64,000 bases of DNA from Anaerobutyricum hallii (GTDB taxonomy: Bacteria; Bacillota; Clostridia; Lachnospirales; Lachnospiraceae), in assembly GCF_900209925.1 (NCBI RefSeq), contig NZ_LT907978.1, positions 1,795,219 to 1,859,218 of the forward strand. Direction: 5' to 3'. Shown piece after piece: positions 1 through 64,000 of the stretch. The notes beneath the pieces were generated by a model. That model did no database searches and had not been told where the DNA came from. It saw only the letters and a program-made list of their open reading frames with translations. The position numbers and the translations under genes are program-made. The number at the start of each line of letters is the position of its first letter. The first letter of the stretch is position 1.

Positions 1-134
1 TGTTTCATGTTATAGGAAAACTTATAATTACCAGATTTAGATTCTCCAATATATTCCGCTATCTTGGGCAGGTAACCAAACCTATTCATGTTTTTAATGA
101 TATTTTCTTCTGTATGCACATCAAGATACCACAT
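1..134 (-). CDS. Partial CDS, third gene after MoxR and VWA genes
   Basis: An open frame begins with ATG at 134, 7 nt or so after a strong GGAGGGG ribosome-binding site, and runs off the left edge without a stop. The visible 44 residues begin MWYLDVHTEENI and include two Asn/Tyr-rich stretches. I do not recognise the family. It starts 11 nt after the stop of the VWA gene and reads the same way, so it is very probably the third gene of a MoxR-VWA operon and may share its unknown job. Confidence 0.6.
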   Translation of the reverse strand, partial: MWYLDVHTEENIIKNMNRFGYLPKIAEYIGESKSGNYKFSYNMK

Positions 135-145
135 AACATCCCCTC

Positions 146-1759
146 CTATCGTATTTGGCTGATAAAACGGATTAGGTCAGCCGGAGTCTGTATCTCGTAC
201 ATTGGTGCGAACGCTGCGTATACCGATGCGATCGAATCCCCCTGATTCCATTTGGCAGCCTGTTCTGTGTTCAGAAAAAACATTTTCTTTGCCCTTGCGT
301 GGATGTTTTTCATCCATTCTGTTCCCGATGGGTTCTTATTGTTACGGTAATCGCCAAGAAACAGGATAAAACTGTCCTTTTTCAGATACTTCCGATTCTT
401 TTTCCATAGCATCTCTAACGGACGGTTGTAATCGGAATACACCCCTTTTGCCGGGACAGCCTGCAGGACACTCTGAACAGCTTTATCAATACTATCCGTC
501 TCCATGATTTCCGTTACATCATAGAGGGAGTTAACAAATACATATACCCGACAGCCTCCGGCAAACACATCTTTTAATAGGTACATGAACCCCAGCATCA
601 TTTCTGAAGCTTCTTTACATGAACCAGAAATGTCAAGAATAAGAATGAGATTTGACCTGTTGCGTTTTGACTTCGCAAAACAGACCTCAAACGGGATACC
701 GCCGGTCTTGCAGGCAGCCTGTATCGTCTTTCCCATATCAATCTTCCGTCTTTCCTGTGTGTTTAAATATCTTCCGAGCCTTGTCTTAAAGGAAACGATA
801 TTCTGGCGGATGTATTGGTAGATATATTCTTTTTCTTTCTTGTCCAGTTTTTTAAACGGTTTCTCCATAAATTCCGGCAGAGTTTCCTCTAAAAGCTGTA
901 CAGCTCCCCCGCCGATAAAATTCTTCCGGTGTATTTTGGAGACCGATTTTTCGGTAAATTGCCTTGTCAGTGCAAAGAGCCGGCTATCTAGTTCTACTTG
1001 AATCCGTTTCTCTTCCCGTTCCAGTCTTTGAAGTTTATTTTCCAGTTCTATCTGCTGATTTTTCAATTCTTTTGTTTCCCGTGCAATCTTATCTTCGATA
1101 TATTTTTCATAGTATATGACCTGTATCTTTGCTTTTTCCAGTATCTTAAATATATTCTGGTAGATTTCAAAAGCATCCATTTTTCCGGATAATAACGCTT
1201 TTTCTGCTTTTTCCGGCAGTTTTTTTCGAAGGGACTGAAAAGTTTTCTTGGAGTCCTCAGAAAGTTCTGTTTGGTCTTTGGACAGGGAAAGTAGCAGATT
1301 CTTCTCCTGTTTTGTAAAATACTGTTTGAATTTAACTTCCTGTTTTTTTAGGTAATTTTTCTGTGTTTTGGGGATATGAAGCATTTCCTTTTCTTCTAAG
1401 ACTGCTTTCCTTTTCTCTTCGATTTCCTGTCTGACACCGGTAATCTCTTTTTGTATCTTTTCTTTTTGGGACTTACTGTATTCTATCTGTTCTTGGTGTT
1501 CTTTCCGAATCCGTTGTTTTTCTCTTGCATAGGATCCTTTGTAATCTTTTATATATTGGTAAAAATAGTCGGAAAAAGAATCGGCTTCTTCCTTGTTCCG
1601 ACAGAAACACAGTTTCATTAATGGAATGATCTCCGCTTCTCTTGTAAAATCTGTCTCTTCATTTTTTAAAGATAAAAAGCGGCTGATCTTATTCTGTGTG
1701 ACAGCATATCCCCTGTCATTTAAGTATCCAGCAAATTCTGTTATATAGTCAAAAATCAT
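146..1759 (-). CDS. VWA domain protein (CoxE-like), MoxR partner
   Basis: This 537-residue protein has a long charged, Lys/Glu-rich middle (about residues 75-270) that should form coiled coils, and a C-terminal von Willebrand A domain. The metal-binding MIDAS motif DISGS sits near residue 375 after a hydrophobic beta strand. VWA proteins of this kind work with MoxR AAA ATPases, as in CoxD/CoxE or RavA/ViaA, to remodel or mature a target protein. The start follows GAGGTGG with good spacing. It lies 42 nt downstream of the MoxR gene. The target is not evident from this window. No signal peptide or membrane helix is visible, so it is likely cytoplasmic. Confidence 0.8.
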   Translation of the reverse strand: MIFDYITEFAGYLNDRGYAVTQNKISRFLSLKNEETDFTREAEIIPLMKLCFCRNKEEADSFSDYFYQYIKDYKGSYAREKQRIRKEHQEQIEYSKSQKEKIQKEITGVRQEIEEKRKAVLEEKEMLHIPKTQKNYLKKQEVKFKQYFTKQEKNLLLSLSKDQTELSEDSKKTFQSLRKKLPEKAEKALLSGKMDAFEIYQNIFKILEKAKIQVIYYEKYIEDKIARETKELKNQQIELENKLQRLEREEKRIQVELDSRLFALTRQFTEKSVSKIHRKNFIGGGAVQLLEETLPEFMEKPFKKLDKKEKEYIYQYIRQNIVSFKTRLGRYLNTQERRKIDMGKTIQAACKTGGIPFEVCFAKSKRNRSNLILILDISGSCKEASEMMLGFMYLLKDVFAGGCRVYVFVNSLYDVTEIMETDSIDKAVQSVLQAVPAKGVYSDYNRPLEMLWKKNRKYLKKDSFILFLGDYRNNKNPSGTEWMKNIHARAKKMFFLNTEQAAKWNQGDSIASVYAAFAPMYEIQTPADLIRFISQIR

Positions 1760-1801
1760 TTTTTACCACCTCTAAAAAGAATTCGATTCTGCAAGACACT
1801 A

Positions 1802-2719
1802 TTAATGCAAATCTTTGATATTCGGCAGAATACCTGCATCCCGTACCCTCATCTGGTCTTCTTTGTTCTTGCACAACATGCACAGGGAATCTGCAATATT
1901 AAAATCTTTATCATCCATCAGTTTCTGCAGATAGCTAGCCCATGTGATGCCTTCTGAAATAGACGGAATCTGTTTCAGGCACAGGCTCTGCAACTGGTAA
2001 AGACAGGATGCCACCCCTTCGATGATTGTTGGAGACGCTTCTGCTTTCATTTTCAAAATCTCCACAATCTCTTCTTTTGTTTTTCTTGGAAGGTACAGAT
2101 AATTGCATCTTCGCTTTAGTGCATCGGATAAGTCCCTGTAGTTGTTCGATGTTAGTACGACAACGGGCTCCATCCCTTCTTTCGCCTTTACGGTGCCATA
2201 TTGGGGAATGCTCAAGGAGAAATCATCTAAAAACTCCAATAGCGTGTATTCTAATTCTTCTGATGCTTTGTCTACCTCATCAAAGAGCAGGACATACCGT
2301 TGCTCTCCCCAGATAGACTCCAATACCGGGCGACGGATTAGAAAATCCTTTCCATAAAAATCAATCGTTTTTGCTACATCCATCGCTTCGTTAATCGTCT
2401 TCCCATCTAAATTTTTCGCTAAAGTACTCTGAATTGCCTGGATGGAAAGTAGCTGTCTTTGGTAGTTGTAATCGTACAGTATCTTGTCCGCAGTCAATCC
2501 CTCATAAAACTGAACACGCAACACAGAAAGCCCAAAGGCTTGTCCCATTGCTAAAGCGAGGCTTGTCTTTCCCTGCCCCGGGTCAGACTCGACCAATAAT
2601 GGGACACCATGTAGTGCCCCATAAGCTGCCATGACAATCTCATCATTTGGCAGGTACCCATTTTTTGTAAGCTGTTTTCTGATATCTGATAAACGCATAT
2701 TTTCCCCCTTTTTCTTCAT
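1802..2719 (-). CDS. MoxR family AAA+ ATPase
   Basis: The 305-residue protein has a Walker A motif (DPGQGKTS, about residues 46-53), a Walker B motif (VLLFDEVDKA, near residue 148) and a sensor-1 segment VVLTSNN, typical of MoxR AAA+ ATPases. These act as hexameric chaperones, usually with a VWA protein, and here the VWA gene follows directly. The first ATG has only a weak site before it; an internal ATG at 2698 (MRLSDI) is preceded by GGGGG at 5 nt and may be the real start, which would remove seven residues. Promoter and target are not clear. Confidence 0.85.
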   Translation of the reverse strand: MKKKGENMRLSDIRKQLTKNGYLPNDEIVMAAYGALHGVPLLVESDPGQGKTSLALAMGQAFGLSVLRVQFYEGLTADKILYDYNYQRQLLSIQAIQSTLAKNLDGKTINEAMDVAKTIDFYGKDFLIRRPVLESIWGEQRYVLLFDEVDKASEELEYTLLEFLDDFSLSIPQYGTVKAKEGMEPVVVLTSNNYRDLSDALKRRCNYLYLPRKTKEEIVEILKMKAEASPTIIEGVASCLYQLQSLCLKQIPSISEGITWASYLQKLMDDKDFNIADSLCMLCKNKEDQMRVRDAGILPNIKDLH

Positions 2720-3080
2720 CCTTGTCTCATTTTACCACAGGGCATCTCAGCCTGTATGATTTTTTAATCAATTTGTATAAATCTTAGCATATAACAGAAA
2801 GATAAGAATTTTTATAATAACTTTCAAGAATGCCCTGCATTCTTGCTGCGAGATGCTAATCCAGATGATTTTAATGCATGGTAACACCCATATTTAAATT
2901 GTAACATATATACTTTATAGTCACAATATGTTATTTCAATCTCCGCAACTTGCATTAAAATATTTTATCAACAAAAATACACAGAAATTTTTATATACAA
3001 AACTCTTATAATTCATTTGCTCTTTCACATACTGCCTGCTATAATCATCTACATATATTTTAAACGAAGGAGTATAAACT
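2720..3080. other. AT-rich gap with a small hairpin repeat
   Basis: This 360-nt gap separates the divergent MoxR and DUF3800 genes. It holds the regulatory regions of both. The only structure I see is a short hairpin at 2828-2855 (GAATG...CATTC) whose sequence recurs at 47172-47200. No RNA gene is recognised. Confidence 0.4.
2828..2855 (+). repeat. 28-nt hairpin repeat, copy 1
   Basis: The sequence GAATG, a short loop, CATTC and then TTGCTGCGAGATG matches 47172-47200 apart from a few changes, two of which fall in the loop and one in the stem region. It is a short dispersed repeat with a 5-bp stem; function unknown. Confidence 0.4.
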
Positions 3081-3797
3081 TTGATATTTTATATTGATGA
3101 ATCCGGATCTATTAATAATCATCTCTCTCATAATAAGCATTTTGTAATTGCTTTAGTCAGAGTTCTTAATAAAAAATCTTTAAAAAGATCTTACAAACGA
3201 TTTGTTTCTTCTAATTATGATAGACTTCTTGAATTAGATAAAGATAAGTATCACCCCAAAACGGGAAAACTCATAAAAGAAGGGGACAAAATGTTTTCTA
3301 ATGAAACTTTTAAAGAACTTAAAGGTTCCCAGTTTGACAAAGAAATGAAAAAAAGTTTTGTCGATTTCTTTTCTCGTAAACCATCATTTGAATTGTATAT
3401 CATTAAAATAAAAAATTCAGAATTAACTGATCAATTTTGCCAAAATACTGCGAGAGTGTTTAATTACACCATAAAGTTAGCTATGGAATACTTTATACAT
3501 AGGGGATATATCCCAAAAGAAGATTGTTCACTTCAACTTGATGAGCGAAATGAAAAAACTGAATCAAGATTTTTTCTCGAAAATTATCTTAATACTGAAC
3601 TATCCATGAATGGAACCACTGACAAGAAATTTGATGTTACATATTATGATTCATCTGATAATAATCTTATTCAAATTGCTGATGTCTTTGCAAATCTATA
3701 TTACTCTCATTTGCAAACAGGTGGTTATAAAAATGAATTAAAAAAATTAGAAGAAGCAGGTATCCTAAAATTTGTTTTTACTTTTCCTAAACAATAA
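3081..3797 (+). CDS. DUF3800 domain-containing protein
   Basis: The protein (238 residues) opens with FYIDESGS, the hallmark DE motif of DUF3800, and ends with a conserved Asp-rich segment (YYDSSDNNLIQIADVFAN) in which acidic residues could bind metal. DUF3800 proteins are thought to have an RNase H-like fold and occur in mobile islands and near defence genes, but their activity is unknown. The start is TTG at 3081, fixed by AAGGAG at 3067-3072 and by the motif lying at the very N-terminus. The gene is very AT-rich compared with its neighbours and is the first gene of an accessory block, which suggests transfer. Confidence 0.85.
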   Translation: MIFYIDESGSINNHLSHNKHFVIALVRVLNKKSLKRSYKRFVSSNYDRLLELDKDKYHPKTGKLIKEGDKMFSNETFKELKGSQFDKEMKKSFVDFFSRKPSFELYIIKIKNSELTDQFCQNTARVFNYTIKLAMEYFIHRGYIPKEDCSLQLDERNEKTESRFFLENYLNTELSMNGTTDKKFDVTYYDSSDNNLIQIADVFANLYYSHLQTGGYKNELKKLEEAGILKFVFTFPKQ

Positions 3798-3798
3798 T

Positions 3799-3897
3799 GA
3801 TTTTTTCTTGGAATATTGACAGTTTTTCTTGCATATGATAAGATAAAGCTACCAACAGTAAGTCCTATATCAGTGCCATTATCGAGGTAAGTGTCAT
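3799..3897 (-). pseudogene. Frameshifted remnant of a small hydrophobic toxin-like gene
   Basis: Reading the minus strand from ATG at 3897 gives MTLTSIMALI and then a stop. Joining to the next frame at that point gives GLTVGSFILSYARKTVN, so the conceptual product is a 30-odd-residue single-helix peptide of the kind called holin-like or type I toxins. A 2-nt insertion near 3866 would explain the break. A candidate antisense RNA covers it exactly. The assignment is inferred from hydrophobic pattern and arrangement, not from a database match. Confidence 0.3.
3816..3844 (+). promoter_or_regulatory. Sigma-A promoter for the candidate small RNA
   Basis: A consensus -35 box TTGACA at 3816-3821 is followed after exactly 17 nt by TAAGAT at 3839-3844, one mismatch from the consensus -10 box. 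Transcription should begin near 3851. Confidence 0.65.
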
Positions 3898-3970
3898 GTG
3901 TTGGCATCGCTGCTAGGCTATTGGTAACTTAGTATAATTAGACCAATCTCTTGATTGGTCTTTTTATTTT
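3851..3970 (+). ncRNA. Candidate small RNA, antisense to toxin-like remnant
   Basis: A strong promoter (3816-3844) is followed about 100 nt later by a perfect intrinsic terminator (3941-3970), with no plausible ORF or ribosome-binding site in between. This predicts a free transcript of about 120 nt. It is antisense to the hydrophobic peptide frame at 3799-3897, the arrangement of type I toxin-antitoxin loci such as txpA/RatA or bsrG/SR4. The RNA family is not one I can name. It may persist although the toxin frame is broken. Confidence 0.45.
3941..3970 (+). terminator. Intrinsic terminator of the small RNA
   Basis: The stem GACCAATC (3941-3948) pairs perfectly with GATTGGTC (3953-3960) around a TCTT loop and is followed by TTTTTATTTT. 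Confidence 0.85.
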
Positions 3971-4136
3971 ACCAAAAAAGAACCCACACCCTTACAGGCA
4001 TAAGTCCTTTCAAATTTAACATTCTTGGTCTTACAATTAAGTCGCTCATATTAATCCTTCCTTTCGTTTTATCTATTAACATATATTAGTATATAAAAAT
4101 AATAATTAAAGATAAAGTATAATCCTGTCCCATATA

Positions 4137-4226
4137 ATGAACCCTGAATATAAATTAGCAAAAGCACTTAATTGTAGCATAGAGGATATTATAGATGTAT
4201 CAGATTCTGACACATTAGAGAAATAA
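4137..4226 (+). pseudogene. C-terminal scrap of an XRE-type regulator
   Basis: An open frame of 29 codons from ATG at 4137 reads NPEYKLAKALNCSIEDIID, which closely resembles the end of a Cro/C1-type helix-turn-helix domain (the KLAKALN and SIEDII pieces). The recognition helix and everything before it are missing. It sits in the degraded stretch between the small RNA and the transposon. Confidence 0.4.
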
Positions 4227-4302
4227 TTTGTAAAAAAGTGCCTCTTTCCTTTTTCTCTTGCACATATGTTCTGCACAGAGTATAATGACCCTATAAATGA
4301 AA

Positions 4303-4329
4303 AAATCCGGTACTGACAATACCGGATTT
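4303..4329 (-). terminator. Hairpin with 10-bp stem, minus-strand terminator shape
   Basis: AAATCCGGTA (4303-4312) pairs perfectly with TACCGGATTT (4320-4329). The run of A residues before it on the plus strand makes it a stem followed by T residues on the minus strand. No minus-strand gene ends here now, so it is probably left from a lost gene. Confidence 0.45.
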
Positions 4330-4504
4330 CAAGTTACCTATCAACCAAGATGGCTGATAATAATCAACGATTTAGGATTTAATAAATCTTCTGTTTCTAC
4401 TTGGTGCAATAGTGTTATTGACCTCTTAAAATAGCGTAATAATGATTAGCTTGCGTGTCTCTGGATTGTTCTGTATACTGTCATTAGTTTACAGAAAGAA
4501 AAAA

Positions 4505-4545
4505 GTCTCAGAGCACCTTCCCTGGAAAGTCGTGTACTCTGAGAC
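4505..4545 (+). other. Hairpin in transposon leader
   Basis: GTCTCAGAG (4505-4513) pairs perfectly with CTCTGAGAC (4537-4545) around a 23-nt loop, inside the left end of the transposon and 60 nt before its first gene. It lacks a T run. It may shield the transposon genes from outside transcription or be part of the end structure. Confidence 0.5.
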
Positions 4546-4606
4546 CTGGTCGCTAAAACCATGGTTATTATATCAGACTATACGTTAACCCTCAAGGGGA
4601 ATTCAG

Positions 4607-5107
4607 GTGTTTTTTGTTGAGAGCAGTGTGACCAGCCATATATGTCCCAGATGTCAGGGGATTCTTGCCTACCGGGATTCACGCGTACGTATCCGAAGGA
4701 AAGAAGGCGGACGTAAGGAGCGTCTGATGATACGACGTTTCAGATGTAAAAACTGCCATTCCTATCATAATGAACTTCCGGATTGCCTCTCCCCGTATAA
4801 GCATTATGAAACTGAGGTTATATCAGGAGTTCTTGATGGAGTTGTCACTCCTGAAGATGCTGATTCCGAGGACTATCCGTCCATGCAGACCATGCAGCGC
4901 TGGCTCCTGTGGTTGCAGGTCAATCTGACCAACATAGAAGGCTACCTTAGAAGTGCCGGCTACAGTATCTTCAGACTTGGGGAAGGAGTCCTCTTCTCCA
5001 AAGGTTCACTGCTCGAAGCTATACGAAAAAAATATCAAAGCTGGCTGGAGATCATTCTCCGCCTGATCTATAACAGCGGGGGATTCCTGGTGCCGATCCC
5101 CTGGTAG
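4607..5107 (+). CDS. DUF6431 family protein of the transposon
   Basis: This 166-residue protein carries a Cys4 zinc finger (CPRC at about 12-15 and CKNC at about 48-51) in a positively charged N-terminal half, followed by a helical region without known motifs. Proteins of this type (DUF6431) are found before transposase and AAA ATPase genes in Lachnospiraceae elements and may help bind DNA or choose a target; the role is inferred. The GTG start at 4607 follows AAGGGGA with 7-nt spacing. It ends 73 nt before the transposase start. Confidence 0.65.
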   Translation: MFFVESSVTSHICPRCQGILAYRDSRVRIRRKEGGRKERLMIRRFRCKNCHSYHNELPDCLSPYKHYETEVISGVLDGVVTPEDADSEDYPSMQTMQRWLLWLQVNLTNIEGYLRSAGYSIFRLGEGVLFSKGSLLEAIRKKYQSWLEIILRLIYNSGGFLVPIPW

Positions 5108-5180
5108 CACTGTGCACCTACTTTGGTTCGTCTGTCACCGGCTGCTTCTGTATAGTGGTCTCAAAGGAGGTCGCTATACT

Positions 5181-6599
5181 ATGAATACAAGCAAAAATCT
5201 TATGAAACAACAGTGGCAGGAACAGGAAGCACTCAAACGCTTTCAGCTTATATCTCCCCTTCTCAGGGAAGATATGGATGACGCAAAACGTCTGCAGCTG
5301 CGCAGGCAGATTGCACAGGAGAATAACATCTCCGTCCGCTCTCTTTATCGTTACGAGAAAGCATATGCAGAAAGCCAGTTCTCTGGACTCAAACCGGCAG
5401 ACCGGCAAAAACACAGATCCCAGAGACTTCCGGACAATTTCGATTTTCTTCTGGAACAGGCAATCCAGCTCAGGAAAGAGGTCCCGGAACGGTCTGTTGC
5501 ACAGATCATCTTCATTCTGGAAGCAGAAGGCTTTGTAGCACCGGGGGTATTAAAACGCCCAACCCTGGAAAGACATCTTTATAAAGCAGGGTTTGGCCGT
5601 GAACATATGCAGATGTACAGAGAAGCCCGTGAGAGTTCATCGAAACGCTTCTGCAAACCACACCGCATGATGCTGATCCAGGGAGATATCAAGTATGGTC
5701 CCAAACTTCCTATTGGAAAAAACGGTGCCAAAGTACAGACCTATCTGTCCTCGGCTATTGATGACCATTCCAGACGGCTGCTATTCTCCCGGTTCTATGA
5801 TAATCAGGAAGAAGCGATCATCGAGGATACCTTTCACCAGGCGATCCTGCGTCACGGAACTTTTGATGCCTGTTACTTTGATAACGGATCACAGTATATC
5901 GCAAAGCAAATCCGTTTTTCCCTTTCCAAACTCGGCATCCGTGTCATTCATGCAAAGCCGAGAAGCGGAAAAAGCAAAGGCAAGATCGAAAAGTTCCACC
6001 AGGTCGTGGATGATTTTATCCGCGAATCGAAGCTGAAGGGTATCAAAAGCCTGGATGAATTAAACCGTCTCTGGGAGATCTTCGCAGACGAGTATTATCA
6101 CAAGAAATCTCATGAAGGGATCAGTGAGTACTATGAAAGCCTTGGAGCTGCGGTCCCGGAAGAAGGGATCACACCTCTTCAGGAGTGGAACCGCGACAGC
6201 CGCCCGCTCACTTTCCTGGATGTTTCAGTCGTAGCGGAAGCTTTCCTTCATCACGAAGAACGCAAAGTTGACAAAGGCGGATGTATCAGTTTCCGCGGAA
6301 TAAAATACGAGACAAAACCATCACTGATTGGGCATAAAGTTGAAATTTCTTATGACCCTGCCGCGCCTGAAACGATCACGGTTTCTTATCCAGGCTATGA
6401 ACCTTTTACAGCACAGCCTATAAAAATCAGCTCATACTGTGACAAACGTCCCGTATTACCGGCATCCATGCAGGAACAGAAACCGAGCACATCCCGTTTT
6501 CTTGATGCTTTAGAAAACCGCCATGCACAGACACAGCGTCACATAGCTGACGCGATTTCATTTGCATCCTATCGGAAGGAGGCGAATGACAATGTATGA
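5181..6599 (+). CDS. DDE transposase (Mu/TniA-like, rve fold)
   Basis: The 472-residue protein begins with helix-turn-helix-like segments (NNISVRSLYRYEKAY, then SVAQIIFILEAEG). An integrase core follows, with catalytic Asp in QGDIKYG, Asp in YFDNGSQ and Glu in KGKIEKFH exactly 35 residues later (D,D-35-E). A C-terminal beta-barrel region follows, as in Mu-like transposases. The start at 5181 is set by AAAGGAGG at 5163-5170; a longer frame from 5112 lacks a site. All catalytic residues are intact. Its last 8 nt overlap the ATPase start, so translation is coupled. Confidence 0.85.
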   Translation: MNTSKNLMKQQWQEQEALKRFQLISPLLREDMDDAKRLQLRRQIAQENNISVRSLYRYEKAYAESQFSGLKPADRQKHRSQRLPDNFDFLLEQAIQLRKEVPERSVAQIIFILEAEGFVAPGVLKRPTLERHLYKAGFGREHMQMYREARESSSKRFCKPHRMMLIQGDIKYGPKLPIGKNGAKVQTYLSSAIDDHSRRLLFSRFYDNQEEAIIEDTFHQAILRHGTFDACYFDNGSQYIAKQIRFSLSKLGIRVIHAKPRSGKSKGKIEKFHQVVDDFIRESKLKGIKSLDELNRLWEIFADEYYHKKSHEGISEYYESLGAAVPEEGITPLQEWNRDSRPLTFLDVSVVAEAFLHHEERKVDKGGCISFRGIKYETKPSLIGHKVEISYDPAAPETITVSYPGYEPFTAQPIKISSYCDKRPVLPASMQEQKPSTSRFLDALENRHAQTQRHIADAISFASYRKEANDNV

Positions 6600-7411
6600 G
6601 GCATTCTTCGGTATGGAACACACACCCTTTGTCCGTGATGTTCCGCCTGAAAAGCTGTATGAATCATCTGCTTTTCGCGAGACATTAGGGCGTTTATCCT
6701 ATGTGGCAGACCGCCAGATGTTTGCGGTTGTAACCGCTGATTCCGGATGTGGGAAATCAACGCTGATCCGCCGGTTTTACTCAGAGCTTCCTAAAGAGGA
6801 TTACATCGTTCTTTATCTTTCAGACTCAAAGCTGACTCCAAGATGGTTTTATAAGGGGCTGCTGGATCAGCTCGGTCTGGAACCAAGGTTTTATCGGGGA
6901 GATTCCGAACGCCAGCTACAGCAGGAAATTGAAATCATCCGTGGAGTACAGCACAAGAAAGTTGTCTGTATCCTTGATGAAGCTCATCTATTGGAAAAAG
7001 AAACGCTGGAAGAATTCCGATTTCTTTTGAATTACAAATTTGATTCTGTCAGTCCCATGGCAGTAGTCCTTGTCGGGCAGACAGAACTTTGGGAAAACAA
7101 ACTGAAGTTACAGCGTTACGCTGCTATTCGCCAGAGAATCGATATGTATTGTACGCTTCCACATCTGGACAGATCGGAAACAGAACAGTACATCGGAAGT
7201 CATATGGCGTATTCTGGATGTTCTCAGGAGGTTTTTACTGAAAAAGCAGTGGATGAGATCCACAAGGCATCTGCCGGAATTCCCCGTATGATCCAACCGG
7301 ATCTGCGAAAAGGCACTGATGTATGCCTTCCAACAGCAGAGGCGTCTGGTCGATGACTATATGATCAAGTTTGTAGTAGAGCATGAAATGCTCACGGTCA
7401 CAACTAAGTAA
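6592..7411 (+). pseudogene. TniB/TnsC-like AAA ATPase, frameshifted near its end
   Basis: The ATPase starts at ATG 6592, 9 nt after AAGGAGG, and has Walker A (SGCGKST), Walker B (VCILDEAH) and a sensor region (VLVGQTELW), matching ExeA/TniB ATPases that activate and target the transposase. The open frame stops at 7356 with the unlikely tail QPDLRKGTDVCLP. In the +1 frame the expected tail ALMYAFQQQRRLVDDYM continues to a stop at 7409-7411. Removing one C of the CC at 7293-7294 restores GIPRMINRICEKALMYAF. The copy therefore has a 1-nt insertion that replaces about 40 C-terminal residues with 22 wrong ones. A sequencing error is possible. Confidence 0.75.
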
Positions 7412-7417
7412 AAGTCA

Positions 7418-7437
7418 GCCGCCCGTTTTCGGGCGGC
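7418..7437 (+). terminator. GC-rich hairpin after transposon genes
   Basis: GCCGCCCG (7418-7425) pairs perfectly with CGGGCGGC (7430-7437) around TTTT. There is no T run after it, so it may be a weak terminator or a transcript end stabiliser. Confidence 0.55.
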
Positions 7438-7454
7438 GAATCCACCATTATCTA

Positions 7455-7506
7455 TGACAGGCAGTTAAGCAATCTGATGACAATTCGTGTGAGCAGTCTG
7501 GTGACA
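7455..7506 (+). repeat. Three TGACA end repeats of the transposon
   Basis: TGACA occurs at 7455-7459, 7478-7482 and 7502-7506. The last two lie in longer related motifs (CTGATGACAATTC and CTGGTGACAGCTC). The period of 23-24 nt and the terminal TGACA fit TnsB/TniA-type transposase-binding sites. Confidence 0.5.
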
Positions 7507-7547
7507 GCTCATGAAATCATTAACACAATAGTACTAGACTTCCACGA

Positions 7548-7655
7548 ATGGAATCTGAACTCCTTGCTGCCCACCAGCGTACTGATATAGAAGTGACTCT
7601 GGAAGGGATACAGAGTGATTTAGATATTATGAATGATGATAATTTGCGGAAGTAA
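7548..7655 (+). other. Short open frame of unknown status
   Basis: A 35-codon frame from ATG 7548 reads MESELLAAHQRTDIEVTLEG and onward to TAA at 7653. It lacks a clear ribosome-binding site and lies between the transposon end and an IS200/IS605-type relic. It is probably the tail of a gene broken by the transposon rather than a gene in its own right. Confidence 0.25.
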
Positions 7656-7680
7656 GAAAGGAGAATTTTATCCTTTTACA

Positions 7681-7755
7681 GCAAGAAGACTCCGACCTCT
7701 AAGGTGGGAGATGAATTGCGTCTATACCTACTTGATAGAGCATCCTAATTAGATG
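7681..7755 (+). repeat. IS200/IS605-type end relic, copy 1
   Basis: The stretch holds ACTCCGACCTCTAAGGTGG, a near-hairpin like those at the right end of IS605/TnpB elements, followed by GGAGATGAATTG and CTACTTGATAG. The last two parts recur at 38460-38512 (GGAGATGAATTG and CACTTGATAG, then ATCCTAAT). No tnpA or tnpB is present, so this is a leftover end. Confidence 0.4.
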
Positions 7756-7830
7756 AATGGATTATACCACGCATCCTGCATTTTGCATAGGGTGTATTTT
7801 TTATACCCTTTTTTCGAAAGGATGATTTTC

Positions 7831-8084
7831 ATGGGAAAAGTTGGCACACGAAAACGCGGGAAGACCTCGCAGTATTATTTTCAACTGGTCAGTGTGGATG
7901 GGACAAGAAAATGGAAAACCGGTAGCGGATACCGAACAAAGGCAGAGGCTCAGGCAGCGACAAAGCAAAAAACTGTACTCTTATCAGTGAAGAATGGGAC
8001 TTTCACAGTTTACGACATACTCATGCAACAATTCTTTATGAGGCAGGTGTTCCAAGTACACATTTTTATTTTATGTGTACGTGA
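7831..8084 (+). pseudogene. Tyrosine integrase remnant with internal deletion
   Basis: From ATG 7831, after a GAAAGGA site, the frame gives MGKVGTRKRGKTSQYYFQLV, the N-terminal arm-binding domain of Tn916-type integrases. At about 7998 another frame gives DFHSLRHTHATILYEAGVPS, the HxxR part of the catalytic domain. Everything between, including the core-binding domain and the first catalytic Arg, is deleted, and the frames no longer match. The catalytic Tyr is also missing. It marks a former integrated element in this accessory block. Confidence 0.65.
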
Positions 8085-8121
8085 TGTGTACATAGGGTTT
8101 TTTAGGAAGTTCACAAGAAAA

Positions 8122-8154
8122 CAAAAAAGGACTTCCACATAAAATGGAAGTCCT
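8122..8154 (-). terminator. Terminator of the NifU-like/GGGtGRT operon
   Basis: AGGACTTCCA (8128-8137) pairs perfectly with TGGAAGTCCT (8145-8154). On the minus strand the stem is followed by TTTTTT (8122-8127), 28 nt after the GGGtGRT stop codon. Confidence 0.85.
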
Positions 8155-8181
8155 AAAACCCGCATAAATAAAGAGTTTTTC

Positions 8182-9192
8182 TTAGAATCTACCTGCCTTA
8201 GCAGCTTCTTCTACGCTTACAGCTACAGCTACTGTAGCTCCAACCATAGGGTTGTTACCCATTCCGATAAGACCCATCATCTCTACATGAGCTGGTACAG
8301 AAGAAGATCCTGCAAACTGTGCATCAGAGTGCATACGTCCCATTGTATCTGTCATACCATAGGAAGCTGGACCTGCTGCCATGTTATCTGGGTGAAGTGT
8401 ACGTCCTGTACCACCACCAGAAGCTACGGAGAAGTATTTCTTACCTGCTTCTAATCTTTCTTTCTTATATGTTCCTGCTACTGGATGCTGGAAACGAGTT
8501 GGGTTTGTGGAGTTACCTGTGATAGAAACGTCAACGTTCTCTTTCCACATGATTGCAACACCTTCGCAAACATCGTTTGCACCATAACAGTTAACTTTTG
8601 CACGTAATCCATCAGAGTAAGATTTACGGAATACTTCTTTAACTGTGTTTGTGTATGGATCGTATTCTGTCTCAACAAATGTGAATCCGTTGATACGGGA
8701 AATGATCTGTGCAGCGTCTTTTCCAAGACCGTTTAAGATAACACGTAAAGGTTTCTGACGAACTTTATTAGCCTTTTCTGCGATACCGATAGCACCTTCT
8801 GCTGCTGCGAAAGATTCATGTCCTGCTAAGAAAGCAAAACATTCTGTATCTTCTTCAAGGAGCATTTTTCCAAGGTTACCATGTCCAAGACCTACTTTTC
8901 TGTTCTCTGCTACAGAACCAGGGATACAGAAAGCCTGAAGTCCTTCGCCGATTGCTGCTGCTGCTTCAGAAGCTTTTTTTGCACCTTTTTTAATTGCGAT
9001 TGCTGCACCTACTGTATATGCCCAGCAAGCGTTTTCAAAGCAGATAGGCTGAATGCCTTTTACCATGCCGTATACATCAAGTCCTGCATCTTTTGTGATT
9101 TTCTCTGCTTCTTCTAAGGAAGCGATTCCATAGCTGCTTAATACGGAATTAATTTTATCAATTCTTCTTTCATATGATTCAAATAAAGCCAT
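8182..9192 (-). CDS. GGGtGRT family protein
   Basis: The protein (336 residues) carries the family signature ASGGGTGRTLHPDN near residue 257 and a Gly/Ala-rich N-terminal half. GGGtGRT proteins (Pfam DUF family named after this motif) are common in anaerobic Bacillota and almost always sit beside an iron-sulfur scaffold-like protein, as here; their activity has not been established. The start follows AGGAGG. It is 17 nt downstream of the NifU-like gene and ends before a strong terminator, so the two form one operon. Several conserved Cys residues (for example in CFENACW and NCYGANDVCEG) could bind a cluster, which is inference. Confidence 0.85.
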   Translation of the reverse strand: MALFESYERRIDKINSVLSSYGIASLEEAEKITKDAGLDVYGMVKGIQPICFENACWAYTVGAAIAIKKGAKKASEAAAAIGEGLQAFCIPGSVAENRKVGLGHGNLGKMLLEEDTECFAFLAGHESFAAAEGAIGIAEKANKVRQKPLRVILNGLGKDAAQIISRINGFTFVETEYDPYTNTVKEVFRKSYSDGLRAKVNCYGANDVCEGVAIMWKENVDVSITGNSTNPTRFQHPVAGTYKKERLEAGKKYFSVASGGGTGRTLHPDNMAAGPASYGMTDTMGRMHSDAQFAGSSSVPAHVEMMGLIGMGNNPMVGATVAVAVSVEEAAKAGRF

Positions 9193-9209
9193 TCTTCTTA
9201 CCTCCTTAA

Positions 9210-9914
9210 TTAGTCAATTACCTTGTCTGTTCTAGGGTCGATAATCTTAGCGGCATCATCAACACGTCCGTACTGACCTACAGATTTTGCCCATGCTGTG
9301 TTAGGATCATCACCTTTTTTGATGAAGTCTGTCATTTTTCCAAGATTTACAAACTGGTAACCGATAATTAAGTCGTCTTCGTCCAGAGCGATTCCTGTTA
9401 CATAGCCTTCTGCCATTTCAAGGTAACGAGGTCCTTTCTGGAGAGTTCCGTACATTGTACCTACCTGTGAACGAAGTCCTTTACCAAGGTCCTCAAGTCC
9501 TGCTCCAACCTGAAGTCCGTCTTCAGAGAATGCAGACTGGGAACGTCCGTAAACGATCTGTAAGAAAAGTTCACGCATAGCTGTATTAATAGCATCACAT
9601 ACAAGGTCAGTATTTAATGCTTCCATAACTGTCAGTCCTGGTAAAATTTCAGAAGCCATAGCTGCTGAATGTGTCATACCGGAACATCCGATTGTCTCAA
9701 CTAATGCTTCCTGAATGATACCTTCTTTAACATTTAAAGTTAATTTGCAGGCACCCTGCTGTGGAGCACACCATCCAATACCGTGTGTAAAACCAGAGAT
9801 ATCTTTTACCTCTTTTGCTTTGACCCACTTTGCCTCTTCTGGAATTGGAGCTGCTCCGTGATGTACGCCCTGAGCCACTGGGCACATGTTCTGTACTTCT
9901 TGTGAGATAATCAT
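9210..9914 (-). CDS. NifU-like iron-sulfur scaffold-type protein, GGGtGRT partner
   Basis: The 234-residue protein resembles the IscU/NifU N-terminal scaffold fold: Cys in GIGWCAPQQGACKLTL, Cys in ETIGCSGM, and a helical segment with Cys (LVCDAINTAM). It is longer than IscU and has an extra N-terminal piece (CPVAQGVHHGAAP) and a C-terminal extension. Its conserved partnership with the GGGtGRT protein suggests that it supplies or shares a cluster with it; this is inferred. The start follows AAAGGAG. A dyad lies in the promoter region. Confidence 0.8.
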   Translation of the reverse strand: MIISQEVQNMCPVAQGVHHGAAPIPEEAKWVKAKEVKDISGFTHGIGWCAPQQGACKLTLNVKEGIIQEALVETIGCSGMTHSAAMASEILPGLTVMEALNTDLVCDAINTAMRELFLQIVYGRSQSAFSEDGLQVGAGLEDLGKGLRSQVGTMYGTLQKGPRYLEMAEGYVTGIALDEDDLIIGYQFVNLGKMTDFIKKGDDPNTAWAKSVGQYGRVDDAAKIIDPRTDKVID

Positions 9915-9955
9915 GTTAGTACTCCTTTCGGTATAAATTGAGTTTTTCTAAAATA

Positions 9956-9972
9956 ACTTACATTCCGTAAGT
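9956..9972. promoter_or_regulatory. Dyad upstream of the NifU-like gene
   Basis: ACTTAC (9956-9961) and GTAAGT (9967-9972) form a perfect inverted repeat around ATTCC, about 45 nt before the start codon and just downstream of a TTGACT box on the minus strand (the -10 is unclear). It could be an operator. Confidence 0.35.
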
Positions 9973-10213
9973 AATCCCTAAGTCAAGACGATTGCTTGTC
10001 TTCACAGTTTATTATTTTCTCACAAAAATTGCTTTTCGTCCATACCTTTTTTTAATTTTCGACATTTTTTTTGATATTTCTTTCACAATTCTTTGCGTTT
10101 TCTCGAATAAACTACTTTTTTATGCATTAGAACTATTCAAAAACAGGCAGGTATTATATAAATTTTACTTTAAATAAGAATCATACGAAGCTTTACAGGA
10201 AAAAATATATATG

Positions 10214-10404
10214 AAATTCAAGTCGAGCAGCCGCGAGACTTGGCGCGTGATTCTGGTCAGCGTAAGCTGACATATTCTTTACAGAATCACTGCGCATCCT
10301 CGCGGAGCGTTTATCTCAGTCGGAGATTGGACTCCCTCCCACTGAGACAAATTTGCTGTCACTCACCACCTGAAAGAGGTGGGAGTCTTCTCGACTGAGA
10401 TAAA
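10214..10404 (-). repeat. Structured IS605-like repeat, long copy
   Basis: The element begins AAATTCAAGTCGAGCAGCC and ends with a CCACCT/AGGTGG hairpin followed by CTTCTCGACTGAGATAAA. The same two ends occur at 20470-20535, where they are joined directly. This copy has about 125 nt more between them, which fold by themselves: CCGCGAG/CTCGCGG outside, GTGATTCTG/CAGAATCAC inside, GTCAGC/GCTGAC at the tip, and a second CTCAGT/ACTGAG hairpin. The inner CCACCT/AGGTGG hairpin is typical of IS200/IS605 right ends. It ends 1 nt before the stop codon of the lipoprotein gene and may terminate it. Confidence 0.65.
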
Positions 10405-10405
10405 A

Positions 10406-11455
10406 TTATTGGTCTGTTCCTTCACTTTCTATCTCATCACGATGAGCAGATGAGACATCTGTTTCAGAAGAACCTGTTGTTTGTTCTGTAGAGGGATCTG
10501 TAGAATTTTCATTTTTTTTCTGTTCGATTTTCTCAGCTTTTTGTTTTGCGTTCGCTTCTTTAAATATATTTTTCATTTTGATGACCGCTTCTTTTTCTGC
10601 ATGATACCAGACAGTTTTACCATTCATATTTGTTATTGTAAAATATTCATCATAGATGACAAGTTTCATCGTATTGCCATGATGATAAAATGTATATTCC
10701 TTTCCGTTACCCATTTTCTTTGCTGCCTGTTTGCCCCATTTTTTCTTTGCTCTAGCTTCATTCGACTTCTTTTTATTCATCTGGTCAATATAGTTTGCAA
10801 CAGAGAATGCAACTTCATTTTCATAACATTTTCCATCAGTATTTGTGATTAAAGGGGTATCTGCCATTCGGTGGAACAGCTTTGAGTTTGGATATCCATT
10901 CTTAAAGTGCAAAAATGCATCTCCGATCGCGGATGCATTATATGCATAATATACATTATTAGGCAAATCGGTAAATACGATATAGTTCCCGCCAAATATC
11001 ATTATTTCATAAACAGCATTATCTTCATCATATAAAATATATTCATATCCCGGACCATATTTTTCTTTCACTTCTTCCGGTGTATATTTTGTTGTTTTGT
11101 CTGCTCTTAATGCGATTGATGTTGCAAGAGAAAAGACAGCTTCGTCTTCTACAAACTCACTTCCATTCATATTGTCAGCATAGCCTACTTCAAGTTTTAC
11201 GAGATGATCTCTTGATATTTTTTCCAGATAATCGCTTGCCCTTTGTTCATCCTCAGTCATATCATTTTCAGCATCTACCTTTGATTTTAAGGATTTATTT
11301 TCTTTTTTTAACTTTTTGTTTTCCTTTTTCAGTTCCTTATAATAACTTGAAGAAAGTACCTTTTTCTTAGAAGCCTTACAGCCAGTAAGAGAGAGTACTA
11401 ACACAATACTTAAAATAAGAACTGCATATATTTTTCTTCTCTCTGCTTTCATCAT
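10406..11455 (-). CDS. Predicted lipoprotein, unknown function
   Basis: An N-terminal lipoprotein signal peptide ends in LSLTGC with the lipid-accepting Cys at residue 26. A Lys/Glu-rich coiled coil follows (about residues 38-62), then two related Tyr-rich segments (around YADNMNGSEFVEDEAVFSLA and CYENEVAFSVANYID), which look like an internal duplication, and a Ser/Thr/Glu-rich tail. It should be anchored outside the cell membrane. I recognise no enzymatic motif. It starts 5 nt after the stop of the beta-helix gene and is probably co-transcribed with it. Confidence 0.7.
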   Translation of the reverse strand: MMKAERRKIYAVLILSIVLVLSLTGCKASKKKVLSSSYYKELKKENKKLKKENKSLKSKVDAENDMTEDEQRASDYLEKISRDHLVKLEVGYADNMNGSEFVEDEAVFSLATSIALRADKTTKYTPEEVKEKYGPGYEYILYDEDNAVYEIMIFGGNYIVFTDLPNNVYYAYNASAIGDAFLHFKNGYPNSKLFHRMADTPLITNTDGKCYENEVAFSVANYIDQMNKKKSNEARAKKKWGKQAAKKMGNGKEYTFYHHGNTMKLVIYDEYFTITNMNGKTVWYHAEKEAVIKMKNIFKEANAKQKAEKIEQKKNENSTDPSTEQTTGSSETDVSSAHRDEIESEGTDQ

Positions 11456-11460
11456 ATCTT

Positions 11461-12135
11461 TTAGTATTCTTCTTTCTTCACTATTTCGTTTTTATTTTTA
11501 TAAATGGAATGATCTGCAACATATCCTCTTACACTGGATAACGGATAAATGTTACTGCGTCGTCCTACAATTGTTCCTGGATTTAAAATGGAACCACATC
11601 CAACCTCTACATAATCTCCAAGGATTGCTCCAATTTTTTTCATATGTGTTTCAATCTTTGTATCGTCTAAATGAATTTCTACTAACTTTTTATCAGACTT
11701 CACATTAGAAGTGATAGAACCAGCTCCCATATGTGATTTATAACCAAGAATAGAATCACCAACATAATTATAATGAGGAACCTGTACTTTATCAAATAAA
11801 ATAACATTTTTAAGCTCTGTAGAATTACCGACAACTGCCCCTTCTCCTACGATAGCATTGCCTCTGATGAAAGCACAATGACGAACTTCTGCTTCCGGTC
11901 CAATAATTGCAGGGCCGTTAATGTATGCAGTTGGCACAACGGTTGCTGTTTTTGCTACCCAGACATGCTCCTTGATCTCGTCATACTCGTCTTTTGGAAG
12001 AAGCATCCCCACTTCCATGATAAAATCATGAATCTTCGGAAGTATTTCCCAAGGATATGTGTTCTCCTCAAATAATACTGTTGCAATTGTTCTGTTAAAA
12101 TCCTGAAATAATACCTTATTCTCTAATCGTTTCAT
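11461..12135 (-). CDS. Left-handed beta-helix acyltransferase-like protein
   Basis: The protein has a short N-terminal helix region (LFEENTYPWEILPKIHDFI), then hexapeptide-type repeats (AIIGPEAEVRHCAFIRGNAIVGEGAVVGNS and onward) that build a left-handed beta helix, as in the C-terminal half of GlmU-like sugar-phosphate nucleotidyltransferases. There is no nucleotidyltransferase domain. The substrate is unknown; N-acyl transfer to a sugar nucleotide is plausible. The ATG at 12135 has AGGAAAAGAA before it; a longer frame starts at 12186 without a site. It is the first gene of the pair with the lipoprotein. Confidence 0.65.
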   Translation of the reverse strand: MKRLENKVLFQDFNRTIATVLFEENTYPWEILPKIHDFIMEVGMLLPKDEYDEIKEHVWVAKTATVVPTAYINGPAIIGPEAEVRHCAFIRGNAIVGEGAVVGNSTELKNVILFDKVQVPHYNYVGDSILGYKSHMGAGSITSNVKSDKKLVEIHLDDTKIETHMKKIGAILGDYVEVGCGSILNPGTIVGRRSNIYPLSSVRGYVADHSIYKNKNEIVKKEEY

Positions 12136-12269
12136 TTCTTTTCCTGGCTGTATCAGCCTTCTCCTTTCTAAATTAATCCTCTCCATATAAAATAAATAAA
12201 TCTAAACAACTACATAATAACAAATGCAGTAAATCAAATCAATCCCACATGAAATTTACTTTTATAAAT

Positions 12270-14438
12270 TTATGATGGAGGGTTTGTATCTATAAATTCT
12301 AATTTCCAGTTATATCTTTTCGTTTTTTCATCCTTTTCATAATAAAAATAAGCGGAAAATTTATTCCCTCTTTTACTTACACAGCCACGAAATCCTACTT
12401 TTCCATGTTCTAATAAAATTTTTACCATTTCATAGGATACTTTTTTACCAAGAGACGTGACAAAGCGATCATCTTTCCAAATGGCAAATTTACAACCTTT
12501 TTTCCAAGCAGAACATCCAAAGGCTCTGGCCGTTTCTACTACCGGCGCACCACACTCAGGACAAATACCAACTGGTTCTGTATGGAGAGGTTCGAGTATA
12601 ACAGGACCTCCAAAGACAGTATCATTTTTTATTTTATCGACAGATTCTATAACGAACTGCTTTATCATCGAAAGGAAGTCGTCTTTTGTGAACTTCTTTT
12701 TTTCGATATCTGACAATGTTTTTTCCAGTCGTCCTGTGTATTCTAAATCAAAAAGTTCTCTTGCCGGAAAAGTTTCTACTAACATTTTTCCTAAATCTGT
12801 ACAAGTCAGACTCTTTCCTTTTGCCTTAATATAGCCGGCATCTTTCAACTTTTTAATTGTCTCCGCACGTGTTGCTGGGGTTCCAATACTGAATCCACTT
12901 AAAATTGCCATCATCATCTGTTCTTCTTCTTTTTCTTCATATTTTTTTCCACAGGTTTCCATGACTTTAAGCAATGTTTTTTCCGTATGTGGCTTCGGTG
13001 GTTTTCTTTCGACTTCATTAATTTCAGACTTTATTAACGGTAAAATGTTTCCTTTTTGAACTGGTGGCAGAATTGTTTCTTTCGCATCAATTCCTTCAAT
13101 TAATTTCCATCCGGGTTCTAATTGTACTTTGCCTTTTGCAACGAATTCTCCGGGTATATCGGTCTCCTGCATCTTAATATGCAAAACAGTGTCTTCTGCT
13201 ACCGCAATTGGCATAAACTGCGCTAAAAATCGATTTTTTACTGCTTCATATACAATTCTTTCTGATTCAGTTAGCTTTCCTGGCTGCATATATGTAGGAA
13301 TAATAGCAGAATGGCTCTCTACTTTCTTGCTGTCAAAAATACGCTTTGTACTTTTAAACTGTATCATTTCTTCATACGGACAATTTTTCTTATGGATATT
13401 TAATACTTTTGCTGTTTTTTCTTTTAAACTCTCATCAAGAACAACACTGGCTGTTCTTGGATAAGTAATAAACTTTTTCTCATATAGCTGTTGTGCTGTT
13501 TTTAAGACCTTATCCGAAGTCCATCCTTTATATTTTGATGTCACATATCCCTGTAATCCGGATAGATTAAAAAGATAGGGAGGATATTCATTTTTCTTTG
13601 TTATCTTTTTAGAGACAACTTCTCCATTTCTGCCATGAATTTTTTCCTGAATTTCCTTTAATTCTTCTGGATTATCAAACTTCTCATTTCCTTTTACATA
13701 ATAAATGCTATCAAAATCTTTCTTTTCTTCTGTCTGAAAGATTCCTTTTAATTTGTAGTACTTTGTGACTTTAAAATCGGCAATTTCTTTATCTCTATCA
13801 TAAATAATCTTCAAGGTCGGCATTAAGACTCTTCCAACATTTAGAAGACGGATATTTTGTTTGTTTCGATATTTCAAAGTGGCAACGGATGTCAGATTAA
13901 TTCCAATAAGCCAATCCGCAATCTGCCTGCCAAATCCTGCATCCTGCAAGGACTTCATTTCCTCATTCGATTTTAGATTATTCAGTCCTCTGTTTACCTC
14001 TTCCGCCGTCCATTCATTTAATAAAATTCGTTCTACTGGTTTTTGTGGAGAAATGTAATTGATAATTTCATCTGCAATAATCTGTCCTTCCCTGTCATCA
14101 TCCGTCGCAGAAATAATTCCCTCTACATCTTTCCGTTCCATAAGATTTTTTATTGTATTCATCTGCTGAACAACACCGCTGTCCGGTTTTTCTTTATTCT
14201 TTCCGTCTGATTTTATTTTATATAAAAACTTCTCCGGAATATATGGAAACTTTTCAATCTTCCAACTGCGCATTTCCGGGTCATAATCTCTGGCATCATA
14301 AAGCTGTAAAAGATGACCAAATGCCCAGGTAATTACATAATATTCACCTTCAAAATATCCATTTTTCCGGGAAGAAGCGGTGGCATCTGCAATATTTTTT
14401 GCCACAGACGGTTTCTCCGCTATTATTAACTTTTTCAT
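12270..14438 (-). CDS. topB: DNA topoisomerase III (type IA)
   Basis: This 722-residue enzyme starts with a Toprim domain (LIIAEKPSVA, and the acidic triad ATDDDREG near residue 115). It has the active-site Tyr in FITYPRT near residue 326 and the helical gate domains (FSIGTPATRAE). The C-terminal zinc-like ribbon contains CPECGAP and a CSAWKKGC piece. It cuts and rejoins one DNA strand to relax or decatenate DNA. Length and motifs fit TopB. Some family members ride on mobile elements, but the context here is chromosomal. Confidence 0.9.
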   Translation of the reverse strand: MKKLIIAEKPSVAKNIADATASSRKNGYFEGEYYVITWAFGHLLQLYDARDYDPEMRSWKIEKFPYIPEKFLYKIKSDGKNKEKPDSGVVQQMNTIKNLMERKDVEGIISATDDDREGQIIADEIINYISPQKPVERILLNEWTAEEVNRGLNNLKSNEEMKSLQDAGFGRQIADWLIGINLTSVATLKYRNKQNIRLLNVGRVLMPTLKIIYDRDKEIADFKVTKYYKLKGIFQTEEKKDFDSIYYVKGNEKFDNPEELKEIQEKIHGRNGEVVSKKITKKNEYPPYLFNLSGLQGYVTSKYKGWTSDKVLKTAQQLYEKKFITYPRTASVVLDESLKEKTAKVLNIHKKNCPYEEMIQFKSTKRIFDSKKVESHSAIIPTYMQPGKLTESERIVYEAVKNRFLAQFMPIAVAEDTVLHIKMQETDIPGEFVAKGKVQLEPGWKLIEGIDAKETILPPVQKGNILPLIKSEINEVERKPPKPHTEKTLLKVMETCGKKYEEKEEEQMMMAILSGFSIGTPATRAETIKKLKDAGYIKAKGKSLTCTDLGKMLVETFPARELFDLEYTGRLEKTLSDIEKKKFTKDDFLSMIKQFVIESVDKIKNDTVFGGPVILEPLHTEPVGICPECGAPVVETARAFGCSAWKKGCKFAIWKDDRFVTSLGKKVSYEMVKILLEHGKVGFRGCVSKRGNKFSAYFYYEKDEKTKRYNWKLEFIDTNPPS

Positions 14439-14606
14439 CTGATTCCCTCTTTCTGGATTAAAAATACAACGGAAACTACTATATCATAATTTTTTTATTC
14501 TGTGAACCTTAGAGAATTATCCCCTTTTCTCCTTTTTTAAAAAATGCTATACTATTATTAATGATCTTACCCTATGATCAAGTACATTAAATTAGGAGGA
14601 ATGACT

Positions 14607-15248
14607 ATGACACCAAAACAGAAAGCTTGGGCAATACAGGCAGAACATGTGATAAAACAGATGGAACGTAGACACTTTAATGCTTACTATTGTTCTACAA
14701 AGGAAGAGGCTTTATCAAAGGCACTCTCCATCATTGAAAAAGGGTCTGTAATTGCCAGCGGCGGTTCCGCTACAATAGAAGAAGTAGGACTGCTTAATTA
14801 CATAAAAACCCATTCAGAAGAATATACTTTTATTGACCGCAGTATTGCAAAAAATGAGGAAGAAAAAAGACAGATTCACGCAAAAGCAATTCTGTCTGAT
14901 TATTATCTTATGAGTACAAATGCATTCACCATGGATGGACAGCTTGTCAATATTGATGGAAACGGCAATCGCGTCAGCGCACTTTGCTATGGACCAAAAC
15001 ATGTAGTAATTATTACTGGTATGAACAAACTGACACCATCTGTAGAAGATGCATATAAACGAATCCGTCAGGATGCCTGTCCTCCAAACTGTGTACGTCT
15101 TGGACTTCCAACTCCATGCAGCAAAACTGGTGTTTGTGGCGACTGTATGTCTGCTTCTTCTATCTGTGACTTATTTGTCACTACAAGAATGTCACGCTAT
15201 CCTGACAGAATCCATATCATTATGGTTGGAGAAGAATTAGGTTATTAA
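14607..15248 (+). CDS. LUD domain protein (LutC-like)
   Basis: The protein (213 residues) has the LUD/DUF162 fold: VIASGGSATIEEVGLL, a STNAFTMDGQLVNIDGNGNRV segment and a Cys-rich end (ACPPNCVRLGLPTPCSKTGVCGDC). LUD proteins take part in lactate oxidation with LutA and LutB, but stand-alone members like this are common in Lachnospiraceae and their role is not settled. The start at 14607 is favoured over 14574 because AGGAGG (14594-14599) lies 7 nt before it. Its stop overlaps that of the convergent histidine kinase gene by 3 nt. Confidence 0.85.
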   Translation: MTPKQKAWAIQAEHVIKQMERRHFNAYYCSTKEEALSKALSIIEKGSVIASGGSATIEEVGLLNYIKTHSEEYTFIDRSIAKNEEEKRQIHAKAILSDYYLMSTNAFTMDGQLVNIDGNGNRVSALCYGPKHVVIITGMNKLTPSVEDAYKRIRQDACPPNCVRLGLPTPCSKTGVCGDCMSASSICDLFVTTRMSRYPDRIHIIMVGEELGY

Positions 15249-16939
15249 AATTCTTTTTTCTTTGAAAAGTTTTTTGCGAGGGTGTGAATCAGTTTATCAA
15301 AATCAAGCGGTTTTGCAATATATTCATTCATTCCGGCTTTTTTGGCTGCAATCACATCCTCATTAAATACATTTGCCGTTATCGCAATGATCGGGACGGT
15401 TTTTGCATCTTTTCTTTTTAATTTTCGAATCTCCTGCGTTGCCGTAAGCCCATCCATAACCGACATCATCACATCCATTAATACCGCATCAAAATAATTT
15501 TCCGAAGACTGTTTAAAGCATTCCAACGCTTCTAAACCATTTTTTGCAACAGAAACTTTTCCACCTGCATCCTCTAAAATATACTGTGCCACCTCAAGAT
15601 TCAGCTTGTTATCTTCTACCAGAAGAATTCTCATTCCTTCGATCGTAACTTCTTCTGTATCTTCTTTTTCTATACAAACGGTATCTAACTTCACAGGAAG
15701 AGTAATAATAAAGGTCGTTCCCTCTCCCTTTACTGTATGAAGAGTAATACTTCCTTTCATCTTACTTATAAGATTTTTAACAATGGACATACCAAGCCCT
15801 GTCCCTCGATAGCTGGAACGATTTTCAGCATCTTCCTGCGCAAATGGTTCAAAAATATGCTCTGCAAACTCTTTACTCATACCGATTCCGGTATCTGAAA
15901 TAATAAATTCAAAATGCACATCTTCTTCATCACAGGATACTTCTTTTACGGAAAAAGTAATGATTCCCCCTGCATCTGTATATTTTATTGCATTACTTAT
16001 AATATTAACTAAAATGGAACGCACATAATTTGGACTTCCGCATACATAAGGGTGAATAATCTCATTATCTACATGCTGTTCTAATTTTACGCCCTTTTCA
16101 GAAGCAATAATTCGCTGAACAGCCAATGTACTATCTACTAAGCTTGCAATATCAAATGGCTCTTCTATAAGCTGAATATCACCGGTTTCAAGCTTGGACA
16201 TATCTAATATATCATTCGTAATCGATAAAAGCTGATCCGCTGCTCCTCTCATTTTAGAAAAACATAAATCAATCTTTTCCGGATCTTCAAGATGTGACTG
16301 TGCAATATCTAACATACCCATCATTCCATTAATAGGTGTTCGAATATCATGAGACATCCTTGATAAAAACTCTGACTTTGCCCGAACTGCCATTTCCGCA
16401 TCCTCTGTCTTTTTCCTAAGAAGACGTTCCTGATTATGGATGAACATAAGTAAAATTGTGATCGTTAATGCCGCATTAGCCCATGGTAGATTATCAAAAA
16501 AACATTGCAGGATACTTCCGATAAAAAATGGAACAATATAGTAAATAGATTCCCATAAAATCTTTCTTTTTTCTAAATCCTTTTCAGTGCAAAGTCTCCA
16601 TCCACTTAATATGATAGAAACTACATTATAGACATTCGCCAGTATTAAAATCACAGAAAAGCTATATATCTCTCTTTTCCAATAAGATATAATTAAAAGT
16701 ATCACCAGCAAATCAATCGGTATATATAGCAAAAACAGAGAACACCGATTTTTAAACACATCCGAACCATACATATTCTCACTGTAATAAAAAAGAAAAA
16801 AGGAAATAAAGGCTATTGAAATAAGAAAAACCGCATCTAACACATACAAAATCGCCGGTCCGGCAATATATTTTAACAACATCCCAAAAGCATCTGAAAG
16901 ATCACAGACACAAACAGCAAGCAGTAAACGAAAATCCAC
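15245..16939 (-). CDS. Hybrid sensor histidine kinase with receiver domain
   Basis: The open frame gives several N-terminal transmembrane helices (about residues 1-170), a dimerisation domain with the phospho-accepting His in SHDIRTPINGM (about 195), an HATPase domain with ISNAIKY, DTGIGM and GTGLGMS boxes, and a C-terminal receiver domain with the phospho-acceptor Asp in AVLMDVMMS (about 490) and Lys in IAKPLD. It senses an unknown signal at the membrane. The frame starts inside the first membrane helices without a good ribosome-binding site. The true N-terminus is in another frame just upstream (16873-17049), so a 1-nt deletion near 16.9 kb is likely. Confidence 0.85.
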   Translation of the reverse strand: MDFRLLLAVCVCDLSDAFGMLLKYIAGPAILYVLDAVFLISIAFISFFLFYYSENMYGSDVFKNRCSLFLLYIPIDLLVILLIISYWKREIYSFSVILILANVYNVVSIILSGWRLCTEKDLEKRKILWESIYYIVPFFIGSILQCFFDNLPWANAALTITILLMFIHNQERLLRKKTEDAEMAVRAKSEFLSRMSHDIRTPINGMMGMLDIAQSHLEDPEKIDLCFSKMRGAADQLLSITNDILDMSKLETGDIQLIEEPFDIASLVDSTLAVQRIIASEKGVKLEQHVDNEIIHPYVCGSPNYVRSILVNIISNAIKYTDAGGIITFSVKEVSCDEEDVHFEFIISDTGIGMSKEFAEHIFEPFAQEDAENRSSYRGTGLGMSIVKNLISKMKGSITLHTVKGEGTTFIITLPVKLDTVCIEKEDTEEVTIEGMRILLVEDNKLNLEVAQYILEDAGGKVSVAKNGLEALECFKQSSENYFDAVLMDVMMSVMDGLTATQEIRKLKRKDAKTVPIIAITANVFNEDVIAAKKAGMNEYIAKPLDFDKLIHTLAKNFSKKKEF

Positions 16940-17049
16940 CTCTCGGCCTTTCCAAACCCTGGTGTTCTGCTAAGCACATATACCAGAATATTATTGATCA
17001 GCATCATTAAAAAAACTGTGTATATATAGTTTATTTTAAATACTTCCAT
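16873..17049 (-). pseudogene. Out-of-frame N-terminus of the hybrid kinase
   Basis: ATG at 17049 has GAGG at suitable spacing and opens a 58-codon frame containing a hydrophobic helix (YTVFLMMLINNILVYVL) and TPGFGKAERWIFVY, the typical start of 7TM-type Lachnospiraceae sensor kinases. It overlaps the first 67 nt of the kinase frame, which continues the pattern (LLLAVCVCDLSDAFGMLL). The downstream frame is offset by 2 nt, as expected for loss of one base. Either the gene is a recent pseudogene or the assembly has an error. Confidence 0.6.
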
Positions 17050-17183
17050 TTCGATTACCTCATTTTGAAAAACACTTTTTTACAATTTATAATAACATAT
17101 AATAATACAAATTTCTATATAAAATATTTTTTTACTTTCTCTTATAATTTATTTAAATACTAATTTATAGATTTCGTATAGAC

Positions 17184-17300
17184 GAAAAAAGAAACAATAC
17201 CATATCCCATCTGCTCTGTAGTCGTTGTGTTTAAAATACTCGTTCGCATCTTAAACACACTCCGAAGCCGCATCTGGGATATGGTATTGTTTCTTTTTTC
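17184..17300 (-). repeat. 117-bp hairpin, type I copy A
   Basis: Two perfect 26-bp arms (17184-17209 and 17275-17300) flank a 65-nt core with its own inner stem (GTGTTTAA/TTAAACAC). In the minus orientation the core reads GATGCGGCTTCGGAG and later CGACTACAGAGCAGAT. Flanks include TGTAGATTT and AAATCTA as outer inverted repeats. It lies upstream of the kinase and between mosaic repeats. Confidence 0.85.
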
Positions 17301-17536
17301 TGACTATCTAAATCTACAGTTGGCGAGAATGGGGGATTCTCCAGAAAGATATGGCTTTCCAGGAAATCAAATTCCAAGAAACTGACATTTATATAAGGAG
17401 TTTTATTTTTTCTGTCGGTATCCCTTACTATTTTCTTATGGCGAAACCGTTCTCTGATTAAAAACCATAGACTTCTGGGCAATCCCCTCTCCATTCAAAA
17501 TTAAAATACTAATTTCCATCTGGAGCCAAAGAACAG
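17301..17536 (-). repeat. Mosaic repeat block between hairpins
   Basis: In minus orientation the block holds TTGGCTCCAGATGGAAATTA, then GGGGATTG, CTATGGTTTTTAATCA, a TTTCCTGGAAAGCCATATC segment and GGAGAATCCCC. Related strings recur at 51755-51990 and near 52.05 and 62.6 kb. The outer GGGGATT and AATCCCC parts are inverted relative to each other. There is no credible ORF. Confidence 0.55.
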
Positions 17537-17685
17537 AAAACCAGAAATAGAATATAGAAGAAAATATGATGTCGGAGCAAGTAAAAATGCCGAACAGGCA
17601 TTTTCTGCGCCGCGACTATCTTCACATTTTCTTCTATATTCTATTTCTGGTTTTCGTTTCTTTAGTCCATCAAATTAGTATTTTA
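17502..17685 (+). repeat. Hairpin type II copy F with terminal inverted repeats
   Basis: A 118-bp hairpin (arms of 29 bp, 17537-17565 and 17626-17654, perfect) carries the core GTCGGAGC and CGCGACTA. Around it lie 14-bp inverted repeats, TAAAATACTAATTT (17502-17515) and AAATTAGTATTTTA (17672-17685). The right one contains the glyA stop codon and the two sense codons before it, so the element forms the end of that gene. Confidence 0.8.
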
Positions 17686-18922
17686 TACTCTCATAAATTG
17701 GGTATTTCTCTGTAAGAGACTTAACGATTGCTTCTGCTTCCTCAAGTTTACGGTCAATAATAGTAAGCTTGATTGCTTCTGCTATCTGTACCATATCTTC
17801 TTCTTTTAATCCTCTAGATGTAACAGCAGGGGTTCCAAGACGAAGACCACTTGTTACAAATGGAGACTGTGGATCATTCGGTACTGTATTTTTATTACAT
17901 GTAATGTGTACAGAATCTAATAATTTTTCCATGTCTTTTCCTGTAAGGCCCATCTTACGAAGGTCTACAAGCATCAGATGGTTATCTGTTCCGCCAGATA
18001 CAATATCAAATCCTCTTTCAATTAATGCATCTGCCAATACAGAAGCATTCTTTACGATTTGTTTCTGATATTCTTTAAATTCTGGTGTTAATGCTTCTTT
18101 TAAGCATACAGCTTTAGCTGCGATTACATGCATTAAAGGACCACCCTGGATTCCTGGGAAGATAGCTTTATTGAAGTTGTATTTTTTATTTACCTCATCG
18201 CTTGATAAAATCATACCACCTCTTGGCCCACGAAGTGTCTTATGAGTTGTTGTTGTTGTAACGTGTGCGTATGGGATTGGGCTCTCATGAAGACCTGCAG
18301 CTACTAAACCTGCGATATGAGCCATATCTACCATTAATACTGCTCCAACTTCATCTGCAATTTCACGCATTCTCTTAAAATCAATCTTTCTTGCATAGGC
18401 GCTTGCACCAGCAATGATCATCTTTGGATGACACTCTAAAGCGATTTCTCTTACTTTATCGTAATCGATCACTCCTTCATCATTCACACCATAAGGTACA
18501 CAATGATAGTTCTTACCAGACATATTTACAGGGCTTCCATGTGTTAAATGTCCGCCATGATCAAGGTTCATTCCCATGTAAGTATCTCCCAGATTCATTA
18601 CTGCAAAGAATACTGCCATGTTGGCCTGTGCGCCGGAATGAGGCTGGATATTAACATACTCACATCCAAACAATTCTTTTGCTCTCTCGATTGCCAGATT
18701 CTCTACAACATCAACATACTGACATCCACCATAATAACGTTTTCCAGGATATCCTTCTGCATATTTATTTGTAAGATGACTTCCCATTGCTGCCATAACT
18801 GCTTCGGATACTAAGTTCTCTGAAGCGATCAACTCCAAATTATTTCTCTGTCTTCCGAGTTCATCTTCCATCGCTTTTGCAACTTCCGGATCAAAATCCT
18901 TCACATAGTCAAAACTAAACAT
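17675..18922 (-). CDS. glyA: Serine hydroxymethyltransferase
   Basis: This 415-residue protein interconverts serine and glycine with tetrahydrofolate as C1 carrier, using pyridoxal phosphate. The PLP lysine lies in [14 protein letters not shown] and the folate-fold signatures NLELIASEN and KRYYGGCQY are present. Length fits GlyA. It works in the same one-carbon pathway as FolD, encoded 8 kb away. The C-terminal codons and the stop lie inside the terminal repeat of an intergenic hairpin element, which probably terminates the transcript. A ribosome-binding site GAGGAAG precedes the start. Confidence 0.95.
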
Positions 18923-19024
18923 ATTTTCTTCCTCCGTATTCTATACTGAATTTTCTAAAATAGATTTGCATATCGAGATTATAGCATACTGATAAAATAC
19001 AAGCAATCATTAAATACTGTAATA

Positions 19025-20398
19025 TTACAGCACTTGAATGACTTCCCGTACATTTGATACACCAATTACCTGTATCTTCTTACAAATATTATTACTGAGT
19101 ACTTCTGCATTTGTCTTTGGCATGATGCATCTTGTAAATCCCATTTTGACGGCTTCAGCCAGTCTTTGTTCAACATGACTGACACCGCGTACTTCTCCGG
19201 TAAGCCCTACTTCCCCAAAAATTAATGTTCCTTCATGAACTGGGAGATTACGATAACTCGATACAACTGCACAGATAATTCCAAGATCGATTGCCGGTTC
19301 ACCAAGCTTCATTCCTCCAGCAAGGTTTACGTAGGCATCACAGCCACCAAGCTGCATACCAGCCTTCTTTTCAAGAACAGCCAATAAAAGATTCACTCTA
19401 TTAAAGTCAATTCCTACGGTGGTACGTCTTGGCATATTAAAACTTGTAGGGGAAACTAACGCCTGAATTTCAATAAGTAATGGTCTTGTCCCTTCCATCG
19501 AACATACAACAACGGATCCGGAAGCATCCGTTGGTCTTCCGTCAAGCATTACTTTTGATGGATTCTCTACTTCCACAAGCCCCTGTTCCTTCATTTCAAA
19601 TACACCAATTTCATTTGTTGAGCCAAATCGATTCTTCACTCCTCGAAGAATTCGGTAAATTGCAGTCTGATCTCCCTCAAAATACAATACCGTATCTACC
19701 ATATGCTCTAATGTTTTTGGTCCTGCTACTACGCCTTCTTTTGTCACGTGACCTACTAAAAATACAGCAATCCCTTCTACTTTTGCAAGCTGCATTAATA
19801 CAGAGGTAACCTCTCTTACCTGACTGACACTGCCCGCTGCGGAAGTAATCTCCTCGCTGTACATTGTCTGAACAGAGTCCACTACAACCATATCTGGTTT
19901 TGCCTCTCTTACAGCTTCTGCGGCTGCATTGATATCTGTTTCGCAAAGTAGAAAAACATTCTCTTTAAAGCCACCAAGACGCTGTGCCCTCATTTTAATC
20001 TGTTTTAAAGATTCTTCGCCGGATACATAAACAACTTTTTTTCCACTGTTCGCCTGATAACGACAAATTTGTAATAGTAATGTTGACTTTCCAATACCGG
20101 GATCTCCTCCAACTAATGTAAGGGAACCTTTTACAATTCCACCACCAAGAACCCTGTCAAGTTCCGGAATACCAGAGCTTGACCTGTCTTCTTCTTCCAT
20201 GGAAACTTCAAATAAACCGGTAAGCTGCTGATGTGGCAGATTATTTCCTCTTTTTCCAACTCCCCTTGATACAGGATTAATCTTCTCCTCCGTCATTGTA
20301 TTCCACTGATGACAGCCGGGACACTGTCCCATCCATTTCGGCGTTTCATAACCACATTCCTTGCAAAAAAATACGGTCTTTGCCTTTGCTTTTGCCAT
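19025..20398 (-). CDS. radA: DNA repair protein RadA
   Basis: RadA (457 residues) is a RecA-like helicase and branch-migration factor in homologous recombination. It has the N-terminal zinc finger (CKECGYETPKWMGQCPGC), Walker A (GDPGIGKST), the KNRFG motif (VKNRFGSTNE) and the C-terminal Lon-like domain. Length and all signatures are normal. It follows a short IS605-like repeat that lies just upstream of the gene. Confidence 0.95.
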   Translation of the reverse strand: MAKAKAKTVFFCKECGYETPKWMGQCPGCHQWNTMTEEKINPVSRGVGKRGNNLPHQQLTGLFEVSMEEEDRSSSGIPELDRVLGGGIVKGSLTLVGGDPGIGKSTLLLQICRYQANSGKKVVYVSGEESLKQIKMRAQRLGGFKENVFLLCETDINAAAEAVREAKPDMVVVDSVQTMYSEEITSAAGSVSQVREVTSVLMQLAKVEGIAVFLVGHVTKEGVVAGPKTLEHMVDTVLYFEGDQTAIYRILRGVKNRFGSTNEIGVFEMKEQGLVEVENPSKVMLDGRPTDASGSVVVCSMEGTRPLLIEIQALVSPTSFNMPRRTTVGIDFNRVNLLLAVLEKKAGMQLGGCDAYVNLAGGMKLGEPAIDLGIICAVVSSYRNLPVHEGTLIFGEVGLTGEVRGVSHVEQRLAEAVKMGFTRCIMPKTNAEVLSNNICKKIQVIGVSNVREVIQVL

Positions 20399-20469
20399 AA
20401 GTAATCCCTTTCTGTACTACAAGATCAAAAATTTTTAAATGTCTTTATTCATCAGATATCTTCTCGATA

Positions 20470-20535
20470 AAATTCAAGTCGAGCAGCCATCACTCACCAC
20501 CTGAAAGAGGTGGGAGTCTTCTCGACTGAGATAAA
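20470..20535 (-). repeat. Structured IS605-like repeat, short copy
   Basis: The ends AAATTCAAGTCGAGCAGCC and CTTCTCGACTGAGATAAA are the same as in the 10214-10404 copy, with the CCACCT/AGGTGG hairpin between. AGTCGAG and CTCGACT pair as an outer stem. The copy lacks the internal structured insert of the longer one. Confidence 0.65.
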
Positions 20536-20567
20536 TAAAATAAGCTCGAAAAAACAATATTATTATA

Positions 20568-20600
20568 TAAAGCATCTTCGCACAACACGAAGATGCTTTA
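20568..20600 (-). terminator. Hairpin downstream of the 137-aa protein gene
   Basis: TAAAGCATCTTCG (20568-20580) pairs perfectly with CGAAGATGCTTTA (20588-20600). Weaker pairing extends outward to TCGAAAAA/TTTTTCGA. T-rich sequence follows on the minus strand. Confidence 0.75.
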
Positions 20601-20646
20601 TATTATGATTATACTTTTTCGAACTTTTATACTTTTTCAATATGTA

Positions 20647-21060
20647 TTATAACTTCACTACCTGAACTTTTGCAGTTTCTCCTGCATCCAGTTCAATACT
20701 AAAACTAATCTTTCCACCAAGACTTGATTTCAGCTTACCAATATTTGTGTCATTAACAAATACCTTATATTCCTTTTCTGGTTCTACTTCAAGTGTAATC
20801 TGAAGATCATCTGCTGCTTCTGTCTCAAATGCAATCTGACGTTCTGTTTCTTTATATCCATGCACTGCAGAACCTGGTACAGATTCGTACACAACACCAC
20901 CATTCTTTTCTAAACGAGTGATTTCCTGAAATGTTTTTACTTTATATACATCGCCTTCGAATGAAAATTCGTCAAGCTTTGTCTTCTGTGTAAGACTGTA
21001 ATCTCCAAAGCTTAAGCTTCCATTCTCCTCTGCTTTTAATAGTTCTTTTACATTAGCCAT
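20647..21060 (-). CDS. Conserved 137-aa beta-rich protein, unknown function
   Basis: Starting at ATG 21060 behind GGAGGATATAAT gives a protein beginning MANVKELLKAEENGSLSFGDY. It seems to consist of beta strands (YKVKTFQEITRLEKNG, ITLEVEPEKEYKVFVND) with no Cys or catalytic motif. Homologues in Lachnospiraceae are often labelled endosialidase, which the sequence does not support as an enzyme. The longer frame from 21270 overlaps clpC and has no ribosome-binding site. It is probably a small cytosolic protein; role unknown. Confidence 0.75.
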   Translation of the reverse strand: MANVKELLKAEENGSLSFGDYSLTQKTKLDEFSFEGDVYKVKTFQEITRLEKNGGVVYESVPGSAVHGYKETERQIAFETEAADDLQITLEVEPEKEYKVFVNDTNIGKLKSSLGGKISFSIELDAGETAKVQVVKL

Positions 21061-21157
21061 TATTATATCCTCCGTATTTGTATCTATAAAGCTACCATTA
21101 TTATACAAGAAAGTAGGTAATTTTTCTACCAAAAACACATAATTATTAAAAACTTTT

Positions 21158-23626
21158 TTATTCTGTCTTTTTCTTCTTTCGCTCTTTCTGAATAACTGGC
21201 TTATCTTTTTCAATATCAAGAAGGATTTTATCATTATTTTTGATATGTCCTTCGAGGTATTCATCTGCAAGGAAATCTTCTAATTCATTCTGAATTGCTC
21301 GTCGTAATGGTCTTGCACCATATTGTGGATCATAGCCTTTTTCAAGAACATAATCTGCAACTTTATCAGAAAAATTCAATACAAAACCAGGATTCTTTGA
21401 AAGTCTGTCGGAAAGTTCTTTTAAAAGTAACTTTACAATTTCTTTTTGCTGTGGTTTTTCCAATGTATGGAAGACCATAATACCATCCACACGATTAATA
21501 AATTCTGGTTTAAATAACTGTTTTACTTCTTCCATCACCTGAGACTTCATTCGCTCGTGATCTTCCTTAGCACTTCTTTCTGTAATAAATCCAAGATTTT
21601 TCGGTGCCATGATTCGTTGTGCACCTGCATTAGAGGTCATAATGATCACTGTATTTTTGAAGTCTACTTTTCTGCCGTTTGAATCGGTAATCTGTCCATC
21701 ATCAAGTACCTGCAGAAGGATATTAAATACATCTCCATGTGCTTTTTCAATCTCATCAAACAAAAGAACGCTGTACGGATGGCGTCGTACCTGTTCGGAA
21801 AGCTGTCCACCTTCTTCGTATCCTACATATCCTGGAGGAGAACCAATTAATTTAGATACACTGTGTTTCTCCATATACTCAGACATATCTACACGAATCA
21901 TTGCATTTTCATCACCAAAGAGTGCTTCTGCAAGTGCCTTAGACAATTCTGTTTTACCTACTCCAGTAGGTCCTAAGAACATAAAGGAACCGATCGGTCT
22001 CTTTGGATCCTTTAAACCGACACGACCTCGCTTAATTGCCTTTGCAAGCATTGTTACAGCCTCATCCTGCCCAATGACTCTTTTTTTCAAAGTATCTTCC
22101 AACCCTAAAAGGCGCTGGGATTCACTCTGGCTAATCCGCGTCACCGGAATCTTTGTCCAGGAAGAAACAACTGCTGCCACATCATTCTCTGTAACAGTGA
22201 TACGGCTTACGGACTTCTTTTCTTCCCATAATTCTCGTTCTTTTGCCAGTTTTGTTTCAATAGTTTTCTGCTTTGTATTATTCGTCTTTGCTTTACGCAG
22301 ATTTCCCTCTGCGAGTGCCTCCTCCTTTCTCTTACCATATTTATCAAATTGTTCTTCTAATATCCTCATCTCATCAGACATTGTATAGAGACCAACTTTC
22401 TTCTTTGAAGCAGCTTCATCCATAACATCGATTGCTTTATCTGGAAGAAAACGGTCACTGATATATCGCTCGGATAATTCTACTGCTGCTTGAATTGCTC
22501 CTGCTGTATAATGTACCTGATGATGCTGTTCATATCTGTCTTTTAAACCATTTAAGATAGCAATTGCTTCTTCCTCAGATGGTTCTTCCACCGTAACCGG
22601 CTGAAAGCGCCGCTCAAAGGCAGCATCTTTTTCAATATATTTGCGGTATTCTTCACGAGTAGTTGCACCAATTAACTGAATCTCTCCTCTGGCAAGAAAT
22701 GGTTTCATAATATTGGAAGCATCAATCGCACCTTCTGCTCCACCCGCTCCAATCATTGTATGAATCTCATCTACAAAAAGTAAGATGTCTCCTCTGGAGA
22801 TTACTTCTTGAAGAAGTTTTTTAATTCTCTCTTCAAATTCACCTCGATATTTTGATCCCGCGATCATACCCGGAAGATCTAAAGTCATTACTTTCTTTTC
22901 CCAGAGCATTTCCGGCACTTCTCCCCGGATGATCCACTGTGCGAGTCCCTCTACAATTGCCGTTTTACCAACGCCTGGCTCACCAACAAGACAGGGGCTG
23001 TTCTTTGTCCGTCTGCTTAAGATCTGTATGATTCGCTCGATTTCCTGTCTTCTTCCCACGATAGGGTCTAATCTTCCATCTTTCACTTTCTGCGTTAAAT
23101 CTACACAGTATGAAGAAATCATCGAGTTCTTACGCTTATTCTTCTTAGGAGCTGTCAGAGATTGGTATTCTTTCTGTGCCCTTGTCATATCTATTCCAGT
23201 TGCTGTTAATACATCAATATAAATCTTCTTAACATTGATATTCATTCCCTTCATCAGACGAAGAGCAATACAATCTCTTTCTTTAATTAACGCCAGTAAA
23301 ATATGTTCGGTTCCTATCTGCTTTGCATGAAGGCGAAGTGACTCCTCCTCACTGGTAGATAAAACATGCTCTGCCTTAGGACTATATCCAAGAAATGTCT
23401 GACTAGTATTATCTCCAAGTGCTGCCGACTCACCAAGAACTGCTTCTAAAAAGTTTTCATATGTAAGGCCATTCTCATAAAGTACTCGCCCGGAAAGAGA
23501 TTCCGGCTCTGATAAAAGTCCTAAAACAAGATGCTCGGTCCCTATATATTTTTGATGGCATGAAGCAGCATCCTGTGCCGCTCTTTCTAATACCCGGGAA
23601 GCATAGTTATTATATTCTGTTCTCAT
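21158..23626 (-). CDS. clpC: ATP-dependent Clp protease ATP-binding subunit ClpC
   Basis: An 822-residue Hsp100 unfoldase with the double Clp_N repeat (residues about 1-145), a first AAA module (Walker [10 protein letters not shown]), a middle domain shortened to a coiled-coil-like stretch around residue 420, and a second AAA module (GPTGVGKTE, Walker [11 protein letters not shown]). It feeds substrates to ClpP. The usual ctsR-mcsA-mcsB context is absent; a small GntR regulator gene lies 14 nt upstream instead and is likely to control it. The C-terminus is Lys-rich ([10 protein letters not shown]). Confidence 0.92.
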
Positions 23627-23640
23627 TCTATCCTCGCTTT

Positions 23641-24039
23641 CTATTCTTCCTCTTCTATTACAAGAAATGTATCATACATTTCTTCAATTAACTGTTTCAT
23701 CTCATCCTTTGTAATCTCCTTACAGATTGCCTGTGCTACGATCATCTGCATATATTCATTCACCTTTGTCATTTCTTCTGCTTTATTACTAATCTGTACA
23801 GAAATGACTGCTCCGCGTCTTCTGTCAAGCTTCAGATAGCCTTCCTGCCGAAGCATAGCATATGCCTTATTCACCGTATGCATATTCACACCAAGTTCTC
23901 CTGCCAGACAACGTACAGAAGGAAGGGAATCTCCATCCCTTAACTGTTCCTGTGCAATTTGCATAACGATTTGGTTGCGAAGCTGTATGTAGATTGCTTC
24001 AGGGCTGTTAAAATCAAGTTCTATTCTCATATTTATCAT
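23641..24039 (-). CDS. GntR family regulator (YtrA-like) of clpC
   Basis: The 132-residue protein has a winged helix ([18 protein letters not shown] then [22 protein letters not shown]) and a short C-terminal helix pair, as in the YtrA branch of GntR regulators, which lacks a ligand domain. It is transcribed into clpC and probably controls this pair. The palindromic strings TATAGACTATA and AAGTCTATAAA at about 24072-24107 could be its operator. The start may be the ATG at 24030 (MRIELDF) rather than 24039. Confidence 0.85.
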
Positions 24040-24071
24040 CCCATTCTTTTAAAGATATCTTCTGTGTTATA

Positions 24072-24107
24072 TAGACTATATCATGTGGCTCAAAAAATCA
24101 AGTCTAT
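24072..24107. promoter_or_regulatory. Candidate operator of the GntR-clpC unit
   Basis: TATAGACTATA and AGTCTATAAAG share GTCTATA in inverse order upstream of the GntR start, a position suited to autoregulation. Inference from symmetry only. Confidence 0.3.
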
Positions 24108-24115
24108 AAAGAAAA

Positions 24116-24165
24116 AAACGTATAAAATGTATTCTTATCTTACGGTAAACACACTTTATACGTTT
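24116..24165 (-). terminator. Bidirectional terminator-like hairpin after pncC
   Basis: AAACGTATAAA (24116-24126) pairs perfectly with TTTATACGTTT (24155-24165). Upstream A residues and downstream T residues make it a terminator in both directions, 7 nt past the pncC stop on the minus strand. Confidence 0.7.
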
Positions 24166-24171
24166 CTTTTA

Positions 24172-24678
24172 TTAATGCTCATCAGCAAGAAGCTGGCAAT
24201 ACAGAATATCCAGTGCTTCTTTTACTGCACTGTAACGGACACCCTGACGATCTCCTCCATAAAAACAACGCTTTACAATCGTACATCCCTTTACATAACA
24301 ACCGATATAAACCAATCCTACCGGTTTTTCTTCTGTTCCCCCTCCGGGTCCGGCAATCCCCGTTGTAACAATAGCGGCATCTGCATTTGCCGCTTTCGCA
24401 GCGCCTTCTGCCATTTCTAATGCCGTCTGCCTTGATACTGCACCATACATTTTGAGTGTTTCTTCTTTTACACCAAGCAATTTATGTTTGGCTTCATTAG
24501 AATACGTAATGTAGCTCTCCTTAAAAACTTCTGAAATTCCATCGGCATTTACAAGGGTACCTGCCACGAGACCACCCGTACAAGATTCAGCAGCTGTTAC
24601 TGTCATCTTCTTGTGAAGCAAAATACGTGTAATCTTTTTTTCAATTGGTTCTTCTGCCATAATCCGATTGGAACTCAT
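24172..24678 (-). CDS. pncC: Nicotinamide-nucleotide amidase (CinA C-terminal type)
   Basis: The 168-residue protein matches the CinA C-terminal domain: the nucleophile Ser lies in TAAESCTGG and the GIAGPGGGTEEKPVG loop follows. It deamidates nicotinamide mononucleotide to nicotinate mononucleotide in NAD recycling. The N-terminal COG1058 domain of full CinA is missing, as in PncC. Its ATG overlaps the pgsA stop by one nt (TAATG), which shows translational coupling. It ends the folD-rimO-pgsA-pncC unit. Confidence 0.9.
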   Translation of the reverse strand: MSSNRIMAEEPIEKKITRILLHKKMTVTAAESCTGGLVAGTLVNADGISEVFKESYITYSNEAKHKLLGVKEETLKMYGAVSRQTALEMAEGAAKAANADAAIVTTGIAGPGGGTEEKPVGLVYIGCYVKGCTIVKRCFYGGDRQGVRYSAVKEALDILYCQLLADEH

Positions 24679-25250
24679 TATTTTTCATTGCCTCCCTCTT
24701 TCAGTACATCGATATTCTTTGCCAGATAATCTACGAGAGAAACAATCGTAAGAATTAATGCAATGTATACAAGAATCTGTTCAACAATATGTATACCACC
24801 AGCATAGGCTGGGAAATTCTCACCAAGATTCAGCATGAGCAAAATGATAGCAAACATCTGGAAATTTGTCTTAAACTTTCCCCAATAACTTGCAGCAATA
24901 ACAACACCGTTGTCACTTGCTACTAAACGGAAACCACTAATGACAAACTCTCTAGCAATAATTACGATAACGATCCATGCGGCAATCTTATTTTGTGCAA
25001 CTAAACAGATAAATGCAGAAGAAACAAGCATTTTATCTGCTAAAGGATCCATGAACTTTCCAAAATTTGTTACAAGATTATACTTTCTTGCAATATGTCC
25101 ATCTAAAAAGTCTGTAAGACTTGCTGCGCAAAAAAGAACGGTTGCAATCCACTTTGAACCAGCCACAAAATCTGTTAATAAAAAGAATACAAAGAATGGA
25201 ATCATAATGATTCTCACAATTGTAAGCTTATTCGGTAAATTCATCGGCAT
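24678..25250 (-). CDS. pgsA: CDP-diacylglycerol-glycerol-3-phosphate 3-phosphatidyltransferase
   Basis: The membrane enzyme makes phosphatidylglycerol phosphate. It has the CDP-alcohol phosphotransferase motif (the DG...AR...G...D series in LTDFLDGHIARKYNLVTNFGKFMDPLADK) and about five hydrophobic helices. The start at 25250 (MPMNLP) is preferred to 25259 because GGGAG lies 9 nt before it. It overlaps the 3' end of rimO by 23 nt, so translation is coupled. Confidence 0.92.
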   Translation of the reverse strand: MPMNLPNKLTIVRIIMIPFFVFFLLTDFVAGSKWIATVLFCAASLTDFLDGHIARKYNLVTNFGKFMDPLADKMLVSSAFICLVAQNKIAAWIVIVIIAREFVISGFRLVASDNGVVIAASYWGKFKTNFQMFAIILLMLNLGENFPAYAGGIHIVEQILVYIALILTIVSLVDYLAKNIDVLKEGGNEK

Positions 25251-26628
25251 AAATAACATCTCCCATCAAATCATATTCATTAGCTCCTGTAATCCGAACA
25301 GGAACTATGTCACCGGAAATTAATTCTTCCTCTGCACGAACAAATACATTTCCGTCTACCTTTGGCGCATCCATATAGGTTCTTCCAATATAAATGTCGT
25401 CCTCATATAAGTAGCCTTCTATTAAAACGGACATCTCCTGACCGATTCGACGTTCTTCTTTTTCAGCAGAAATCTCCTGCTGCAATGCCATAATCTCATC
25501 TCTTCGGCTTTCTTTTATATCTTCTGGAATCTGCCCATCCATCTCGGCAGCCTTTGTTCCTTCTTCTGCGGAATAAGGGAATACACCCAGACGGTCAAAT
25601 TCCATCTTGTCTACAAAATCTACCATATTATTAAATTCTTCCTCTGTTTCACCAGGGAAACCGGTAATTAATGTAGTACGGAGAACAATGTCCGGAATTT
25701 CTTTTCTTAACTTCTCCACAAGAGAAATTAATTCTGCTCGATTCGTTCTTCTGCCCATACGCTTTAATATCGTATCTTCACTATGCTGAATTGGGATATC
25801 CAGATAATGACAAACTTTTTTTTCTTTTTTCATGACAGCGATAAGCTCGTCTGTAATTTCTTCCGGATAACAGTATAAAATACGAATCCATTCAATACCT
25901 TCAATCTCGCAAAGCTTTGTAAGCAGTTCCGGTAATGCCTTTCTTCCATAGCAGTCCATGCCATATACTGTTGTTTCCTGCGCGATGAGAATCAGCTCTT
26001 TGACACCGCTTGACGCAAGATTCTTTGCTTCCCGTAATAAGTCTTCCATAGGGAAACTACGATACTGTCCTCGAATGTATGGAATAATACAATAGGTACA
26101 GCGTTTATTACACCCTTCTGCAATCTTTAAATATGCTGTATAACCTCCGGTTGTTACTACTCTTTTATCTGCAAGAGAATCAGGGAGCAGATCAATAGAA
26201 GGACAGCAATTTATGAAAGATTTTTCTTGTGTTACTGCTTCTTCTGGAGATACCTCCTGTAAACTTTCTGTTCTATCAAGAATTTCATCTAAAATAGAAA
26301 CAATTTCTGTATAGCCAGTGGTTCCGATCACCGCATCAACTTCAGGAATCTCCTGTTGAATCTCATCCTGATAACGCTGCGCCATACAACCAGTAACGAT
26401 CAAAGCCCTGAGGTCACCCTTCTTTTTCCATTCAGCCATCTCAAGGATTGTTTCTATACTCTCTTCCTTTGCATCATGAATAAAGCAACAGGTATTCACT
26501 ACAATCGCATCTGCCTCCGATTCTTCCTGAGCAACGCGATATCCCGCTTCATTCAAAAGTCCAAGCATTTTTTCACTGTCTACAAGATTTTTGTCACATC
26601 CTAATGATACAAATAATACATTTTTCAT
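25228..26628 (-). CDS. rimO: Ribosomal protein uS12 methylthiotransferase RimO
   Basis: This radical SAM enzyme (466 residues) adds a methylthio group to an Asp of ribosomal protein S12. It has the N-terminal UPF0004 domain (SLGCDKNLVDSE, with three Cys for one cluster), the radical SAM CxxxCxxC motif (CNKRCTYC) and a C-terminal TRAM domain. Its first 4 nt overlap the folD stop. The rimO-pgsA-pncC order is common in Clostridia, often followed by recA, which is not present here. Confidence 0.93.
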   Translation of the reverse strand: MKNVLFVSLGCDKNLVDSEKMLGLLNEAGYRVAQEESEADAIVVNTCCFIHDAKEESIETILEMAEWKKKGDLRALIVTGCMAQRYQDEIQQEIPEVDAVIGTTGYTEIVSILDEILDRTESLQEVSPEEAVTQEKSFINCCPSIDLLPDSLADKRVVTTGGYTAYLKIAEGCNKRCTYCIIPYIRGQYRSFPMEDLLREAKNLASSGVKELILIAQETTVYGMDCYGRKALPELLTKLCEIEGIEWIRILYCYPEEITDELIAVMKKEKKVCHYLDIPIQHSEDTILKRMGRRTNRAELISLVEKLRKEIPDIVLRTTLITGFPGETEEEFNNMVDFVDKMEFDRLGVFPYSAEEGTKAAEMDGQIPEDIKESRRDEIMALQQEISAEKEERRIGQEMSVLIEGYLYEDDIYIGRTYMDAPKVDGNVFVRAEEELISGDIVPVRITGANEYDLMGDVIYADEFTE

Positions 26629-27476
26629 CGGTTATTCATCCTTAATGCTGCTTCTACACAGTTATTCATTAACATGGCGATCGTCATTGGCCCTACCCCA
26701 CCTGGAACTGGTGTGATTGCAGAAACTTTATCTGCCACTTTATCATAATCAACATCACCACAAAGTTTATTTTCTGCATTTCTGTGGATTCCCACATCAA
26801 TAACAACTGCTCCATCTTTTACATAGCTCTCATCAAAAAACTTTGGTTTTCCAATAGCGGCTACTAAAATATCTGCTCTCTGACATACTTCTTTTAAATT
26901 CTTTGTATGAGAATGACAGATTGTTACTGTTCCATTTTCTCTTAAAAGAAGCATCGCCATCGGTTTTCCAACAATGTTGCTTCGTCCAACAACTACACAG
27001 TCTTTTCCGTCAATAGAAATTCCGGAACGCTTTAATAACTGAATAATTCCGGCAGGAGTACAGGATACAAAGCCCGGTTCTCCTGTTGATAAAGCTCCTA
27101 CACTCTGTGGATGGAATCCATCAACATCCTTTGCAGGAGAGATTGCCTGGATAATTTCTTTTTCATCCATATGAGCTGGGACAGGCAGCTGGACAAGAAT
27201 ACCATTGACATGATCATCCTTATTCAGTCTGTCAATTAAGGCAAGCAGTTCTTCTTGTGTTGTTTCTTCTGGAAGTTCATATGCCTGTGATTCAATTCCA
27301 ATATAAGCGCATGCTTTCTTTTTATTATTCACATATACGCTTGAAGCCGGATCATTTCCTACTTGAATTACAGCTAAACATACAGAAACGCCTTCCTCTT
27401 TTAACTGCTTTACCTGTTCTTTTAATTCCTCTTTAATATCAGAAGATATCTTTTTTCCATCAATTCTTAAAGACAT
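26625..27476 (-). CDS. folD: Bifunctional methylene-THF dehydrogenase/cyclohydrolase
   Basis: FolD (283 residues) oxidises 5,10-methylene-THF and hydrolyses the product to 10-formyl-THF. The family motifs VYVNNKKKACAYIGI (with the catalytic Lys), VQLPVPAHMD and GRSNIVGKPMA are present, as is the C-terminal PGGVGPMT. It supplies formyl groups for purine synthesis, together with GlyA and PurL encoded nearby. It overlaps rimO by 4 nt and is the first gene of that unit. Confidence 0.95.
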   Translation of the reverse strand: MSLRIDGKKISSDIKEELKEQVKQLKEEGVSVCLAVIQVGNDPASSVYVNNKKKACAYIGIESQAYELPEETTQEELLALIDRLNKDDHVNGILVQLPVPAHMDEKEIIQAISPAKDVDGFHPQSVGALSTGEPGFVSCTPAGIIQLLKRSGISIDGKDCVVVGRSNIVGKPMAMLLLRENGTVTICHSHTKNLKEVCQRADILVAAIGKPKFFDESYVKDGAVVIDVGIHRNAENKLCGDVDYDKVADKVSAITPVPGGVGPMTIAMLMNNCVEAALRMNNR

Positions 27477-27621
27477 GGTATTTCCTCTTTCTTATTCAAT
27501 ATTTTTAATATGTGTATTTCAGAACGCATCAGCATTCCTGCTTTAAACAGCCATAAGATATTTTATAATACAACACTTTTTCCATTTCGTAAAGTCCTGA
27601 CCGATAAGTCTTTATATATCT

Positions 27622-30600
27622 TTATAAATATTCCTCAAAATATGCCTCTAATTGTTCTGAAGACATCAGAACTTTACGTGGCTTTGTTCCTTCTTCCGGT
27701 CCTACGATTCCAGCATCTGCAAGCTGATCAACAATCCTTGCTGCCCTGTTAAATCCCACCTTAAACATCCTCTGAATCATACCAATAGAAGCTTTATCTT
27801 TTTCAATAACAAAACGGGCTGCTGCCTCAAAATATTCATCTTTTTCCTGTGAAATAGCTGCACTGTTTAATTTACTTTCGATTTTTTCAGTAACTTCTGT
27901 ATCATACACTGCAACATCTTCGTTCTCTTTTAAGAACTCTACTACATCACTAATTTCACTATCTGAAATAAATGCCCCCTGTACACGTACTGGTTTAGAA
28001 TATCCAGCCGGATAAAATAACATGTCTCCTTTTCCAAGAAGCTTCTCTGCACCGTTCATATCAATGATGGTACGGCTGTCTACACCAGATGAAACAGAAA
28101 AGGCGATTCTTGACGGTACATTTGCCTTGATCAGACCAGTAATAACATTAACAGATGGTCTTTGCGTTGCAATCACCAGATGAATTCCTGCTGCCCTTGC
28201 AAGCTGTGATAAACGTACAATCGCATCTTCCACCTCGCCAGGCGCAACCATCATAAGGTCAGCAAGCTCATCAATAATAATAACGATCTGTGGCATTTTC
28301 TTAATTGTTTCTGGATCAATCTCCCCTGATTTCTGAAGTTCTTTTACCTTTTTATTATATCCTTCAATATTTCTAACACCGGTTTCTGTAAACTTTTTAT
28401 AACGGTTCGTCATCTCTGCTACCGCCCAGTTCAGCGCACCAGATGCTTTTTTCGGATCTGTCACGACTGGAATCAAAAGATGCGGAATACCATTATAAAT
28501 ACTAAGTTCCACCATCTTAGGATCAACCATAATAAGTTTTACCTCTTCTGGAGAAGCCTTGTACAAAATACTCATGATCAAAGTATTAATACAGACCGAC
28601 TTACCGGAACCGGTTGCTCCGGCAATCAATAAATGCGGCATCTTTGCAAGATCTGTAACAACGGTTTTTCCACCGATATCTTTTCCTACAGCAAATGCAA
28701 GTCTGGACTTAAAATTTTTAAAAGTACTGCTTTCTATCAGATCACGAAAATGTACTGTCTGATTGTGCTTGTTTGGGATTTCAATTCCTATCGCTGCTTT
28801 TCCGGGAATTGGTGCTTCAATTCGAATATCTGAAGCAGCCAGGTTCAGCTTAATATCATCCGTAAGTGAAAGAATCTTGCTTACCTTCGTTCCCTGCTCA
28901 GGAAACATCTCATACCTTGTTACAGACGGGCCACAGCTAATGTCTGTAATCGTTACATTAACCCCAAAGCTTTCCAAAGTCTGCTGAAGCTTCAATGCAG
29001 TTTCTTTTAAATACTGTTCATATCCGGAAGATTGTGTCTGTTGTTCTTTTATAAGAAGAGTAACCGGTGGAAAAATGTAATCCTTTCCTTCTGCCTTTTT
29101 TCTATCAGGGACAGCAGCTTCTTTTGCTTTAATTTCTTTAACTACTGTTTCATTAGATATAATCTCGTTATCCTTAGCTTCACTTTCTATCACTTCATTA
29201 TCTGAAATATTTGAAATTTCACTGGCATTTTCTTCATTATCTGCCGCTTCATTATTTATATCTACAACTTCATTGGTCATAGCTGCTACATTGGCTGTCT
29301 CACTATCTATAAGCTTACATTCCGTTGTCTCCTTATCTTTTTCTTTATCTTTTTCCTCATCATTGATTCTTTCAGCCTCTATCGTTGATTGCGAGAAATC
29401 AGGGAGATTTACTGAAATATCTTCTTCTAAAATCGCATCTGCTTCTGATACAATATTCTCAACAGATTCTTTGACAGAAGTTTTTAATCCACTTATCTTG
29501 ATTTCTTCCGGCAAAGAGGTATGAAATCCTCCCTTTGCTTTATGAGGTGCTTCATATACGTCCTCTTCTTTTTCTTTTTGATTCGTTTCTTCTTCAAAGG
29601 AGGATGCAGATTCTTTTATTTCGTCAGGGAATGTAAATGCACTGAAATCCAGCTTACCCTGAAACGGTTCTGTCTTCCCATCTTCTTCTGTAAAAGGATA
29701 GATTCTTGGATGAAGTTCTTTTACACAATCTTTTCGTTTCACTTCATCAGAGGACGTAAATAATGGAACATTTACTTTTAAATCCTGTAAGTTCTTTACT
29801 GATTCTGTCTTATCTGTTTTTTCCCGGGCACTTCCTTTCTGCGATCTACGTTCTTCTAATTCCTTTACTTTTTCCTCGCATTGTTCCGTTCTGCGCTTCT
29901 CCGTTGTTTTCTTTTTACCATTTTTCATCTTTAAAAATGACTTTGTTCTATCTGGAATTTCTTCTTCATCAAGATTAATCAAAATATCTTCTGTAGCAGC
30001 AACTTCCCTCTCCAGTTGTTTTTGCTGAGCAGCTTTTTTCCATTCTTCTCTTGATGTTTTCATGTCTTTTACAATCTTTTTGAAAAAAGACACAAAAGAA
30101 CGCTGTGTGAGCAAAATACAGGATAACAGGAAAATGCAAAAGAGAATTACCATAGCTCCTGCCGTCCCAAAGCCTTCTTTTAACAATAGGGCGATTCCAC
30201 CACCGATAATTCCTCCTGTCACATGATTATTGATTGCCAGTGAAAATAAATCATGTACTGTTATGGAAGCACCTTTATACAACAACTGAGAAAGTGCAGA
30301 CACTTCCATCAAAATGATAAAACCTGCGCCACACTTTTTCATCGCCAGTGTACTATAATCATTTGCAATTAAGATGGTTACGCCAAGGAAAAAGAATACC
30401 GGCATAACAAACTGTGCACAGCCAAAAATACCAAAAAAGAAACTTGCAAGCCACTTTCCGATCATCCCACAATGACCAAAATTACTAAACATCATCAGAA
30501 CAACTAATCCGAATGAAACAACAAGCGTTATCTCATTGCTCATAGGAATACCCTCATCTCTTTGCGTATAGTTTCTTTGTGCACTGTTTTTTTGTGCACT

Positions 30601-30738
30601 GTTTTTTTGTGCCGTTCCTTTTTTTCTTCTTGTTGTGCTGCCCTTTGCGGTACTTTTCCTTGTCACATTACTGCCCGGTGCTGTTTTCTTTGTCGTTTTT
30701 CGTTTTGTTTTATTCTCGTTTGTTTTACTATTTGCCAT
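27622..30738 (-). CDS. ftsK: DNA translocase FtsK/SpoIIIE
   Basis: The 1038-residue protein pumps DNA through the division septum. It has a Lys/Thr-rich start, four membrane helices (about residues 75-230), a long low-complexity linker rich in Glu, Asn and Lys with repeated NE/SE motifs (about 300-600), a RecA-like motor with Walker A (AGATGSGKS) and Walker B ([11 protein letters not shown]), and the C-terminal gamma domain ([20 protein letters not shown]) that reads KOPS sites. The ATG at 30738 is favoured over the GTG at 30747, since AAAGG lies 9 nt before it. Confidence 0.93.
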
Positions 30739-30843
30739 ATATAACACCTTTATATTCTAAGTTTGATACTTCTATCATCATATCACAAATACCCGAAGAA
30801 AAAAAGATGCGTTCTTAAAATAAATAACACTGTTTTTATCTTA

Positions 30844-31524
30844 TTAATTTTTATAATTTCTTCTTTTCCTTCTTCTTTCTATCTCCTGATGCAGCCAGAA
30901 AAGTGCCTCGGAGATACCGCCAACCTCGTGAATCAATCCCTCTTTTACTGCCATTTCTCCTACAAGAATTGTTCCCAGATCTTTTACCATCATCCCCTGT
31001 CGCAGCATCATTCTTTCTATCCTGCTTTTTGTAACTCCGGTATGTGCTTCCACAAATTTAAGAATCCTGTCCTGAATTAATTTGAAATATTCAAAAGTCT
31101 GGGGTGCACCAATTATCGTTCCATTTAAACGTACTGGATGAAGGACCATTGTCGCCGTTGGTGCAATGAATGTTCGATCTGCCGCTACAGATAATGGTAC
31201 ACCAATAGAATGACTGTCACCAATAATTAGAGAAACGGTTGGTTTCTTTATAGATGCAATCATCTCTGCTACGGCTAGCCCACAAGAGCAATCCCCTCCT
31301 ACGGTATTTATAAGGAAGAAAATTCCCTCTATTTCTTCACTATCCTGTGCTTTTGCCAAAATAGGAAGTAAATGTTCATACTTTGTCGTCTTTATTCGCT
31401 CTGATGACAGATTATGTCCTTCGATTTCACCAATAATTGACAAAAACAAAATATGATGTCCTGATATCCCATCTTCCAGTACGATTTCTCCAACTTCTAA
31501 TAAATTATTTAACTGCTGATTCAT
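30844..31524 (-). CDS. tepA: ClpP-like serine protease (TepA family)
   Basis: The 226-residue protein belongs to the ClpP/crotonase-like TepA group. The nucleophile Ser is in IGDSHSIGVPL, the His in TMVLHPVRL, and the fold-defining NTVGGDCSCGLAVAEMI is present. TepA/YmfB lies beside ftsK (spoIIIE) in many Bacillota and has been linked to protein export, although the substrate is not settled. It lacks a signal peptide. The C-terminus is Arg/Lys-rich. Confidence 0.85.
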   Translation of the reverse strand: MNQQLNNLLEVGEIVLEDGISGHHILFLSIIGEIEGHNLSSERIKTTKYEHLLPILAKAQDSEEIEGIFFLINTVGGDCSCGLAVAEMIASIKKPTVSLIIGDSHSIGVPLSVAADRTFIAPTATMVLHPVRLNGTIIGAPQTFEYFKLIQDRILKFVEAHTGVTKSRIERMMLRQGMMVKDLGTILVGEMAVKEGLIHEVGGISEALFWLHQEIERRRKRRNYKN

Positions 31525-31566
31525 GAGCTGCCTCCTGTATTTTTTTCTAGCATACCCATTTCAAGC

Positions 31567-31613
31567 AAAAAAACACCAGAGAACTCCATTACATTTCACT
31601 CTCCAGTGTTTTC
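31567..31613 (-). terminator. Terminator of the solute-binding lipoprotein gene
   Basis: On the minus strand CACTGGAGAG pairs imperfectly with CTCTGGTG, followed by TTTTTTT, immediately after the stop of the gene at 31617. Confidence 0.8.
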
Positions 31614-31616
31614 TTT

Positions 31617-32294
31617 TTATTTAGAAACTTTATAAAACTTATGATTATTCTGAAACTGACTACTCACCTTCAAACAATTCCAGTTTTTAAAAGCGTCCAT
31701 ATGTGCATCATAATATTCTTTATCTAAAATCAATGCCTGGGAATATCCCTTCTCTATATCTCCTATCGCTTCCTCTACATGCGAAAACGTGATTGCCCGT
31801 CCTTTGTATTTATTTTCAAGATATTTTGCAAATCTTTCTTCACCGGCTCCAGCCGGTGCTGCAATTATTTTATTTTTGAGACTTCGCATATCAAGTAATC
31901 TGCTTTCTTTCGGAACCAATACACAAATATCTGATGTGTAAAATTCACTTCCAGAAAGAACTTCCTTTTCTCCGGTTTTTACGACTGTACTGCCAATAAA
32001 GCCATCAACAGATTGTTCTGAAAGACTTTGTTCTGAAGCAGAAATATCCATCGGAACAAACATATAAGTAAACGACTGTTCTTTTGAAAGCTTATCTAAA
32101 AATGTCACATACAAACCTTTTTCTGTGCCATCAGCGTCTTTATAATAATATGGCGCATTGTTATCAACTACACCAATATAATAATCTACTTTCTTCTCCG
32201 TTTTCTTTTTTTGATTGCCAAATTGACATCCTGCAAGAATACATAAAAGTAACAACGTTATGATTCCCAGTGTAAATTGCTTTCTTTTTTGCAT
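31617..32294 (-). CDS. Solute-binding lipoprotein, SBP_bac_3 type
   Basis: A lipoprotein signal (LLLLCILAGC, Cys 23) is followed by a family 3 solute-binding fold (YYIGVVDNNAPYYYKDADGTEKGLYVTFLDKL, and later IIAAPAGAGEERFAKYLE), so the protein probably captures an amino acid or similar ligand at the cell surface. It is short for the family (225 residues) and no ABC permease or ATPase gene is nearby, so a sensing role is also possible. A hairpin leader that recurs before another gene (58.8 kb) ends about 20 nt before its start. Confidence 0.8.
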   Translation of the reverse strand: MQKRKQFTLGIITLLLLCILAGCQFGNQKKKTEKKVDYYIGVVDNNAPYYYKDADGTEKGLYVTFLDKLSKEQSFTYMFVPMDISASEQSLSEQSVDGFIGSTVVKTGEKEVLSGSEFYTSDICVLVPKESRLLDMRSLKNKIIAAPAGAGEERFAKYLENKYKGRAITFSHVEEAIGDIEKGYSQALILDKEYYDAHMDAFKNWNCLKVSSQFQNNHKFYKVSK

Positions 32295-32315
32295 TCGGAC
32301 CCTCCTGTTAATTTT

Positions 32316-32374
32316 AATGTACTCTCAAAGCCTCCACTACACTTGCTTTTGTGAGAAGATTATGAGAGTATATT
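32316..32374 (-). promoter_or_regulatory. Recurrent hairpin leader, copy 1
   Basis: On the minus strand, AATATACTCTCA pairs with TGAGAGTACATT across a 35-nt loop holding ACAAAAGCAAGTGTA. The same arms and the loop motif ACAAAAGYAAGTGYA occur at 58812-58890, again just before a ribosome-binding site in sense. It sits between the HsdM-like stop and the SBP start. Not a riboswitch class I can name. Confidence 0.55.
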
Positions 32375-33747
32375 TATAGTCCCAGCTCATGTCTGTAAAT
32401 CTGTATTCTTTTTTCTATTTCATCTAATTCCTTATTGATTTCCTGAATACGTGCCTTTCCCTGTTCTACATCAATTGCTGTATCCTGCATAATTTTTGTA
32501 ATATAACGGGGCAGATTTAAATTATAATCATTTTCCTGAATCATTGCTTTAGATACACACGAGCATAATCCGGGAATCGTTTTTCGCTCCATCCAGAGTG
32601 TCTGTAAGTTTTTTACCTGTTCTCTATTAAATTCTTCCACTTCAGAACAATCAAAAAACATCACATCATCTTCACTTCGATTCAACTTTAAAAACAAAAA
32701 GACTTCTGCCTGCCCATTTGAATGAAATATAGTATCTGGAAGTAACATCACCGTATCAAGACAATTTAATTCATCTACAAGATACTTGCGGATCTGTGCT
32801 TCTCTTCCTTCACGATATAACATTGCTCCCGGAAAGATGGCAGCTAGAGAACCATCTTTTTTCAGGCAGGACAATGCTGTTAACAAAAATGGAAATTCTC
32901 CCTTTGTTCCAGAATAAAACTGCTCTTTGCCAACCGAAATTTTTGGTGGCGATACATATTCACCTGCCTCTACGCCTTCTGGCATAAAAATTAAAATATG
33001 GTCAGCACCTTCCGGAAGTTCCTGTCTTGCCTTCCAATCTCTCTTCATGAAGAAATGTAAATCATTTAAGGGAATTCCTTTCATATAACAAAGAATAGTG
33101 AAAATATCAATATATTCTTCTTCCTTTGCATATCCGTAAATATCTGCCTCTTCTCCAGCATTTGTAATATAGGAAGCCAAAATTCCATACTGAAATTCAG
33201 GCAAAAGAAACTTCTTTTTTTCTGACACACTCTGCACATTGTTATTAAAAAAAATATTATATAATTCGCACAGTTCTTCTGATATATACGTATCCTTCTT
33301 TAATCTTGCAAATTCCGTAACTAAAAGAATAAATAAATTGGGATACTGACTCAACAATTCTTCTTTTGGATTCCAACCATTGATTTTTTTTAAAAACTTA
33401 CGAAAAAATCTGGCATAACTTTTTTGTTTTTCCAAAGAATGTACTTTTTCAAGTTTTTTATAAAAAGAAAAGTCTGTCAATTGAAATTCTTTATTAAGCA
33501 TGTGAAGAAAGGAAGAGGCTGATTCCATAAATTTTAAAAAAGAAGCTACCTGAAGCTTCCCTCGTATTGCCATTTTTACTAATTCACCTGGTTTGTATAC
33601 ATCTTCTAATAAGTCATCATGTTTTAAACAAAGATACTGATAAAATAAGAGGAACACACAACTATCTCTGTATTCCTCAAATGTCAGACCCGGATGACTT
33701 TCACTTAAAATCGACAAAAATTCATTATGTATCTGTTCTCTGTCCAT
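32374..33747 (-). CDS. Degenerate HsdM-like protein without SAM-binding motif
   Basis: The N-terminal helical HsdM domain (residues about 1-150) and the C-terminal part (DGSLAAIFPGAMLYREGREAQIRKYLVDEL and LDTVMLLPDTIFHSNGQAEVFLFLKLNR) align well with type I methyltransferase subunits. The SAM motif (DPACGSGG) is absent, and where NPPF/NPPY should lie the sequence reads LIFMPEGVEAGE. It should therefore not methylate DNA. A coiled coil ends the protein. It follows a half-size HsdS gene, with no HsdR. It could be a DNA-binding or regulatory relic. The start follows AAGGGGAA. Confidence 0.8.
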   Translation of the reverse strand: MDREQIHNEFLSILSESHPGLTFEEYRDSCVFLLFYQYLCLKHDDLLEDVYKPGELVKMAIRGKLQVASFLKFMESASSFLHMLNKEFQLTDFSFYKKLEKVHSLEKQKSYARFFRKFLKKINGWNPKEELLSQYPNLFILLVTEFARLKKDTYISEELCELYNIFFNNNVQSVSEKKKFLLPEFQYGILASYITNAGEEADIYGYAKEEEYIDIFTILCYMKGIPLNDLHFFMKRDWKARQELPEGADHILIFMPEGVEAGEYVSPPKISVGKEQFYSGTKGEFPFLLTALSCLKKDGSLAAIFPGAMLYREGREAQIRKYLVDELNCLDTVMLLPDTIFHSNGQAEVFLFLKLNRSEDDVMFFDCSEVEEFNREQVKNLQTLWMERKTIPGLCSCVSKAMIQENDYNLNLPRYITKIMQDTAIDVEQGKARIQEINKELDEIEKRIQIYRHELGL

Positions 33748-33760
33748 CCGATTCCCCTTT

Positions 33761-34354
33761 TTATATTTTTTCTAAATAGTGCATCATTTCTTCTGTCAAA
33801 ATTGCTTCTTCTAAACGCATTTTTTCCATGAGCAATACTTCTTTTCTCTTCTGATAATAATACAGCTTACCAATGGACATCTGCGTTGACAAATTCGGGC
33901 ACTCGATCATCAGCTGACGAATCATATGAACTGACAATACTTTGACAGAAGAATTCCCCTGAATAGCAATCATTCTCTGTCTTTTTATTTCAGGATGCTC
34001 ATTAAAATACCACGCAAAATAATAAGGATCCATAATTCCATTCTGAAACTCTATAGAGACAAAATTTGATGGAATAATTTTCCCTTCATGCTGCTTTTCT
34101 AATACAGCAGCGCGGTGGAAGGAGGTCAGCCCTATTACAATACTGTGTTCTTTTGCCAGATTCAGATTCTTAGTCTTTTTTCTATCAACCAAAGCAGTTG
34201 GTACTTCATAGTCCCATACTCCATTTTCCTCATCTATCAGCTGACTGATCGTAAGAATGGGATATTCCTCTCCCTCACTTAATATCTTTGGCTTTATTCT
34301 GTTTAATACCACACCATGTGTAATCTGACTGATCTGCTCTAAAAGGAGTTCCAA
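33761..34354 (-). CDS. Single-domain HsdS-like specificity protein
   Basis: The 197-residue protein looks like one target-recognition domain plus one helical spacer of a type I S subunit: EEYPILTISQLID at the start, IPSNFVSIEFQNGIMDPYYFAWYFN in the middle, and a long helix at the end. Full HsdS has two such halves, so it would act as a dimer. TTG at 34354 is the start, with GGGGAGG 9 nt before it. It lies only 27 nt after pnp and 13 nt before the HsdM-like gene, so the pair may be transcribed from the pnp promoter. Confidence 0.75.
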   Translation of the reverse strand: MELLLEQISQITHGVVLNRIKPKILSEGEEYPILTISQLIDEENGVWDYEVPTALVDRKKTKNLNLAKEHSIVIGLTSFHRAAVLEKQHEGKIIPSNFVSIEFQNGIMDPYYFAWYFNEHPEIKRQRMIAIQGNSSVKVLSVHMIRQLMIECPNLSTQMSIGKLYYYQKRKEVLLMEKMRLEEAILTEEMMHYLEKI

Positions 34355-34381
34355 CCTTCACTGCCTCCCCGTAACAATAAT

Positions 34382-36475
34382 TTATTTGATGATCTCACGA
34401 AGTGCAAGATTAATTCTTCCCATCTTATCAATTTCAAGAACTTTTACTTTTACTTTATCACCAATATTAACAACGTCTTCTACCTTCTCTACTCTTTCTT
34501 TAGAAAGCTTGGAGATATGAATCAGACCATCTTTATTAGGAGCCAACTGCACAAATGCACCAAAGTTCATAATACGGACTACTTCTCCTTCATAAATTTT
34601 ACCTGCTTCTACTGGTTCTACAATAAGACGAATAATTTCCATCGCTCTGTCGATCATAGCCTGATCTACTCCACAGATGTCTACTCTTCCTTCATCATTA
34701 ATATCAATCTTTACACCAGTTTCATCAATAATTGCATTGATTGTTTTACCCTGTTTTCCAATAATCTCACTGATCTTATCTGGATCTACATGCATCTGCA
34801 TGATCTTTGGAGCATATTCTCCAACATGATCTCTTGGTGTAGAAATCACTGGTTCCATAACATTAGTAAGGATATGTTCACGAGCTTCTTTTGTACGTGA
34901 AATTGCTTCGCGGATAATGTCCGGTGTCAATCCATGAATCTTAATATCCATCTGGATTGCTGTAATACCATCATGTGTACCTGCAACCTTAAAGTCCATA
35001 TCTCCGAAGAAGTCTTCTAATCCCTGAATATCTGTCAGTACAATGTAATCATCATCACTGTCTCCTGTTACAAGACCTGTAGAAATACCTGCAACTGGTT
35101 TCTTGATCGGAACACCGGCTGCCATCAAAGATAAAGTAGAAGCACAGATACTTGCCTGAGAAGTAGAACCATTAGATTCTAATGTCTCAGAAACAGTACG
35201 AATAGCATATGGGAATTCATCTTCACTAGGAAGTACTGGAACTAATGCCCTTTCTGCTAACGCACCATGTCCGATTTCACGACGTCCCGGACCACGACTA
35301 GGCTTTGTTTCACCTACAGAGTAGCTAGGGAAATTATAATGATGCATATATCTCTTCGATGTTACATTTGCATCAAGACCGTCAATCTTCTGTGCTTCAG
35401 ATAATGGTGCTAATGTTGTAATTGTCATAATCTGTGTCTGTCCGCGGGTAAACATACCTGAACCATGTACTCTAGGTAAAAGATCAATCTCAGCAGCAAG
35501 TGGACGGATTTCATTGATTGCACGACCATCTGGACGCTTATGATCCTTTAAGATCATCTTTCGAACGGTCTTCTTCTGGAACTTATAAACGGCATCATCA
35601 ATTAATGGAAGCCAGTCTTCGTGTTCCTCTGCATAACGCTCTTCCAGTTTTTCTTTAATCTGTCGGATATTCTCTTCACGAACCTGTTTTACATCGGTAA
35701 ATACTGCTTCTTCCATCGCTTCCGGTGTAATAAAGGATACCATATCATCCCATAAATCTTCCGGTGTATCTACATGTTCGTATTCATGCTTTTCTTTACC
35801 ACATTCTTCTACAATACGGTCAATAAACTTAATAACTTCTTTATTTACTTCATGTGCCTTGAAGATAGCTTCAATCATCTTATCTTCCGGAACCTCATTC
35901 GCACCAGCTTCGATCATAATAACCTTCTCGGCTGTAGAAGCAACTGTAAGTGCAAGATCAGAAACTAACTGCTGATCCGCTGTAGGGTTCACGATAAACT
36001 CACCGTCAATAAGACCAATTCTTGTTCCGGCGATCGGACCATCAAATGGAATATCTGAAATAGATGTTGCAACAGAAGCGCCAAGCATTGCTGTTACTTC
36101 TGGTGAACAATTAGGATCCACTGCCATAACCAGATTATTCAATGTTACATCATTTCTATAATCTTTAGGGAATAACGGACGCATTGGACGGTCAATTACA
36201 CGAGAAGTAAGAACTGCATGTTCGGATGCCTTTCCTTCTCTCTTATTAAATCCTCCCGGAATCTTACCTACCGCATACATCTTCTCCTCAAACTCCACAC
36301 TCAGAGGGAAGAAGTCAATTCCTTCTCTTGGCTTTTCTGAAGCTGTTGCTGTAGATAAAACCACTGTATCACCATAACGCATAAGAGCAGCACCATTCGC
36401 CTGCGCTGCCACTTTTCCAATCTCAACTGTTAATGTTCTTCCGGCCAGTTCCATAGAAAACTGTTTTACCATCAT
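34382..36475 (-). CDS. pnp: Polyribonucleotide nucleotidyltransferase (PNPase)
   Basis: PNPase (697 residues) degrades RNA from the 3' end with phosphate. It has two RNase PH-like cores (the second with GRREIGHGALAERAL and DIQGLEDFFGDMDFKVAGT), a KH domain (MQMHVDPDKISEIIGKQGKTINAI) and an S1 domain (GEVVRIMNFGAFVQLAPNKDGLIHISKL). AGGAGG precedes two ATGs. A long hairpin leader lies upstream, which recalls RNase III-dependent autoregulation of pnp in Escherichia coli. rpsO is not seen upstream. Confidence 0.95.
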   Translation of the reverse strand: MMVKQFSMELAGRTLTVEIGKVAAQANGAALMRYGDTVVLSTATASEKPREGIDFFPLSVEFEEKMYAVGKIPGGFNKREGKASEHAVLTSRVIDRPMRPLFPKDYRNDVTLNNLVMAVDPNCSPEVTAMLGASVATSISDIPFDGPIAGTRIGLIDGEFIVNPTADQQLVSDLALTVASTAEKVIMIEAGANEVPEDKMIEAIFKAHEVNKEVIKFIDRIVEECGKEKHEYEHVDTPEDLWDDMVSFITPEAMEEAVFTDVKQVREENIRQIKEKLEERYAEEHEDWLPLIDDAVYKFQKKTVRKMILKDHKRPDGRAINEIRPLAAEIDLLPRVHGSGMFTRGQTQIMTITTLAPLSEAQKIDGLDANVTSKRYMHHYNFPSYSVGETKPSRGPGRREIGHGALAERALVPVLPSEDEFPYAIRTVSETLESNGSTSQASICASTLSLMAAGVPIKKPVAGISTGLVTGDSDDDYIVLTDIQGLEDFFGDMDFKVAGTHDGITAIQMDIKIHGLTPDIIREAISRTKEAREHILTNVMEPVISTPRDHVGEYAPKIMQMHVDPDKISEIIGKQGKTINAIIDETGVKIDINDEGRVDICGVDQAMIDRAMEIIRLIVEPVEAGKIYEGEVVRIMNFGAFVQLAPNKDGLIHISKLSKERVEKVEDVVNIGDKVKVKVLEIDKMGRINLALREIIK

Positions 36476-36506
36476 TTAAACCTCCTAAAAATATATATTA
36501 AATACA

Positions 36507-36583
36507 GGGAAGGTTTCCGAAACAACTGAAAAAGACACTGGGCATGCAATGTCCTTTTCAGAAGTCTCGGGCACATCCTTCCC
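36507..36583 (-). promoter_or_regulatory. Long imperfect hairpin in the pnp leader
   Basis: On the minus strand, GGGAAGG pairs with CCTTCCC at the base, CCGA with TCGG in the middle and CTGAAAAGGACA with TGTCTTTTTCAG near the top. It starts 31 nt before the pnp start. In E. coli, RNase III cuts such a stem and PNPase then represses itself; a similar role here is inference. Confidence 0.5.
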
Positions 36584-36682
36584 ATAGTCATAAATTATGA
36601 CCTAATCTTTACCATTCTATCACAGGATAAAAAAAACTGCAATAGTTGAGGTTACTATTTAATTCATTAAGAGAAAACAGAC

Positions 36683-36799
36683 GAAAAAAGAAATACTACC
36701 ATATCCCATCTGCTCTGTAGTCGCTGTGTTTAAGATGCTTATCCGCATCTTAAACACGCTCCAAAGCCGCATCTGGGATATGATAGTATTTCTTTTTTC
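36683..36799 (-). repeat. 117-bp hairpin, type I copy B
   Basis: Arms 36683-36708 and 36774-36799 (26 nt, one mismatch) flank a 65-nt core almost identical to those at 17.2, 52.2 and 62.7 kb. The right flank is TTTTGGCTCCAGAAGG, a module found in other mosaic repeats, instead of the TGTAGATTT flank. It lies between the Mrr remnant and pnp. Confidence 0.85.
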
Positions 36800-37055
36800 T
36801 GTGTTTTGGCTCCAGAAGGAATGAATGCAATAGTCTTTGGAGAGAGAGATGGGGAAGAGGACAGAAAGGTTCCTGCTTGCTCGGAAGATTTCTTCCATGG
36901 CAGCAGGTTGTTGAAATTTCGTAAGCAAGTAATCTTTGGATACCGTTCTTTAAAAGTCCCTTCCGGATTTTTAAATCGCTTATACATGTCCATAATAATG
37001 TTTACAAATCACGAGATATTTTTTCAATTACTAAACTATACAAACCCCAAAGTAT
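36800..37055 (+). other. Repeat-derived gap
   Basis: Apart from the TTGGCTCCAGAAGG module at its left end the stretch has short unrelated inverted repeats (GGAAGATTTCTTCC) and no plausible gene. Open frames here are by-products of the hairpin. Confidence 0.4.
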
Positions 37056-37382
37056 TTACTCATCTAAATAAAACTCATCCAACACATACGTCGTCACCGG
37101 CGTAATAAACAATTCATACCGTATAACCAACCTTATCAAATCATTCCCATCAATTAAAGTAATCGGTGTCCCTGCTCTCGCAGCTTCTCTCGCCTGATTT
37201 GTAAATCGGCTATTAGTTATGAAAACACCATAATCTGCCTGATATTTATTCATTGCTTCAATCCCTCCGTCATTTGAGATTTGGATGCTTTTACTCGTGA
37301 ACTGTACTCCCATTTTAGTAAGTAATGCTCTTGAGAACTGTTCGAATTTAGCTGGAGACATTTTTGCAATAGCACTTTGCAA
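37056..37382 (-). pseudogene. Mrr-like restriction endonuclease fragment
   Basis: The frame reads KMSPAKFEQFSRALLTKMGV, then SNDGGIE, MNKYQADYGVFITNSRFTNQAREAARAGTPITLIDGNDLIRLVI, which are the parts before and after the catalytic core of Mrr_cat nucleases. The piece that should carry the catalytic E/QAK residues, between GGI(D/E) and MNKY, is missing, so a deletion of about 35 residues has removed the active site while keeping the frame. N-terminal DNA-binding parts are also absent. Confidence 0.65.
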
Positions 37383-37514
37383 TTTTTATATAATATAACA
37401 TGATTTTTCCTCCCGAATACTTTTCTCATTTGTTTTCTTATTGGTAATCTTTCACGTTCTTTTTTGATATATTTAAGGAAAATTATAACATATTTTCTCT
37501 AATTTCATCATAAA

Positions 37515-37555
37515 AACACGCAGTCTCAGATAATCTTTATCTAAGATTGCGTGTT
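37515..37555 (-). terminator. Terminator-like hairpin after Cys-rich gene pair
   Basis: AACACGCA pairs with TGCGTGTT at the base, with AGATAA/TTATCT at the top and one or two mismatches between. On the minus strand TTTTTATG follows. It lies 120 nt past the 37677 stop. Confidence 0.6.
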
Positions 37556-37676
37556 ATATTTTTTATAGAGACCTCTAAGAGATTCTTAGCTATCTATTTT
37601 AGAACTTCCTTAGAGTCTTTTTACATCTATTCTGGACCCCCTGACCTACATTTTGTAATCCCCTTCATGGATATTT

Positions 37677-37883
37677 TTATCTATAATCCCCTGACACCTC
37701 TATATAACTCCGCTTCCCACGAATATAATCCTCATATGCTATTTCCGGGTCTTTGCCCTTGAATACCGTACAAAGTCCACACATATCGCAATCGGCAATG
37801 CAGGAAAATGTTTTTTTGATGTATTGTCGTCTTTCTTCTTCTGTGGAAGATTCTATTTCTGGTGGTCGCATAATTATCTTCAC
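37677..37883 (-). CDS. Small Cys-rich protein, paralogue of the next gene
   Basis: The 68-residue product contains TEEERRQYIKKTFSCIADCDMCGLC and a Tyr-rich end (AYEDYIRGKRSYIE..YR). The layout matches the gene just upstream: an EER helix, a Cys cluster with CDxCxxC, and Y..YI.G.....YR. The Cys cluster could bind zinc or an iron-sulfur cluster. The real start is either GTG at 37883 or ATG at 37871 (MRPPEI). The pair forms a small operon with 8-nt spacing. Function unknown. Confidence 0.65.
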   Translation of the reverse strand: MKIIMRPPEIESSTEEERRQYIKKTFSCIADCDMCGLCTVFKGKDPEIAYEDYIRGKRSYIEVSGDYR

Positions 37884-37891
37884 CTGCCTTG

Positions 37892-38116
37892 CTATCTTAC
37901 TAGTCCAGTATGACTTCGGTATTCTTCGTTTAATTGACGGAGTTCTTTTTCACCGTTGATATATGGTTCATAAAAAGCATCTACCAGACCACCGCCTAGA
38001 TTGTCACAGCCATTGCAGAAGTCACAGGCTCCACCACACTGGCTGAGTCCTTCCTGTACGATACGGATTCGTTCTTCTTTTGTTGTGTCCTTTATTAATA
38101 TGCTTTTGATTTCCAT
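37892..38116 (-). CDS. Small Cys-rich protein, first of a tandem pair
   Basis: This 74-residue protein has TKEERIRIVQEGLSQC, the cluster CGGACDFCNGCDNLGGG, and the tail AFYEPYINGEKELRQLNEEYR. It resembles the downstream protein in order of motifs, so the two probably arose by duplication. Small proteins like this recur in Lachnospiraceae without a known role. The start follows AAAGGAAG and lies inside the reading frame of an antitoxin remnant. Confidence 0.7.
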   Translation of the reverse strand: MEIKSILIKDTTKEERIRIVQEGLSQCGGACDFCNGCDNLGGGLVDAFYEPYINGEKELRQLNEEYRSHTGLVR

Positions 38117-38244
38117 GTGACATCTTCCTTTCTTGCTGCTACTTGACTTTTGGCTAAATCATATTCATTCTTAGAGTTATCCCATTCTTTTTTAAATTCT
38201 TTATTATCAAGCTGTTTGTTAAGATATTTTCTGAAATCACTCAT
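38095..38244 (-). pseudogene. Truncated XRE-type antitoxin (N-terminal piece)
   Basis: A 49-codon frame from ATG 38244, after AGGTGGGAATA, reads MSDFRKYLNKQLDNKEFKKE then WDNSKNEYDLAKSQVAARK. This is the start of HigA-like antitoxins, up to the first residues of their helix-turn-helix. After ARK the sequence switches to unrelated residues and stops inside the Cys-rich gene. The DNA-binding domain and toxin are gone. Confidence 0.5.
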
Positions 38245-38400
38245 AGAACTTATTCCCACCTTTTATTTTTGTTTTTCATTAATTCTTTGTCTTTATTATA
38301 TGTGATATAATCCACATTATCAAGTTGGATTAATGCACACATACGTCGCATTATCTGGAAGTAACTGTGATTTTTTATAATATTTATCCTTTTCCAACAA

Positions 38401-38512
38401 GAATACTCCCACCTCTAGAGCATGTTTAAAAAATGCTTTCTGTAAGATGTACGTTACAATTTGTGGAGATGAATTGTATCCATTCCCCACTTGATAGTGT
38501 ATCCTAATCATA
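38401..38512 (+). repeat. IS200/IS605-type end relic, copy 2
   Basis: ACTCCCACCTCTAGAGC and later GGAGATGAATTG plus CACTTGATAG and ATCCTAAT match the relic at 7681-7755, with about 45 nt extra between them. It lies between the decayed antitoxin and the GntR gene. Confidence 0.4.
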
Positions 38513-38519
38513 GTATAAT
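38491..38519 (+). promoter_or_regulatory. Strong sigma-A promoter reading toward the GntR gene
   Basis: TTGATA (38491-38496), a 17-nt spacer and TATAAT (38514-38519). Transcription would begin about 150 nt before the GntR start. Its -35 lies within the IS605-type relic, so the relic may have supplied half the promoter. Confidence 0.6.
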
Positions 38520-38673
38520 ATATTCAGTTAAATAATGAAAAACAAAACCAAGAGAACAAAACTTACCAAAATTAGGAAAACGCTTATCTCTACAGGTGAG
38601 TGAGAATGTCACGCTAGGATTACTATAGTTAATTTTATAACAAATGACCATTTTAATATAGAGGTATTTTCAG

Positions 38674-39327
38674 ATGAAGGAACCACAATTACTACAGACA
38701 AAAGCTTATGATTATTTAATTAATCTAATCAAAAAGGGTGAATTAGAAACAGATAAAATTTATTCTTTAAATCAGCTTGCTAGAGAGGCAGGATTTTCAA
38801 AAACTCCATTTCGTGATGCTGTATTGCGTCTTGAACAGGAACGTTATATCGACATTCTTCCAAGCCGAGGCTTTACTCTCCATAAAATGTCCAAAGAAGA
38901 TATTATTGAAACATATCAGATGAGGAATGCTATTGAAATATACTGTTCTAAACAACTTGCTCTCCACTTAGATACTCCTCGCGGACAGGAATATTTTAAT
39001 AAGCTTTCTACTAAAATAGAACTTCAAAAAGAGATACGAAACACAACACATTCTGAAGAAGACTTCGGTCGGAAAGATTATGAGTTTCATCGAAGTATTG
39101 TGCAATATGTAGATAATGAATCCATGTTAGAAATCTATCGCCGTTTTATGTACCGTATATTCTGGCTGACAGTTACTTCCTTTTCTCAAAAAGGCCGAAT
39201 GGATGAGACAATCAATGAACACATTTCCTTATTAAATATGATACAGGCACAGGACTTAACCGCACTTGAAAAACTCATCATGCATCACCTTGATGTGCCT
39301 CAAAAAATTACATTAAGTTTAATTTAA
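38674..39327 (+). CDS. GntR/FadR-type regulator with FCD domain
   Basis: The 217-residue protein has an N-terminal winged helix (YSLNQLAREAGFSKTPFRDAVLRLEQERYIDILPSRGFTL) and an all-helical FCD ligand domain, in which the Asp in KDYEFHRSIV and the His in YEFHRSI, INEHISLL and MHHLD are candidates for metal binding. FCD regulators respond to organic acids. It faces the sugar-acid operon at 39.6-42.7 kb, which it probably controls through the palindromic operator at 42751-42798. Confidence 0.85.
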   Translation: MKEPQLLQTKAYDYLINLIKKGELETDKIYSLNQLAREAGFSKTPFRDAVLRLEQERYIDILPSRGFTLHKMSKEDIIETYQMRNAIEIYCSKQLALHLDTPRGQEYFNKLSTKIELQKEIRNTTHSEEDFGRKDYEFHRSIVQYVDNESMLEIYRRFMYRIFWLTVTSFSQKGRMDETINEHISLLNMIQAQDLTALEKLIMHHLDVPQKITLSLI

Positions 39328-39415
39328 TAACAACCAAAGGGGGGCTTTATATCCCATTTGCTCAATAGATGTTACATTTTTGAATAATAAATTCAACTAT
39401 CGCCAAAGACAGCCT

Positions 39416-39532
39416 CTAAGAAATAATCAAACCCCTATATGTGGTCTCGGAGCAAGTGTTGAATACAAGCTTAAAGCGAGTATTCAACACACCGCGACTA
39501 AAGTTACATATAGGGGTTTGATTATTTCTTAG
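39416..39532 (+). repeat. 117-bp hairpin, type II copy G
   Basis: Perfect 27-bp arms (39416-39442, 39506-39532) flank a 63-nt core with CTCGGAGCAAGTGTTGAATAC and GTATTCAACACACCGCGACTA; the inner stem is 11 bp. Outer flanks GCCAAAGACAGCC and GGGCGTCTGTT match those of copy H. It lies between the convergent GntR and cyclase genes and can terminate both. Confidence 0.85.
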
Positions 39533-39557
39533 GGGCGTCTGTTCCTTCCTAAATTAC

Positions 39558-40244
39558 TTATTCAATCTCCGCAATACATACTACCTGACTGGAGTCTAAT
39601 CCTTTGATAAGTAATGGAGCATTGAAAAATCTCTTAATTTTTGCTCCCTTTGGTATGTCTGCCAAATGCATGTCTTCTACACCTGTAACGAACTTACCTG
39701 TATAATATCCAAGCATATGTCTATGACAATCTGGTGGTAATTCTCCTTCTGGACATTTGGATGAAGCAGAACCAATTGCTAAGAAGTCCATTCCAACACC
39801 TTTTAAATTAGGGAAATTCTCTGTCAAGTAATCTCCTGCACTTGGAGCAATGTAGGAACCTTCATTCTGATATGTATTCTGATCTGTCTCTCTATATTTT
39901 TCCATTCCTGTACGGATTAATGCAAAAGAAACTTTAGATAAAATATCTGCAAATGGTTCTAAATCTTCTTTATAAATACCTTCTGCCGGTCCTTTTGGAA
40001 TCTCCAAAAGTGCAACTTCTGTATGGCAGAAATAATCAATAGAAAGATCATTGATACTAAGTCCGTCTTTTACAAAATGTCTTGGTGCATCCATATGTGT
40101 TCCACAATGGTTTGGCAGTTCAGATACAAAACTGCAGAATGGACAGTCATCGGAAACATCTGTACACTGTGTTGTCTTTACAACAGGTTCTCCTGGCCAT
40201 GCATAACCTTCTGGATCTAATGGGTGTGATAAAAACATAAACAT
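39558..40244 (-). CDS. Cyclase family metal-dependent hydrolase
   Basis: The protein has the cyclase/kynurenine formamidase signature NHCGTHMDAPRHF (His, His and Asp metal ligands) and a later HRHMLGYYTGKFVTGV region with further candidate ligands. These enzymes hydrolyse amides or lactones with zinc or manganese. Beside a C4 sugar-acid dehydrogenase and kinase it could open a lactone, which is inference. The ATG at 40244 (MFMFLSHP) is chosen since GAGGAGGAG lies just before it; a longer frame starts at 40265. Confidence 0.8.
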   Translation of the reverse strand: MFMFLSHPLDPEGYAWPGEPVVKTTQCTDVSDDCPFCSFVSELPNHCGTHMDAPRHFVKDGLSINDLSIDYFCHTEVALLEIPKGPAEGIYKEDLEPFADILSKVSFALIRTGMEKYRETDQNTYQNEGSYIAPSAGDYLTENFPNLKGVGMDFLAIGSASSKCPEGELPPDCHRHMLGYYTGKFVTGVEDMHLADIPKGAKIKRFFNAPLLIKGLDSSQVVCIAEIE

Positions 40245-40327
40245 ATATAACTCCTCCTCATACATATATTATTTTTAAATTTTACTTTCTCAACTACTTT
40301 TTATTTCCTATTACTTTTTTAACCAGT

Positions 40328-41755
40328 CTACTTTGTTTTCATTAAAATCTCTACAGCTTCTTTTAAAGTAGTATCTCCACCTACATTACCAGGGAAAATA
40401 ACATATGGTGTTAATGGAAACTTACTTTCTGTACCTGTCTGCCACACTGGAATACCCGGTCGAATCTGACCTAAAACATTCGCTCTTGTAACAGCAAGTG
40501 CCTTTGTTCCTACATCGGATGAAGTAATTCCCCCCTTTGCAATAACAAAACTTGGTGTTACTGTAAGTCTGCCAACTAAGGACTGTACTGCATCAGAAAT
40601 TCGTACAGAAAGTCTCAAATCATCTTCCTTATCTCCGGTATCTGCTGTGATTAACACTCTTGTAGTATAAACACAAACTGACTTACCAGATGAAATATAT
40701 TCTTCTTCTAATGCAAGACATCTTTCTACTTCTTCAGCAAATGCTGCTTCATTATTTACAAGTGTTGCATTAAGTTCAACAAAAGCAATGTCTTTATTCT
40801 CTCTTAGTTTTTCCATCTGTCTGGTTGTTTTGTCGGTATGAGAACCTACTACGATAATTCCACCGTTATCCGTCTCTTTTACAACCATCTGCTCTCTTGT
40901 CAATAACGGCTGATTACTGACACCACCCATTACCTTTACAATTGCAGCAGCAGTACGGAACATAAAGTTCTTTCCCTTTTTCATAGCTCTAAAAAGTGCT
41001 ACGCAGAAAATCTTTACATCGACATAATCAATCGCATTCACGATAACTTTATTAAAATCTTCTACCGCTAAAAGCTGTTCTTCTATCTTATCATAATTCA
41101 GTTCACGAATATTCTCCAAAGAAATCGCTGTAACATTCTCCTTTTTATATGCTCCCTGCGTCTTCTCCTCAACATATTCCTTTAGATTAGAGACGGTATA
41201 TCCAAAAGTTTTATCTTTTGCAAATTCTGTCTCAGCTGCTGGTACAAGCGTGTCATCATACTGTACATAATGCACGTCATCAATCGTAAAACGTCCCCCC
41301 TCTTTAAAAAATGGACATAACACTTCACCATCTATCTTTTTACCAGTGTTCTTTTCATATTCATCTTTTAAAATAGTTGTTTCTAACGGATAATGTCCTC
41401 TTAATGTAGAATCACTTCTACTGATAAAAAGGTATTCCTTTCCCGTTTCTTTTGCTACCTGATCTACTACTTCTGCAATCTCCTTATGTGCTTTTTCTGT
41501 CTGTGCAGCTGTAAATCCTCTGGAATTCGTTAATATGTAAAAAAGTTTATTCTCCTCAGCAAATCCCTGTTCAATGCTTGCCTTCTCCCAATTCGTATAA
41601 ACAGAAATATCATGAACGGTCTGTACACCTGTAGGGTCATCATCCAATACAACGATTTTCTTCTCGTTATCACGAATCTCTTCTGCCAACACCTTATCTA
41701 CTTCCGCTTCCTGCACTGGCGGATAGGAACTTAATACATCAATTGATAACGCCAT
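40328..41755 (-). CDS. Four-carbon acid sugar kinase (DUF1537/OtnK-like)
   Basis: The 475-residue protein has the N-terminal DUF1537 motif VVLDDDPTGVQTVHDI and the C-terminal nucleotide-binding domain (FVIAKGGITSSDVGTKAL). Members phosphorylate 3-keto-4-carbon sugar acids such as 3-oxo-tetronate at C4. Together with the dehydrogenase upstream it fits threonate or erythronate breakdown. The start at 41755 (MALSID) is set by AAAGGAG; the frame from 41773 starts with TTG. An aldolase to cleave the product is not in this window. Confidence 0.87.
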   Translation of the reverse strand: MALSIDVLSSYPPVQEAEVDKVLAEEIRDNEKKIVVLDDDPTGVQTVHDISVYTNWEKASIEQGFAEENKLFYILTNSRGFTAAQTEKAHKEIAEVVDQVAKETGKEYLFISRSDSTLRGHYPLETTILKDEYEKNTGKKIDGEVLCPFFKEGGRFTIDDVHYVQYDDTLVPAAETEFAKDKTFGYTVSNLKEYVEEKTQGAYKKENVTAISLENIRELNYDKIEEQLLAVEDFNKVIVNAIDYVDVKIFCVALFRAMKKGKNFMFRTAAAIVKVMGGVSNQPLLTREQMVVKETDNGGIIVVGSHTDKTTRQMEKLRENKDIAFVELNATLVNNEAAFAEEVERCLALEEEYISSGKSVCVYTTRVLITADTGDKEDDLRLSVRISDAVQSLVGRLTVTPSFVIAKGGITSSDVGTKALAVTRANVLGQIRPGIPVWQTGTESKFPLTPYVIFPGNVGGDTTLKEAVEILMKTK

Positions 41756-41821
41756 CTTCTTCTCCTTTCTCAAGTGTATTTAAAAATATTTTTGATTTTT
41801 TCAAACATATCTTAAGCATTT

Positions 41822-42712
41822 TTAATCTTTCTTTTTAACCTGAATATCTGCAAGTGCTTCAAAATACTGTACAATTCCGCCATGATCATCATTCATATGT
41901 CCATGAATCTTCAATGTCTGTAAAATCTCATAAAGCTGCGCAGAATATGGAATCGGCACATCAATCGCATGTGCTGTGTTCACAACATTTTTAATATCTT
42001 TATGATTAATAGAAATCTTTCCTCCTGGTACAAAGTTACGCTCTACAATCATAGGAATCTTTGCATCAAGTACTGCACTTCCTGCAAGACCACCACGAAT
42101 TGCTTCATATACCTTTACTGGATCAGCCCCTGCCTTCGTTGCCATTACGAATGCTTCCGACACTATGGCAATCGTATTATTTACAATAATCTGGTTTGCC
42201 AGCTTAGTAACAGAACCACTTCCGCTATCTCCAATTAGTACCGCAGAACTTCCCATAATATTATAATATGGCATCAGTTTATCAAAATCTTCCTGTCTTC
42301 CCCCTGCCATAAATGCAAGTGTTCCATTTACTGCTCCCGGTTCTCCACCAGATACAGGAGAATCTACAAATCCAACTCCAATCTTCTCAAGACCTGCAAA
42401 ACATTCTTTTGATTCTACTGGAGTTACTGAACTCATATCACAGATAACTTTACCTGCTGTTAAAGTCTGTGCCACACCGCCTTCATCAAATAGTACACTT
42501 TTTGAAATATCACCATTTGGTAAAATAAGAAAAACAATATCGCACTTCTCACCAATCTCACGATAGGATGATGCCTGTGCACCACATTCTACGACTTCTT
42601 TCACCGCCTGCTCATTAAGATCACAGACCATTAAATCAATTCCTGCTTTTAACAAATTCTTAGCCATTGGCTTACCCATAATACCAAGACCAATAAAACC
42701 AACTCTACTCAT
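41822..42712 (-). CDS. L-threonate/3-hydroxyisobutyrate-type dehydrogenase
   Basis: The 296-residue protein has the NAD-binding GLGIMGKPMAKNLLKAG, the substrate motif DSPVSGGEPGAVNGTL and the catalytic Lys in SVTKLANQIIVN, as in LtnD and GarR beta-hydroxyacid dehydrogenases. The likely job is oxidation of a four-carbon sugar acid for the kinase gene that follows. It is the first gene of the operon and starts 50-60 nt after a promoter with an operator in its spacer. Exact substrate cannot be told from sequence. Confidence 0.85.
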   Translation of the reverse strand: MSRVGFIGLGIMGKPMAKNLLKAGIDLMVCDLNEQAVKEVVECGAQASSYREIGEKCDIVFLILPNGDISKSVLFDEGGVAQTLTAGKVICDMSSVTPVESKECFAGLEKIGVGFVDSPVSGGEPGAVNGTLAFMAGGRQEDFDKLMPYYNIMGSSAVLIGDSGSGSVTKLANQIIVNNTIAIVSEAFVMATKAGADPVKVYEAIRGGLAGSAVLDAKIPMIVERNFVPGGKISINHKDIKNVVNTAHAIDVPIPYSAQLYEILQTLKIHGHMNDDHGGIVQYFEALADIQVKKKD

Positions 42713-42750
42713 ATAGGAACCTCTCCTTTCTTTTTATCCGCTTTCGATAC

Positions 42751-42801
42751 ACTGATATATCGGTTTGCATATATTATATGATATACCGGTATATCAGTCA
42801 A
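42751..42801 (-). promoter_or_regulatory. Promoter and operator of the sugar-acid operon
   Basis: On the minus strand TTGACT (42796-42801), exactly 17 nt, and TATAAT (42773-42778) form a near-consensus promoter. The spacer is covered by the perfect 18-bp palindrome TGATATACCGGTATATCA (42779-42796). A second site, ACTGATATATCGGT (42751-42764), is an inverse copy with one mismatch and lies over the expected transcription start. This is a classic repression layout, probably for the GntR protein at 38674. Confidence 0.8.
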
Positions 42802-42839
42802 GGGTATTATTTATTTTTTACACTTTTCATAAATCTTTT

Positions 42840-42990
42840 GCCAAGAATTCAGCAATTTGTATAAAATAATTTTGACTTGCTGAAGGCTGTCTTTGGCAAT
42901 TGAAGAAATTTCAGAATTTGTTTTTAGAGAGATTTGAGAAAGGTTTTAGACGGTTGTGGTTAGTCAAAAAATAGCCAGCCAAAGCACAGC
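42840..42990 (+). repeat. Partial repeat-element fragment before copy H
   Basis: GAAGGCTGTCTTTGGC (about 42883-42897) is the inverse of the flank found beside copy G, and the flank of H, GCCAAAGCACAGC, follows at 42978. This looks like the debris of another element. Confidence 0.4.
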
Positions 42991-42991
42991 T

Positions 42992-43111
42992 ATCTGAAAA
43001 TAAAAAAATCTATATTTGTGGCCTCGAAGCAAGTGTTGGATACGAGCAGTAAAGCGAGCATTCAACACGCAACGACTAAAGTCACAAATATAGATTCTTT
43101 TATTTTTAGAT
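42992..43111 (+). repeat. 120-bp hairpin, type II copy H
   Basis: Arms 42992-43020 and 43083-43111 (29 nt, two wobble-type differences) flank a 62-nt core with TCGAAGCAAGTGTTGGATAC and GCATTCAACACGCAACGACTA. The flanks GCCAAAGCACAGC and GGCGTCTCTTTTGCC match those of copies G and I. It ends 30 nt from the stop of the ROK kinase gene. Confidence 0.85.
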
Positions 43112-43141
43112 GGCGTCTCTTTTGCCTACAGTAATCAGAAT

Positions 43142-44074
43142 TTAAAGCACCTGTTTTGCTGCTCCGTAAATTCCAGCATCGTTTCCAAGTGTTGCAAGTA
43201 AAATTTTAGTTTTCTGATTTCCATAAAATGCATGGTCGTAGAAATACTTTCTTACGATATCTAAAAGAATATCCCCTGCTTTTGATACACCGCCACCGAT
43301 AACAAATACTGCCGGGTCAACTGTTGCAGCTAAATTTACTAATGCCTGCCCAAGATAAGCACCAAATTCTTCCGTAATTTCTAATGCTGCTTCATCCCCT
43401 GCTTTCGCCGCATCAAATACTTCTTTTGCTGTAATTTCTTTTTTATTTAAGATACTGTTTTTTGCATTTTTCTCGAAATATCTTTTTGTAAGTCGAACGA
43501 GGCCTGTCGCAGAAGCGTACTGTTCAAGGCATCCTTTTCTTCCACATCCGCATGTTTCTGTCTCATCATTTCTTACTGTGATATGTCCGATTTCTCCTCC
43601 GGCTCCATGAGCACCGACTACTGGATGACCATCAATAATAATTCCGCCGCCAACTCCTGTTCCAAGCGTAACCATAATCAGATCTTTTTCTCCTTCTCCG
43701 GCGCCCTTCCACATTTCACCAAGTGCAGCTACATTCGCATCGTTTCCGATAACGCATGGATAACCGGTAAGTTCTTCTAATTCTTTCTTTATTTCTTTTG
43801 CCTTCCAGCCTACATTTGCTGCACGTTCAATTGCTCCATTTTTATCAACAGGTGCCGGAACACCCACACCGATTCCACAAATTTCGTCTGCTGCGAGTTT
43901 TTTTTCTGCAATCTTTTCCTTAATTGCTTTTGTAACATCTGGCAGAATACGTTCTCCTTCGTTTTCTGTGTAAGTCTTAATCTCCCATTTATCAAGAAGT
44001 TCTCCTTCCACTGTGAAAAGACCAAGTTTTACAGTTGTTCCTCCTACATCTACACCAAAACAATATTTCATCAT
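43142..44074 (-). CDS. glk: ROK family glucokinase
   Basis: The 310-residue protein has the ATP-binding GVDVGGTTVKLGL, the substrate loop with NDANVAALGE, the ROK signature GTGVGGGIIIDG and the zinc-binding GCGRKGCLEQYAS. It phosphorylates glucose (or a related hexose) with ATP. Two ATGs lie behind GGGGAG; the second (44071) has better spacing. A 26-bp perfect palindrome lies about 25 nt upstream. Confidence 0.88.
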   Translation of the reverse strand: MMKYCFGVDVGGTTVKLGLFTVEGELLDKWEIKTYTENEGERILPDVTKAIKEKIAEKKLAADEICGIGVGVPAPVDKNGAIERAANVGWKAKEIKKELEELTGYPCVIGNDANVAALGEMWKGAGEGEKDLIMVTLGTGVGGGIIIDGHPVVGAHGAGGEIGHITVRNDETETCGCGRKGCLEQYASATGLVRLTKRYFEKNAKNSILNKKEITAKEVFDAAKAGDEAALEITEEFGAYLGQALVNLAATVDPAVFVIGGGVSKAGDILLDIVRKYFYDHAFYGNQKTKILLATLGNDAGIYGAAKQVL

Positions 44075-44097
44075 GCTCCCCTTTCTTCTTCCACTTG

Positions 44098-44123
44098 TTG
44101 CAATTATAAATTTATAATTGCAA
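44098..44123. promoter_or_regulatory. 26-bp perfect palindrome upstream of glk
   Basis: The palindrome has half-site TTGCAATTATAAA and its perfect inverse. It lies 24 nt before the ROK kinase start, a suitable position for a repressor operator or a leader hairpin. Confidence 0.6.
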
Positions 44124-44257
44124 ATAAAATTCGTTCTTTATATAATATCACGAATTTGCCCTCCTTGCTTTCATTATAATATTAATTACTGATACATTTC
44201 TATCATTTTTCAAACACGCTCTAGTAACCAATATTAATCATGAAGCGGCTGGATGAT

Positions 44258-45295
44258 CTAACCAATATAATCGCCTCTGTCCACAACCAGTTCGTACCCG
44301 GCAGAACGCACTCGGGCAGACAGACAGTTTTTACATTTAGCTGCCTCATCTCCTGTACATATCTTGTTATCATAAAGCTCATACTGCTTTCGATTTTCTA
44401 CTGGAGAAAGATTTGGCATTACTACGTTCGCTCCTGCACTAAGACCTTTTTCTCTTCCTAATGGATCTAACGTTCCAAGTGCTGTTGTTGCCGGAAGTAA
44501 TACTTTCGGTAATAACAATCGAAGTACCGATAATAATTTTAATGTTAAATCTACACTTCCTGCTTTTTCATTTGCAAACCTGGTATCATGATGCGGAATA
44601 AACGGACCGATTCCGACCATCTGTGGCTGTAATTCCTGTAAAAAAACCAAATCTTCTGCCAGATGCTCCCATGTCTGTCCTGGTGAACCGACCATAAAAC
44701 CGGCTCCTACCTGATAGCCAAGCTCTTTTAATTCATATAAACATTTTTTTCGATTAGAAAGATACATACTATCCGGATGCAGCATATGATAATGTTCTTC
44801 ATTCGCCGTTTCATGGCGAAGCAGGTAACGATCTGCTCCAGCTTTCTTCCATGTCTGATATGTTTCTTTAGACTTTTCCCCTACAGACAATGTAATTGCA
44901 CAATCTGGATGTGCTTTTTTTATCTTTCTAACAATATCTGCAATTCGTTCTTCTGTATACCATGGGTCTTCTCCACCTTGCAGCACAAATGTACGAAATC
45001 CAAGTTTCTCTCCATTGGCACAGCAGTCAAGAATTTCTTTTTCAGTGAGACGATATCGCTCTATATTCCGATTATCTCTTCTGATTCCACAATAATAACA
45101 ATTATTTTTGCAATAATTTGTAAATTCGATTAGTCCCCTTGTAAATACCTTCGTTCCATAGTATTTTTTACGAATCTTTACTGCTTCTTCTTTTATATAC
45201 TCCATGCTTTCTGGAACATCAAACAAAGAAAACAGTTCTAAACATTCTTCTTTACTCAGAGAGTGTGTTTCTACAAGTTTTTTTGAAATATCCAT
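44258..45295 (-). CDS. hydE: [FeFe] hydrogenase H-cluster maturase HydE
   Basis: HydE (345 residues) is a radical SAM enzyme that acts with HydF and HydG to build the H-cluster. The CxxxCxxC motif is CKNNCYYC, followed by typical GGEDPWYTEERI and GFMVGSPGQT. A C-terminal CKNC could hold the accessory cluster. The gene is followed by none of the other maturation genes in this window. A small PspC-like gene lies 16 nt upstream and may be co-transcribed. Confidence 0.92.
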   Translation of the reverse strand: MDISKKLVETHSLSKEECLELFSLFDVPESMEYIKEEAVKIRKKYYGTKVFTRGLIEFTNYCKNNCYYCGIRRDNRNIERYRLTEKEILDCCANGEKLGFRTFVLQGGEDPWYTEERIADIVRKIKKAHPDCAITLSVGEKSKETYQTWKKAGADRYLLRHETANEEHYHMLHPDSMYLSNRKKCLYELKELGYQVGAGFMVGSPGQTWEHLAEDLVFLQELQPQMVGIGPFIPHHDTRFANEKAGSVDLTLKLLSVLRLLLPKVLLPATTALGTLDPLGREKGLSAGANVVMPNLSPVENRKQYELYDNKICTGDEAAKCKNCLSARVRSAGYELVVDRGDYIG

Positions 45296-45311
45296 TTTTT
45301 TCCTCTAGCAA

Positions 45312-45506
45312 TTAATAATAGTTCGGTTCATCTGGCATAATTAACGCGGCTACGATATAAAATAATACACCAGATCCTCCGGCTAATGTAAAAAGAACAA
45401 CAAGCAGACGAATTAATGTTGCATCAATTCCGAAAAATTCTGCAAAACCTCCGCATACACCACAAATTTTTTTGTCTAATGATGATTTATAAAGTTTGTT
45501 CTCCAT
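45312..45506 (-). CDS. PspC domain membrane protein
   Basis: The 64-residue protein contains the PspC signature KKICGVCGGFAEFFGID and one hydrophobic helix (LIRLLVVLFTLAGGSGVLFYIVAALIM). PspC proteins are membrane-stress sensors in enteric bacteria; the small stand-alone versions in Bacillota have unknown partners. The start follows AAAGGAA. Confidence 0.85.
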   Translation of the reverse strand: MENKLYKSSLDKKICGVCGGFAEFFGIDATLIRLLVVLFTLAGGSGVLFYIVAALIMPDEPNYY

Positions 45507-45583
45507 AAAATATTCCTTTCTTTTTCTTACCTATTCTTGTCTACTCTGTTTCGTACTAATTTTCATTTTTTATACTACTTTTA

Positions 45584-47122
45584 TCACTTTTTGTCTGAAT
45601 CGTTCTTTTTCTGATTCTGAGTAGTTGTCTGTGACAGTTCTTCCTGTATTTCTTTTTGTTCTGCAAGAGAGTCCGCCCATTTTTTATTAAATGTAGTGTA
45701 AGACATTGCTGGCAGGGTAATTGTTCCATCCTCTCCGGAGATCTGGCGAACTTCTGCCTTCTGTGTCTGTGTATGCTCTGCAAGATAATTCATCTGATAA
45801 TCGGCAAGTTTATCGGCAATCAAAAGTGCCTGTCCTCTTGTGATAAGCTGATTACCGGCTTTACAGGAATCATCTACCGCTAATGTTCCTGATACGAAAG
45901 AAGCATACGCTTCTCTTGCTTCTTCGCTTATATTCTCTATTCCGGTACAAGCTGACAATGCTTCTTCTATCTTATTATCTGCGATCGCCACCGGATACAA
46001 TTCCTGAATTAACTGTGCAAATCGTACTGTGCTAACCGTTCCATTTGCATTTTCTGTAATAAAAGCGGTTAATGCTGGATTATCCTTAAGGGAGTCTATC
46101 GCACCTAACATCGTACCAAGCTGACTTCTTGTAATCGCTTTATTTGGGTCAAAAAGTCCGTTATTTTGTACCGGGTAGCAATGCAGTGCAGAATATTCAC
46201 TGTAAACATCTCCATATTTTTTAGAACTTCTCACATCATAATTACTTGGTGTTAAAGTAATTTTCCCCTTTTTATAGCTCTTAAATGCATAATCAAATAA
46301 ACTTCTGATCGAGGCAAATGTGCTTTCCTTGCTCACATTTCCAAAATATGCACAGATTAGTTCATGTCCTTCATCATCTGTTGCTGTTGCGATAAATACA
46401 TGACCGGCAGCATTAGTTGTACCGGATTTTGAACCGATAACTTTATAAGCATCATGGTCATAATATGCCATTCCTTTTAAAAACCAGTTCGTCGTGTTAA
46501 TATCCATACCGCCTTTTTGCGTATGGTAATGCGCCTTAGCTACAGTGCTTCGAATTAATGGCATTGCCATTGCATAACGGCAAATTTCCGCCATTTCTTT
46601 TGCGCTGGCATACGTTTCGTTAAATCCTGCCCCAATATCAGAACCAACCGGATTATCGAAATGTGTTTTCTTTAACCCAAGTTCTTTACATTTCTCATTC
46701 ATTGCCTCTACGCAGGCTTTTTTTGAACCAAATACACCAACCGCCAAAGAATCTGTCGCATCTGCAGCAGAAGACATAAGACTCATATGTAATAAATCTT
46801 TGAAAGTGTATTTTACGCCGGCTCCGATTCCCAGACTGTATGTACCCGGTGTTGTGCGATATACTACATCGGACTTTGTTTTAATAACAGAATTTACATT
46901 TCCCTTCTCTACACAAACAATTGCTGTCATAAGCTTAGCGGTACTTGCCGGATAAATCTTTTTGTTAGCTTTTTGTCCAAAAAGAACTTCTCCTGAACCT
47001 GCATCCATCACTGCATATGCATGGCACTGTTTTTTCGGTGCTTTTACTTTTGCCTGTCCCTGTAACGGCATTGCAAAAAACAATAAAAGCAATACTACGA
47101 TTCCTGTTAATTTCTTTTTCAT
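45584..47122 (-). CDS. D-Ala-D-Ala carboxypeptidase-like protein with SLH-like tail
   Basis: A signal peptide (LLLLFFAMPLQGQA) is followed by a PBP5-type domain with the active Ser and Lys in ASTAKLMT. The second motif, normally SGN or SxN, reads SAA (LMSSAADATDSL), and the third, normally KTG, reads KSG (GSKSGTTNAAG). The missing Asn could weaken the enzyme. Two S-layer-homology-like segments follow (LFDPNKAITRSQLGTMLGAI and ITRGQALLIADKLADY), which should hold it to the cell wall. A Gln/Lys-rich end finishes the protein. Confidence 0.85.
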   Translation of the reverse strand: MKKKLTGIVVLLLLFFAMPLQGQAKVKAPKKQCHAYAVMDAGSGEVLFGQKANKKIYPASTAKLMTAIVCVEKGNVNSVIKTKSDVVYRTTPGTYSLGIGAGVKYTFKDLLHMSLMSSAADATDSLAVGVFGSKKACVEAMNEKCKELGLKKTHFDNPVGSDIGAGFNETYASAKEMAEICRYAMAMPLIRSTVAKAHYHTQKGGMDINTTNWFLKGMAYYDHDAYKVIGSKSGTTNAAGHVFIATATDDEGHELICAYFGNVSKESTFASIRSLFDYAFKSYKKGKITLTPSNYDVRSSKKYGDVYSEYSALHCYPVQNNGLFDPNKAITRSQLGTMLGAIDSLKDNPALTAFITENANGTVSTVRFAQLIQELYPVAIADNKIEEALSACTGIENISEEAREAYASFVSGTLAVDDSCKAGNQLITRGQALLIADKLADYQMNYLAEHTQTQKAEVRQISGEDGTITLPAMSYTTFNKKWADSLAEQKEIQEELSQTTTQNQKKNDSDKK

Positions 47123-47171
47123 ATCATTCCCCTTTATCTTATGTTTATTTCCTATCTCATTTCATTTTCAT

Positions 47172-47200
47172 GAATGTCCCGACATTCTTGCTGTAAGATG
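47172..47200 (+). repeat. 28-nt hairpin repeat, copy 2
   Basis: GAATGTCCCGACATTC followed by TTGCTGTAAGATG matches the copy at 2828-2855. It lies between the phospholipase-like gene and the carboxypeptidase gene. Confidence 0.4.
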
Positions 47201-47228
47201 TCCGTCATGCAGTGCATAACATATTTTT

Positions 47229-48029
47229 CTATGAAAAGTCTCTAGACAATCTCTTTTCCTTGCAAAAAGAAGTATCCATACTATGTAAAGCATTATAAAG
47301 CTTTGTTATCATCTCCACACATAGATCCTGGCTTCCATAATAAAGTTCCCATAAATGCTGACAGGTTTCCTTATCACCCGGATGTATCTCCCTTGGAATA
47401 AAATGATGATGTATCTCTAATTCCGGACATATATATCCACCAATCATCATTGCGATTGCTCTTTTGACTCCAAATCCAGAACGAAATATGTGATTAATTA
47501 CCAGCTTCATATGAAAAAGGCTTACCCGTATTTGTTTCGCAGATTTTTTAAAATACGGTGCGATCACCATTGCGATCTCCTTCCTGTTTTTTACATGACA
47601 GGCTCTTTTATAATGATTTAAATCCTCTCCAGCTTTCTGTAAAACCTGAAAATCCCAATCTGTTTCGATTTCTGTATGACTGATTCCGGTTTCTTTTATC
47701 CGCTTTCTTACATAAGGATGACAGGTGCTGTCCAGAATAAAATGTGTCATAAAGCCAGCAAGATACGCGCAGGCAGCCCTTTTATTTTTCTGAACCTGAA
47801 ATACTTTAAAAGCTCTTTTAAAGAACTCTCTTGCGGGTTCATGATGCACTTTTATTCCATATTGATTTACACTGTTTTTATGATAAGAATGATAATAAAA
47901 TAATATATCCGGACCATGTACTCCTATATTATAATAATCCATATAAGGTTCTATACTTTTTTGTATCTGTTCCGGAAGTTTATTAAAAACATCCTGCCCA
48001 TATGCATAATGTGTATATGTTGTCGGCAT
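47229..48029 (-). CDS. Zinc-dependent phospholipase C family protein
   Basis: The protein (266 residues) contains the His/Asp pattern of the clostridial phospholipase C fold: TYTHYAYGQDV, GVHGPDILFYYHSYHKN, AYLAGFMTHFILDSTCHPYV and SHTEIETDWDF, whose His and Asp residues can bind three zinc ions. There is no signal peptide, which is typical of this Lachnospiraceae group and argues for an intracellular role. The substrate is unknown. Confidence 0.8.
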   Translation of the reverse strand: MPTTYTHYAYGQDVFNKLPEQIQKSIEPYMDYYNIGVHGPDILFYYHSYHKNSVNQYGIKVHHEPAREFFKRAFKVFQVQKNKRAACAYLAGFMTHFILDSTCHPYVRKRIKETGISHTEIETDWDFQVLQKAGEDLNHYKRACHVKNRKEIAMVIAPYFKKSAKQIRVSLFHMKLVINHIFRSGFGVKRAIAMMIGGYICPELEIHHHFIPREIHPGDKETCQHLWELYYGSQDLCVEMITKLYNALHSMDTSFCKEKRLSRDFS

Positions 48030-48045
48030 ACTATCTCTTCCTTTC

Positions 48046-49311
48046 TTATTTCCTTATTTTACGGCACTCCGTATAATAACGTTTATCCTGTGCATGTCCC
48101 ATAGAAAATGTCTTTCTTGGAAGCGCTCCGTCATGAATCACTGTAGGAAAAAGTTCTTCTTTTCCCATATCCGGCAAAATAAATCCGATACTGTTTTTTT
48201 CTTTAGCAAGGCTTTCTACCACATCCTCTCCATGAATATAATCAATCTTTCCACCATTTTGTGCCAGATAACTATCAAGAAATCTCTGAAGGCTTCCTAC
48301 TGTCAATTTTGATGTCGGGCGATCTATCACACATTTCTTTTTCTTTCCTTTATAGATCGTATAAAAAGTCTGTCCTTTTCCTTCTTTTTTAATATGCAAA
48401 GCAACGCTCATTTTACTTAATAAATCTTCCACATCAACATCTGTAACGATACGGTGAATTGCCTCAAACTGCAGTGCCGGGCTGTGAAGATTCACAATCT
48501 CTACAAGCGCATATCTTGCCGGATGATCAGAAAGATCCTCATCTGGATATGCTGCTTTCAGCTGCTCATAATACTCTTTTGCAGCTGCAAGAGAATGATT
48601 TCCGTCTCCTACCGCAAATAATAATACCGGGCGGTTTTTTACATGATATTTATCTCCAAAACATTTCGCATCCGCAAGAAAAGAAAGAGCTTTCTGGATT
48701 CTTTCCTGTTCTTTTTCTCCAAGAAGATATCCTCTAAGATGACCGCCTCCTAACATAAGATCAAAATCATACAGAAGAGGGAGGCTTTCCTTTTCAAATG
48801 CACAAGGTTCTATTACGTGTTTTCCGGCATCGTCTACTAAAAGCATAACATGCGGAAGTTCTACTACTGCATTTTTACGAATTTCCACTCTTGCCGGAAT
48901 TCTTTCTGCTACCGTTGCTTCCGTTGCTCTTATAAAAGAAGTACTTTTTTTGCGATAATCATATTGCTCTAAATCAATCTTTCCTACAATTCCAGAACGC
49001 ACCTTTCCGCTGCTGTCTGTTCGTTCCACATAAATCATAGCATCTTTGTATTCTGCAAAAACCTGTTCATGCAAATACTTATTCATGGAAGATTCAATCG
49101 TTTTAAGCTGTTTTTCGTGATCATCATGCCCTAAATATACTTCCGGCAAAATCATATCTAAAGTAGAAGGATGTTCTGCTACATTTGCCTTCACTTTCTC
49201 CCAATATTCCGGTTCACTTGTAAACTGGTCACAGGCAATTACGGACCACTTTTCCATATCTATTGTTTTTTCTGGCAGTAAAATATCTGCCGCTTGAAAT
49301 ACCGTATCCAT
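48046..49311 (-). CDS. DUF1015 family protein
   Basis: The 421-residue protein begins with AADILLPEKTIDMEKWSVIACDQFTSEPEYW and carries the conserved FAVGDGNHSLAAAKEYYE motif of DUF1015. The family is widespread in anaerobes; its biochemistry is not known, though a GDGNHS motif suggests a hydrolase or kinase-like site. It lies 14 nt after the ABC-F gene and 16 nt before the phospholipase-like gene, so the three may be one transcript. Confidence 0.85.
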   Translation of the reverse strand: MDTVFQAADILLPEKTIDMEKWSVIACDQFTSEPEYWEKVKANVAEHPSTLDMILPEVYLGHDDHEKQLKTIESSMNKYLHEQVFAEYKDAMIYVERTDSSGKVRSGIVGKIDLEQYDYRKKSTSFIRATEATVAERIPARVEIRKNAVVELPHVMLLVDDAGKHVIEPCAFEKESLPLLYDFDLMLGGGHLRGYLLGEKEQERIQKALSFLADAKCFGDKYHVKNRPVLLFAVGDGNHSLAAAKEYYEQLKAAYPDEDLSDHPARYALVEIVNLHSPALQFEAIHRIVTDVDVEDLLSKMSVALHIKKEGKGQTFYTIYKGKKKKCVIDRPTSKLTVGSLQRFLDSYLAQNGGKIDYIHGEDVVESLAKEKNSIGFILPDMGKEELFPTVIHDGALPRKTFSMGHAQDKRYYTECRKIRK

Positions 49312-49325
49312 TACCCTTGTTCTCC

Positions 49326-51182
49326 TTATTCTCTCTTTTCTTTCTTTTCTTTCTTTTGCTCTTCAATTCTTTCAGCAAGATCATTTAAATATACCCACCG
49401 TTCCATTTTATCAGAAAGTTGAGCTTCCGTCTTCTCTTTTTCCTGCATAAATTCATTCAATTTTATGAAATCTGTTGCACATTTACTAATCTGCCCATCA
49501 AGTTCAGCAATTTTTTCCTCTAACTTTTCAATATCTTCATCTATCGTTTCAAATTCTTTTTGTTCTTTATAGGTAAATTTTAATAGCTTTTCTTTGTTTT
49601 TAGATGCAAGCCATTTTTCTCTTCCTTCTTTTTTCTTCTCATTATTCTTTTTAATATGAAGACCCGCACCAGAATCAACACTTTCAATTGCATCCGTTTC
49701 TATCTTCCCTGATTTCTCCTGATATTCTGTATAATCCCCTTCATAAATCACTATTCTTTCCTCTTCGAAAGCAGCAATTCGATCTACCGTACGATCAAGG
49801 AAATAACGGTCATGTGATACTGTTATCACAATTCCTGCAAATTCGTCAAGGAACTCTTCAAGAACTCGTAAAGTAGCAATATCGAGATCATTGGTAGGCT
49901 CATCAAGAATTAAAACATTAGGAGACTGCATCAAGACTTTCAGTAAATATAATCTTCGTCTTTCCCCACCGGAAATCTTCGCAATTGGTGTATATTGCAT
50001 ATCTGAACTAAATAAAAACCTTTCCAGCATTTTTGATGCACTGACTAAACCTTCTGATGTACGTACATACTCTGCAGCATCTTTAATATAATCGATCACC
50101 CGTTGTCTTTCATCCATTATTTCACATTCCTGCGCAAAATAACCGATTCTTATCGTTTCACCCCATTCGATACTTCCGGAATCCGCAGATTCTAAATTTG
50201 ATAAAATCTTCATTAAAGTAGATTTACCACATCCGTTATGACCAACAAATCCAATTCTTTCAAAGCGTTTAAATATATAAGAAAAATGTTCAAAAAGCAC
50301 TTTATCTCCATATGCCTTTGAAATATCGTAAACCTCTATTGTCTTCTTTCCAAGTCTGGTTCCTACCGAACCCATTTCCACCTGTTTTGCCGTTTTAGGA
50401 GAATCCATTGCTTTTAACTGCTCAAAACGTTCAAGACGTGCTTTCTGTTTTGTGGATCTCGCTCTGGCGCCTCGCATTACCCACTTTACTTCATTACGAA
50501 GAATACTTTGCCTCTTTCTTTCAGAAGCTAACTGCCTCTCTTCCCGCTCTGCTTTTCTTTCCAGATACCCGGAATAATTCTCATCATAATAATAAACTTT
50601 TCCACCATCAACTTCCCATATATGATTCGTCACTTTATCAAGAAAATACCGGTCATGTGTTACCATTAAAAGAACACCTCGAAAACTTCTCAAATAATTT
50701 TCAAGCCAGTCAGACATCTTATTATCTAAATGGTTCGTTGGCTCATCTAAAATCAAAATATCCGGTTTCTGCAGCAATACTTTACAAAGCGCAGCTCTTT
50801 TCTTTTGTCCGCCTGAAAGATTCTTTATCTTTTCATCAAACTGCTCAAGCTCTAATACTGTAAGCATTGCCTTAGCATCACTCTCATATCCATAATCTTC
50901 TTCAATCTTTTTTCCTTCACAAACATATTTTAAAATACTGCTGTCTTCATCGAATTCCGGATTCTGCCCCAGCCATCCAACAGTCAGACCATTAGAAAAT
51001 ATGATTTTCCCTTCATCAGCTTCTTCCTCTCCTGCGATAATCCGAAGAAGTGTAGACTTTCCAGTACCATTAATTCCAATAATCCCAATTTTATCTCCCT
51101 CATCTACACTACAGGAAAGATCTTCGAGAACCAACTTATCTCCATATAGCTTTGAAATATGTTCTACATTTATTACACTCAT
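49326..51182 (-). CDS. ABC-F ATPase (Uup/YfmR-like)
   Basis: The 618-residue protein has two ABC domains (Walker A GINGTGKST and GHNGCGKST; signatures LSGGQKKRA and ISGGERRRL; Walker B ILILDEPTN twice), an interdomain linker rich in Arg (WVMRGARARSTKQKARLE) and a C-terminal coiled coil with many Lys and Glu. No membrane part is present. ABC-F proteins of this shape (Uup, YfmR) act on ribosomes or DNA junctions; antibiotic resistance members usually have other linkers. Confidence 0.88.
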   Translation of the reverse strand: MSVINVEHISKLYGDKLVLEDLSCSVDEGDKIGIIGINGTGKSTLLRIIAGEEEADEGKIIFSNGLTVGWLGQNPEFDEDSSILKYVCEGKKIEEDYGYESDAKAMLTVLELEQFDEKIKNLSGGQKKRAALCKVLLQKPDILILDEPTNHLDNKMSDWLENYLRSFRGVLLMVTHDRYFLDKVTNHIWEVDGGKVYYYDENYSGYLERKAEREERQLASERKRQSILRNEVKWVMRGARARSTKQKARLERFEQLKAMDSPKTAKQVEMGSVGTRLGKKTIEVYDISKAYGDKVLFEHFSYIFKRFERIGFVGHNGCGKSTLMKILSNLESADSGSIEWGETIRIGYFAQECEIMDERQRVIDYIKDAAEYVRTSEGLVSASKMLERFLFSSDMQYTPIAKISGGERRRLYLLKVLMQSPNVLILDEPTNDLDIATLRVLEEFLDEFAGIVITVSHDRYFLDRTVDRIAAFEEERIVIYEGDYTEYQEKSGKIETDAIESVDSGAGLHIKKNNEKKKEGREKWLASKNKEKLLKFTYKEQKEFETIDEDIEKLEEKIAELDGQISKCATDFIKLNEFMQEKEKTEAQLSDKMERWVYLNDLAERIEEQKKEKKEKRE

Positions 51183-51220
51183 GACAAACTCCCATTTTCT
51201 AAAACTTTATAATAACAAAA

Positions 51221-51250
51221 AAAGCTGAAAACCGCAAAGGTCCTCAGCTT
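51221..51250 (-). terminator. Terminator after tRNA-Leu
   Basis: AAGCTGA and TCAGCTT pair around a GC-containing loop, and TTTTTTT follows on the minus strand just past the tRNA 3' end. Confidence 0.75.
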
Positions 51251-51260
51251 CTTCCAACAA

Positions 51261-51345
51261 TGCAGTTGATGGGACTTGAACCCATACCCAGTTAGCCCGG
51301 ACTAGATCCTTAGTCTAGCGCGTATGCCAATTCCGCCACAACTGC
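51261..51345 (-). tRNA. tRNA-Leu (anticodon AAG)
   Basis: The minus strand folds as a class II tRNA of 85 nt: acceptor GCAGTTG/CAACTGC with discriminator A, anticodon arm CTAGA/TCTAG with loop CTAAGGA (anticodon AAG, reads CUU/CUC), a variable arm, and the T arm GGGTTCAAGTCCC. CCA is not encoded. It precedes a terminator. Confidence 0.93.
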
Positions 51346-51496
51346 TTATCAGCGAATGTCTTTCACTCACCAACGAGAATTATTATAACATAATGTATTT
51401 TAGAATGCAAGTATTTTTTTATTAAAATACTAATTTGCTGGGGACACAGACGCCGCTTTGGTAGAAGATATTGAGCTGAATTGTAGTTAGTCTTCT

Positions 51497-51662
51497 AAAG
51501 AAAAAAGAATTGTGATAAGTTTGATTTTGTTCCGTTGCGCTAAGCATTCCATTCTGCCCAGAAAAACAGGAACTTGGGAAAAACGAGTCCCAAGTTCCTA
51601 TGGTCAGAATTCCACAGCGCAAAGTCACAAAATGCAATACTTATCACAATTCTTTTTTCTTT
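51497..51662 (+). repeat. Long multi-stem hairpin J
   Basis: Perfect 24-bp arms (51497-51520 and 51639-51662) enclose a 118-nt loop with further nested stems: TTGCGCT/AGCGCAA, ATTCTG/CAGAAT and AGGAACTTGGG/CCCAAGTTCCT. Outside, AATTGTA/TACAATT and CAGACGCCGCT/AGCGGCTGTCTG extend the symmetry to about 51447-51713. The core differs from types I and II. Confidence 0.75.
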
Positions 51663-52149
51663 ATCATAGTCTTCTTACAATTCAGCATAGAATTTTGTTT
51701 CAGCGGCTGTCTGTTTTTAATAACAAATAGCAAATTAGTGATTTCTGTTGGAAAGAGAAGGGGATTCTCCAGGAGATTATGATTTTTAATCAAAGAACTA
51801 TTTTACCGTAAGAAAATATTCCTCGTCTAGAGCTTCTATTTGGATGAAAACCATAGCCTTCTCGACAATCCCCTCATTCTTCCTCAAATCTAAATACTAA
51901 TTTCCTTCTGGAGCCAAAAAGAATTAGTATTTTAACCTGAGAAGGAAATAAGGGGTTTGCTCAGAATTCTATGGTTTTTGTTGAAATGAAAATCTCCAAA
52001 AAGAAATGTCTTCTCACCAAATTGTAGTCAGTCTTCTAAAAAAAGAATGATTATAAGTTTAAATGTCAATCCTTTAGAATTCAACTTTCCGGAAGGAAAC
52101 ATCCTTCTGGTACATTCCATGCTGTTAAATTGTAGATTTAGAGTAGTCA

Positions 52150-52266
52150 GAAAAAAGAAAAAATACCCTATCCCAGATGCGGCTTCGGAGCGTGTTTAAG
52201 ATGCGAACGAGCATTTTAAACACAGCGACTACAGAGCAGATGGGATAGGGTATTTTTTCTTTTTTC
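52150..52266 (+). repeat. 117-bp hairpin, type I copy C
   Basis: Perfect 26-bp arms (52150-52175 and 52241-52266) around a 65-nt core nearly identical to copy D. Flanks TGTAGATTTAGAGTAGTCAG and TCGTCTATACGAAATCTAC. The right flank continues as CAGTAT followed directly by the purL stop codon. Confidence 0.88.
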
Positions 52267-52293
52267 GTCTATACGAAATCTACAACTCAGTAT

Positions 52294-55200
52294 TTATTTA
52301 AAATATTCTACTCCGCTTTCGAATATCTTCTGATCCTGTTTTGCGTAGATATTCTTCGCGATATTGTCTCCGATACGTTCGGAATGTGCCATCTTACCAA
52401 GGACACGACCATCTGGACTGGTGATACCCTCAATAGCATAATAAGAACCATTTGGATTGAAACGGTCATCCATTGTAGGTTCGCCATTTAAGTTAACATA
52501 CTGTGTTGCAACCTGTCCATTCTTGAATAATTTTTCAATCCATTCTTTACTTGCAACAAAACGTCCCTCACCATGAGATGCAGGGATTGCATAAATCTGG
52601 TCAAGTACGGCTTTGCGAAGCCATGGGGACTTATTTGTTACTACTTTTGTATATACCATAGTAGACACATGGCGGCCAATCTCGTTCATTGTAAGCGTTG
52701 GTGAATCTGCTGTCTGGTTAACAATTTCTCCATATGGTACAAGACCAAGCTTGATGAGTGCCTGGAATCCATTACAGATACCAAGTGCAAGACCGTCTCT
52801 CTCGTTAAGAAGCTTCATAACGGATTCTTTAATCTTTTCATTTCTGAATACAGTAGCAAAGAACTTCGCTGAACCTTCTGGTTCATCACCTGCACTGAAT
52901 CCGCCTGGGAACATAATAATCTGTGCCTGGCTGATTGCCTTTTCAAATGCATCTACGGATTCAAGGATGTCAGATTCTGACTGGTTCTTAAATACAAGTG
53001 TCTCTACTTCTGCTCCTGCGCGGCGGAAGGCTTTTGCAGAGTCATATTCACAGTTTGTTCCTGGGAATACTGGAATAAATACCTTTGGAACTGCAACTTT
53101 ATTCTTGCATACATAAATGTCATTTGTACGGTATAATGGCTGTGATACGTTATGTTTTGTTGCATTTGTCTTTGTAGGGAATACAGATTCTAATGGAGCC
53201 TGCCATACGTCACACATCTCTTTTAAGGAAATCTCTTCTTCACCAACTTGGAAGAATGGATCGTCTGTAATTCTTCCTACGAAAGTATTCGGCAGAACAG
53301 CCATCTCAGCCATCCACTCTGTAGGAATCTCTACAAGAATAGAACCATAATATTTCTTTGTAAGATCTTCCTTATTAAAGTCTCTTACTAACTTCACACC
53401 ATACATATTTCCAAAGCTCATCTTGCTGATTGCCTCAATCAGTCCGCCTGCTCCCAGAGCATATGCAGATGCAATAACATCTTTACGCATTAATTTATGA
53501 ATCGTATCATAAATCTTTCCGGTCTCTTCATAATCTGGAATACCATATTCATCAAATGGAATGTCGATACGTAACAGGTTATTGCCTGCTTTCTTAAATT
53601 CTGGTGTTACAACATGGGAAGCCTTTGTATAATCTACAGCAAAGGATACTAATGTTGGTGGAACGTCGATATCTTCAAAGGAGCCAGACATACTGTCTTT
53701 TCCTCCGATGGATGGAATCCCGAAACCTTTCTGCGCATTGTAAGCACCGAGTAATGCAGCAAATGGTTTACCCCATCTCTTAGGATCTGTGCCAAGTCTT
53801 TCAAAATATTCCTGGAATGTAAGACGAATCTTACGGAAGTCTCCGCCGGCTGCTACAATCTTCGCAACAGATTCAAGAACAGCATATACTGATCCATGAT
53901 ATGGACTCCAGCTTGACAGATATGGGTCAAATCCATAAGACATCATTGTTGTAAGTTCTGTCTTACCTTCTAAAACAGGCAGTTTTGCTGTCATTGTCTG
54001 AATTGGAGTAAGCTGTGTCTTTCCACCAAATGGCATCGTAACTGTTCCGGCTCCGATAGAGCTGTCGAACATTTCTACAAGACCTTTCTTAGAACATACA
54101 TTAAGGTCAGAAAGTTTCTCTGCCCACATCTCTTTTGCATCTTTGAGTTCAGCCTGCTTTTTATAGTAGCATTCTTTCTCGTCAGGCATTTCTACTTCAA
54201 CTGTAGTTTCCTGATGTGCACCATTCGTATCTAAGAAGGCACGTGAAAGATTTACAATTTCTTTTCCTCTCCAGGACATTACAAGACGTTTCTCTTCTGT
54301 TACTTCTGCAACAACTGTCGCTTCAAGGTTCTCTTCTGCCGCATAGGAAAGGAACTGCTCTACATCTTTTTTATCAAGTACAACTGCCATACGTTCCTGA
54401 GATTCTGAAATTGCAAGTTCTGTTCCATCAAGACCTGCATACTTTTTCGGCACTTTATCAAGATCAATGCGAAGTCCGTCTGCAAGCTCACCGATTGCTA
54501 CAGATACACCACCGGCACCAAAGTCATTACACTTCTTAATAAGAGAACTTACCTCTCCACGACGGAATAATCTCTGAATCTTACGTTCTGTAGGGGCATT
54601 ACCTTTCTGTACTTCTGCACCGCAGGTATCAATAGACTTTGTTGTATGTGCCTTAGAGGAACCTGTTGCTCCACCACAGCCATCACGACCGGTACGTCCA
54701 CCTAAAAGTACAATGATATCTCCCGGATCAGAAGTTTCTCTGATAACATTCTTTCTTGGAGCTGCACCGATAACTGCACCAATCTCCATACGCTTTGCAA
54801 CATAACCTGGATGATATACTTCGTCTACTAATCCTGTAGCAAGACCGATCTGGTTACCATAGGAACTATATCCTTTCGCTGCACCTGTAGTCAGCTTTCT
54901 CTGTGGCAGCTTGCCCTTCATGGTGTCTGCCATTGGAACAGTAGGGTCTGCACAACCTGTGACACGCATTGCCTGATATACATAGGAACGTCCTGATAAT
55001 GGATCGCGGATTGCTCCTCCAAGACAGGTAGCAGCACCACCAAATGGTTCAATTTCTGTTGGATGGTTATGAGTCTCATTCTTAAAACTGATAAGCCATT
55101 CTTCTGTCTTATCTTCAAATTCTACAGGAACAACAATGCTGCAGGCATTGATTTCTTCACTTTCTTCCATGTTATCAAGAAGTCCGTCCTGTTTTAACTT

Positions 55201-56052
55201 CTTCATTCCCATAAGTGCGAGATCCATCAGACAGATAAACTTATCTTTTCTGTCTCCATATACTTCCGTACGGTCAGCAAGATATTCATTATATGTTTTT
55301 TCAAAGAGAGGCTTATAATATCCCTCACCAAAAGCAACATCTTTTAATTCTGTTGAAAATGTTGTATGACGACAGTGATCAGACCAGTAGGTGTCTAATA
55401 CACGAATCTCTGTCATAGAAGGATTTCTGCTTTCTTCTCCCTGATAATAATTCTGGATATAACGGAAATCTTCAAATGTCATTGCAAGACCTAAAGAATC
55501 ATAAAGCTTCTTCAATTCTTCTTCCGGCATATCTTTAAATCCATCAAAAATCGCAACATCAGCCGGATCTTCATAATCCATAACTAATGTTTCCGGTTTC
55601 TTCTCGTCTGCTTCTCTGGAATCTACTGGATTGATACAGTATTCTTTAATCTTCTCCAATTCTTCATCACTGATATTGCCAGAGAAAACGTAGGTTGTTG
55701 CAGAACGAATGATTGGTTCTTCCTTCTCATCAAGAAGCTGAAGACACTGTACTGCTGAATCTGCTCTCTGATCAAACTGTCCAGGAAGAAATTCTACGCT
55801 AAATACTTTATCTCCATCTTTCTTAGGGAAATCTTCCTCATATAAATCATCTACAGGCGGTTCTGAGAATACGGTAACTGCCGCTTTTTTCATAGTTTCT
55901 GCTGAGACATTCTGCACATCATAGCGAATTAACTCTCTAACATCACTGACATCCTCTATGGAAAGATATGCCTTTAATTCTTCTGCAAGTTCTTTTGCTT
56001 TTACCGCATATGACGATTTCTTTTCTACATATAATCTCTTTACCTGACTCAT
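52294..56052 (-). CDS. purL: Phosphoribosylformylglycinamidine synthase, single-chain PurL
   Basis: The 1252-residue enzyme makes FGAM in purine synthesis. It has the N-terminal PurS-like domain, the synthetase domain (TFSTELKD, HNHPTEIEPFGGAATCLGGAIRD, GGKDSMSGSFED) and a C-terminal glutaminase (PGTNCEYDSAKAF, nucleophile Cys in LALGICNGFQAL, ASHGEGRF). Many Bacillota split this into purS, purQ and purL; the fused long form is common in Lachnospiraceae. Start at 56052 (MSQVKRL) behind GGAGG; an upstream TTG at 56064 is less likely. Its stop codon borders hairpin C. Confidence 0.95.
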   Translation of the reverse strand: MSQVKRLYVEKKSSYAVKAKELAEELKAYLSIEDVSDVRELIRYDVQNVSAETMKKAAVTVFSEPPVDDLYEEDFPKKDGDKVFSVEFLPGQFDQRADSAVQCLQLLDEKEEPIIRSATTYVFSGNISDEELEKIKEYCINPVDSREADEKKPETLVMDYEDPADVAIFDGFKDMPEEELKKLYDSLGLAMTFEDFRYIQNYYQGEESRNPSMTEIRVLDTYWSDHCRHTTFSTELKDVAFGEGYYKPLFEKTYNEYLADRTEVYGDRKDKFICLMDLALMGMKKLKQDGLLDNMEESEEINACSIVVPVEFEDKTEEWLISFKNETHNHPTEIEPFGGAATCLGGAIRDPLSGRSYVYQAMRVTGCADPTVPMADTMKGKLPQRKLTTGAAKGYSSYGNQIGLATGLVDEVYHPGYVAKRMEIGAVIGAAPRKNVIRETSDPGDIIVLLGGRTGRDGCGGATGSSKAHTTKSIDTCGAEVQKGNAPTERKIQRLFRRGEVSSLIKKCNDFGAGGVSVAIGELADGLRIDLDKVPKKYAGLDGTELAISESQERMAVVLDKKDVEQFLSYAAEENLEATVVAEVTEEKRLVMSWRGKEIVNLSRAFLDTNGAHQETTVEVEMPDEKECYYKKQAELKDAKEMWAEKLSDLNVCSKKGLVEMFDSSIGAGTVTMPFGGKTQLTPIQTMTAKLPVLEGKTELTTMMSYGFDPYLSSWSPYHGSVYAVLESVAKIVAAGGDFRKIRLTFQEYFERLGTDPKRWGKPFAALLGAYNAQKGFGIPSIGGKDSMSGSFEDIDVPPTLVSFAVDYTKASHVVTPEFKKAGNNLLRIDIPFDEYGIPDYEETGKIYDTIHKLMRKDVIASAYALGAGGLIEAISKMSFGNMYGVKLVRDFNKEDLTKKYYGSILVEIPTEWMAEMAVLPNTFVGRITDDPFFQVGEEEISLKEMCDVWQAPLESVFPTKTNATKHNVSQPLYRTNDIYVCKNKVAVPKVFIPVFPGTNCEYDSAKAFRRAGAEVETLVFKNQSESDILESVDAFEKAISQAQIIMFPGGFSAGDEPEGSAKFFATVFRNEKIKESVMKLLNERDGLALGICNGFQALIKLGLVPYGEIVNQTADSPTLTMNEIGRHVSTMVYTKVVTNKSPWLRKAVLDQIYAIPASHGEGRFVASKEWIEKLFKNGQVATQYVNLNGEPTMDDRFNPNGSYYAIEGITSPDGRVLGKMAHSERIGDNIAKNIYAKQDQKIFESGVEYFK

Positions 56053-56232
56053 TACATCCTCCAAGTATGTTTAATTAAATTGTGGGGACAATTTATTAAT
56101 CAGCCCCATATTTTCTGTTTAAATTATCATATCACTTTTTTATTCTATTTCCTATGGTTTTATATCAGTTTCTATAAAACCATGAATTCTGACAAAAATC
56201 GACGACAAAATTTCAAAAAATTTTTAGATTTT

Positions 56233-57177
56233 TTACAGATGAATTCTCTTGATTATCTGAAATACCAAAAGATTTGAATAGACAACAGGCCTTGTCTCTG
56301 CGTAAAAAATGATACCGTCTGTTGGTGCTGTAACTTCCGAAATAATTTCTCCGCTATCTGCCTTCATGATCTGCGCCAAAACATCCCCCCGGCTTACTTC
56401 CTGACCACACTCTGCTTTTCTTATAAAGATACCTGCCGCCTCTGTCATAATTGGCTCCAGATCACTTTCCTTTAAAACACTTGCGATATATCCACTATGA
56501 GAATAATAACGGATAATACCCATTCTTGTAAGAAAACGCAGAATAGAAGAAACTGCCTGTGTTGCAAGCTCATCATCAATTTTCCCTGTCATTCCTGTGT
56601 ATAAAGAAAATGCTTCTGTTCCATTTCTTTGCCAGTTGTTATGTAATGTCGTTCTGTCAAACGGTCTGCTTTTTGCTTCAATAACATAGGGAAGTCCGAA
56701 CAGATTGGCAAGACTGGTGCTTCCATGTTCCGGGTCAAGAAGACGGATATGTGGCATAAAAGTTCCTCCAAGATAAAAAGAAGGTAAATGAATTCCATAC
56801 CGGTACCCTCTTGTTGTTTCCATAATTGCATATGCCACACGACTTCCTGATTCACCTGACGGATTCCCCGGAAACAACCTGTTTAAGTCCGTATCATCAG
56901 AAATCCAGAAACGTTTACCAAAATCCATCGACATATTGTTTACGGAAGGAATCACTAAAATACCATTCTCTCCTACCATATCTCCATGCTTTTCTATCTT
57001 TTTTAATACATCGATCAGTTTTGAACAAATATATAATTGCTGATATTCATTTCCCCTCAAAGCTCCCACAATGCAAGCAGAGCGTTCTTTCCCTTCATTT
57101 TTTCCGAAATAATATCCTTTTACATTAATTTCCTGCTGAAAAGGAGATTCCATCGAATACAATATTTTTTCTTCCAT
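56233..57177 (-). CDS. AspA/SGDS-like protein with altered zinc site
   Basis: The 314-residue protein has the fold of succinylglutamate desuccinylase/aspartoacylase (M14-like): the family motif GxHGxE appears as GALRGNE, with Arg in place of the zinc-binding His, and the region of the catalytic Glu reads AFSLYTG where the neighbour has VIESG. The third metal-site His may be the one in YGIHLPS. It probably cannot work as a normal zinc hydrolase. It follows its paralogue by 20 nt and may form a complex with it or bind a ligand. Confidence 0.75.
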   Translation of the reverse strand: MEEKILYSMESPFQQEINVKGYYFGKNEGKERSACIVGALRGNEYQQLYICSKLIDVLKKIEKHGDMVGENGILVIPSVNNMSMDFGKRFWISDDTDLNRLFPGNPSGESGSRVAYAIMETTRGYRYGIHLPSFYLGGTFMPHIRLLDPEHGSTSLANLFGLPYVIEAKSRPFDRTTLHNNWQRNGTEAFSLYTGMTGKIDDELATQAVSSILRFLTRMGIIRYYSHSGYIASVLKESDLEPIMTEAAGIFIRKAECGQEVSRGDVLAQIMKADSGEIISEVTAPTDGIIFYAETRPVVYSNLLVFQIIKRIHL

Positions 57178-57197
57178 TATGCCCAGTCCTCCTTTTG

Positions 57198-58151
57198 CTA
57201 TTCATATTTTCCGGCAGGTCTTTCTGCCTTGCAGATTCTTGCCAGAAGTTCTCCCTCACAAACCGCCGGATATTCTCTCAAACTAAAAATCATTCCGTCA
57301 CAGGAAGACTTTACCTCCTCAAGCTCTGCCCCAAGAATCGGCCGCACGATACAGCCAAGTACCTGATTTTCTCTTACAAAACTTCCAATCTGTATTTTAG
57401 GAATAAAAATTCCACTCGTATTACAGTGAATAACTTCCACATCATTTTTCTTTACTGTCACTGTTTTTTTCGTAGGAGAAACTTCTCCTTCAAAAACTTC
57501 CAGTTCCTTCATCATCCGAAAAATACCATCTATTACCTTTTTACAGTACTCATAATCAATTTTAAGTGCAATCCCCGACTCAATCACCAGGTTCGGGATA
57601 CCTTTTCTCCGAAGGCTGTACGCAAGACTTCCTTCCCAAACAGAAGAAGAATTACTGTTCATCCATAAAACTGGAATTCCTGACTTTTGCGCAAGCTCTG
57701 TCACTTTTTTCCCTGCATTCTCCGGCACTCGTATCTGGGGAAGTTCCCGAATAAAAATATCACTTGAATGGATATCAATACAAAAATCTGAACCTTTTAA
57801 ATCCTCAATTACTTCTGCTGCCATATATTCTATCGTATGTCCATGATGACTTCCCGGAAACATCGCATTCATATCAAGAGCTCCTGGAGCATTACGCTTT
57901 CTTATTTCCAGTGCCATAGGAGCCACACATGGATATACATCTACAATTCCTTTCAGATTCTCTCTTTCCTCTTTAATCCGCCGAATCAGTTCATAACAAA
58001 TATACTGTCCTTGCAGTTCATCACCATGAACACCTGCAACAATACTTAATCTCGGCATATTTTCCTGTATCGTATCCGGCTCTAACCTGTTCTTCTTTAT
58101 TTTTATCGGAAGTCCTACCGGCATCTGTGCCGTCATTACTGTCTCTATCAT
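57198..58151 (-). CDS. Succinylglutamate desuccinylase/aspartoacylase family protein
   Basis: The 317-residue protein has the intact zinc site GVHGDE (His and Glu) and DIHSS, plus the catalytic Glu in LVIESG. Members remove acyl groups from amino acids. A C-terminal beta domain (EVIHCNTSGIFIPKIQIGSFVRENQVLGCIV) resembles a lipoyl-like barrel. The start at 58151 (MIETVM) follows GAGGGGAG; a longer frame begins with TTG at 58172. The paralogue downstream has lost the zinc residues. Confidence 0.8.
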   Translation of the reverse strand: MIETVMTAQMPVGLPIKIKKNRLEPDTIQENMPRLSIVAGVHGDELQGQYICYELIRRIKEERENLKGIVDVYPCVAPMALEIRKRNAPGALDMNAMFPGSHHGHTIEYMAAEVIEDLKGSDFCIDIHSSDIFIRELPQIRVPENAGKKVTELAQKSGIPVLWMNSNSSSVWEGSLAYSLRRKGIPNLVIESGIALKIDYEYCKKVIDGIFRMMKELEVFEGEVSPTKKTVTVKKNDVEVIHCNTSGIFIPKIQIGSFVRENQVLGCIVRPILGAELEEVKSSCDGMIFSLREYPAVCEGELLARICKAERPAGKYE

Positions 58152-58293
58152 ATATAGTCTCCCCTCTGTCAATCAAAAAAATTTCTGTTGTTTCTTATAT
58201 TGACCTTTTTAATTTTGTAAGCTATCATTAGCTTCGTATAGAATATACTATAAAATTATGTTTTGCAAATTTTATATAAGGAGGAACCATATC

Positions 58294-58773
58294 ATGGATA
58301 AAATAGCAAGCTTTACCGTAAATCATTTAGATTTAATCCCGGGAGTATACGTTTCAAGAAAGGATTATGTAGGAAAAGAAGTTCTCACCACCTTTGACCT
58401 TCGTATGACCGCTCCAAACAGAGAACCCGTTATGAACACAGCAGAACTTCACACAATTGAACATCTTGCCGCAACGTATTTAAGAAATAATGACGAATGG
58501 AAAGAAAAAGTCATTTACTTTGGACCAATGGGCTGTCGTACCGGATGTTATCTTATCCTTGCAGGTGACTATGAATCTAAAGACGTTGTTGGTCTTGTAC
58601 GCGATACTTTTGCTTTTATCGCTGATTACGAAGGTGAAATTCCTGGAGCCGCTGCAAAAGACTGCGGAAATTATCTTGATCAGAATCTTCCAATGGCCAA
58701 TTATCTTGCAAAAAAATATTTAAAAGAAGCGTTAAACAATCCTTCTGAAAAAAATCTGATTTATCCTGAATAA
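58294..58773 (+). CDS. luxS: S-ribosylhomocysteine lyase
   Basis: LuxS (159 residues) splits S-ribosylhomocysteine into homocysteine and the AI-2 precursor DPD. The metal-binding HTIEH and the Cys in GPMGCRTGCYL are intact, as is the family start MDKIASFTVNH. It recycles the methyl cycle and feeds homocysteine toward the sulfur genes at the right end of the window. Start 58294 behind AAGGAGGAA. Confidence 0.95.
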   Translation: MDKIASFTVNHLDLIPGVYVSRKDYVGKEVLTTFDLRMTAPNREPVMNTAELHTIEHLAATYLRNNDEWKEKVIYFGPMGCRTGCYLILAGDYESKDVVGLVRDTFAFIADYEGEIPGAAAKDCGNYLDQNLPMANYLAKKYLKEALNNPSEKNLIYPE

Positions 58774-58811
58774 TATTTTAACTTTTTCACATACTACCTC
58801 CGTACCTGATA

Positions 58812-58890
58812 AATGTACTCTCGAAATTATTTTGGTACTGACAGAATTTAATTACAAAAGTAAGTGCAAGAAAGACTCCGAGAGTACATT
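58812..58890 (+). promoter_or_regulatory. Recurrent hairpin leader, copy 2
   Basis: AATGTACTCTCG (58812-58823) pairs perfectly with CGAGAGTACATT (58879-58890) across 55 nt that contain ACAAAAGTAAGTGCA. Arms and loop motif match the leader at 32316-32374, and both end about 20 nt before a start codon. Candidate cis-acting RNA. Confidence 0.6.
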
Positions 58891-58912
58891 CTTGAAAAAA
58901 GGAGGATTTATC

Positions 58913-59107
58913 ATGAAAAGTTCAAAGAAAACCTATCAGGAAGTCGCAGAAGCATGCAGCAAATATGAACCGGTATCTGAGGAATCCGCATTTAAAAATT
59001 CTTCCTGCGAATGTAGTACTCCAAGCTGCTTAAACTGCACACATTTCACGAAGCAGGAACACTGCGATTTAGATTTATATGATCAGATTGTAGAAAAAAT
59101 TAAATAA
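58913..59107 (+). CDS. Small Cys-rich protein downstream of luxS
   Basis: The 64-residue protein from ATG 58913, behind AAAGGAGGA, contains CECSTPSCLNCTHF and a CDLDLYDQIVEKI tail. Four or five closely spaced Cys suggest a metal or cluster site. It is conserved in Lachnospiraceae in my recollection but has no known role. A longer frame from 58832 would run through the hairpin leader and has no site. Confidence 0.7.
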   Translation: MKSSKKTYQEVAEACSKYEPVSEESAFKNSSCECSTPSCLNCTHFTKQEHCDLDLYDQIVEKIK

Positions 59108-59143
59108 TTCTGGGTTGCCGCAGGCAAAGGGAGAGACGCGCCC

Positions 59144-59258
59144 AAAGAGAGCAGCACCGCTATATTGGTGACTCTATCACTGCGGGTTGAATGTTCGCTT
59201 ATCCGCTCGCATTCAATCCTCGCTCTAAGGCCACAAATATAGCGGTGCTGCTCTCTTT
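59144..59258 (-). repeat. 115-bp hairpin, type II copy I
   Basis: Perfect 23-bp arms (59144-59166 and 59236-59258) extend with a mismatch into GGTG/CCAC. In minus orientation the core is TTTGTGGCCTTAGAGCGAGG ... CATTCAACCCGCAGTGATAG, clearly related to copy H. The flanks GGCAAAGGGAGAGACGCGCC and GGAGCGTTTGTTTTGC match those of G and H. It lies 37 nt past the stop of the small Cys-rich gene. Confidence 0.8.
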
Positions 59259-59372
59259 AGGAGCGTTTGTTTTGCTACGCAACTCAAGATTGATCTGGCT
59301 TGCCAAATCAGAATCCAATGTTGTATAATACCCTTAGTGGTAATTTTTTTCAATATACAGGGGGTTTTTATT

Positions 59373-60164
59373 ATGCAGTTACTTAAAGTTTATTATGCGT
59401 ATTTTAGTCCGGGAAATACTACAGAAAAAGTTCTTTCCCGAATTGCGTCATCTTTTGAAAATTATCCAGTGGAATCTATCAATCTTACAAGTTATGATGA
59501 ACGTCAGCAAGAATATCATTTTAAAGAAAATGAACTTCTTATCATCGGTGTACCTGCCTACGGTGGCAGAGTTCCCGTTCCAGTTGTCGATGCATTAAGC
59601 CGCTTTTCCGGTTTAAATACACCTGTCGTCCTTGTTGCAACATATGGAAATCGTGACATTGATGATACGTTGATGGAATTAAAGAAAAATGTAACAGATA
59701 AAGGATTTATCCCAGTTGGTGCAGCTTCTTTTGTATGCCAGCATACCTTCTTAAAGGAATGTGCCGAAGGCAGACCAGATGAAGAAGATTTAAAAATGGC
59801 CAAAGAATTTGGTGATAAATTAAAAGAACGCCTTCGTCTTCTCGTTACATATGATACCTCTAACTTAGAAGTTCCTGGTTCTTTCCCATACACAAAGCCA
59901 CCTATGGGTGAATTTCCATTCAAAGTTGAAACAAACGACTACTGTATCTACTGTATGCTCTGCGCAGATGTATGCCCGGTAAAAGCAATCAGTGACAGCA
60001 ATCCAAAAGACATTGATAACAGCAAATGTCTCCGCTGTGGCTCCTGCCTTAGAATCTGCCCAACACAGGCAAAGTCCTTTACAGAAGAGCCATTTAAAGC
60101 ATTACAGCAGAAATTAGCACCACTTTGTGGAATAAGAAAAGAAAACTGGTATACGATTTGTTAA
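59373..60164 (+). CDS. EFR1-type flavodoxin-ferredoxin fusion
   Basis: The 263-residue protein joins an N-terminal flavodoxin-like domain (YYAYFSPGNTTEKV, the FMN loop; IIGVPAYGGRVPVP) to a C-terminal 2[4Fe-4S] ferredoxin (CIYCMLCADVCPVKAI and CLRCGSCLRICPTQA). It should pass electrons between flavin and clusters in the cytoplasm. EFR1 proteins are frequent in anaerobes; the redox partner is unknown. ATG 59373 follows AGGGGG. Confidence 0.9.
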   Translation: MQLLKVYYAYFSPGNTTEKVLSRIASSFENYPVESINLTSYDERQQEYHFKENELLIIGVPAYGGRVPVPVVDALSRFSGLNTPVVLVATYGNRDIDDTLMELKKNVTDKGFIPVGAASFVCQHTFLKECAEGRPDEEDLKMAKEFGDKLKERLRLLVTYDTSNLEVPGSFPYTKPPMGEFPFKVETNDYCIYCMLCADVCPVKAISDSNPKDIDNSKCLRCGSCLRICPTQAKSFTEEPFKALQQKLAPLCGIRKENWYTIC

Positions 60165-60165
60165 C

Positions 60166-60267
60166 TATGATGGTGCCAACTACGATCTGGCTTTATGGGC
60201 TGCTTATTATAACTTCCTGCGGTCATATAATTTAAATCTGCCAGCCGAAGGCTCTAACTGTTCTTAG
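60166..60267 (+). pseudogene. Transposase C-terminal scrap
   Basis: The frame YDGANYDLALWAAYYNFLRS without a start, ending in TAG, resembles the end of a DDE transposase (the ALW.AYYNFLR pattern). The rest is gone. The following 230 nt to 60497 hold repetitive but unidentified sequence with minus-strand frames that may belong to the same relic. Confidence 0.4.
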
Positions 60268-60497
60268 ATTCCAAACCAGAGGTAATAAACCAGCCACCGC
60301 ATTAGCGGCTATACCCTTGATGGCACATAAAAGAACTGCTACACTGCTGTAAACGACGGAAAAATCACTAACTATTCTTGAATTCTTCGCCGTCGGTGAA
60401 TCACCTACAATAGTTCTTTTGTGTGCTGTCAAGGGTGGGCAGTCTACCTCTGACTAAAATATCTGCAATTTTCAAGGTTCCAGTACTCTTTTCAAAC
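60268..60497. other. Unassigned gap, probable IS relic
   Basis: A 66-codon minus frame (60232-60432) crosses most of the gap, but has no ribosome-binding site and looks like IS-derived sequence. I see no promoter or RNA. Confidence 0.3.
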
Positions 60498-61040
60498 TTA
60501 TAATTTCTTTCCAAGTTCATATGCTTTTTTCATCGTATCCACATGATCAGCCGCTGTATTTGCGTCATCAATTCCACCGCCACCGACCATGCCTTTTAAG
60601 GAAGCCTTTTCAAAACAGTCTACCCAGCCTTGCAGACCATTGTAGGCTTTTTCGAATGCAGTTTCATCATTCTCAGCGGCAGTTGCAATCATATAAATAT
60701 CTCTGAATGAATAATCTGTCGAATATAATGGATTCAATCTATCAAGAAGTGTTTTCATCTGACCGCACATCTCATAGTAATAAATTGGCGTTGCATAGAC
60801 AATGACCTCCGCCTCCTTTACCTTTGCCATAATATCTGCAACATCATCCTTCAGTACACACATTCCAGTCTTCTGACAGGATAGACAACCGATACAATAT
60901 TTGATATCTTTTCCTTTCAAAGAAAGAAGTTCCACATCATGCCCAGCTTCTTTAGCTCCCTTTGCACACTCCTTTGCGAGCATATCAGAATTGCTGCCTC
61001 CTCGAAGACTTGTAGATATGATCAATACTTTTTTTGTCAT
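60498..61040 (-). CDS. Flavodoxin-like NAD(P)H-dependent oxidoreductase
   Basis: This 180-residue FMN_red protein has ISTSLRGGSNSDMLA (phosphate-binding loop), CIGCLSCQKTGMCVLKDD (a Cys-rich loop found in many anaerobe members) and YATPIYYYEMCGQMKTLLDRL. It probably reduces quinones or other small molecules with FMN. It is the last gene of an operon in which the two upstream genes are broken. Confidence 0.88.
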   Translation of the reverse strand: MTKKVLIISTSLRGGSNSDMLAKECAKGAKEAGHDVELLSLKGKDIKYCIGCLSCQKTGMCVLKDDVADIMAKVKEAEVIVYATPIYYYEMCGQMKTLLDRLNPLYSTDYSFRDIYMIATAAENDETAFEKAYNGLQGWVDCFEKASLKGMVGGGGIDDANTAADHVDTMKKAYELGKKL

Positions 61041-61042
61041 AA

Positions 61043-61632
61043 TTAAATTTCTCCTTTTTCAGTGTCTTTTTTAACCTTCCGTATAACTTTCGCAGGCACT
61101 CCTGCCGCAACCATATTGGCCGGAACATCTTTTGTTACAACTGCTCCGGCTGCAATGATCGAACCTTCACCAATTGTAACCCCTGGAAGAACCGTCACAT
61201 TTGCTCCAAGCCACACTTTTTTTCGATGTGAATCGGCTGAAATATCATACCTGCTCTTTTCTCGGGATCTTCCATATGATTGATCGTTGCCAATACTGCA
61301 TTATGTCCAATCAGGACTCCATCCTCTATATAAATACCACCCTGATCCTGAAACTTACATCCTGCATTAATAAAAACATTTTTACCTATATGGATATTTC
61401 GTCCGCAGTCTGTATAAAACGGAGGAAACATTCCAAAACTTTCATCTATTTTTTGTCCGGTAAGTTCCGACATAAGCTGTATAATTTCTTCTTTTGTATG
61501 ATATTTGTTATTCAGCTCCATCGTTATCTTTAATGCCCTTTGAGACAGCTCATGCATAACCAGATGTTCTTCACTTCCACCATCTACGATATATCCGGGT
61601 TTCATATTACTCAAATATTCTTCACACGTCAT
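61043..61632 (-). pseudogene. Maltose/galactoside O-acetyltransferase, A7-tract frameshift
   Basis: The first frame (61195-61632) gives the N-terminal MAC domain and most of the hexapeptide beta helix (NIHIGKNVFINAGCKFQDQG). It then stops. The next frame continues [20 protein letters not shown] and [12 protein letters not shown] to a stop at 61043. The break lies in a run of seven A on the coding strand (61217-61223); eight A would give [11 protein letters not shown]. It is either a recent inactivation, polymerase slippage, or an assembly error. Confidence 0.8.
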
Positions 61633-61634
61633 AA

Positions 61635-61962
61635 TTAACCAACTCCGTTTTCTTTAAAAAATTTCTGAATTTTGTCAAATGGGATCACATCCAGATTATC
61701 GTAAAGATCTATATGAACAGTTCCCCATCGTCTGCGCATATAATCCGGAACACTGTTCTTTGACTGCACCAAATGGTCCGCTTACGGCAATTGCAGGATA
61801 TTTCCCAGATACATTTTTCGGCTTATACAGATCTGCGGCAAGCGTGATTCCATAACGATTTACAAATGTCACTTTCTTATGGTCTACTTTTTCACTCTGT
61901 AGAAAAGTTTTATCCCATTCAGATACCAGCTGTAATTCTTCTGTTTTTAACATATTTAACAT
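61635..61962 (-). pseudogene. Alpha/beta hydrolase remnant with internal deletion
   Basis: The frame begins MLNMLKTEELQLVSEWDKTF and reaches SGPFGAVKEQCSGLYAQTM, the N-terminal strand region of YcjY/DLH-like hydrolases. It then jumps, out of frame, to TVHIDLYDNLDVIPFDKIQKFF, which is the very end of such a protein. The central part, with the nucleophile Ser and Asp, is missing, and the open frame stops at 61696. A MerR-type promoter lies directly upstream. Confidence 0.7.
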
Positions 61963-62016
61963 CCTCCATATGCAAAATTTCTTGTAATTACACTAACAAT
62001 AGTATATGATATAAAT

Positions 62017-62047
62017 ATCATACAACCTAAAGTTAGCTTTAGGTCAA
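62017..62047 (-). promoter_or_regulatory. MerR-type promoter with 19-nt spacer and operator
   Basis: On the minus strand TTGACC (62042-62047), a 19-nt spacer and TATGAT (62017-62022). The spacer holds most of the inverted repeat ACCTAAAG-TTAG-CTTTAGGT (62025-62044). Overlong spacers with such a dyad are the mark of MerR-activated promoters. The MerR gene reads away from it. Confidence 0.82.
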
Positions 62048-62072
62048 GCATAATTTTGAAAGAAGGTTTTTT

Positions 62073-62510
62073 ATGTATACAATCGGTCAGGTCTCTGCAA
62101 TATTTGGTCTTCCTGTTTCTACCTTAAGGTATTATGACAAGGAGGGCTTTTTCCCTAATCTGAAACGCAAGGGAAATATCCGTTATTTCAGCGATAATGA
62201 ATTGGAAGCGCTTCGTATCATTGAATGTCTGAAGAAATCGGGTCTTGAGATCAAAAATATAAAGCAATTTTTTATCTGGGTATCTGAAGGCAGCTCCAGC
62301 TATGAAAAAAGGAAAGAATTATTTGAATCCAGAAAATCAGCTGTTGAAACTGAAATCCAGGAACTTCAAAAAACTCTCTCCCTCTTAAAATTCAAGTGCT
62401 GGTATTATGAAACAGCAATGAAAGATGGTAACGAAGATGCTATAAATGCCATGTTACCTGACAAGCTTCCAGAAAATATACAAAAACTATATAACAAAGG
62501 ACATGAATGA
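62073..62510 (+). CDS. MerR family regulator
   Basis: The 145-residue protein has the MerR winged helix (YTIGQVSAIFGLPVSTLRYYDKEGFFP) and a dimerisation helix, then a short end without the Cys residues of metal sensors, as in the YyaN/AdhR-like group that senses aldehydes or disulfide stress. It is divergent from the hydrolase-acetyltransferase-oxidoreductase operon. It likely activates that operon through the 62017-62047 promoter. Two of the three target genes are degraded. Confidence 0.88.
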   Translation: MYTIGQVSAIFGLPVSTLRYYDKEGFFPNLKRKGNIRYFSDNELEALRIIECLKKSGLEIKNIKQFFIWVSEGSSSYEKRKELFESRKSAVETEIQELQKTLSLLKFKCWYYETAMKDGNEDAINAMLPDKLPENIQKLYNKGHE

Positions 62511-62671
62511 TTTTTGTTTTCTTCATCAAATACATAATTTAACATGAAAGTAAATAAGCATTTGAAACAACATACAACAACTTGAATGTCAATTCTTCAG
62601 AATTTAATTTCCCGGAAAGTCATATCCTTCTGGTACATACCACGTTGCCAACTGTAGATTTAGAATAGCCA

Positions 62672-62788
62672 GAAAAAAGAAAAAATAATACATCCCAGAT
62701 GCGGCTTCGGAGCGTGTTTAAGATGCGGATGAGCATCTTAAACACAGCGACTACAGAGCAGATGGGATGTATTATTTTTTCTTTTTTC
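62672..62788 (+). repeat. 117-bp hairpin, type I copy D
   Basis: Perfect 26-bp arms (62672-62697 and 62763-62788) around a 65-nt core. The left flank CAACTGTAGATTTAGAATAG and the preceding TTTCCCGGAAAGTCATATCC match the other copies. The right flank ends with CAGTAT directly before the cysK stop codon. Confidence 0.88.
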
Positions 62789-62816
62789 GTCTATTACCAA
62801 ATCTACAAATCAGTAT

Positions 62817-63746
62817 CTATTGGAATAATGGTGTTGAGTAATATCTATCGCCGTTATCTGGAAGGAGTACTACGATAGTCTTTCCTTCATTCTCCGGACG
62901 TTTTGCAACTTCTACGGCTGCATATAACGCCGCTCCTGAGGAAATACCTGTAATAATACCTTCTGCTTTGGCAAGTTCTTTCCCGTATTCAAATGCTTTT
63001 TCATTCTCTACAGGGAAAACTTCATCATAAATCTTTGTATTTAATACATCTGGAACGAATCCTGCACCGATTCCCTGAATCTTATGTGCGCCGCCATGTC
63101 CCTGTGATAATACAGGAGATGTTGCTGGCTCGATTGCGATGACTTTCACATCTGGATTCTGTTCTTTTAAGTATTCTCCGATACCAGTTACTGTTCCGCC
63201 AGTACCAACACCAGCTAAGAAGATGTCTACCTTACCCTCTGTGTCATTCCAGATTTCTGGTCCAGTGGTTGCCTTATGTGTCGCAGGATTCGCCGGATTT
63301 ACAAACTGTCCAGGAATAAAGCTTCCAGGAATCTCTTTGGAAAGCTCCTCTGCTTTTGCGATTGCTCCTGACATTCCCTTTTCGCCTGGAGTCAGAACAA
63401 TCTCTGCACCGTAGGCTTTTAAAATATTTCTTCTTTCTACACTCATAGTTTCCGGCATAGTAAAGATAGCTTTGTAACCTTTTGCCGCTGCGATTGCTGC
63501 TAAACCAATTCCTGTGTTACCAGAAGTAGGTTCAATAATTGTGGCACCTTCTTTTAAGAGCCCCTTCTTTTCTGCATCTTCAATCATTCCGTTTGCAATA
63601 CGGTCTTTTACACTTCCTGCTGGATTAAAATATTCAAGTTTTAATAATAATGTTGCTTTTAATCCTAACTTTTTCTCTAAATTTACTGCCTCAACTAAAG
63701 GTGTATTTCCAATTAATTCCTGAATTCCTTTATAAACCTTTGCCAT
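62817..63746 (-). CDS. cysK: Cysteine synthase A
   Basis: CysK (309 residues) makes cysteine from O-acetylserine and sulfide with PLP. The PLP Lys is in [11 protein letters not shown] and the substrate loop is [12 protein letters not shown]. It lies 15 nt downstream of an O-acetylhomoserine sulfhydrylase-like gene. Its stop codon is adjacent to the right flank of hairpin D, which probably terminates the transcript. Confidence 0.95.
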
Positions 63747-63761
63747 GATAAGCGCCCCCTA

Positions 63762-64000
63762 TTATTCTGCTACAGCTTTGAAAGCTTCATCTAAGTCTTC
63801 AATGATATCATCAATATGTTCTGTTCCGATAGATAAACGGATTGTATTTGGTTTAATTCCCTGATCTGCCTGCTCCTGCTCATTAAGTTCTGCATGTGTT
63901 GTAGATGCCGGATGGATTACCAAAGATTTTACATCAGCTACGTTAGCAAGTAAAGAGAATAATTCCAGATTATCAATGAACTTTCTTGCTGTCACATCAT
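63762..64000 (-). CDS. O-acetylhomoserine/O-acetylserine sulfhydrylase, partial
   Basis: The last 79 codons of a PLP-dependent Cys/Met metabolism enzyme: LFSLLANVADVKSLVIHPASTTHAELNEQEQADQGIKPNTIRLSIGTEHIDDIIEDL. This is the conserved C-terminal domain of MetY-type enzymes. The gene runs off the right edge; the GTG at 63995 is internal, since the frame continues upstream. It should make homocysteine or methionine precursors from sulfide, in one operon with cysK. Confidence 0.9.
   Translation of the reverse strand, partial: DVTARKFIDNLELFSLLANVADVKSLVIHPASTTHAELNEQEQADQGIKPNTIRLSIGTEHIDDIIEDLDEAFKAVAE

Follow-up and report, generated by a model that had tools for sequence, protein, structure and literature searches.

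A high-copy, possibly mobile family of palindromic hairpins at gene ends in Anaerobutyricum

What are the eight hairpins of nearly equal length that recur along a 64,000-nucleotide stretch of an Anaerobutyricum chromosome (the window, below)? A sequence-only reading had listed them in both orientations, with a related asymmetric core, and had proposed either a folded RNA or a mobilised single-stranded DNA unit. All eight were confirmed by inverted repeats (arms of 31-50 nt, 80-97% complementary) and by a common architecture, and the core is indeed oriented on either strand, as 17184(-), 17537(+), 36683(-), 39416(+), 42992(+), 52150(+), 59144(-) and 62672(+). The core pattern CGGAGC-N20-45-GCGACTA matched the window four times, against none in 100 shuffles. 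A covariance model (R1) built from the eight copies scored them at 84-138 bits, as expected by construction, and detected no ninth copy in the window, the remaining eight of the 16 listed matches being the opposite strand of the same places (25-53 bits). The hairpins and their neighbouring features are as follows.

17177..17304, - strand: hairpin with A-type core, 128.1 bits; a gene start, and no stop codon, lies about 240 bp from its 3' side
17504-17514, - strand: inverted partner of the AATTAGTATTT motif
17533..17660, + strand: hairpin with B-type core, 89.3 bits; its 3' end abuts the glyA stop codon
17673..17683, + strand: gene-side terminal motif AATTAGTATTT, which includes the glyA stop codon
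17675-18922, - strand: glyA (Pfam SHMT)
34382-36475, - strand: pnp-like gene
36676..36803, - strand: A-type hairpin, 126.1 bits; not at a stop codon but about 200 bp upstream of the pnp-like gene start
39408..39542, + strand: C-type hairpin, 103.8 bits; the gene 39558-40265(-) has its stop codon 17 bp away
42985..43120, + strand: C-type hairpin, 103.7 bits; the ROK gene 43142-44074(-) has its stop codon 23 bp away
52146..52273, + strand: A-type hairpin, 137.8 bits; the purL-like gene 52294-56064(-) has its stop codon 22 bp away
58832-59107, + strand: ORF of 91 aa without Pfam match, preceding the next hairpin
59132..59267, - strand: hairpin with divergent C-type core (TTAGAGC ... GTGATAGAG), 84.1 bits
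62668..62795, + strand: A-type hairpin, 135.6 bits; the cysK-like gene 62817-63746(-) has its stop codon 23 bp away

Each unit of about 117 bases (115-120 bp) forms one long imperfect hairpin, composed from outside in of an end motif, a foot loop, an outer stem, an asymmetric core and an inner stem. The foot loop (5' CAG / 3' CGTCT) is located outside the hairpin proper, the core carries TCGGAGC on one side and GCGACTA on the other, and in many copies a terminal motif of 12 bp extends the unit beyond the hairpin. Three subtypes, A, B and C, were told apart by core and stem type. The TCGGAGC and GCGACTA columns are 0.79-1.00 identical and many stem columns 0.35-0.7, a difference due in part to selection by the model. 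The shared architecture noted earlier holds, with the arm length of 23-29 bp corrected to an outer stem of about 26-32 bp. The arms do vary in sequence, but the earlier description as variable was an understatement, because, for all their variation, the two arms remain complementary almost throughout. The arms of the A type are A-rich and T-rich, resembling bidirectional terminators.

Two-sided changes were observed in 42 of 45 stem pairs, and cells with such changes numbered 1137, against 313 after shuffling and 234-363 after sliding, in an alignment that was fitted to the structure. This covariation argues for a folded structure of the units. Wobble pairs of the outer stem, read on the core strand in both species, were G.T in 23 cases and A.C in 13, with no clear excess of G.T. 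An apparent G.T excess in A. hallii (35 versus 5) was discarded, as 21 of the 35 came from one core-adjacent position; after removal of the four core-adjacent positions the count was 12 versus 5. The regular expression used for collecting copies demands the core letters and pairing in the stem, so that it passes over divergent copies and in part imposes the core conservation; the copies so collected underlie the first A. hallii wobble count and the counts of stop codons and end motifs given below.

The family with this core extends far beyond the window. The pattern CGGAGC-N20-45-CGACTA gave 172 matches in the 3.5-Mb genome of the window, against three for the reversed pattern, and at least 84 scored R1 matches were found in Anaerobutyricum hallii DSM 3353 (A. 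hallii, below). Its range is narrow, with R1 matches in two of 41 genomes and zero family members in the 22 other genomes of the genus searched with this model. A second covariance model (R2) gave matches in two of 397 genomes of the bacterial family and none in the other 395. An exact A/C-type pattern, searched in the genomes of 84,980 species, matched 14 stretches, all of A. hallii, in a set that possibly leaves out the genome of the window. With A. hallii as the named relative, the earlier guess of Lachnospiraceae agrees. No match was detected in viral contigs with one A/C-type pattern, nor by blastn in phages with one A copy or in plasmids with one C copy. Rfam 15 gave only tRNA for the whole window at the gathering score, and for two copies at a relaxed threshold only sub-gathering matches, the best being plant miRNA and plastid families and none credible. 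A description of the family was not found in the open-licence literature. The sequence-only reading would have been abandoned had the genome held no further copies, or had a transposon end or an Rfam family matched; neither was the case in the searches made.

The position of the units relative to genes, which had escaped the sequence-only reading together with the replaced stems described below, is strongly polar. In the genome of the window, 98 of 145 copies have a stop codon no more than 60 bp off on their 3' side and three have one on their 5' side, leaving 47 of 145 without a facing stop codon in that distance; in A. hallii the numbers are 18 and two of 27. The counts cover copies flanked on either side by 400 bp of known sequence, namely 145 of 145 and 27 of 30, respectively. 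The core strand is the strand opposite the gene. The gene-side end motif AATNCTRATTTG was identified in 96 of 175 copies (4 in shuffled sequence) and an inverted distal motif in 45 (2 in shuffled sequence), so that more than half of the copies are without the distal motif. When 63 stop codons were placed against the end motif, 27 fell at -3 to -1, 14 at +5 and six at +12. The dinucleotide before the motif was TA in 33 of 96 gene-side and 19 of 45 distal cases, and AA nearly as frequently (29 and 16), so that a target duplication of TA is suggested but not clear.

The same sites were compared between the two species, which are closely related gut bacteria. A matching flank in A. hallii was obtained for 30 elements, of which 22 were kept as orthologous sites, the other eight being dropped because the flank itself was repeat sequence. 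All were reciprocal best matches except one (L038) without a back match, and the flanking DNA at the compared sites is 78-93% identical. A. hallii carries an element of the family at 15 of the 22 sites (10 found by script, three by eye because the pattern of the script missed them, and two cut by contig ends), and at 13 of these sites the subtype is another one. The remaining seven hold, in classes assigned by eye, a degenerate hairpin (three), a different hairpin family (one), no hairpin (two) or no sequence (one). The window gives examples: A. hallii has a degenerate hairpin at glyA, only a remnant at the purL-like gene, a C-type stem at the cysK-like gene and a C-type stem, interrupted by a contig end, at the pnp-like gene. 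A clean empty site was not seen among the 22, neither of the two sites without hairpin being clearly empty.

The stems at shared sites differ as much as those of unrelated sites. Arm identity over ten sites was 0.34 for orthologous and 0.35 for non-orthologous comparisons (permutation p 0.91). Five of the 15 sites stayed outside this test: the two cut ones; L040-718; L197, where the script had misplaced the foot; and L199, the only one where both species have the A type. A scripted recount over the ten sites that the script had found, among them L197 and L199, gave 0.42 versus 0.43, and without L199 (0.92 by itself) 0.36 versus 0.38. The comparison gives no support to stems drifting gradually at fixed sites, as orthologous arms are no more similar to each other than non-orthologous ones. 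The sharing of sites as such fits vertical retention under selection equally well.

A new high-copy family of REP- or MITE-like mobile palindromes, with subtypes that overwrite each other at gene ends, is the best explanation that we can offer, and our confidence in it is evenly divided. The unit, folded as a single strand, would be recognised by a transposase or recombinase at two asymmetric internal loops, the foot (CAG/CGTCT) and the core (TCGGAGC/GCGACTA), and the stems would serve mainly as paired spacers, so that their sequence is free to vary if both arms change together. Most units would have settled, with a single polarity, at stop codons, where the gene-side end AATNCTRATTTGTAG supplies a stop codon in every reading frame, and insertion would therefore cost the gene little. 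After the species split, new subtypes (A and B in the genome of the window, C in A. hallii) would have overwritten the residents at existing sites, beyond only adding sites, and by active exchange rather than by ordinary gene conversion. The two options named earlier, folded RNA and mobilised single-stranded DNA, were well chosen, and of them the DNA unit, presumably mobile, is better supported, because the high copy number is lineage-restricted, the terminal motifs come in pairs in part of the copies, subtypes are replaced and G.T does not clearly exceed A.C.

The units resemble REP and REPIN sequences in being numerous, intergenic and mostly located just past ORFs, with paired copies in opposite orientation, and in forming hairpins near ORF 3' ends whose end can supply a stop codon. 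In the text of a 2013 survey, conv-REPs of two genomes are mostly less than 20 bp from ORF 3' ends and GTAG REP termini often provide a TAG stop codon; the word 'Firmicutes' is absent from its main text (PMC3733652). In contrast to the REP palindrome of 20-40 bp, the hairpins here measure 115-120 bp, carry two conserved internal loops and change their stems wholesale. With respect to the GTAG/CGTC tag of REPs, CGTCT, a possible equivalent of the tag in the survey, is present at the 3' foot of many copies, and GTAG in part of the A type only. A mobilising enzyme was not found among the Y1-transposase and DDE_3 loci examined in the two genomes. Y1 transposase, detected in 16 of 24 genomes of the genus, was rejected as the mobiliser, and the units differ in this respect too from REPs: no RAYT-type gene is closely flanked by copies at seven of seven loci in the genome of the window and five of six in A. 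hallii, in the few kb of flank inspected. At the seven loci and at four of those in A. hallii the closest element lies about 1 kb off; at the fifth (L227) the distance is 0.36 kb, on one side only, and the Y1 frame has an internal stop.

The main rival is a role as an RNA 3'-end module, which we consider somewhat unlikely. Transcribed with the upstream gene, the unit would terminate, stabilise or process the mRNA as a terminator-like or RNase III-like substrate and would be kept at orthologous ends by selection, its stem drifting or being converted. The polarity and placement at stop codons agree with such a role, as do the elements at 15 of 22 orthologous sites and the terminator-like composition of the A-type arms. 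For four genes, moreover, a terminator-like hairpin within 130 nt past the stop codon was present in 13 of 61 relatives (0.2 expected), in none of the four in the genome of the window and in one of four in A. hallii. The idea that terminators were replaced is, under this strict rule with its 13 of 61, weaker than the impression by eye, and relatives at mnmA mostly have no terminator either (1 of 15). Like an intrinsic terminator, the hairpin directly follows the stop codon, but it is far longer, has conserved asymmetric loops and shows by eye no T tract in the B and C types, including the C-type arms. In a terminator scan of the three copies within 44001-64000, a short GC-rich stem with T tract was not recognised, the one part marked being the foot of the 59.2-kb copy. 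Were the mRNA strand under selection, wobble counts opposite to those observed (G.T 23 versus A.C 13 on the core strand, small numbers) would also be expected, and the unit is missing from nearly all relatives searched.

That a DDE transposase with a TA-type target moves the unit as an ordinary MITE appears improbable. On this account the position at stop codons would be left by selection and the stems homogenised by ordinary gene conversion. ERIC and Correia elements are short palindromic non-coding units with inverted ends and many copies. RUP and BOX are of the same kind, and the pneumococcal ones are described in the source text as MITE-like, with TIR and TSD (PMC3049150). The hairpins here share with these MITEs (RUP, ERIC, Correia/NEMIS and BOX) the terminal inverted repeats, 12-bp motifs found in 96 and 45 of 175 copies, and TA precedes them more often than any other dinucleotide (33 of 96; 19 of 45). 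The genome of the window has one match to DDE_3 (IS630 type), but A. hallii has none, and this single locus (L157, 3.4 kb) contains no element, no end motif even when one mismatch is allowed, and no transposon with the same ends. The hairpins differ further in being one-sided at stop codons (98 versus 3), not readily explained by selection alone, and in keeping their asymmetric loops against palindrome correction while stems turn over. A still more distant model, to which we give very little credence, is a site of attC type, a folded single-strand hairpin used by an integron-type integrase. An attC site has R and L end boxes and folds as a hairpin after the gene. Its structure is conserved more than its sequence (PMC2727003, PMC6393395). 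The location after stop codons in one polarity and the variable stems with conserved unpaired bases, their folding supported by covariation, are similar, but the units flank chromosomal housekeeping genes at orthologous places in the cases looked at, with no cassette arrays, and the end boxes are not evident in the consensus on comparison by eye.

In the boldest reading, gene ends of this lineage might be slots contested by self-replacing structured DNA: folded-strand recombination would exchange whole hairpins, with loops and site kept and the stem swapped, and rival subtypes would sweep the genome in a drive-like manner without moving the sites. We put this forward only as a speculation, rather unlikely as it stands. 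As the sister species share sites but mostly differ in subtype, the spread of palindromic repeats becomes testable, and so does the question whether replacement proceeds through the folded strand. With its variable, near-perfectly paired stem and conserved loops, the family lends itself to telling palindrome correction at the DNA level apart from selection on RNA. About 100 gene 3' ends (98 copies in the genome of the window), and probably more genome-wide, carry a lineage-specific structure that could alter transcript ends.

All eight hairpins that the sequence-only reading had described in the window were found to be real and correctly placed, as seen from their inverted repeats and shared architecture. 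The parts of the unit, together with four subtypes (A-D) distinguishable by core and stem, are as follows, the 3' side being the one that usually faces a gene stop codon.

Foot loop: 5' CAG and 3' CGTCT in core-strand reading, in each of the eight copies with small departures
Outer stem: about 26-32 bp in core-strand reading, with small departures between copies
Asymmetric core: 5' TCGGAGC ... GCGACTA 3', between outer and inner stem
Inner stem and loop: inner stem of about 11-15 bp, then the loop, with small departures between copies
Subtype A: core/stem mark TTTAAGATG
Subtype B: core/stem mark AAAAATGCC
Subtype C: long loop, GTGTTGAATAC-like
Subtype D: small mixed group

The covariance model proposed in that reading was built from the eight copies (R1) and used for genome searches, and further copies were detected in the same genome and in Anaerobutyricum hallii DSM 3353 (A. 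hallii below). R1 found no ninth copy across the 64-kb window. In the whole genome at least 150 matches were obtained, all at 97.7 bits or more (150 candidates scored), and the core pattern matched 172 times on the 3.516-Mb contig against three matches of the reversed pattern; extrapolation from 8 per 64 kb gives, as a guess, a total of about 440. Among 41 genomes only these two gave R1 matches, at least 84 each, and a model made from 133 hits (R2) gave matches in two of 397 family genomes under strict filters with eight candidates scored per genome, by which weak homologues could escape. Based on the matches common to both genomes and the 99% identity of glyA, our genome is a close relative of A. 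hallii.

With neighbouring starts and stops taken from simple ORF calls, the 3' side faced a stop codon within 60 bp in 98 of 145 own copies and a start codon in three, while the 5' side faced a stop in three and a start in three; in A. hallii, stops lay on the 3' side in 18 of 27 copies and on the 5' side in two. Since stop codons face the 3' side, many -/+ hairpin pairs may represent the two ends of convergent genes, though not all, the pair at 17.2/17.5 kb being an exception between same-direction genes. In gene sense the unit starts with AATNCTRATTTG in 96 of 175 copies (four in shuffles), often followed in A type by TAG. Among 63 cases with both the motif and a facing stop, the stop codon began at -3 to -1 relative to the motif in 27, at +5 in 14, at +12 in six and elsewhere in 16, indicating that the unit supplies a stop for each frame, and short protein-end tails such as NTNL and LIH are encoded by the unit. 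At four genes compared with relatives (glyA, cysK, mnmA and a short DhaM-like gene, the last two named by reading of the sequence, not family search), the unit coincides with the native end of the protein, which differs from the relatives' ends by between 0 and about 5 residues. The MnmA-like protein (G000:C1:2879418-2880488 of our genome, locus L228) carries the unit-encoded C-terminal tail NTNL.

For 30 own elements the flank on the gene side matched the A. hallii DNA examined, and removal of eight with repeat sequence as flank left 22 sites, 21 of them reciprocal best matches. At these sites (L-numbers are locus handles) A. hallii carried a family element in 15 (10 by script, three by eye, two truncated at a contig end), a degenerate hairpin in three (glyA, purL, L192), a different hairpin family in one (L003) and no hairpin in two (L033-1502, L163); L038 had no A. 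hallii sequence. The subtype differed at 13 of the 15 shared sites, own A, B or D standing against C or a C-like variant in A. hallii, and was the same at two (window 42987, C; L199, A). Over the 22 sites the identity of flanking DNA was 77-96%, and over ten compared sites 78-93%, whereas arm identity between species at ten sites was 0.34, against 0.35 at unrelated sites (permutation p 0.91); within genomes it was 0.87 for own A arms and 0.65 for A. hallii arms. A scripted recount of the ten script-found sites gave 0.42 against 0.43, with 0.92 for same-subtype L199 alone. At pnp the flanks are identical letter for letter as far as the foot, beyond which the sequences diverge. Because flanks are alike and arms no more alike than at unrelated sites, the sites are old and most stems new; the evidence for different stems at shared sites is clean, as is that for hairpin polarity. 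At the A. hallii glyA end (L098) and the L192/L151 site, the degenerate units have lost the core and are now simple hairpins with the foot kept.

The evidence best supports a REP/MITE-like family, of which the folded strand would be recognized through its loops and the subtypes would displace one another in place. The interpretation given in the sequence-only reading, folded RNA or a mobilised single-stranded DNA unit, is partly supported, the DNA unit being the better supported of the two; mobility and mechanism are what we infer. REP elements, in the portion of their description used here (PMC3733652), are also located at ORF 3' ends and donate stop codons, so that the gene-end behaviour has a precedent; the present family departs from that description in its length, in having two internal loops and in the replacement of whole stems. 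An RNA 3'-end module would explain position and retention better, and native terminator-like hairpins under a strict rule (13 of 61 relative gene ends, none of four own, one of four A. hallii) give some modest indication that the 3'-end role has passed to the unit, but with such a module it is harder to explain why relatives lack the unit and why subtypes differ, or to account for the pairing pattern.

As to this pattern, among 128 distinct aligned copies 85.4% of pairing cells were paired (62.4% shuffled), with two-sided changes at 42 of 45 pairs and in 1137 cells (313 shuffled, 234-363 in slid controls), figures that lean towards structure because the alignment was fitted to it. Pair types were counted in 98 pattern-collected copies over the outer stem without its four core-adjacent positions: 1841 Watson-Crick, 11 G.T, 8 A.C and 98 other pairs in own copies, and 869, 12, 5 and 16, respectively, in A. 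hallii. Two neighbouring positions, which in A type regularly carry GA/GA, account for 89 of the 98 other pairs in own copies. Pairing in the stem therefore remains nearly perfect despite sequence change, and wobble pairs are not clearly in excess; column identity is 0.79-1.00 in the core against 0.35-0.7 in many stem columns. We read this as more like DNA-level copying or correction than RNA selection, although the copies are related and the counts small. The A-type outer stem, otherwise near-perfect, has its regular tandem GA/GA mismatch five and six positions away from the core, where 45 and 44, respectively, of 67 own copies show non-pairs.

As mobilising enzymes, neither Y1 nor DDE_3 transposase showed a convincing link to the units. 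At A. hallii locus L227 a family element (15841-15971) and a Y1-transposase match (16326-16631) with a stop within its frame are 0.36 kb apart, and no element is close on the other side of the match.

Another hairpin family, longer than the main one (TAAAGAAAAAAGAATTGTGATAAGT ... ACTTATCACAATTCTTTTTTCTTTA) but similar to it in its paired, varying stem, and with inner hairpins, is present at window 51472-51690 and at L022, L040 and L043; in A. hallii it occupies a gltX-like (by eye) gene end where our genome has a main-family element (L003/L226). The 5' flanks of many main-family copies (e.g. window 17430-17500 and 51760-51900) form an intergenic mosaic of further repeated modules, in which many A and B units have two TCCAGAAG-type motifs about 45 nt apart next to them, and C units have a related motif nearby (both by eye).
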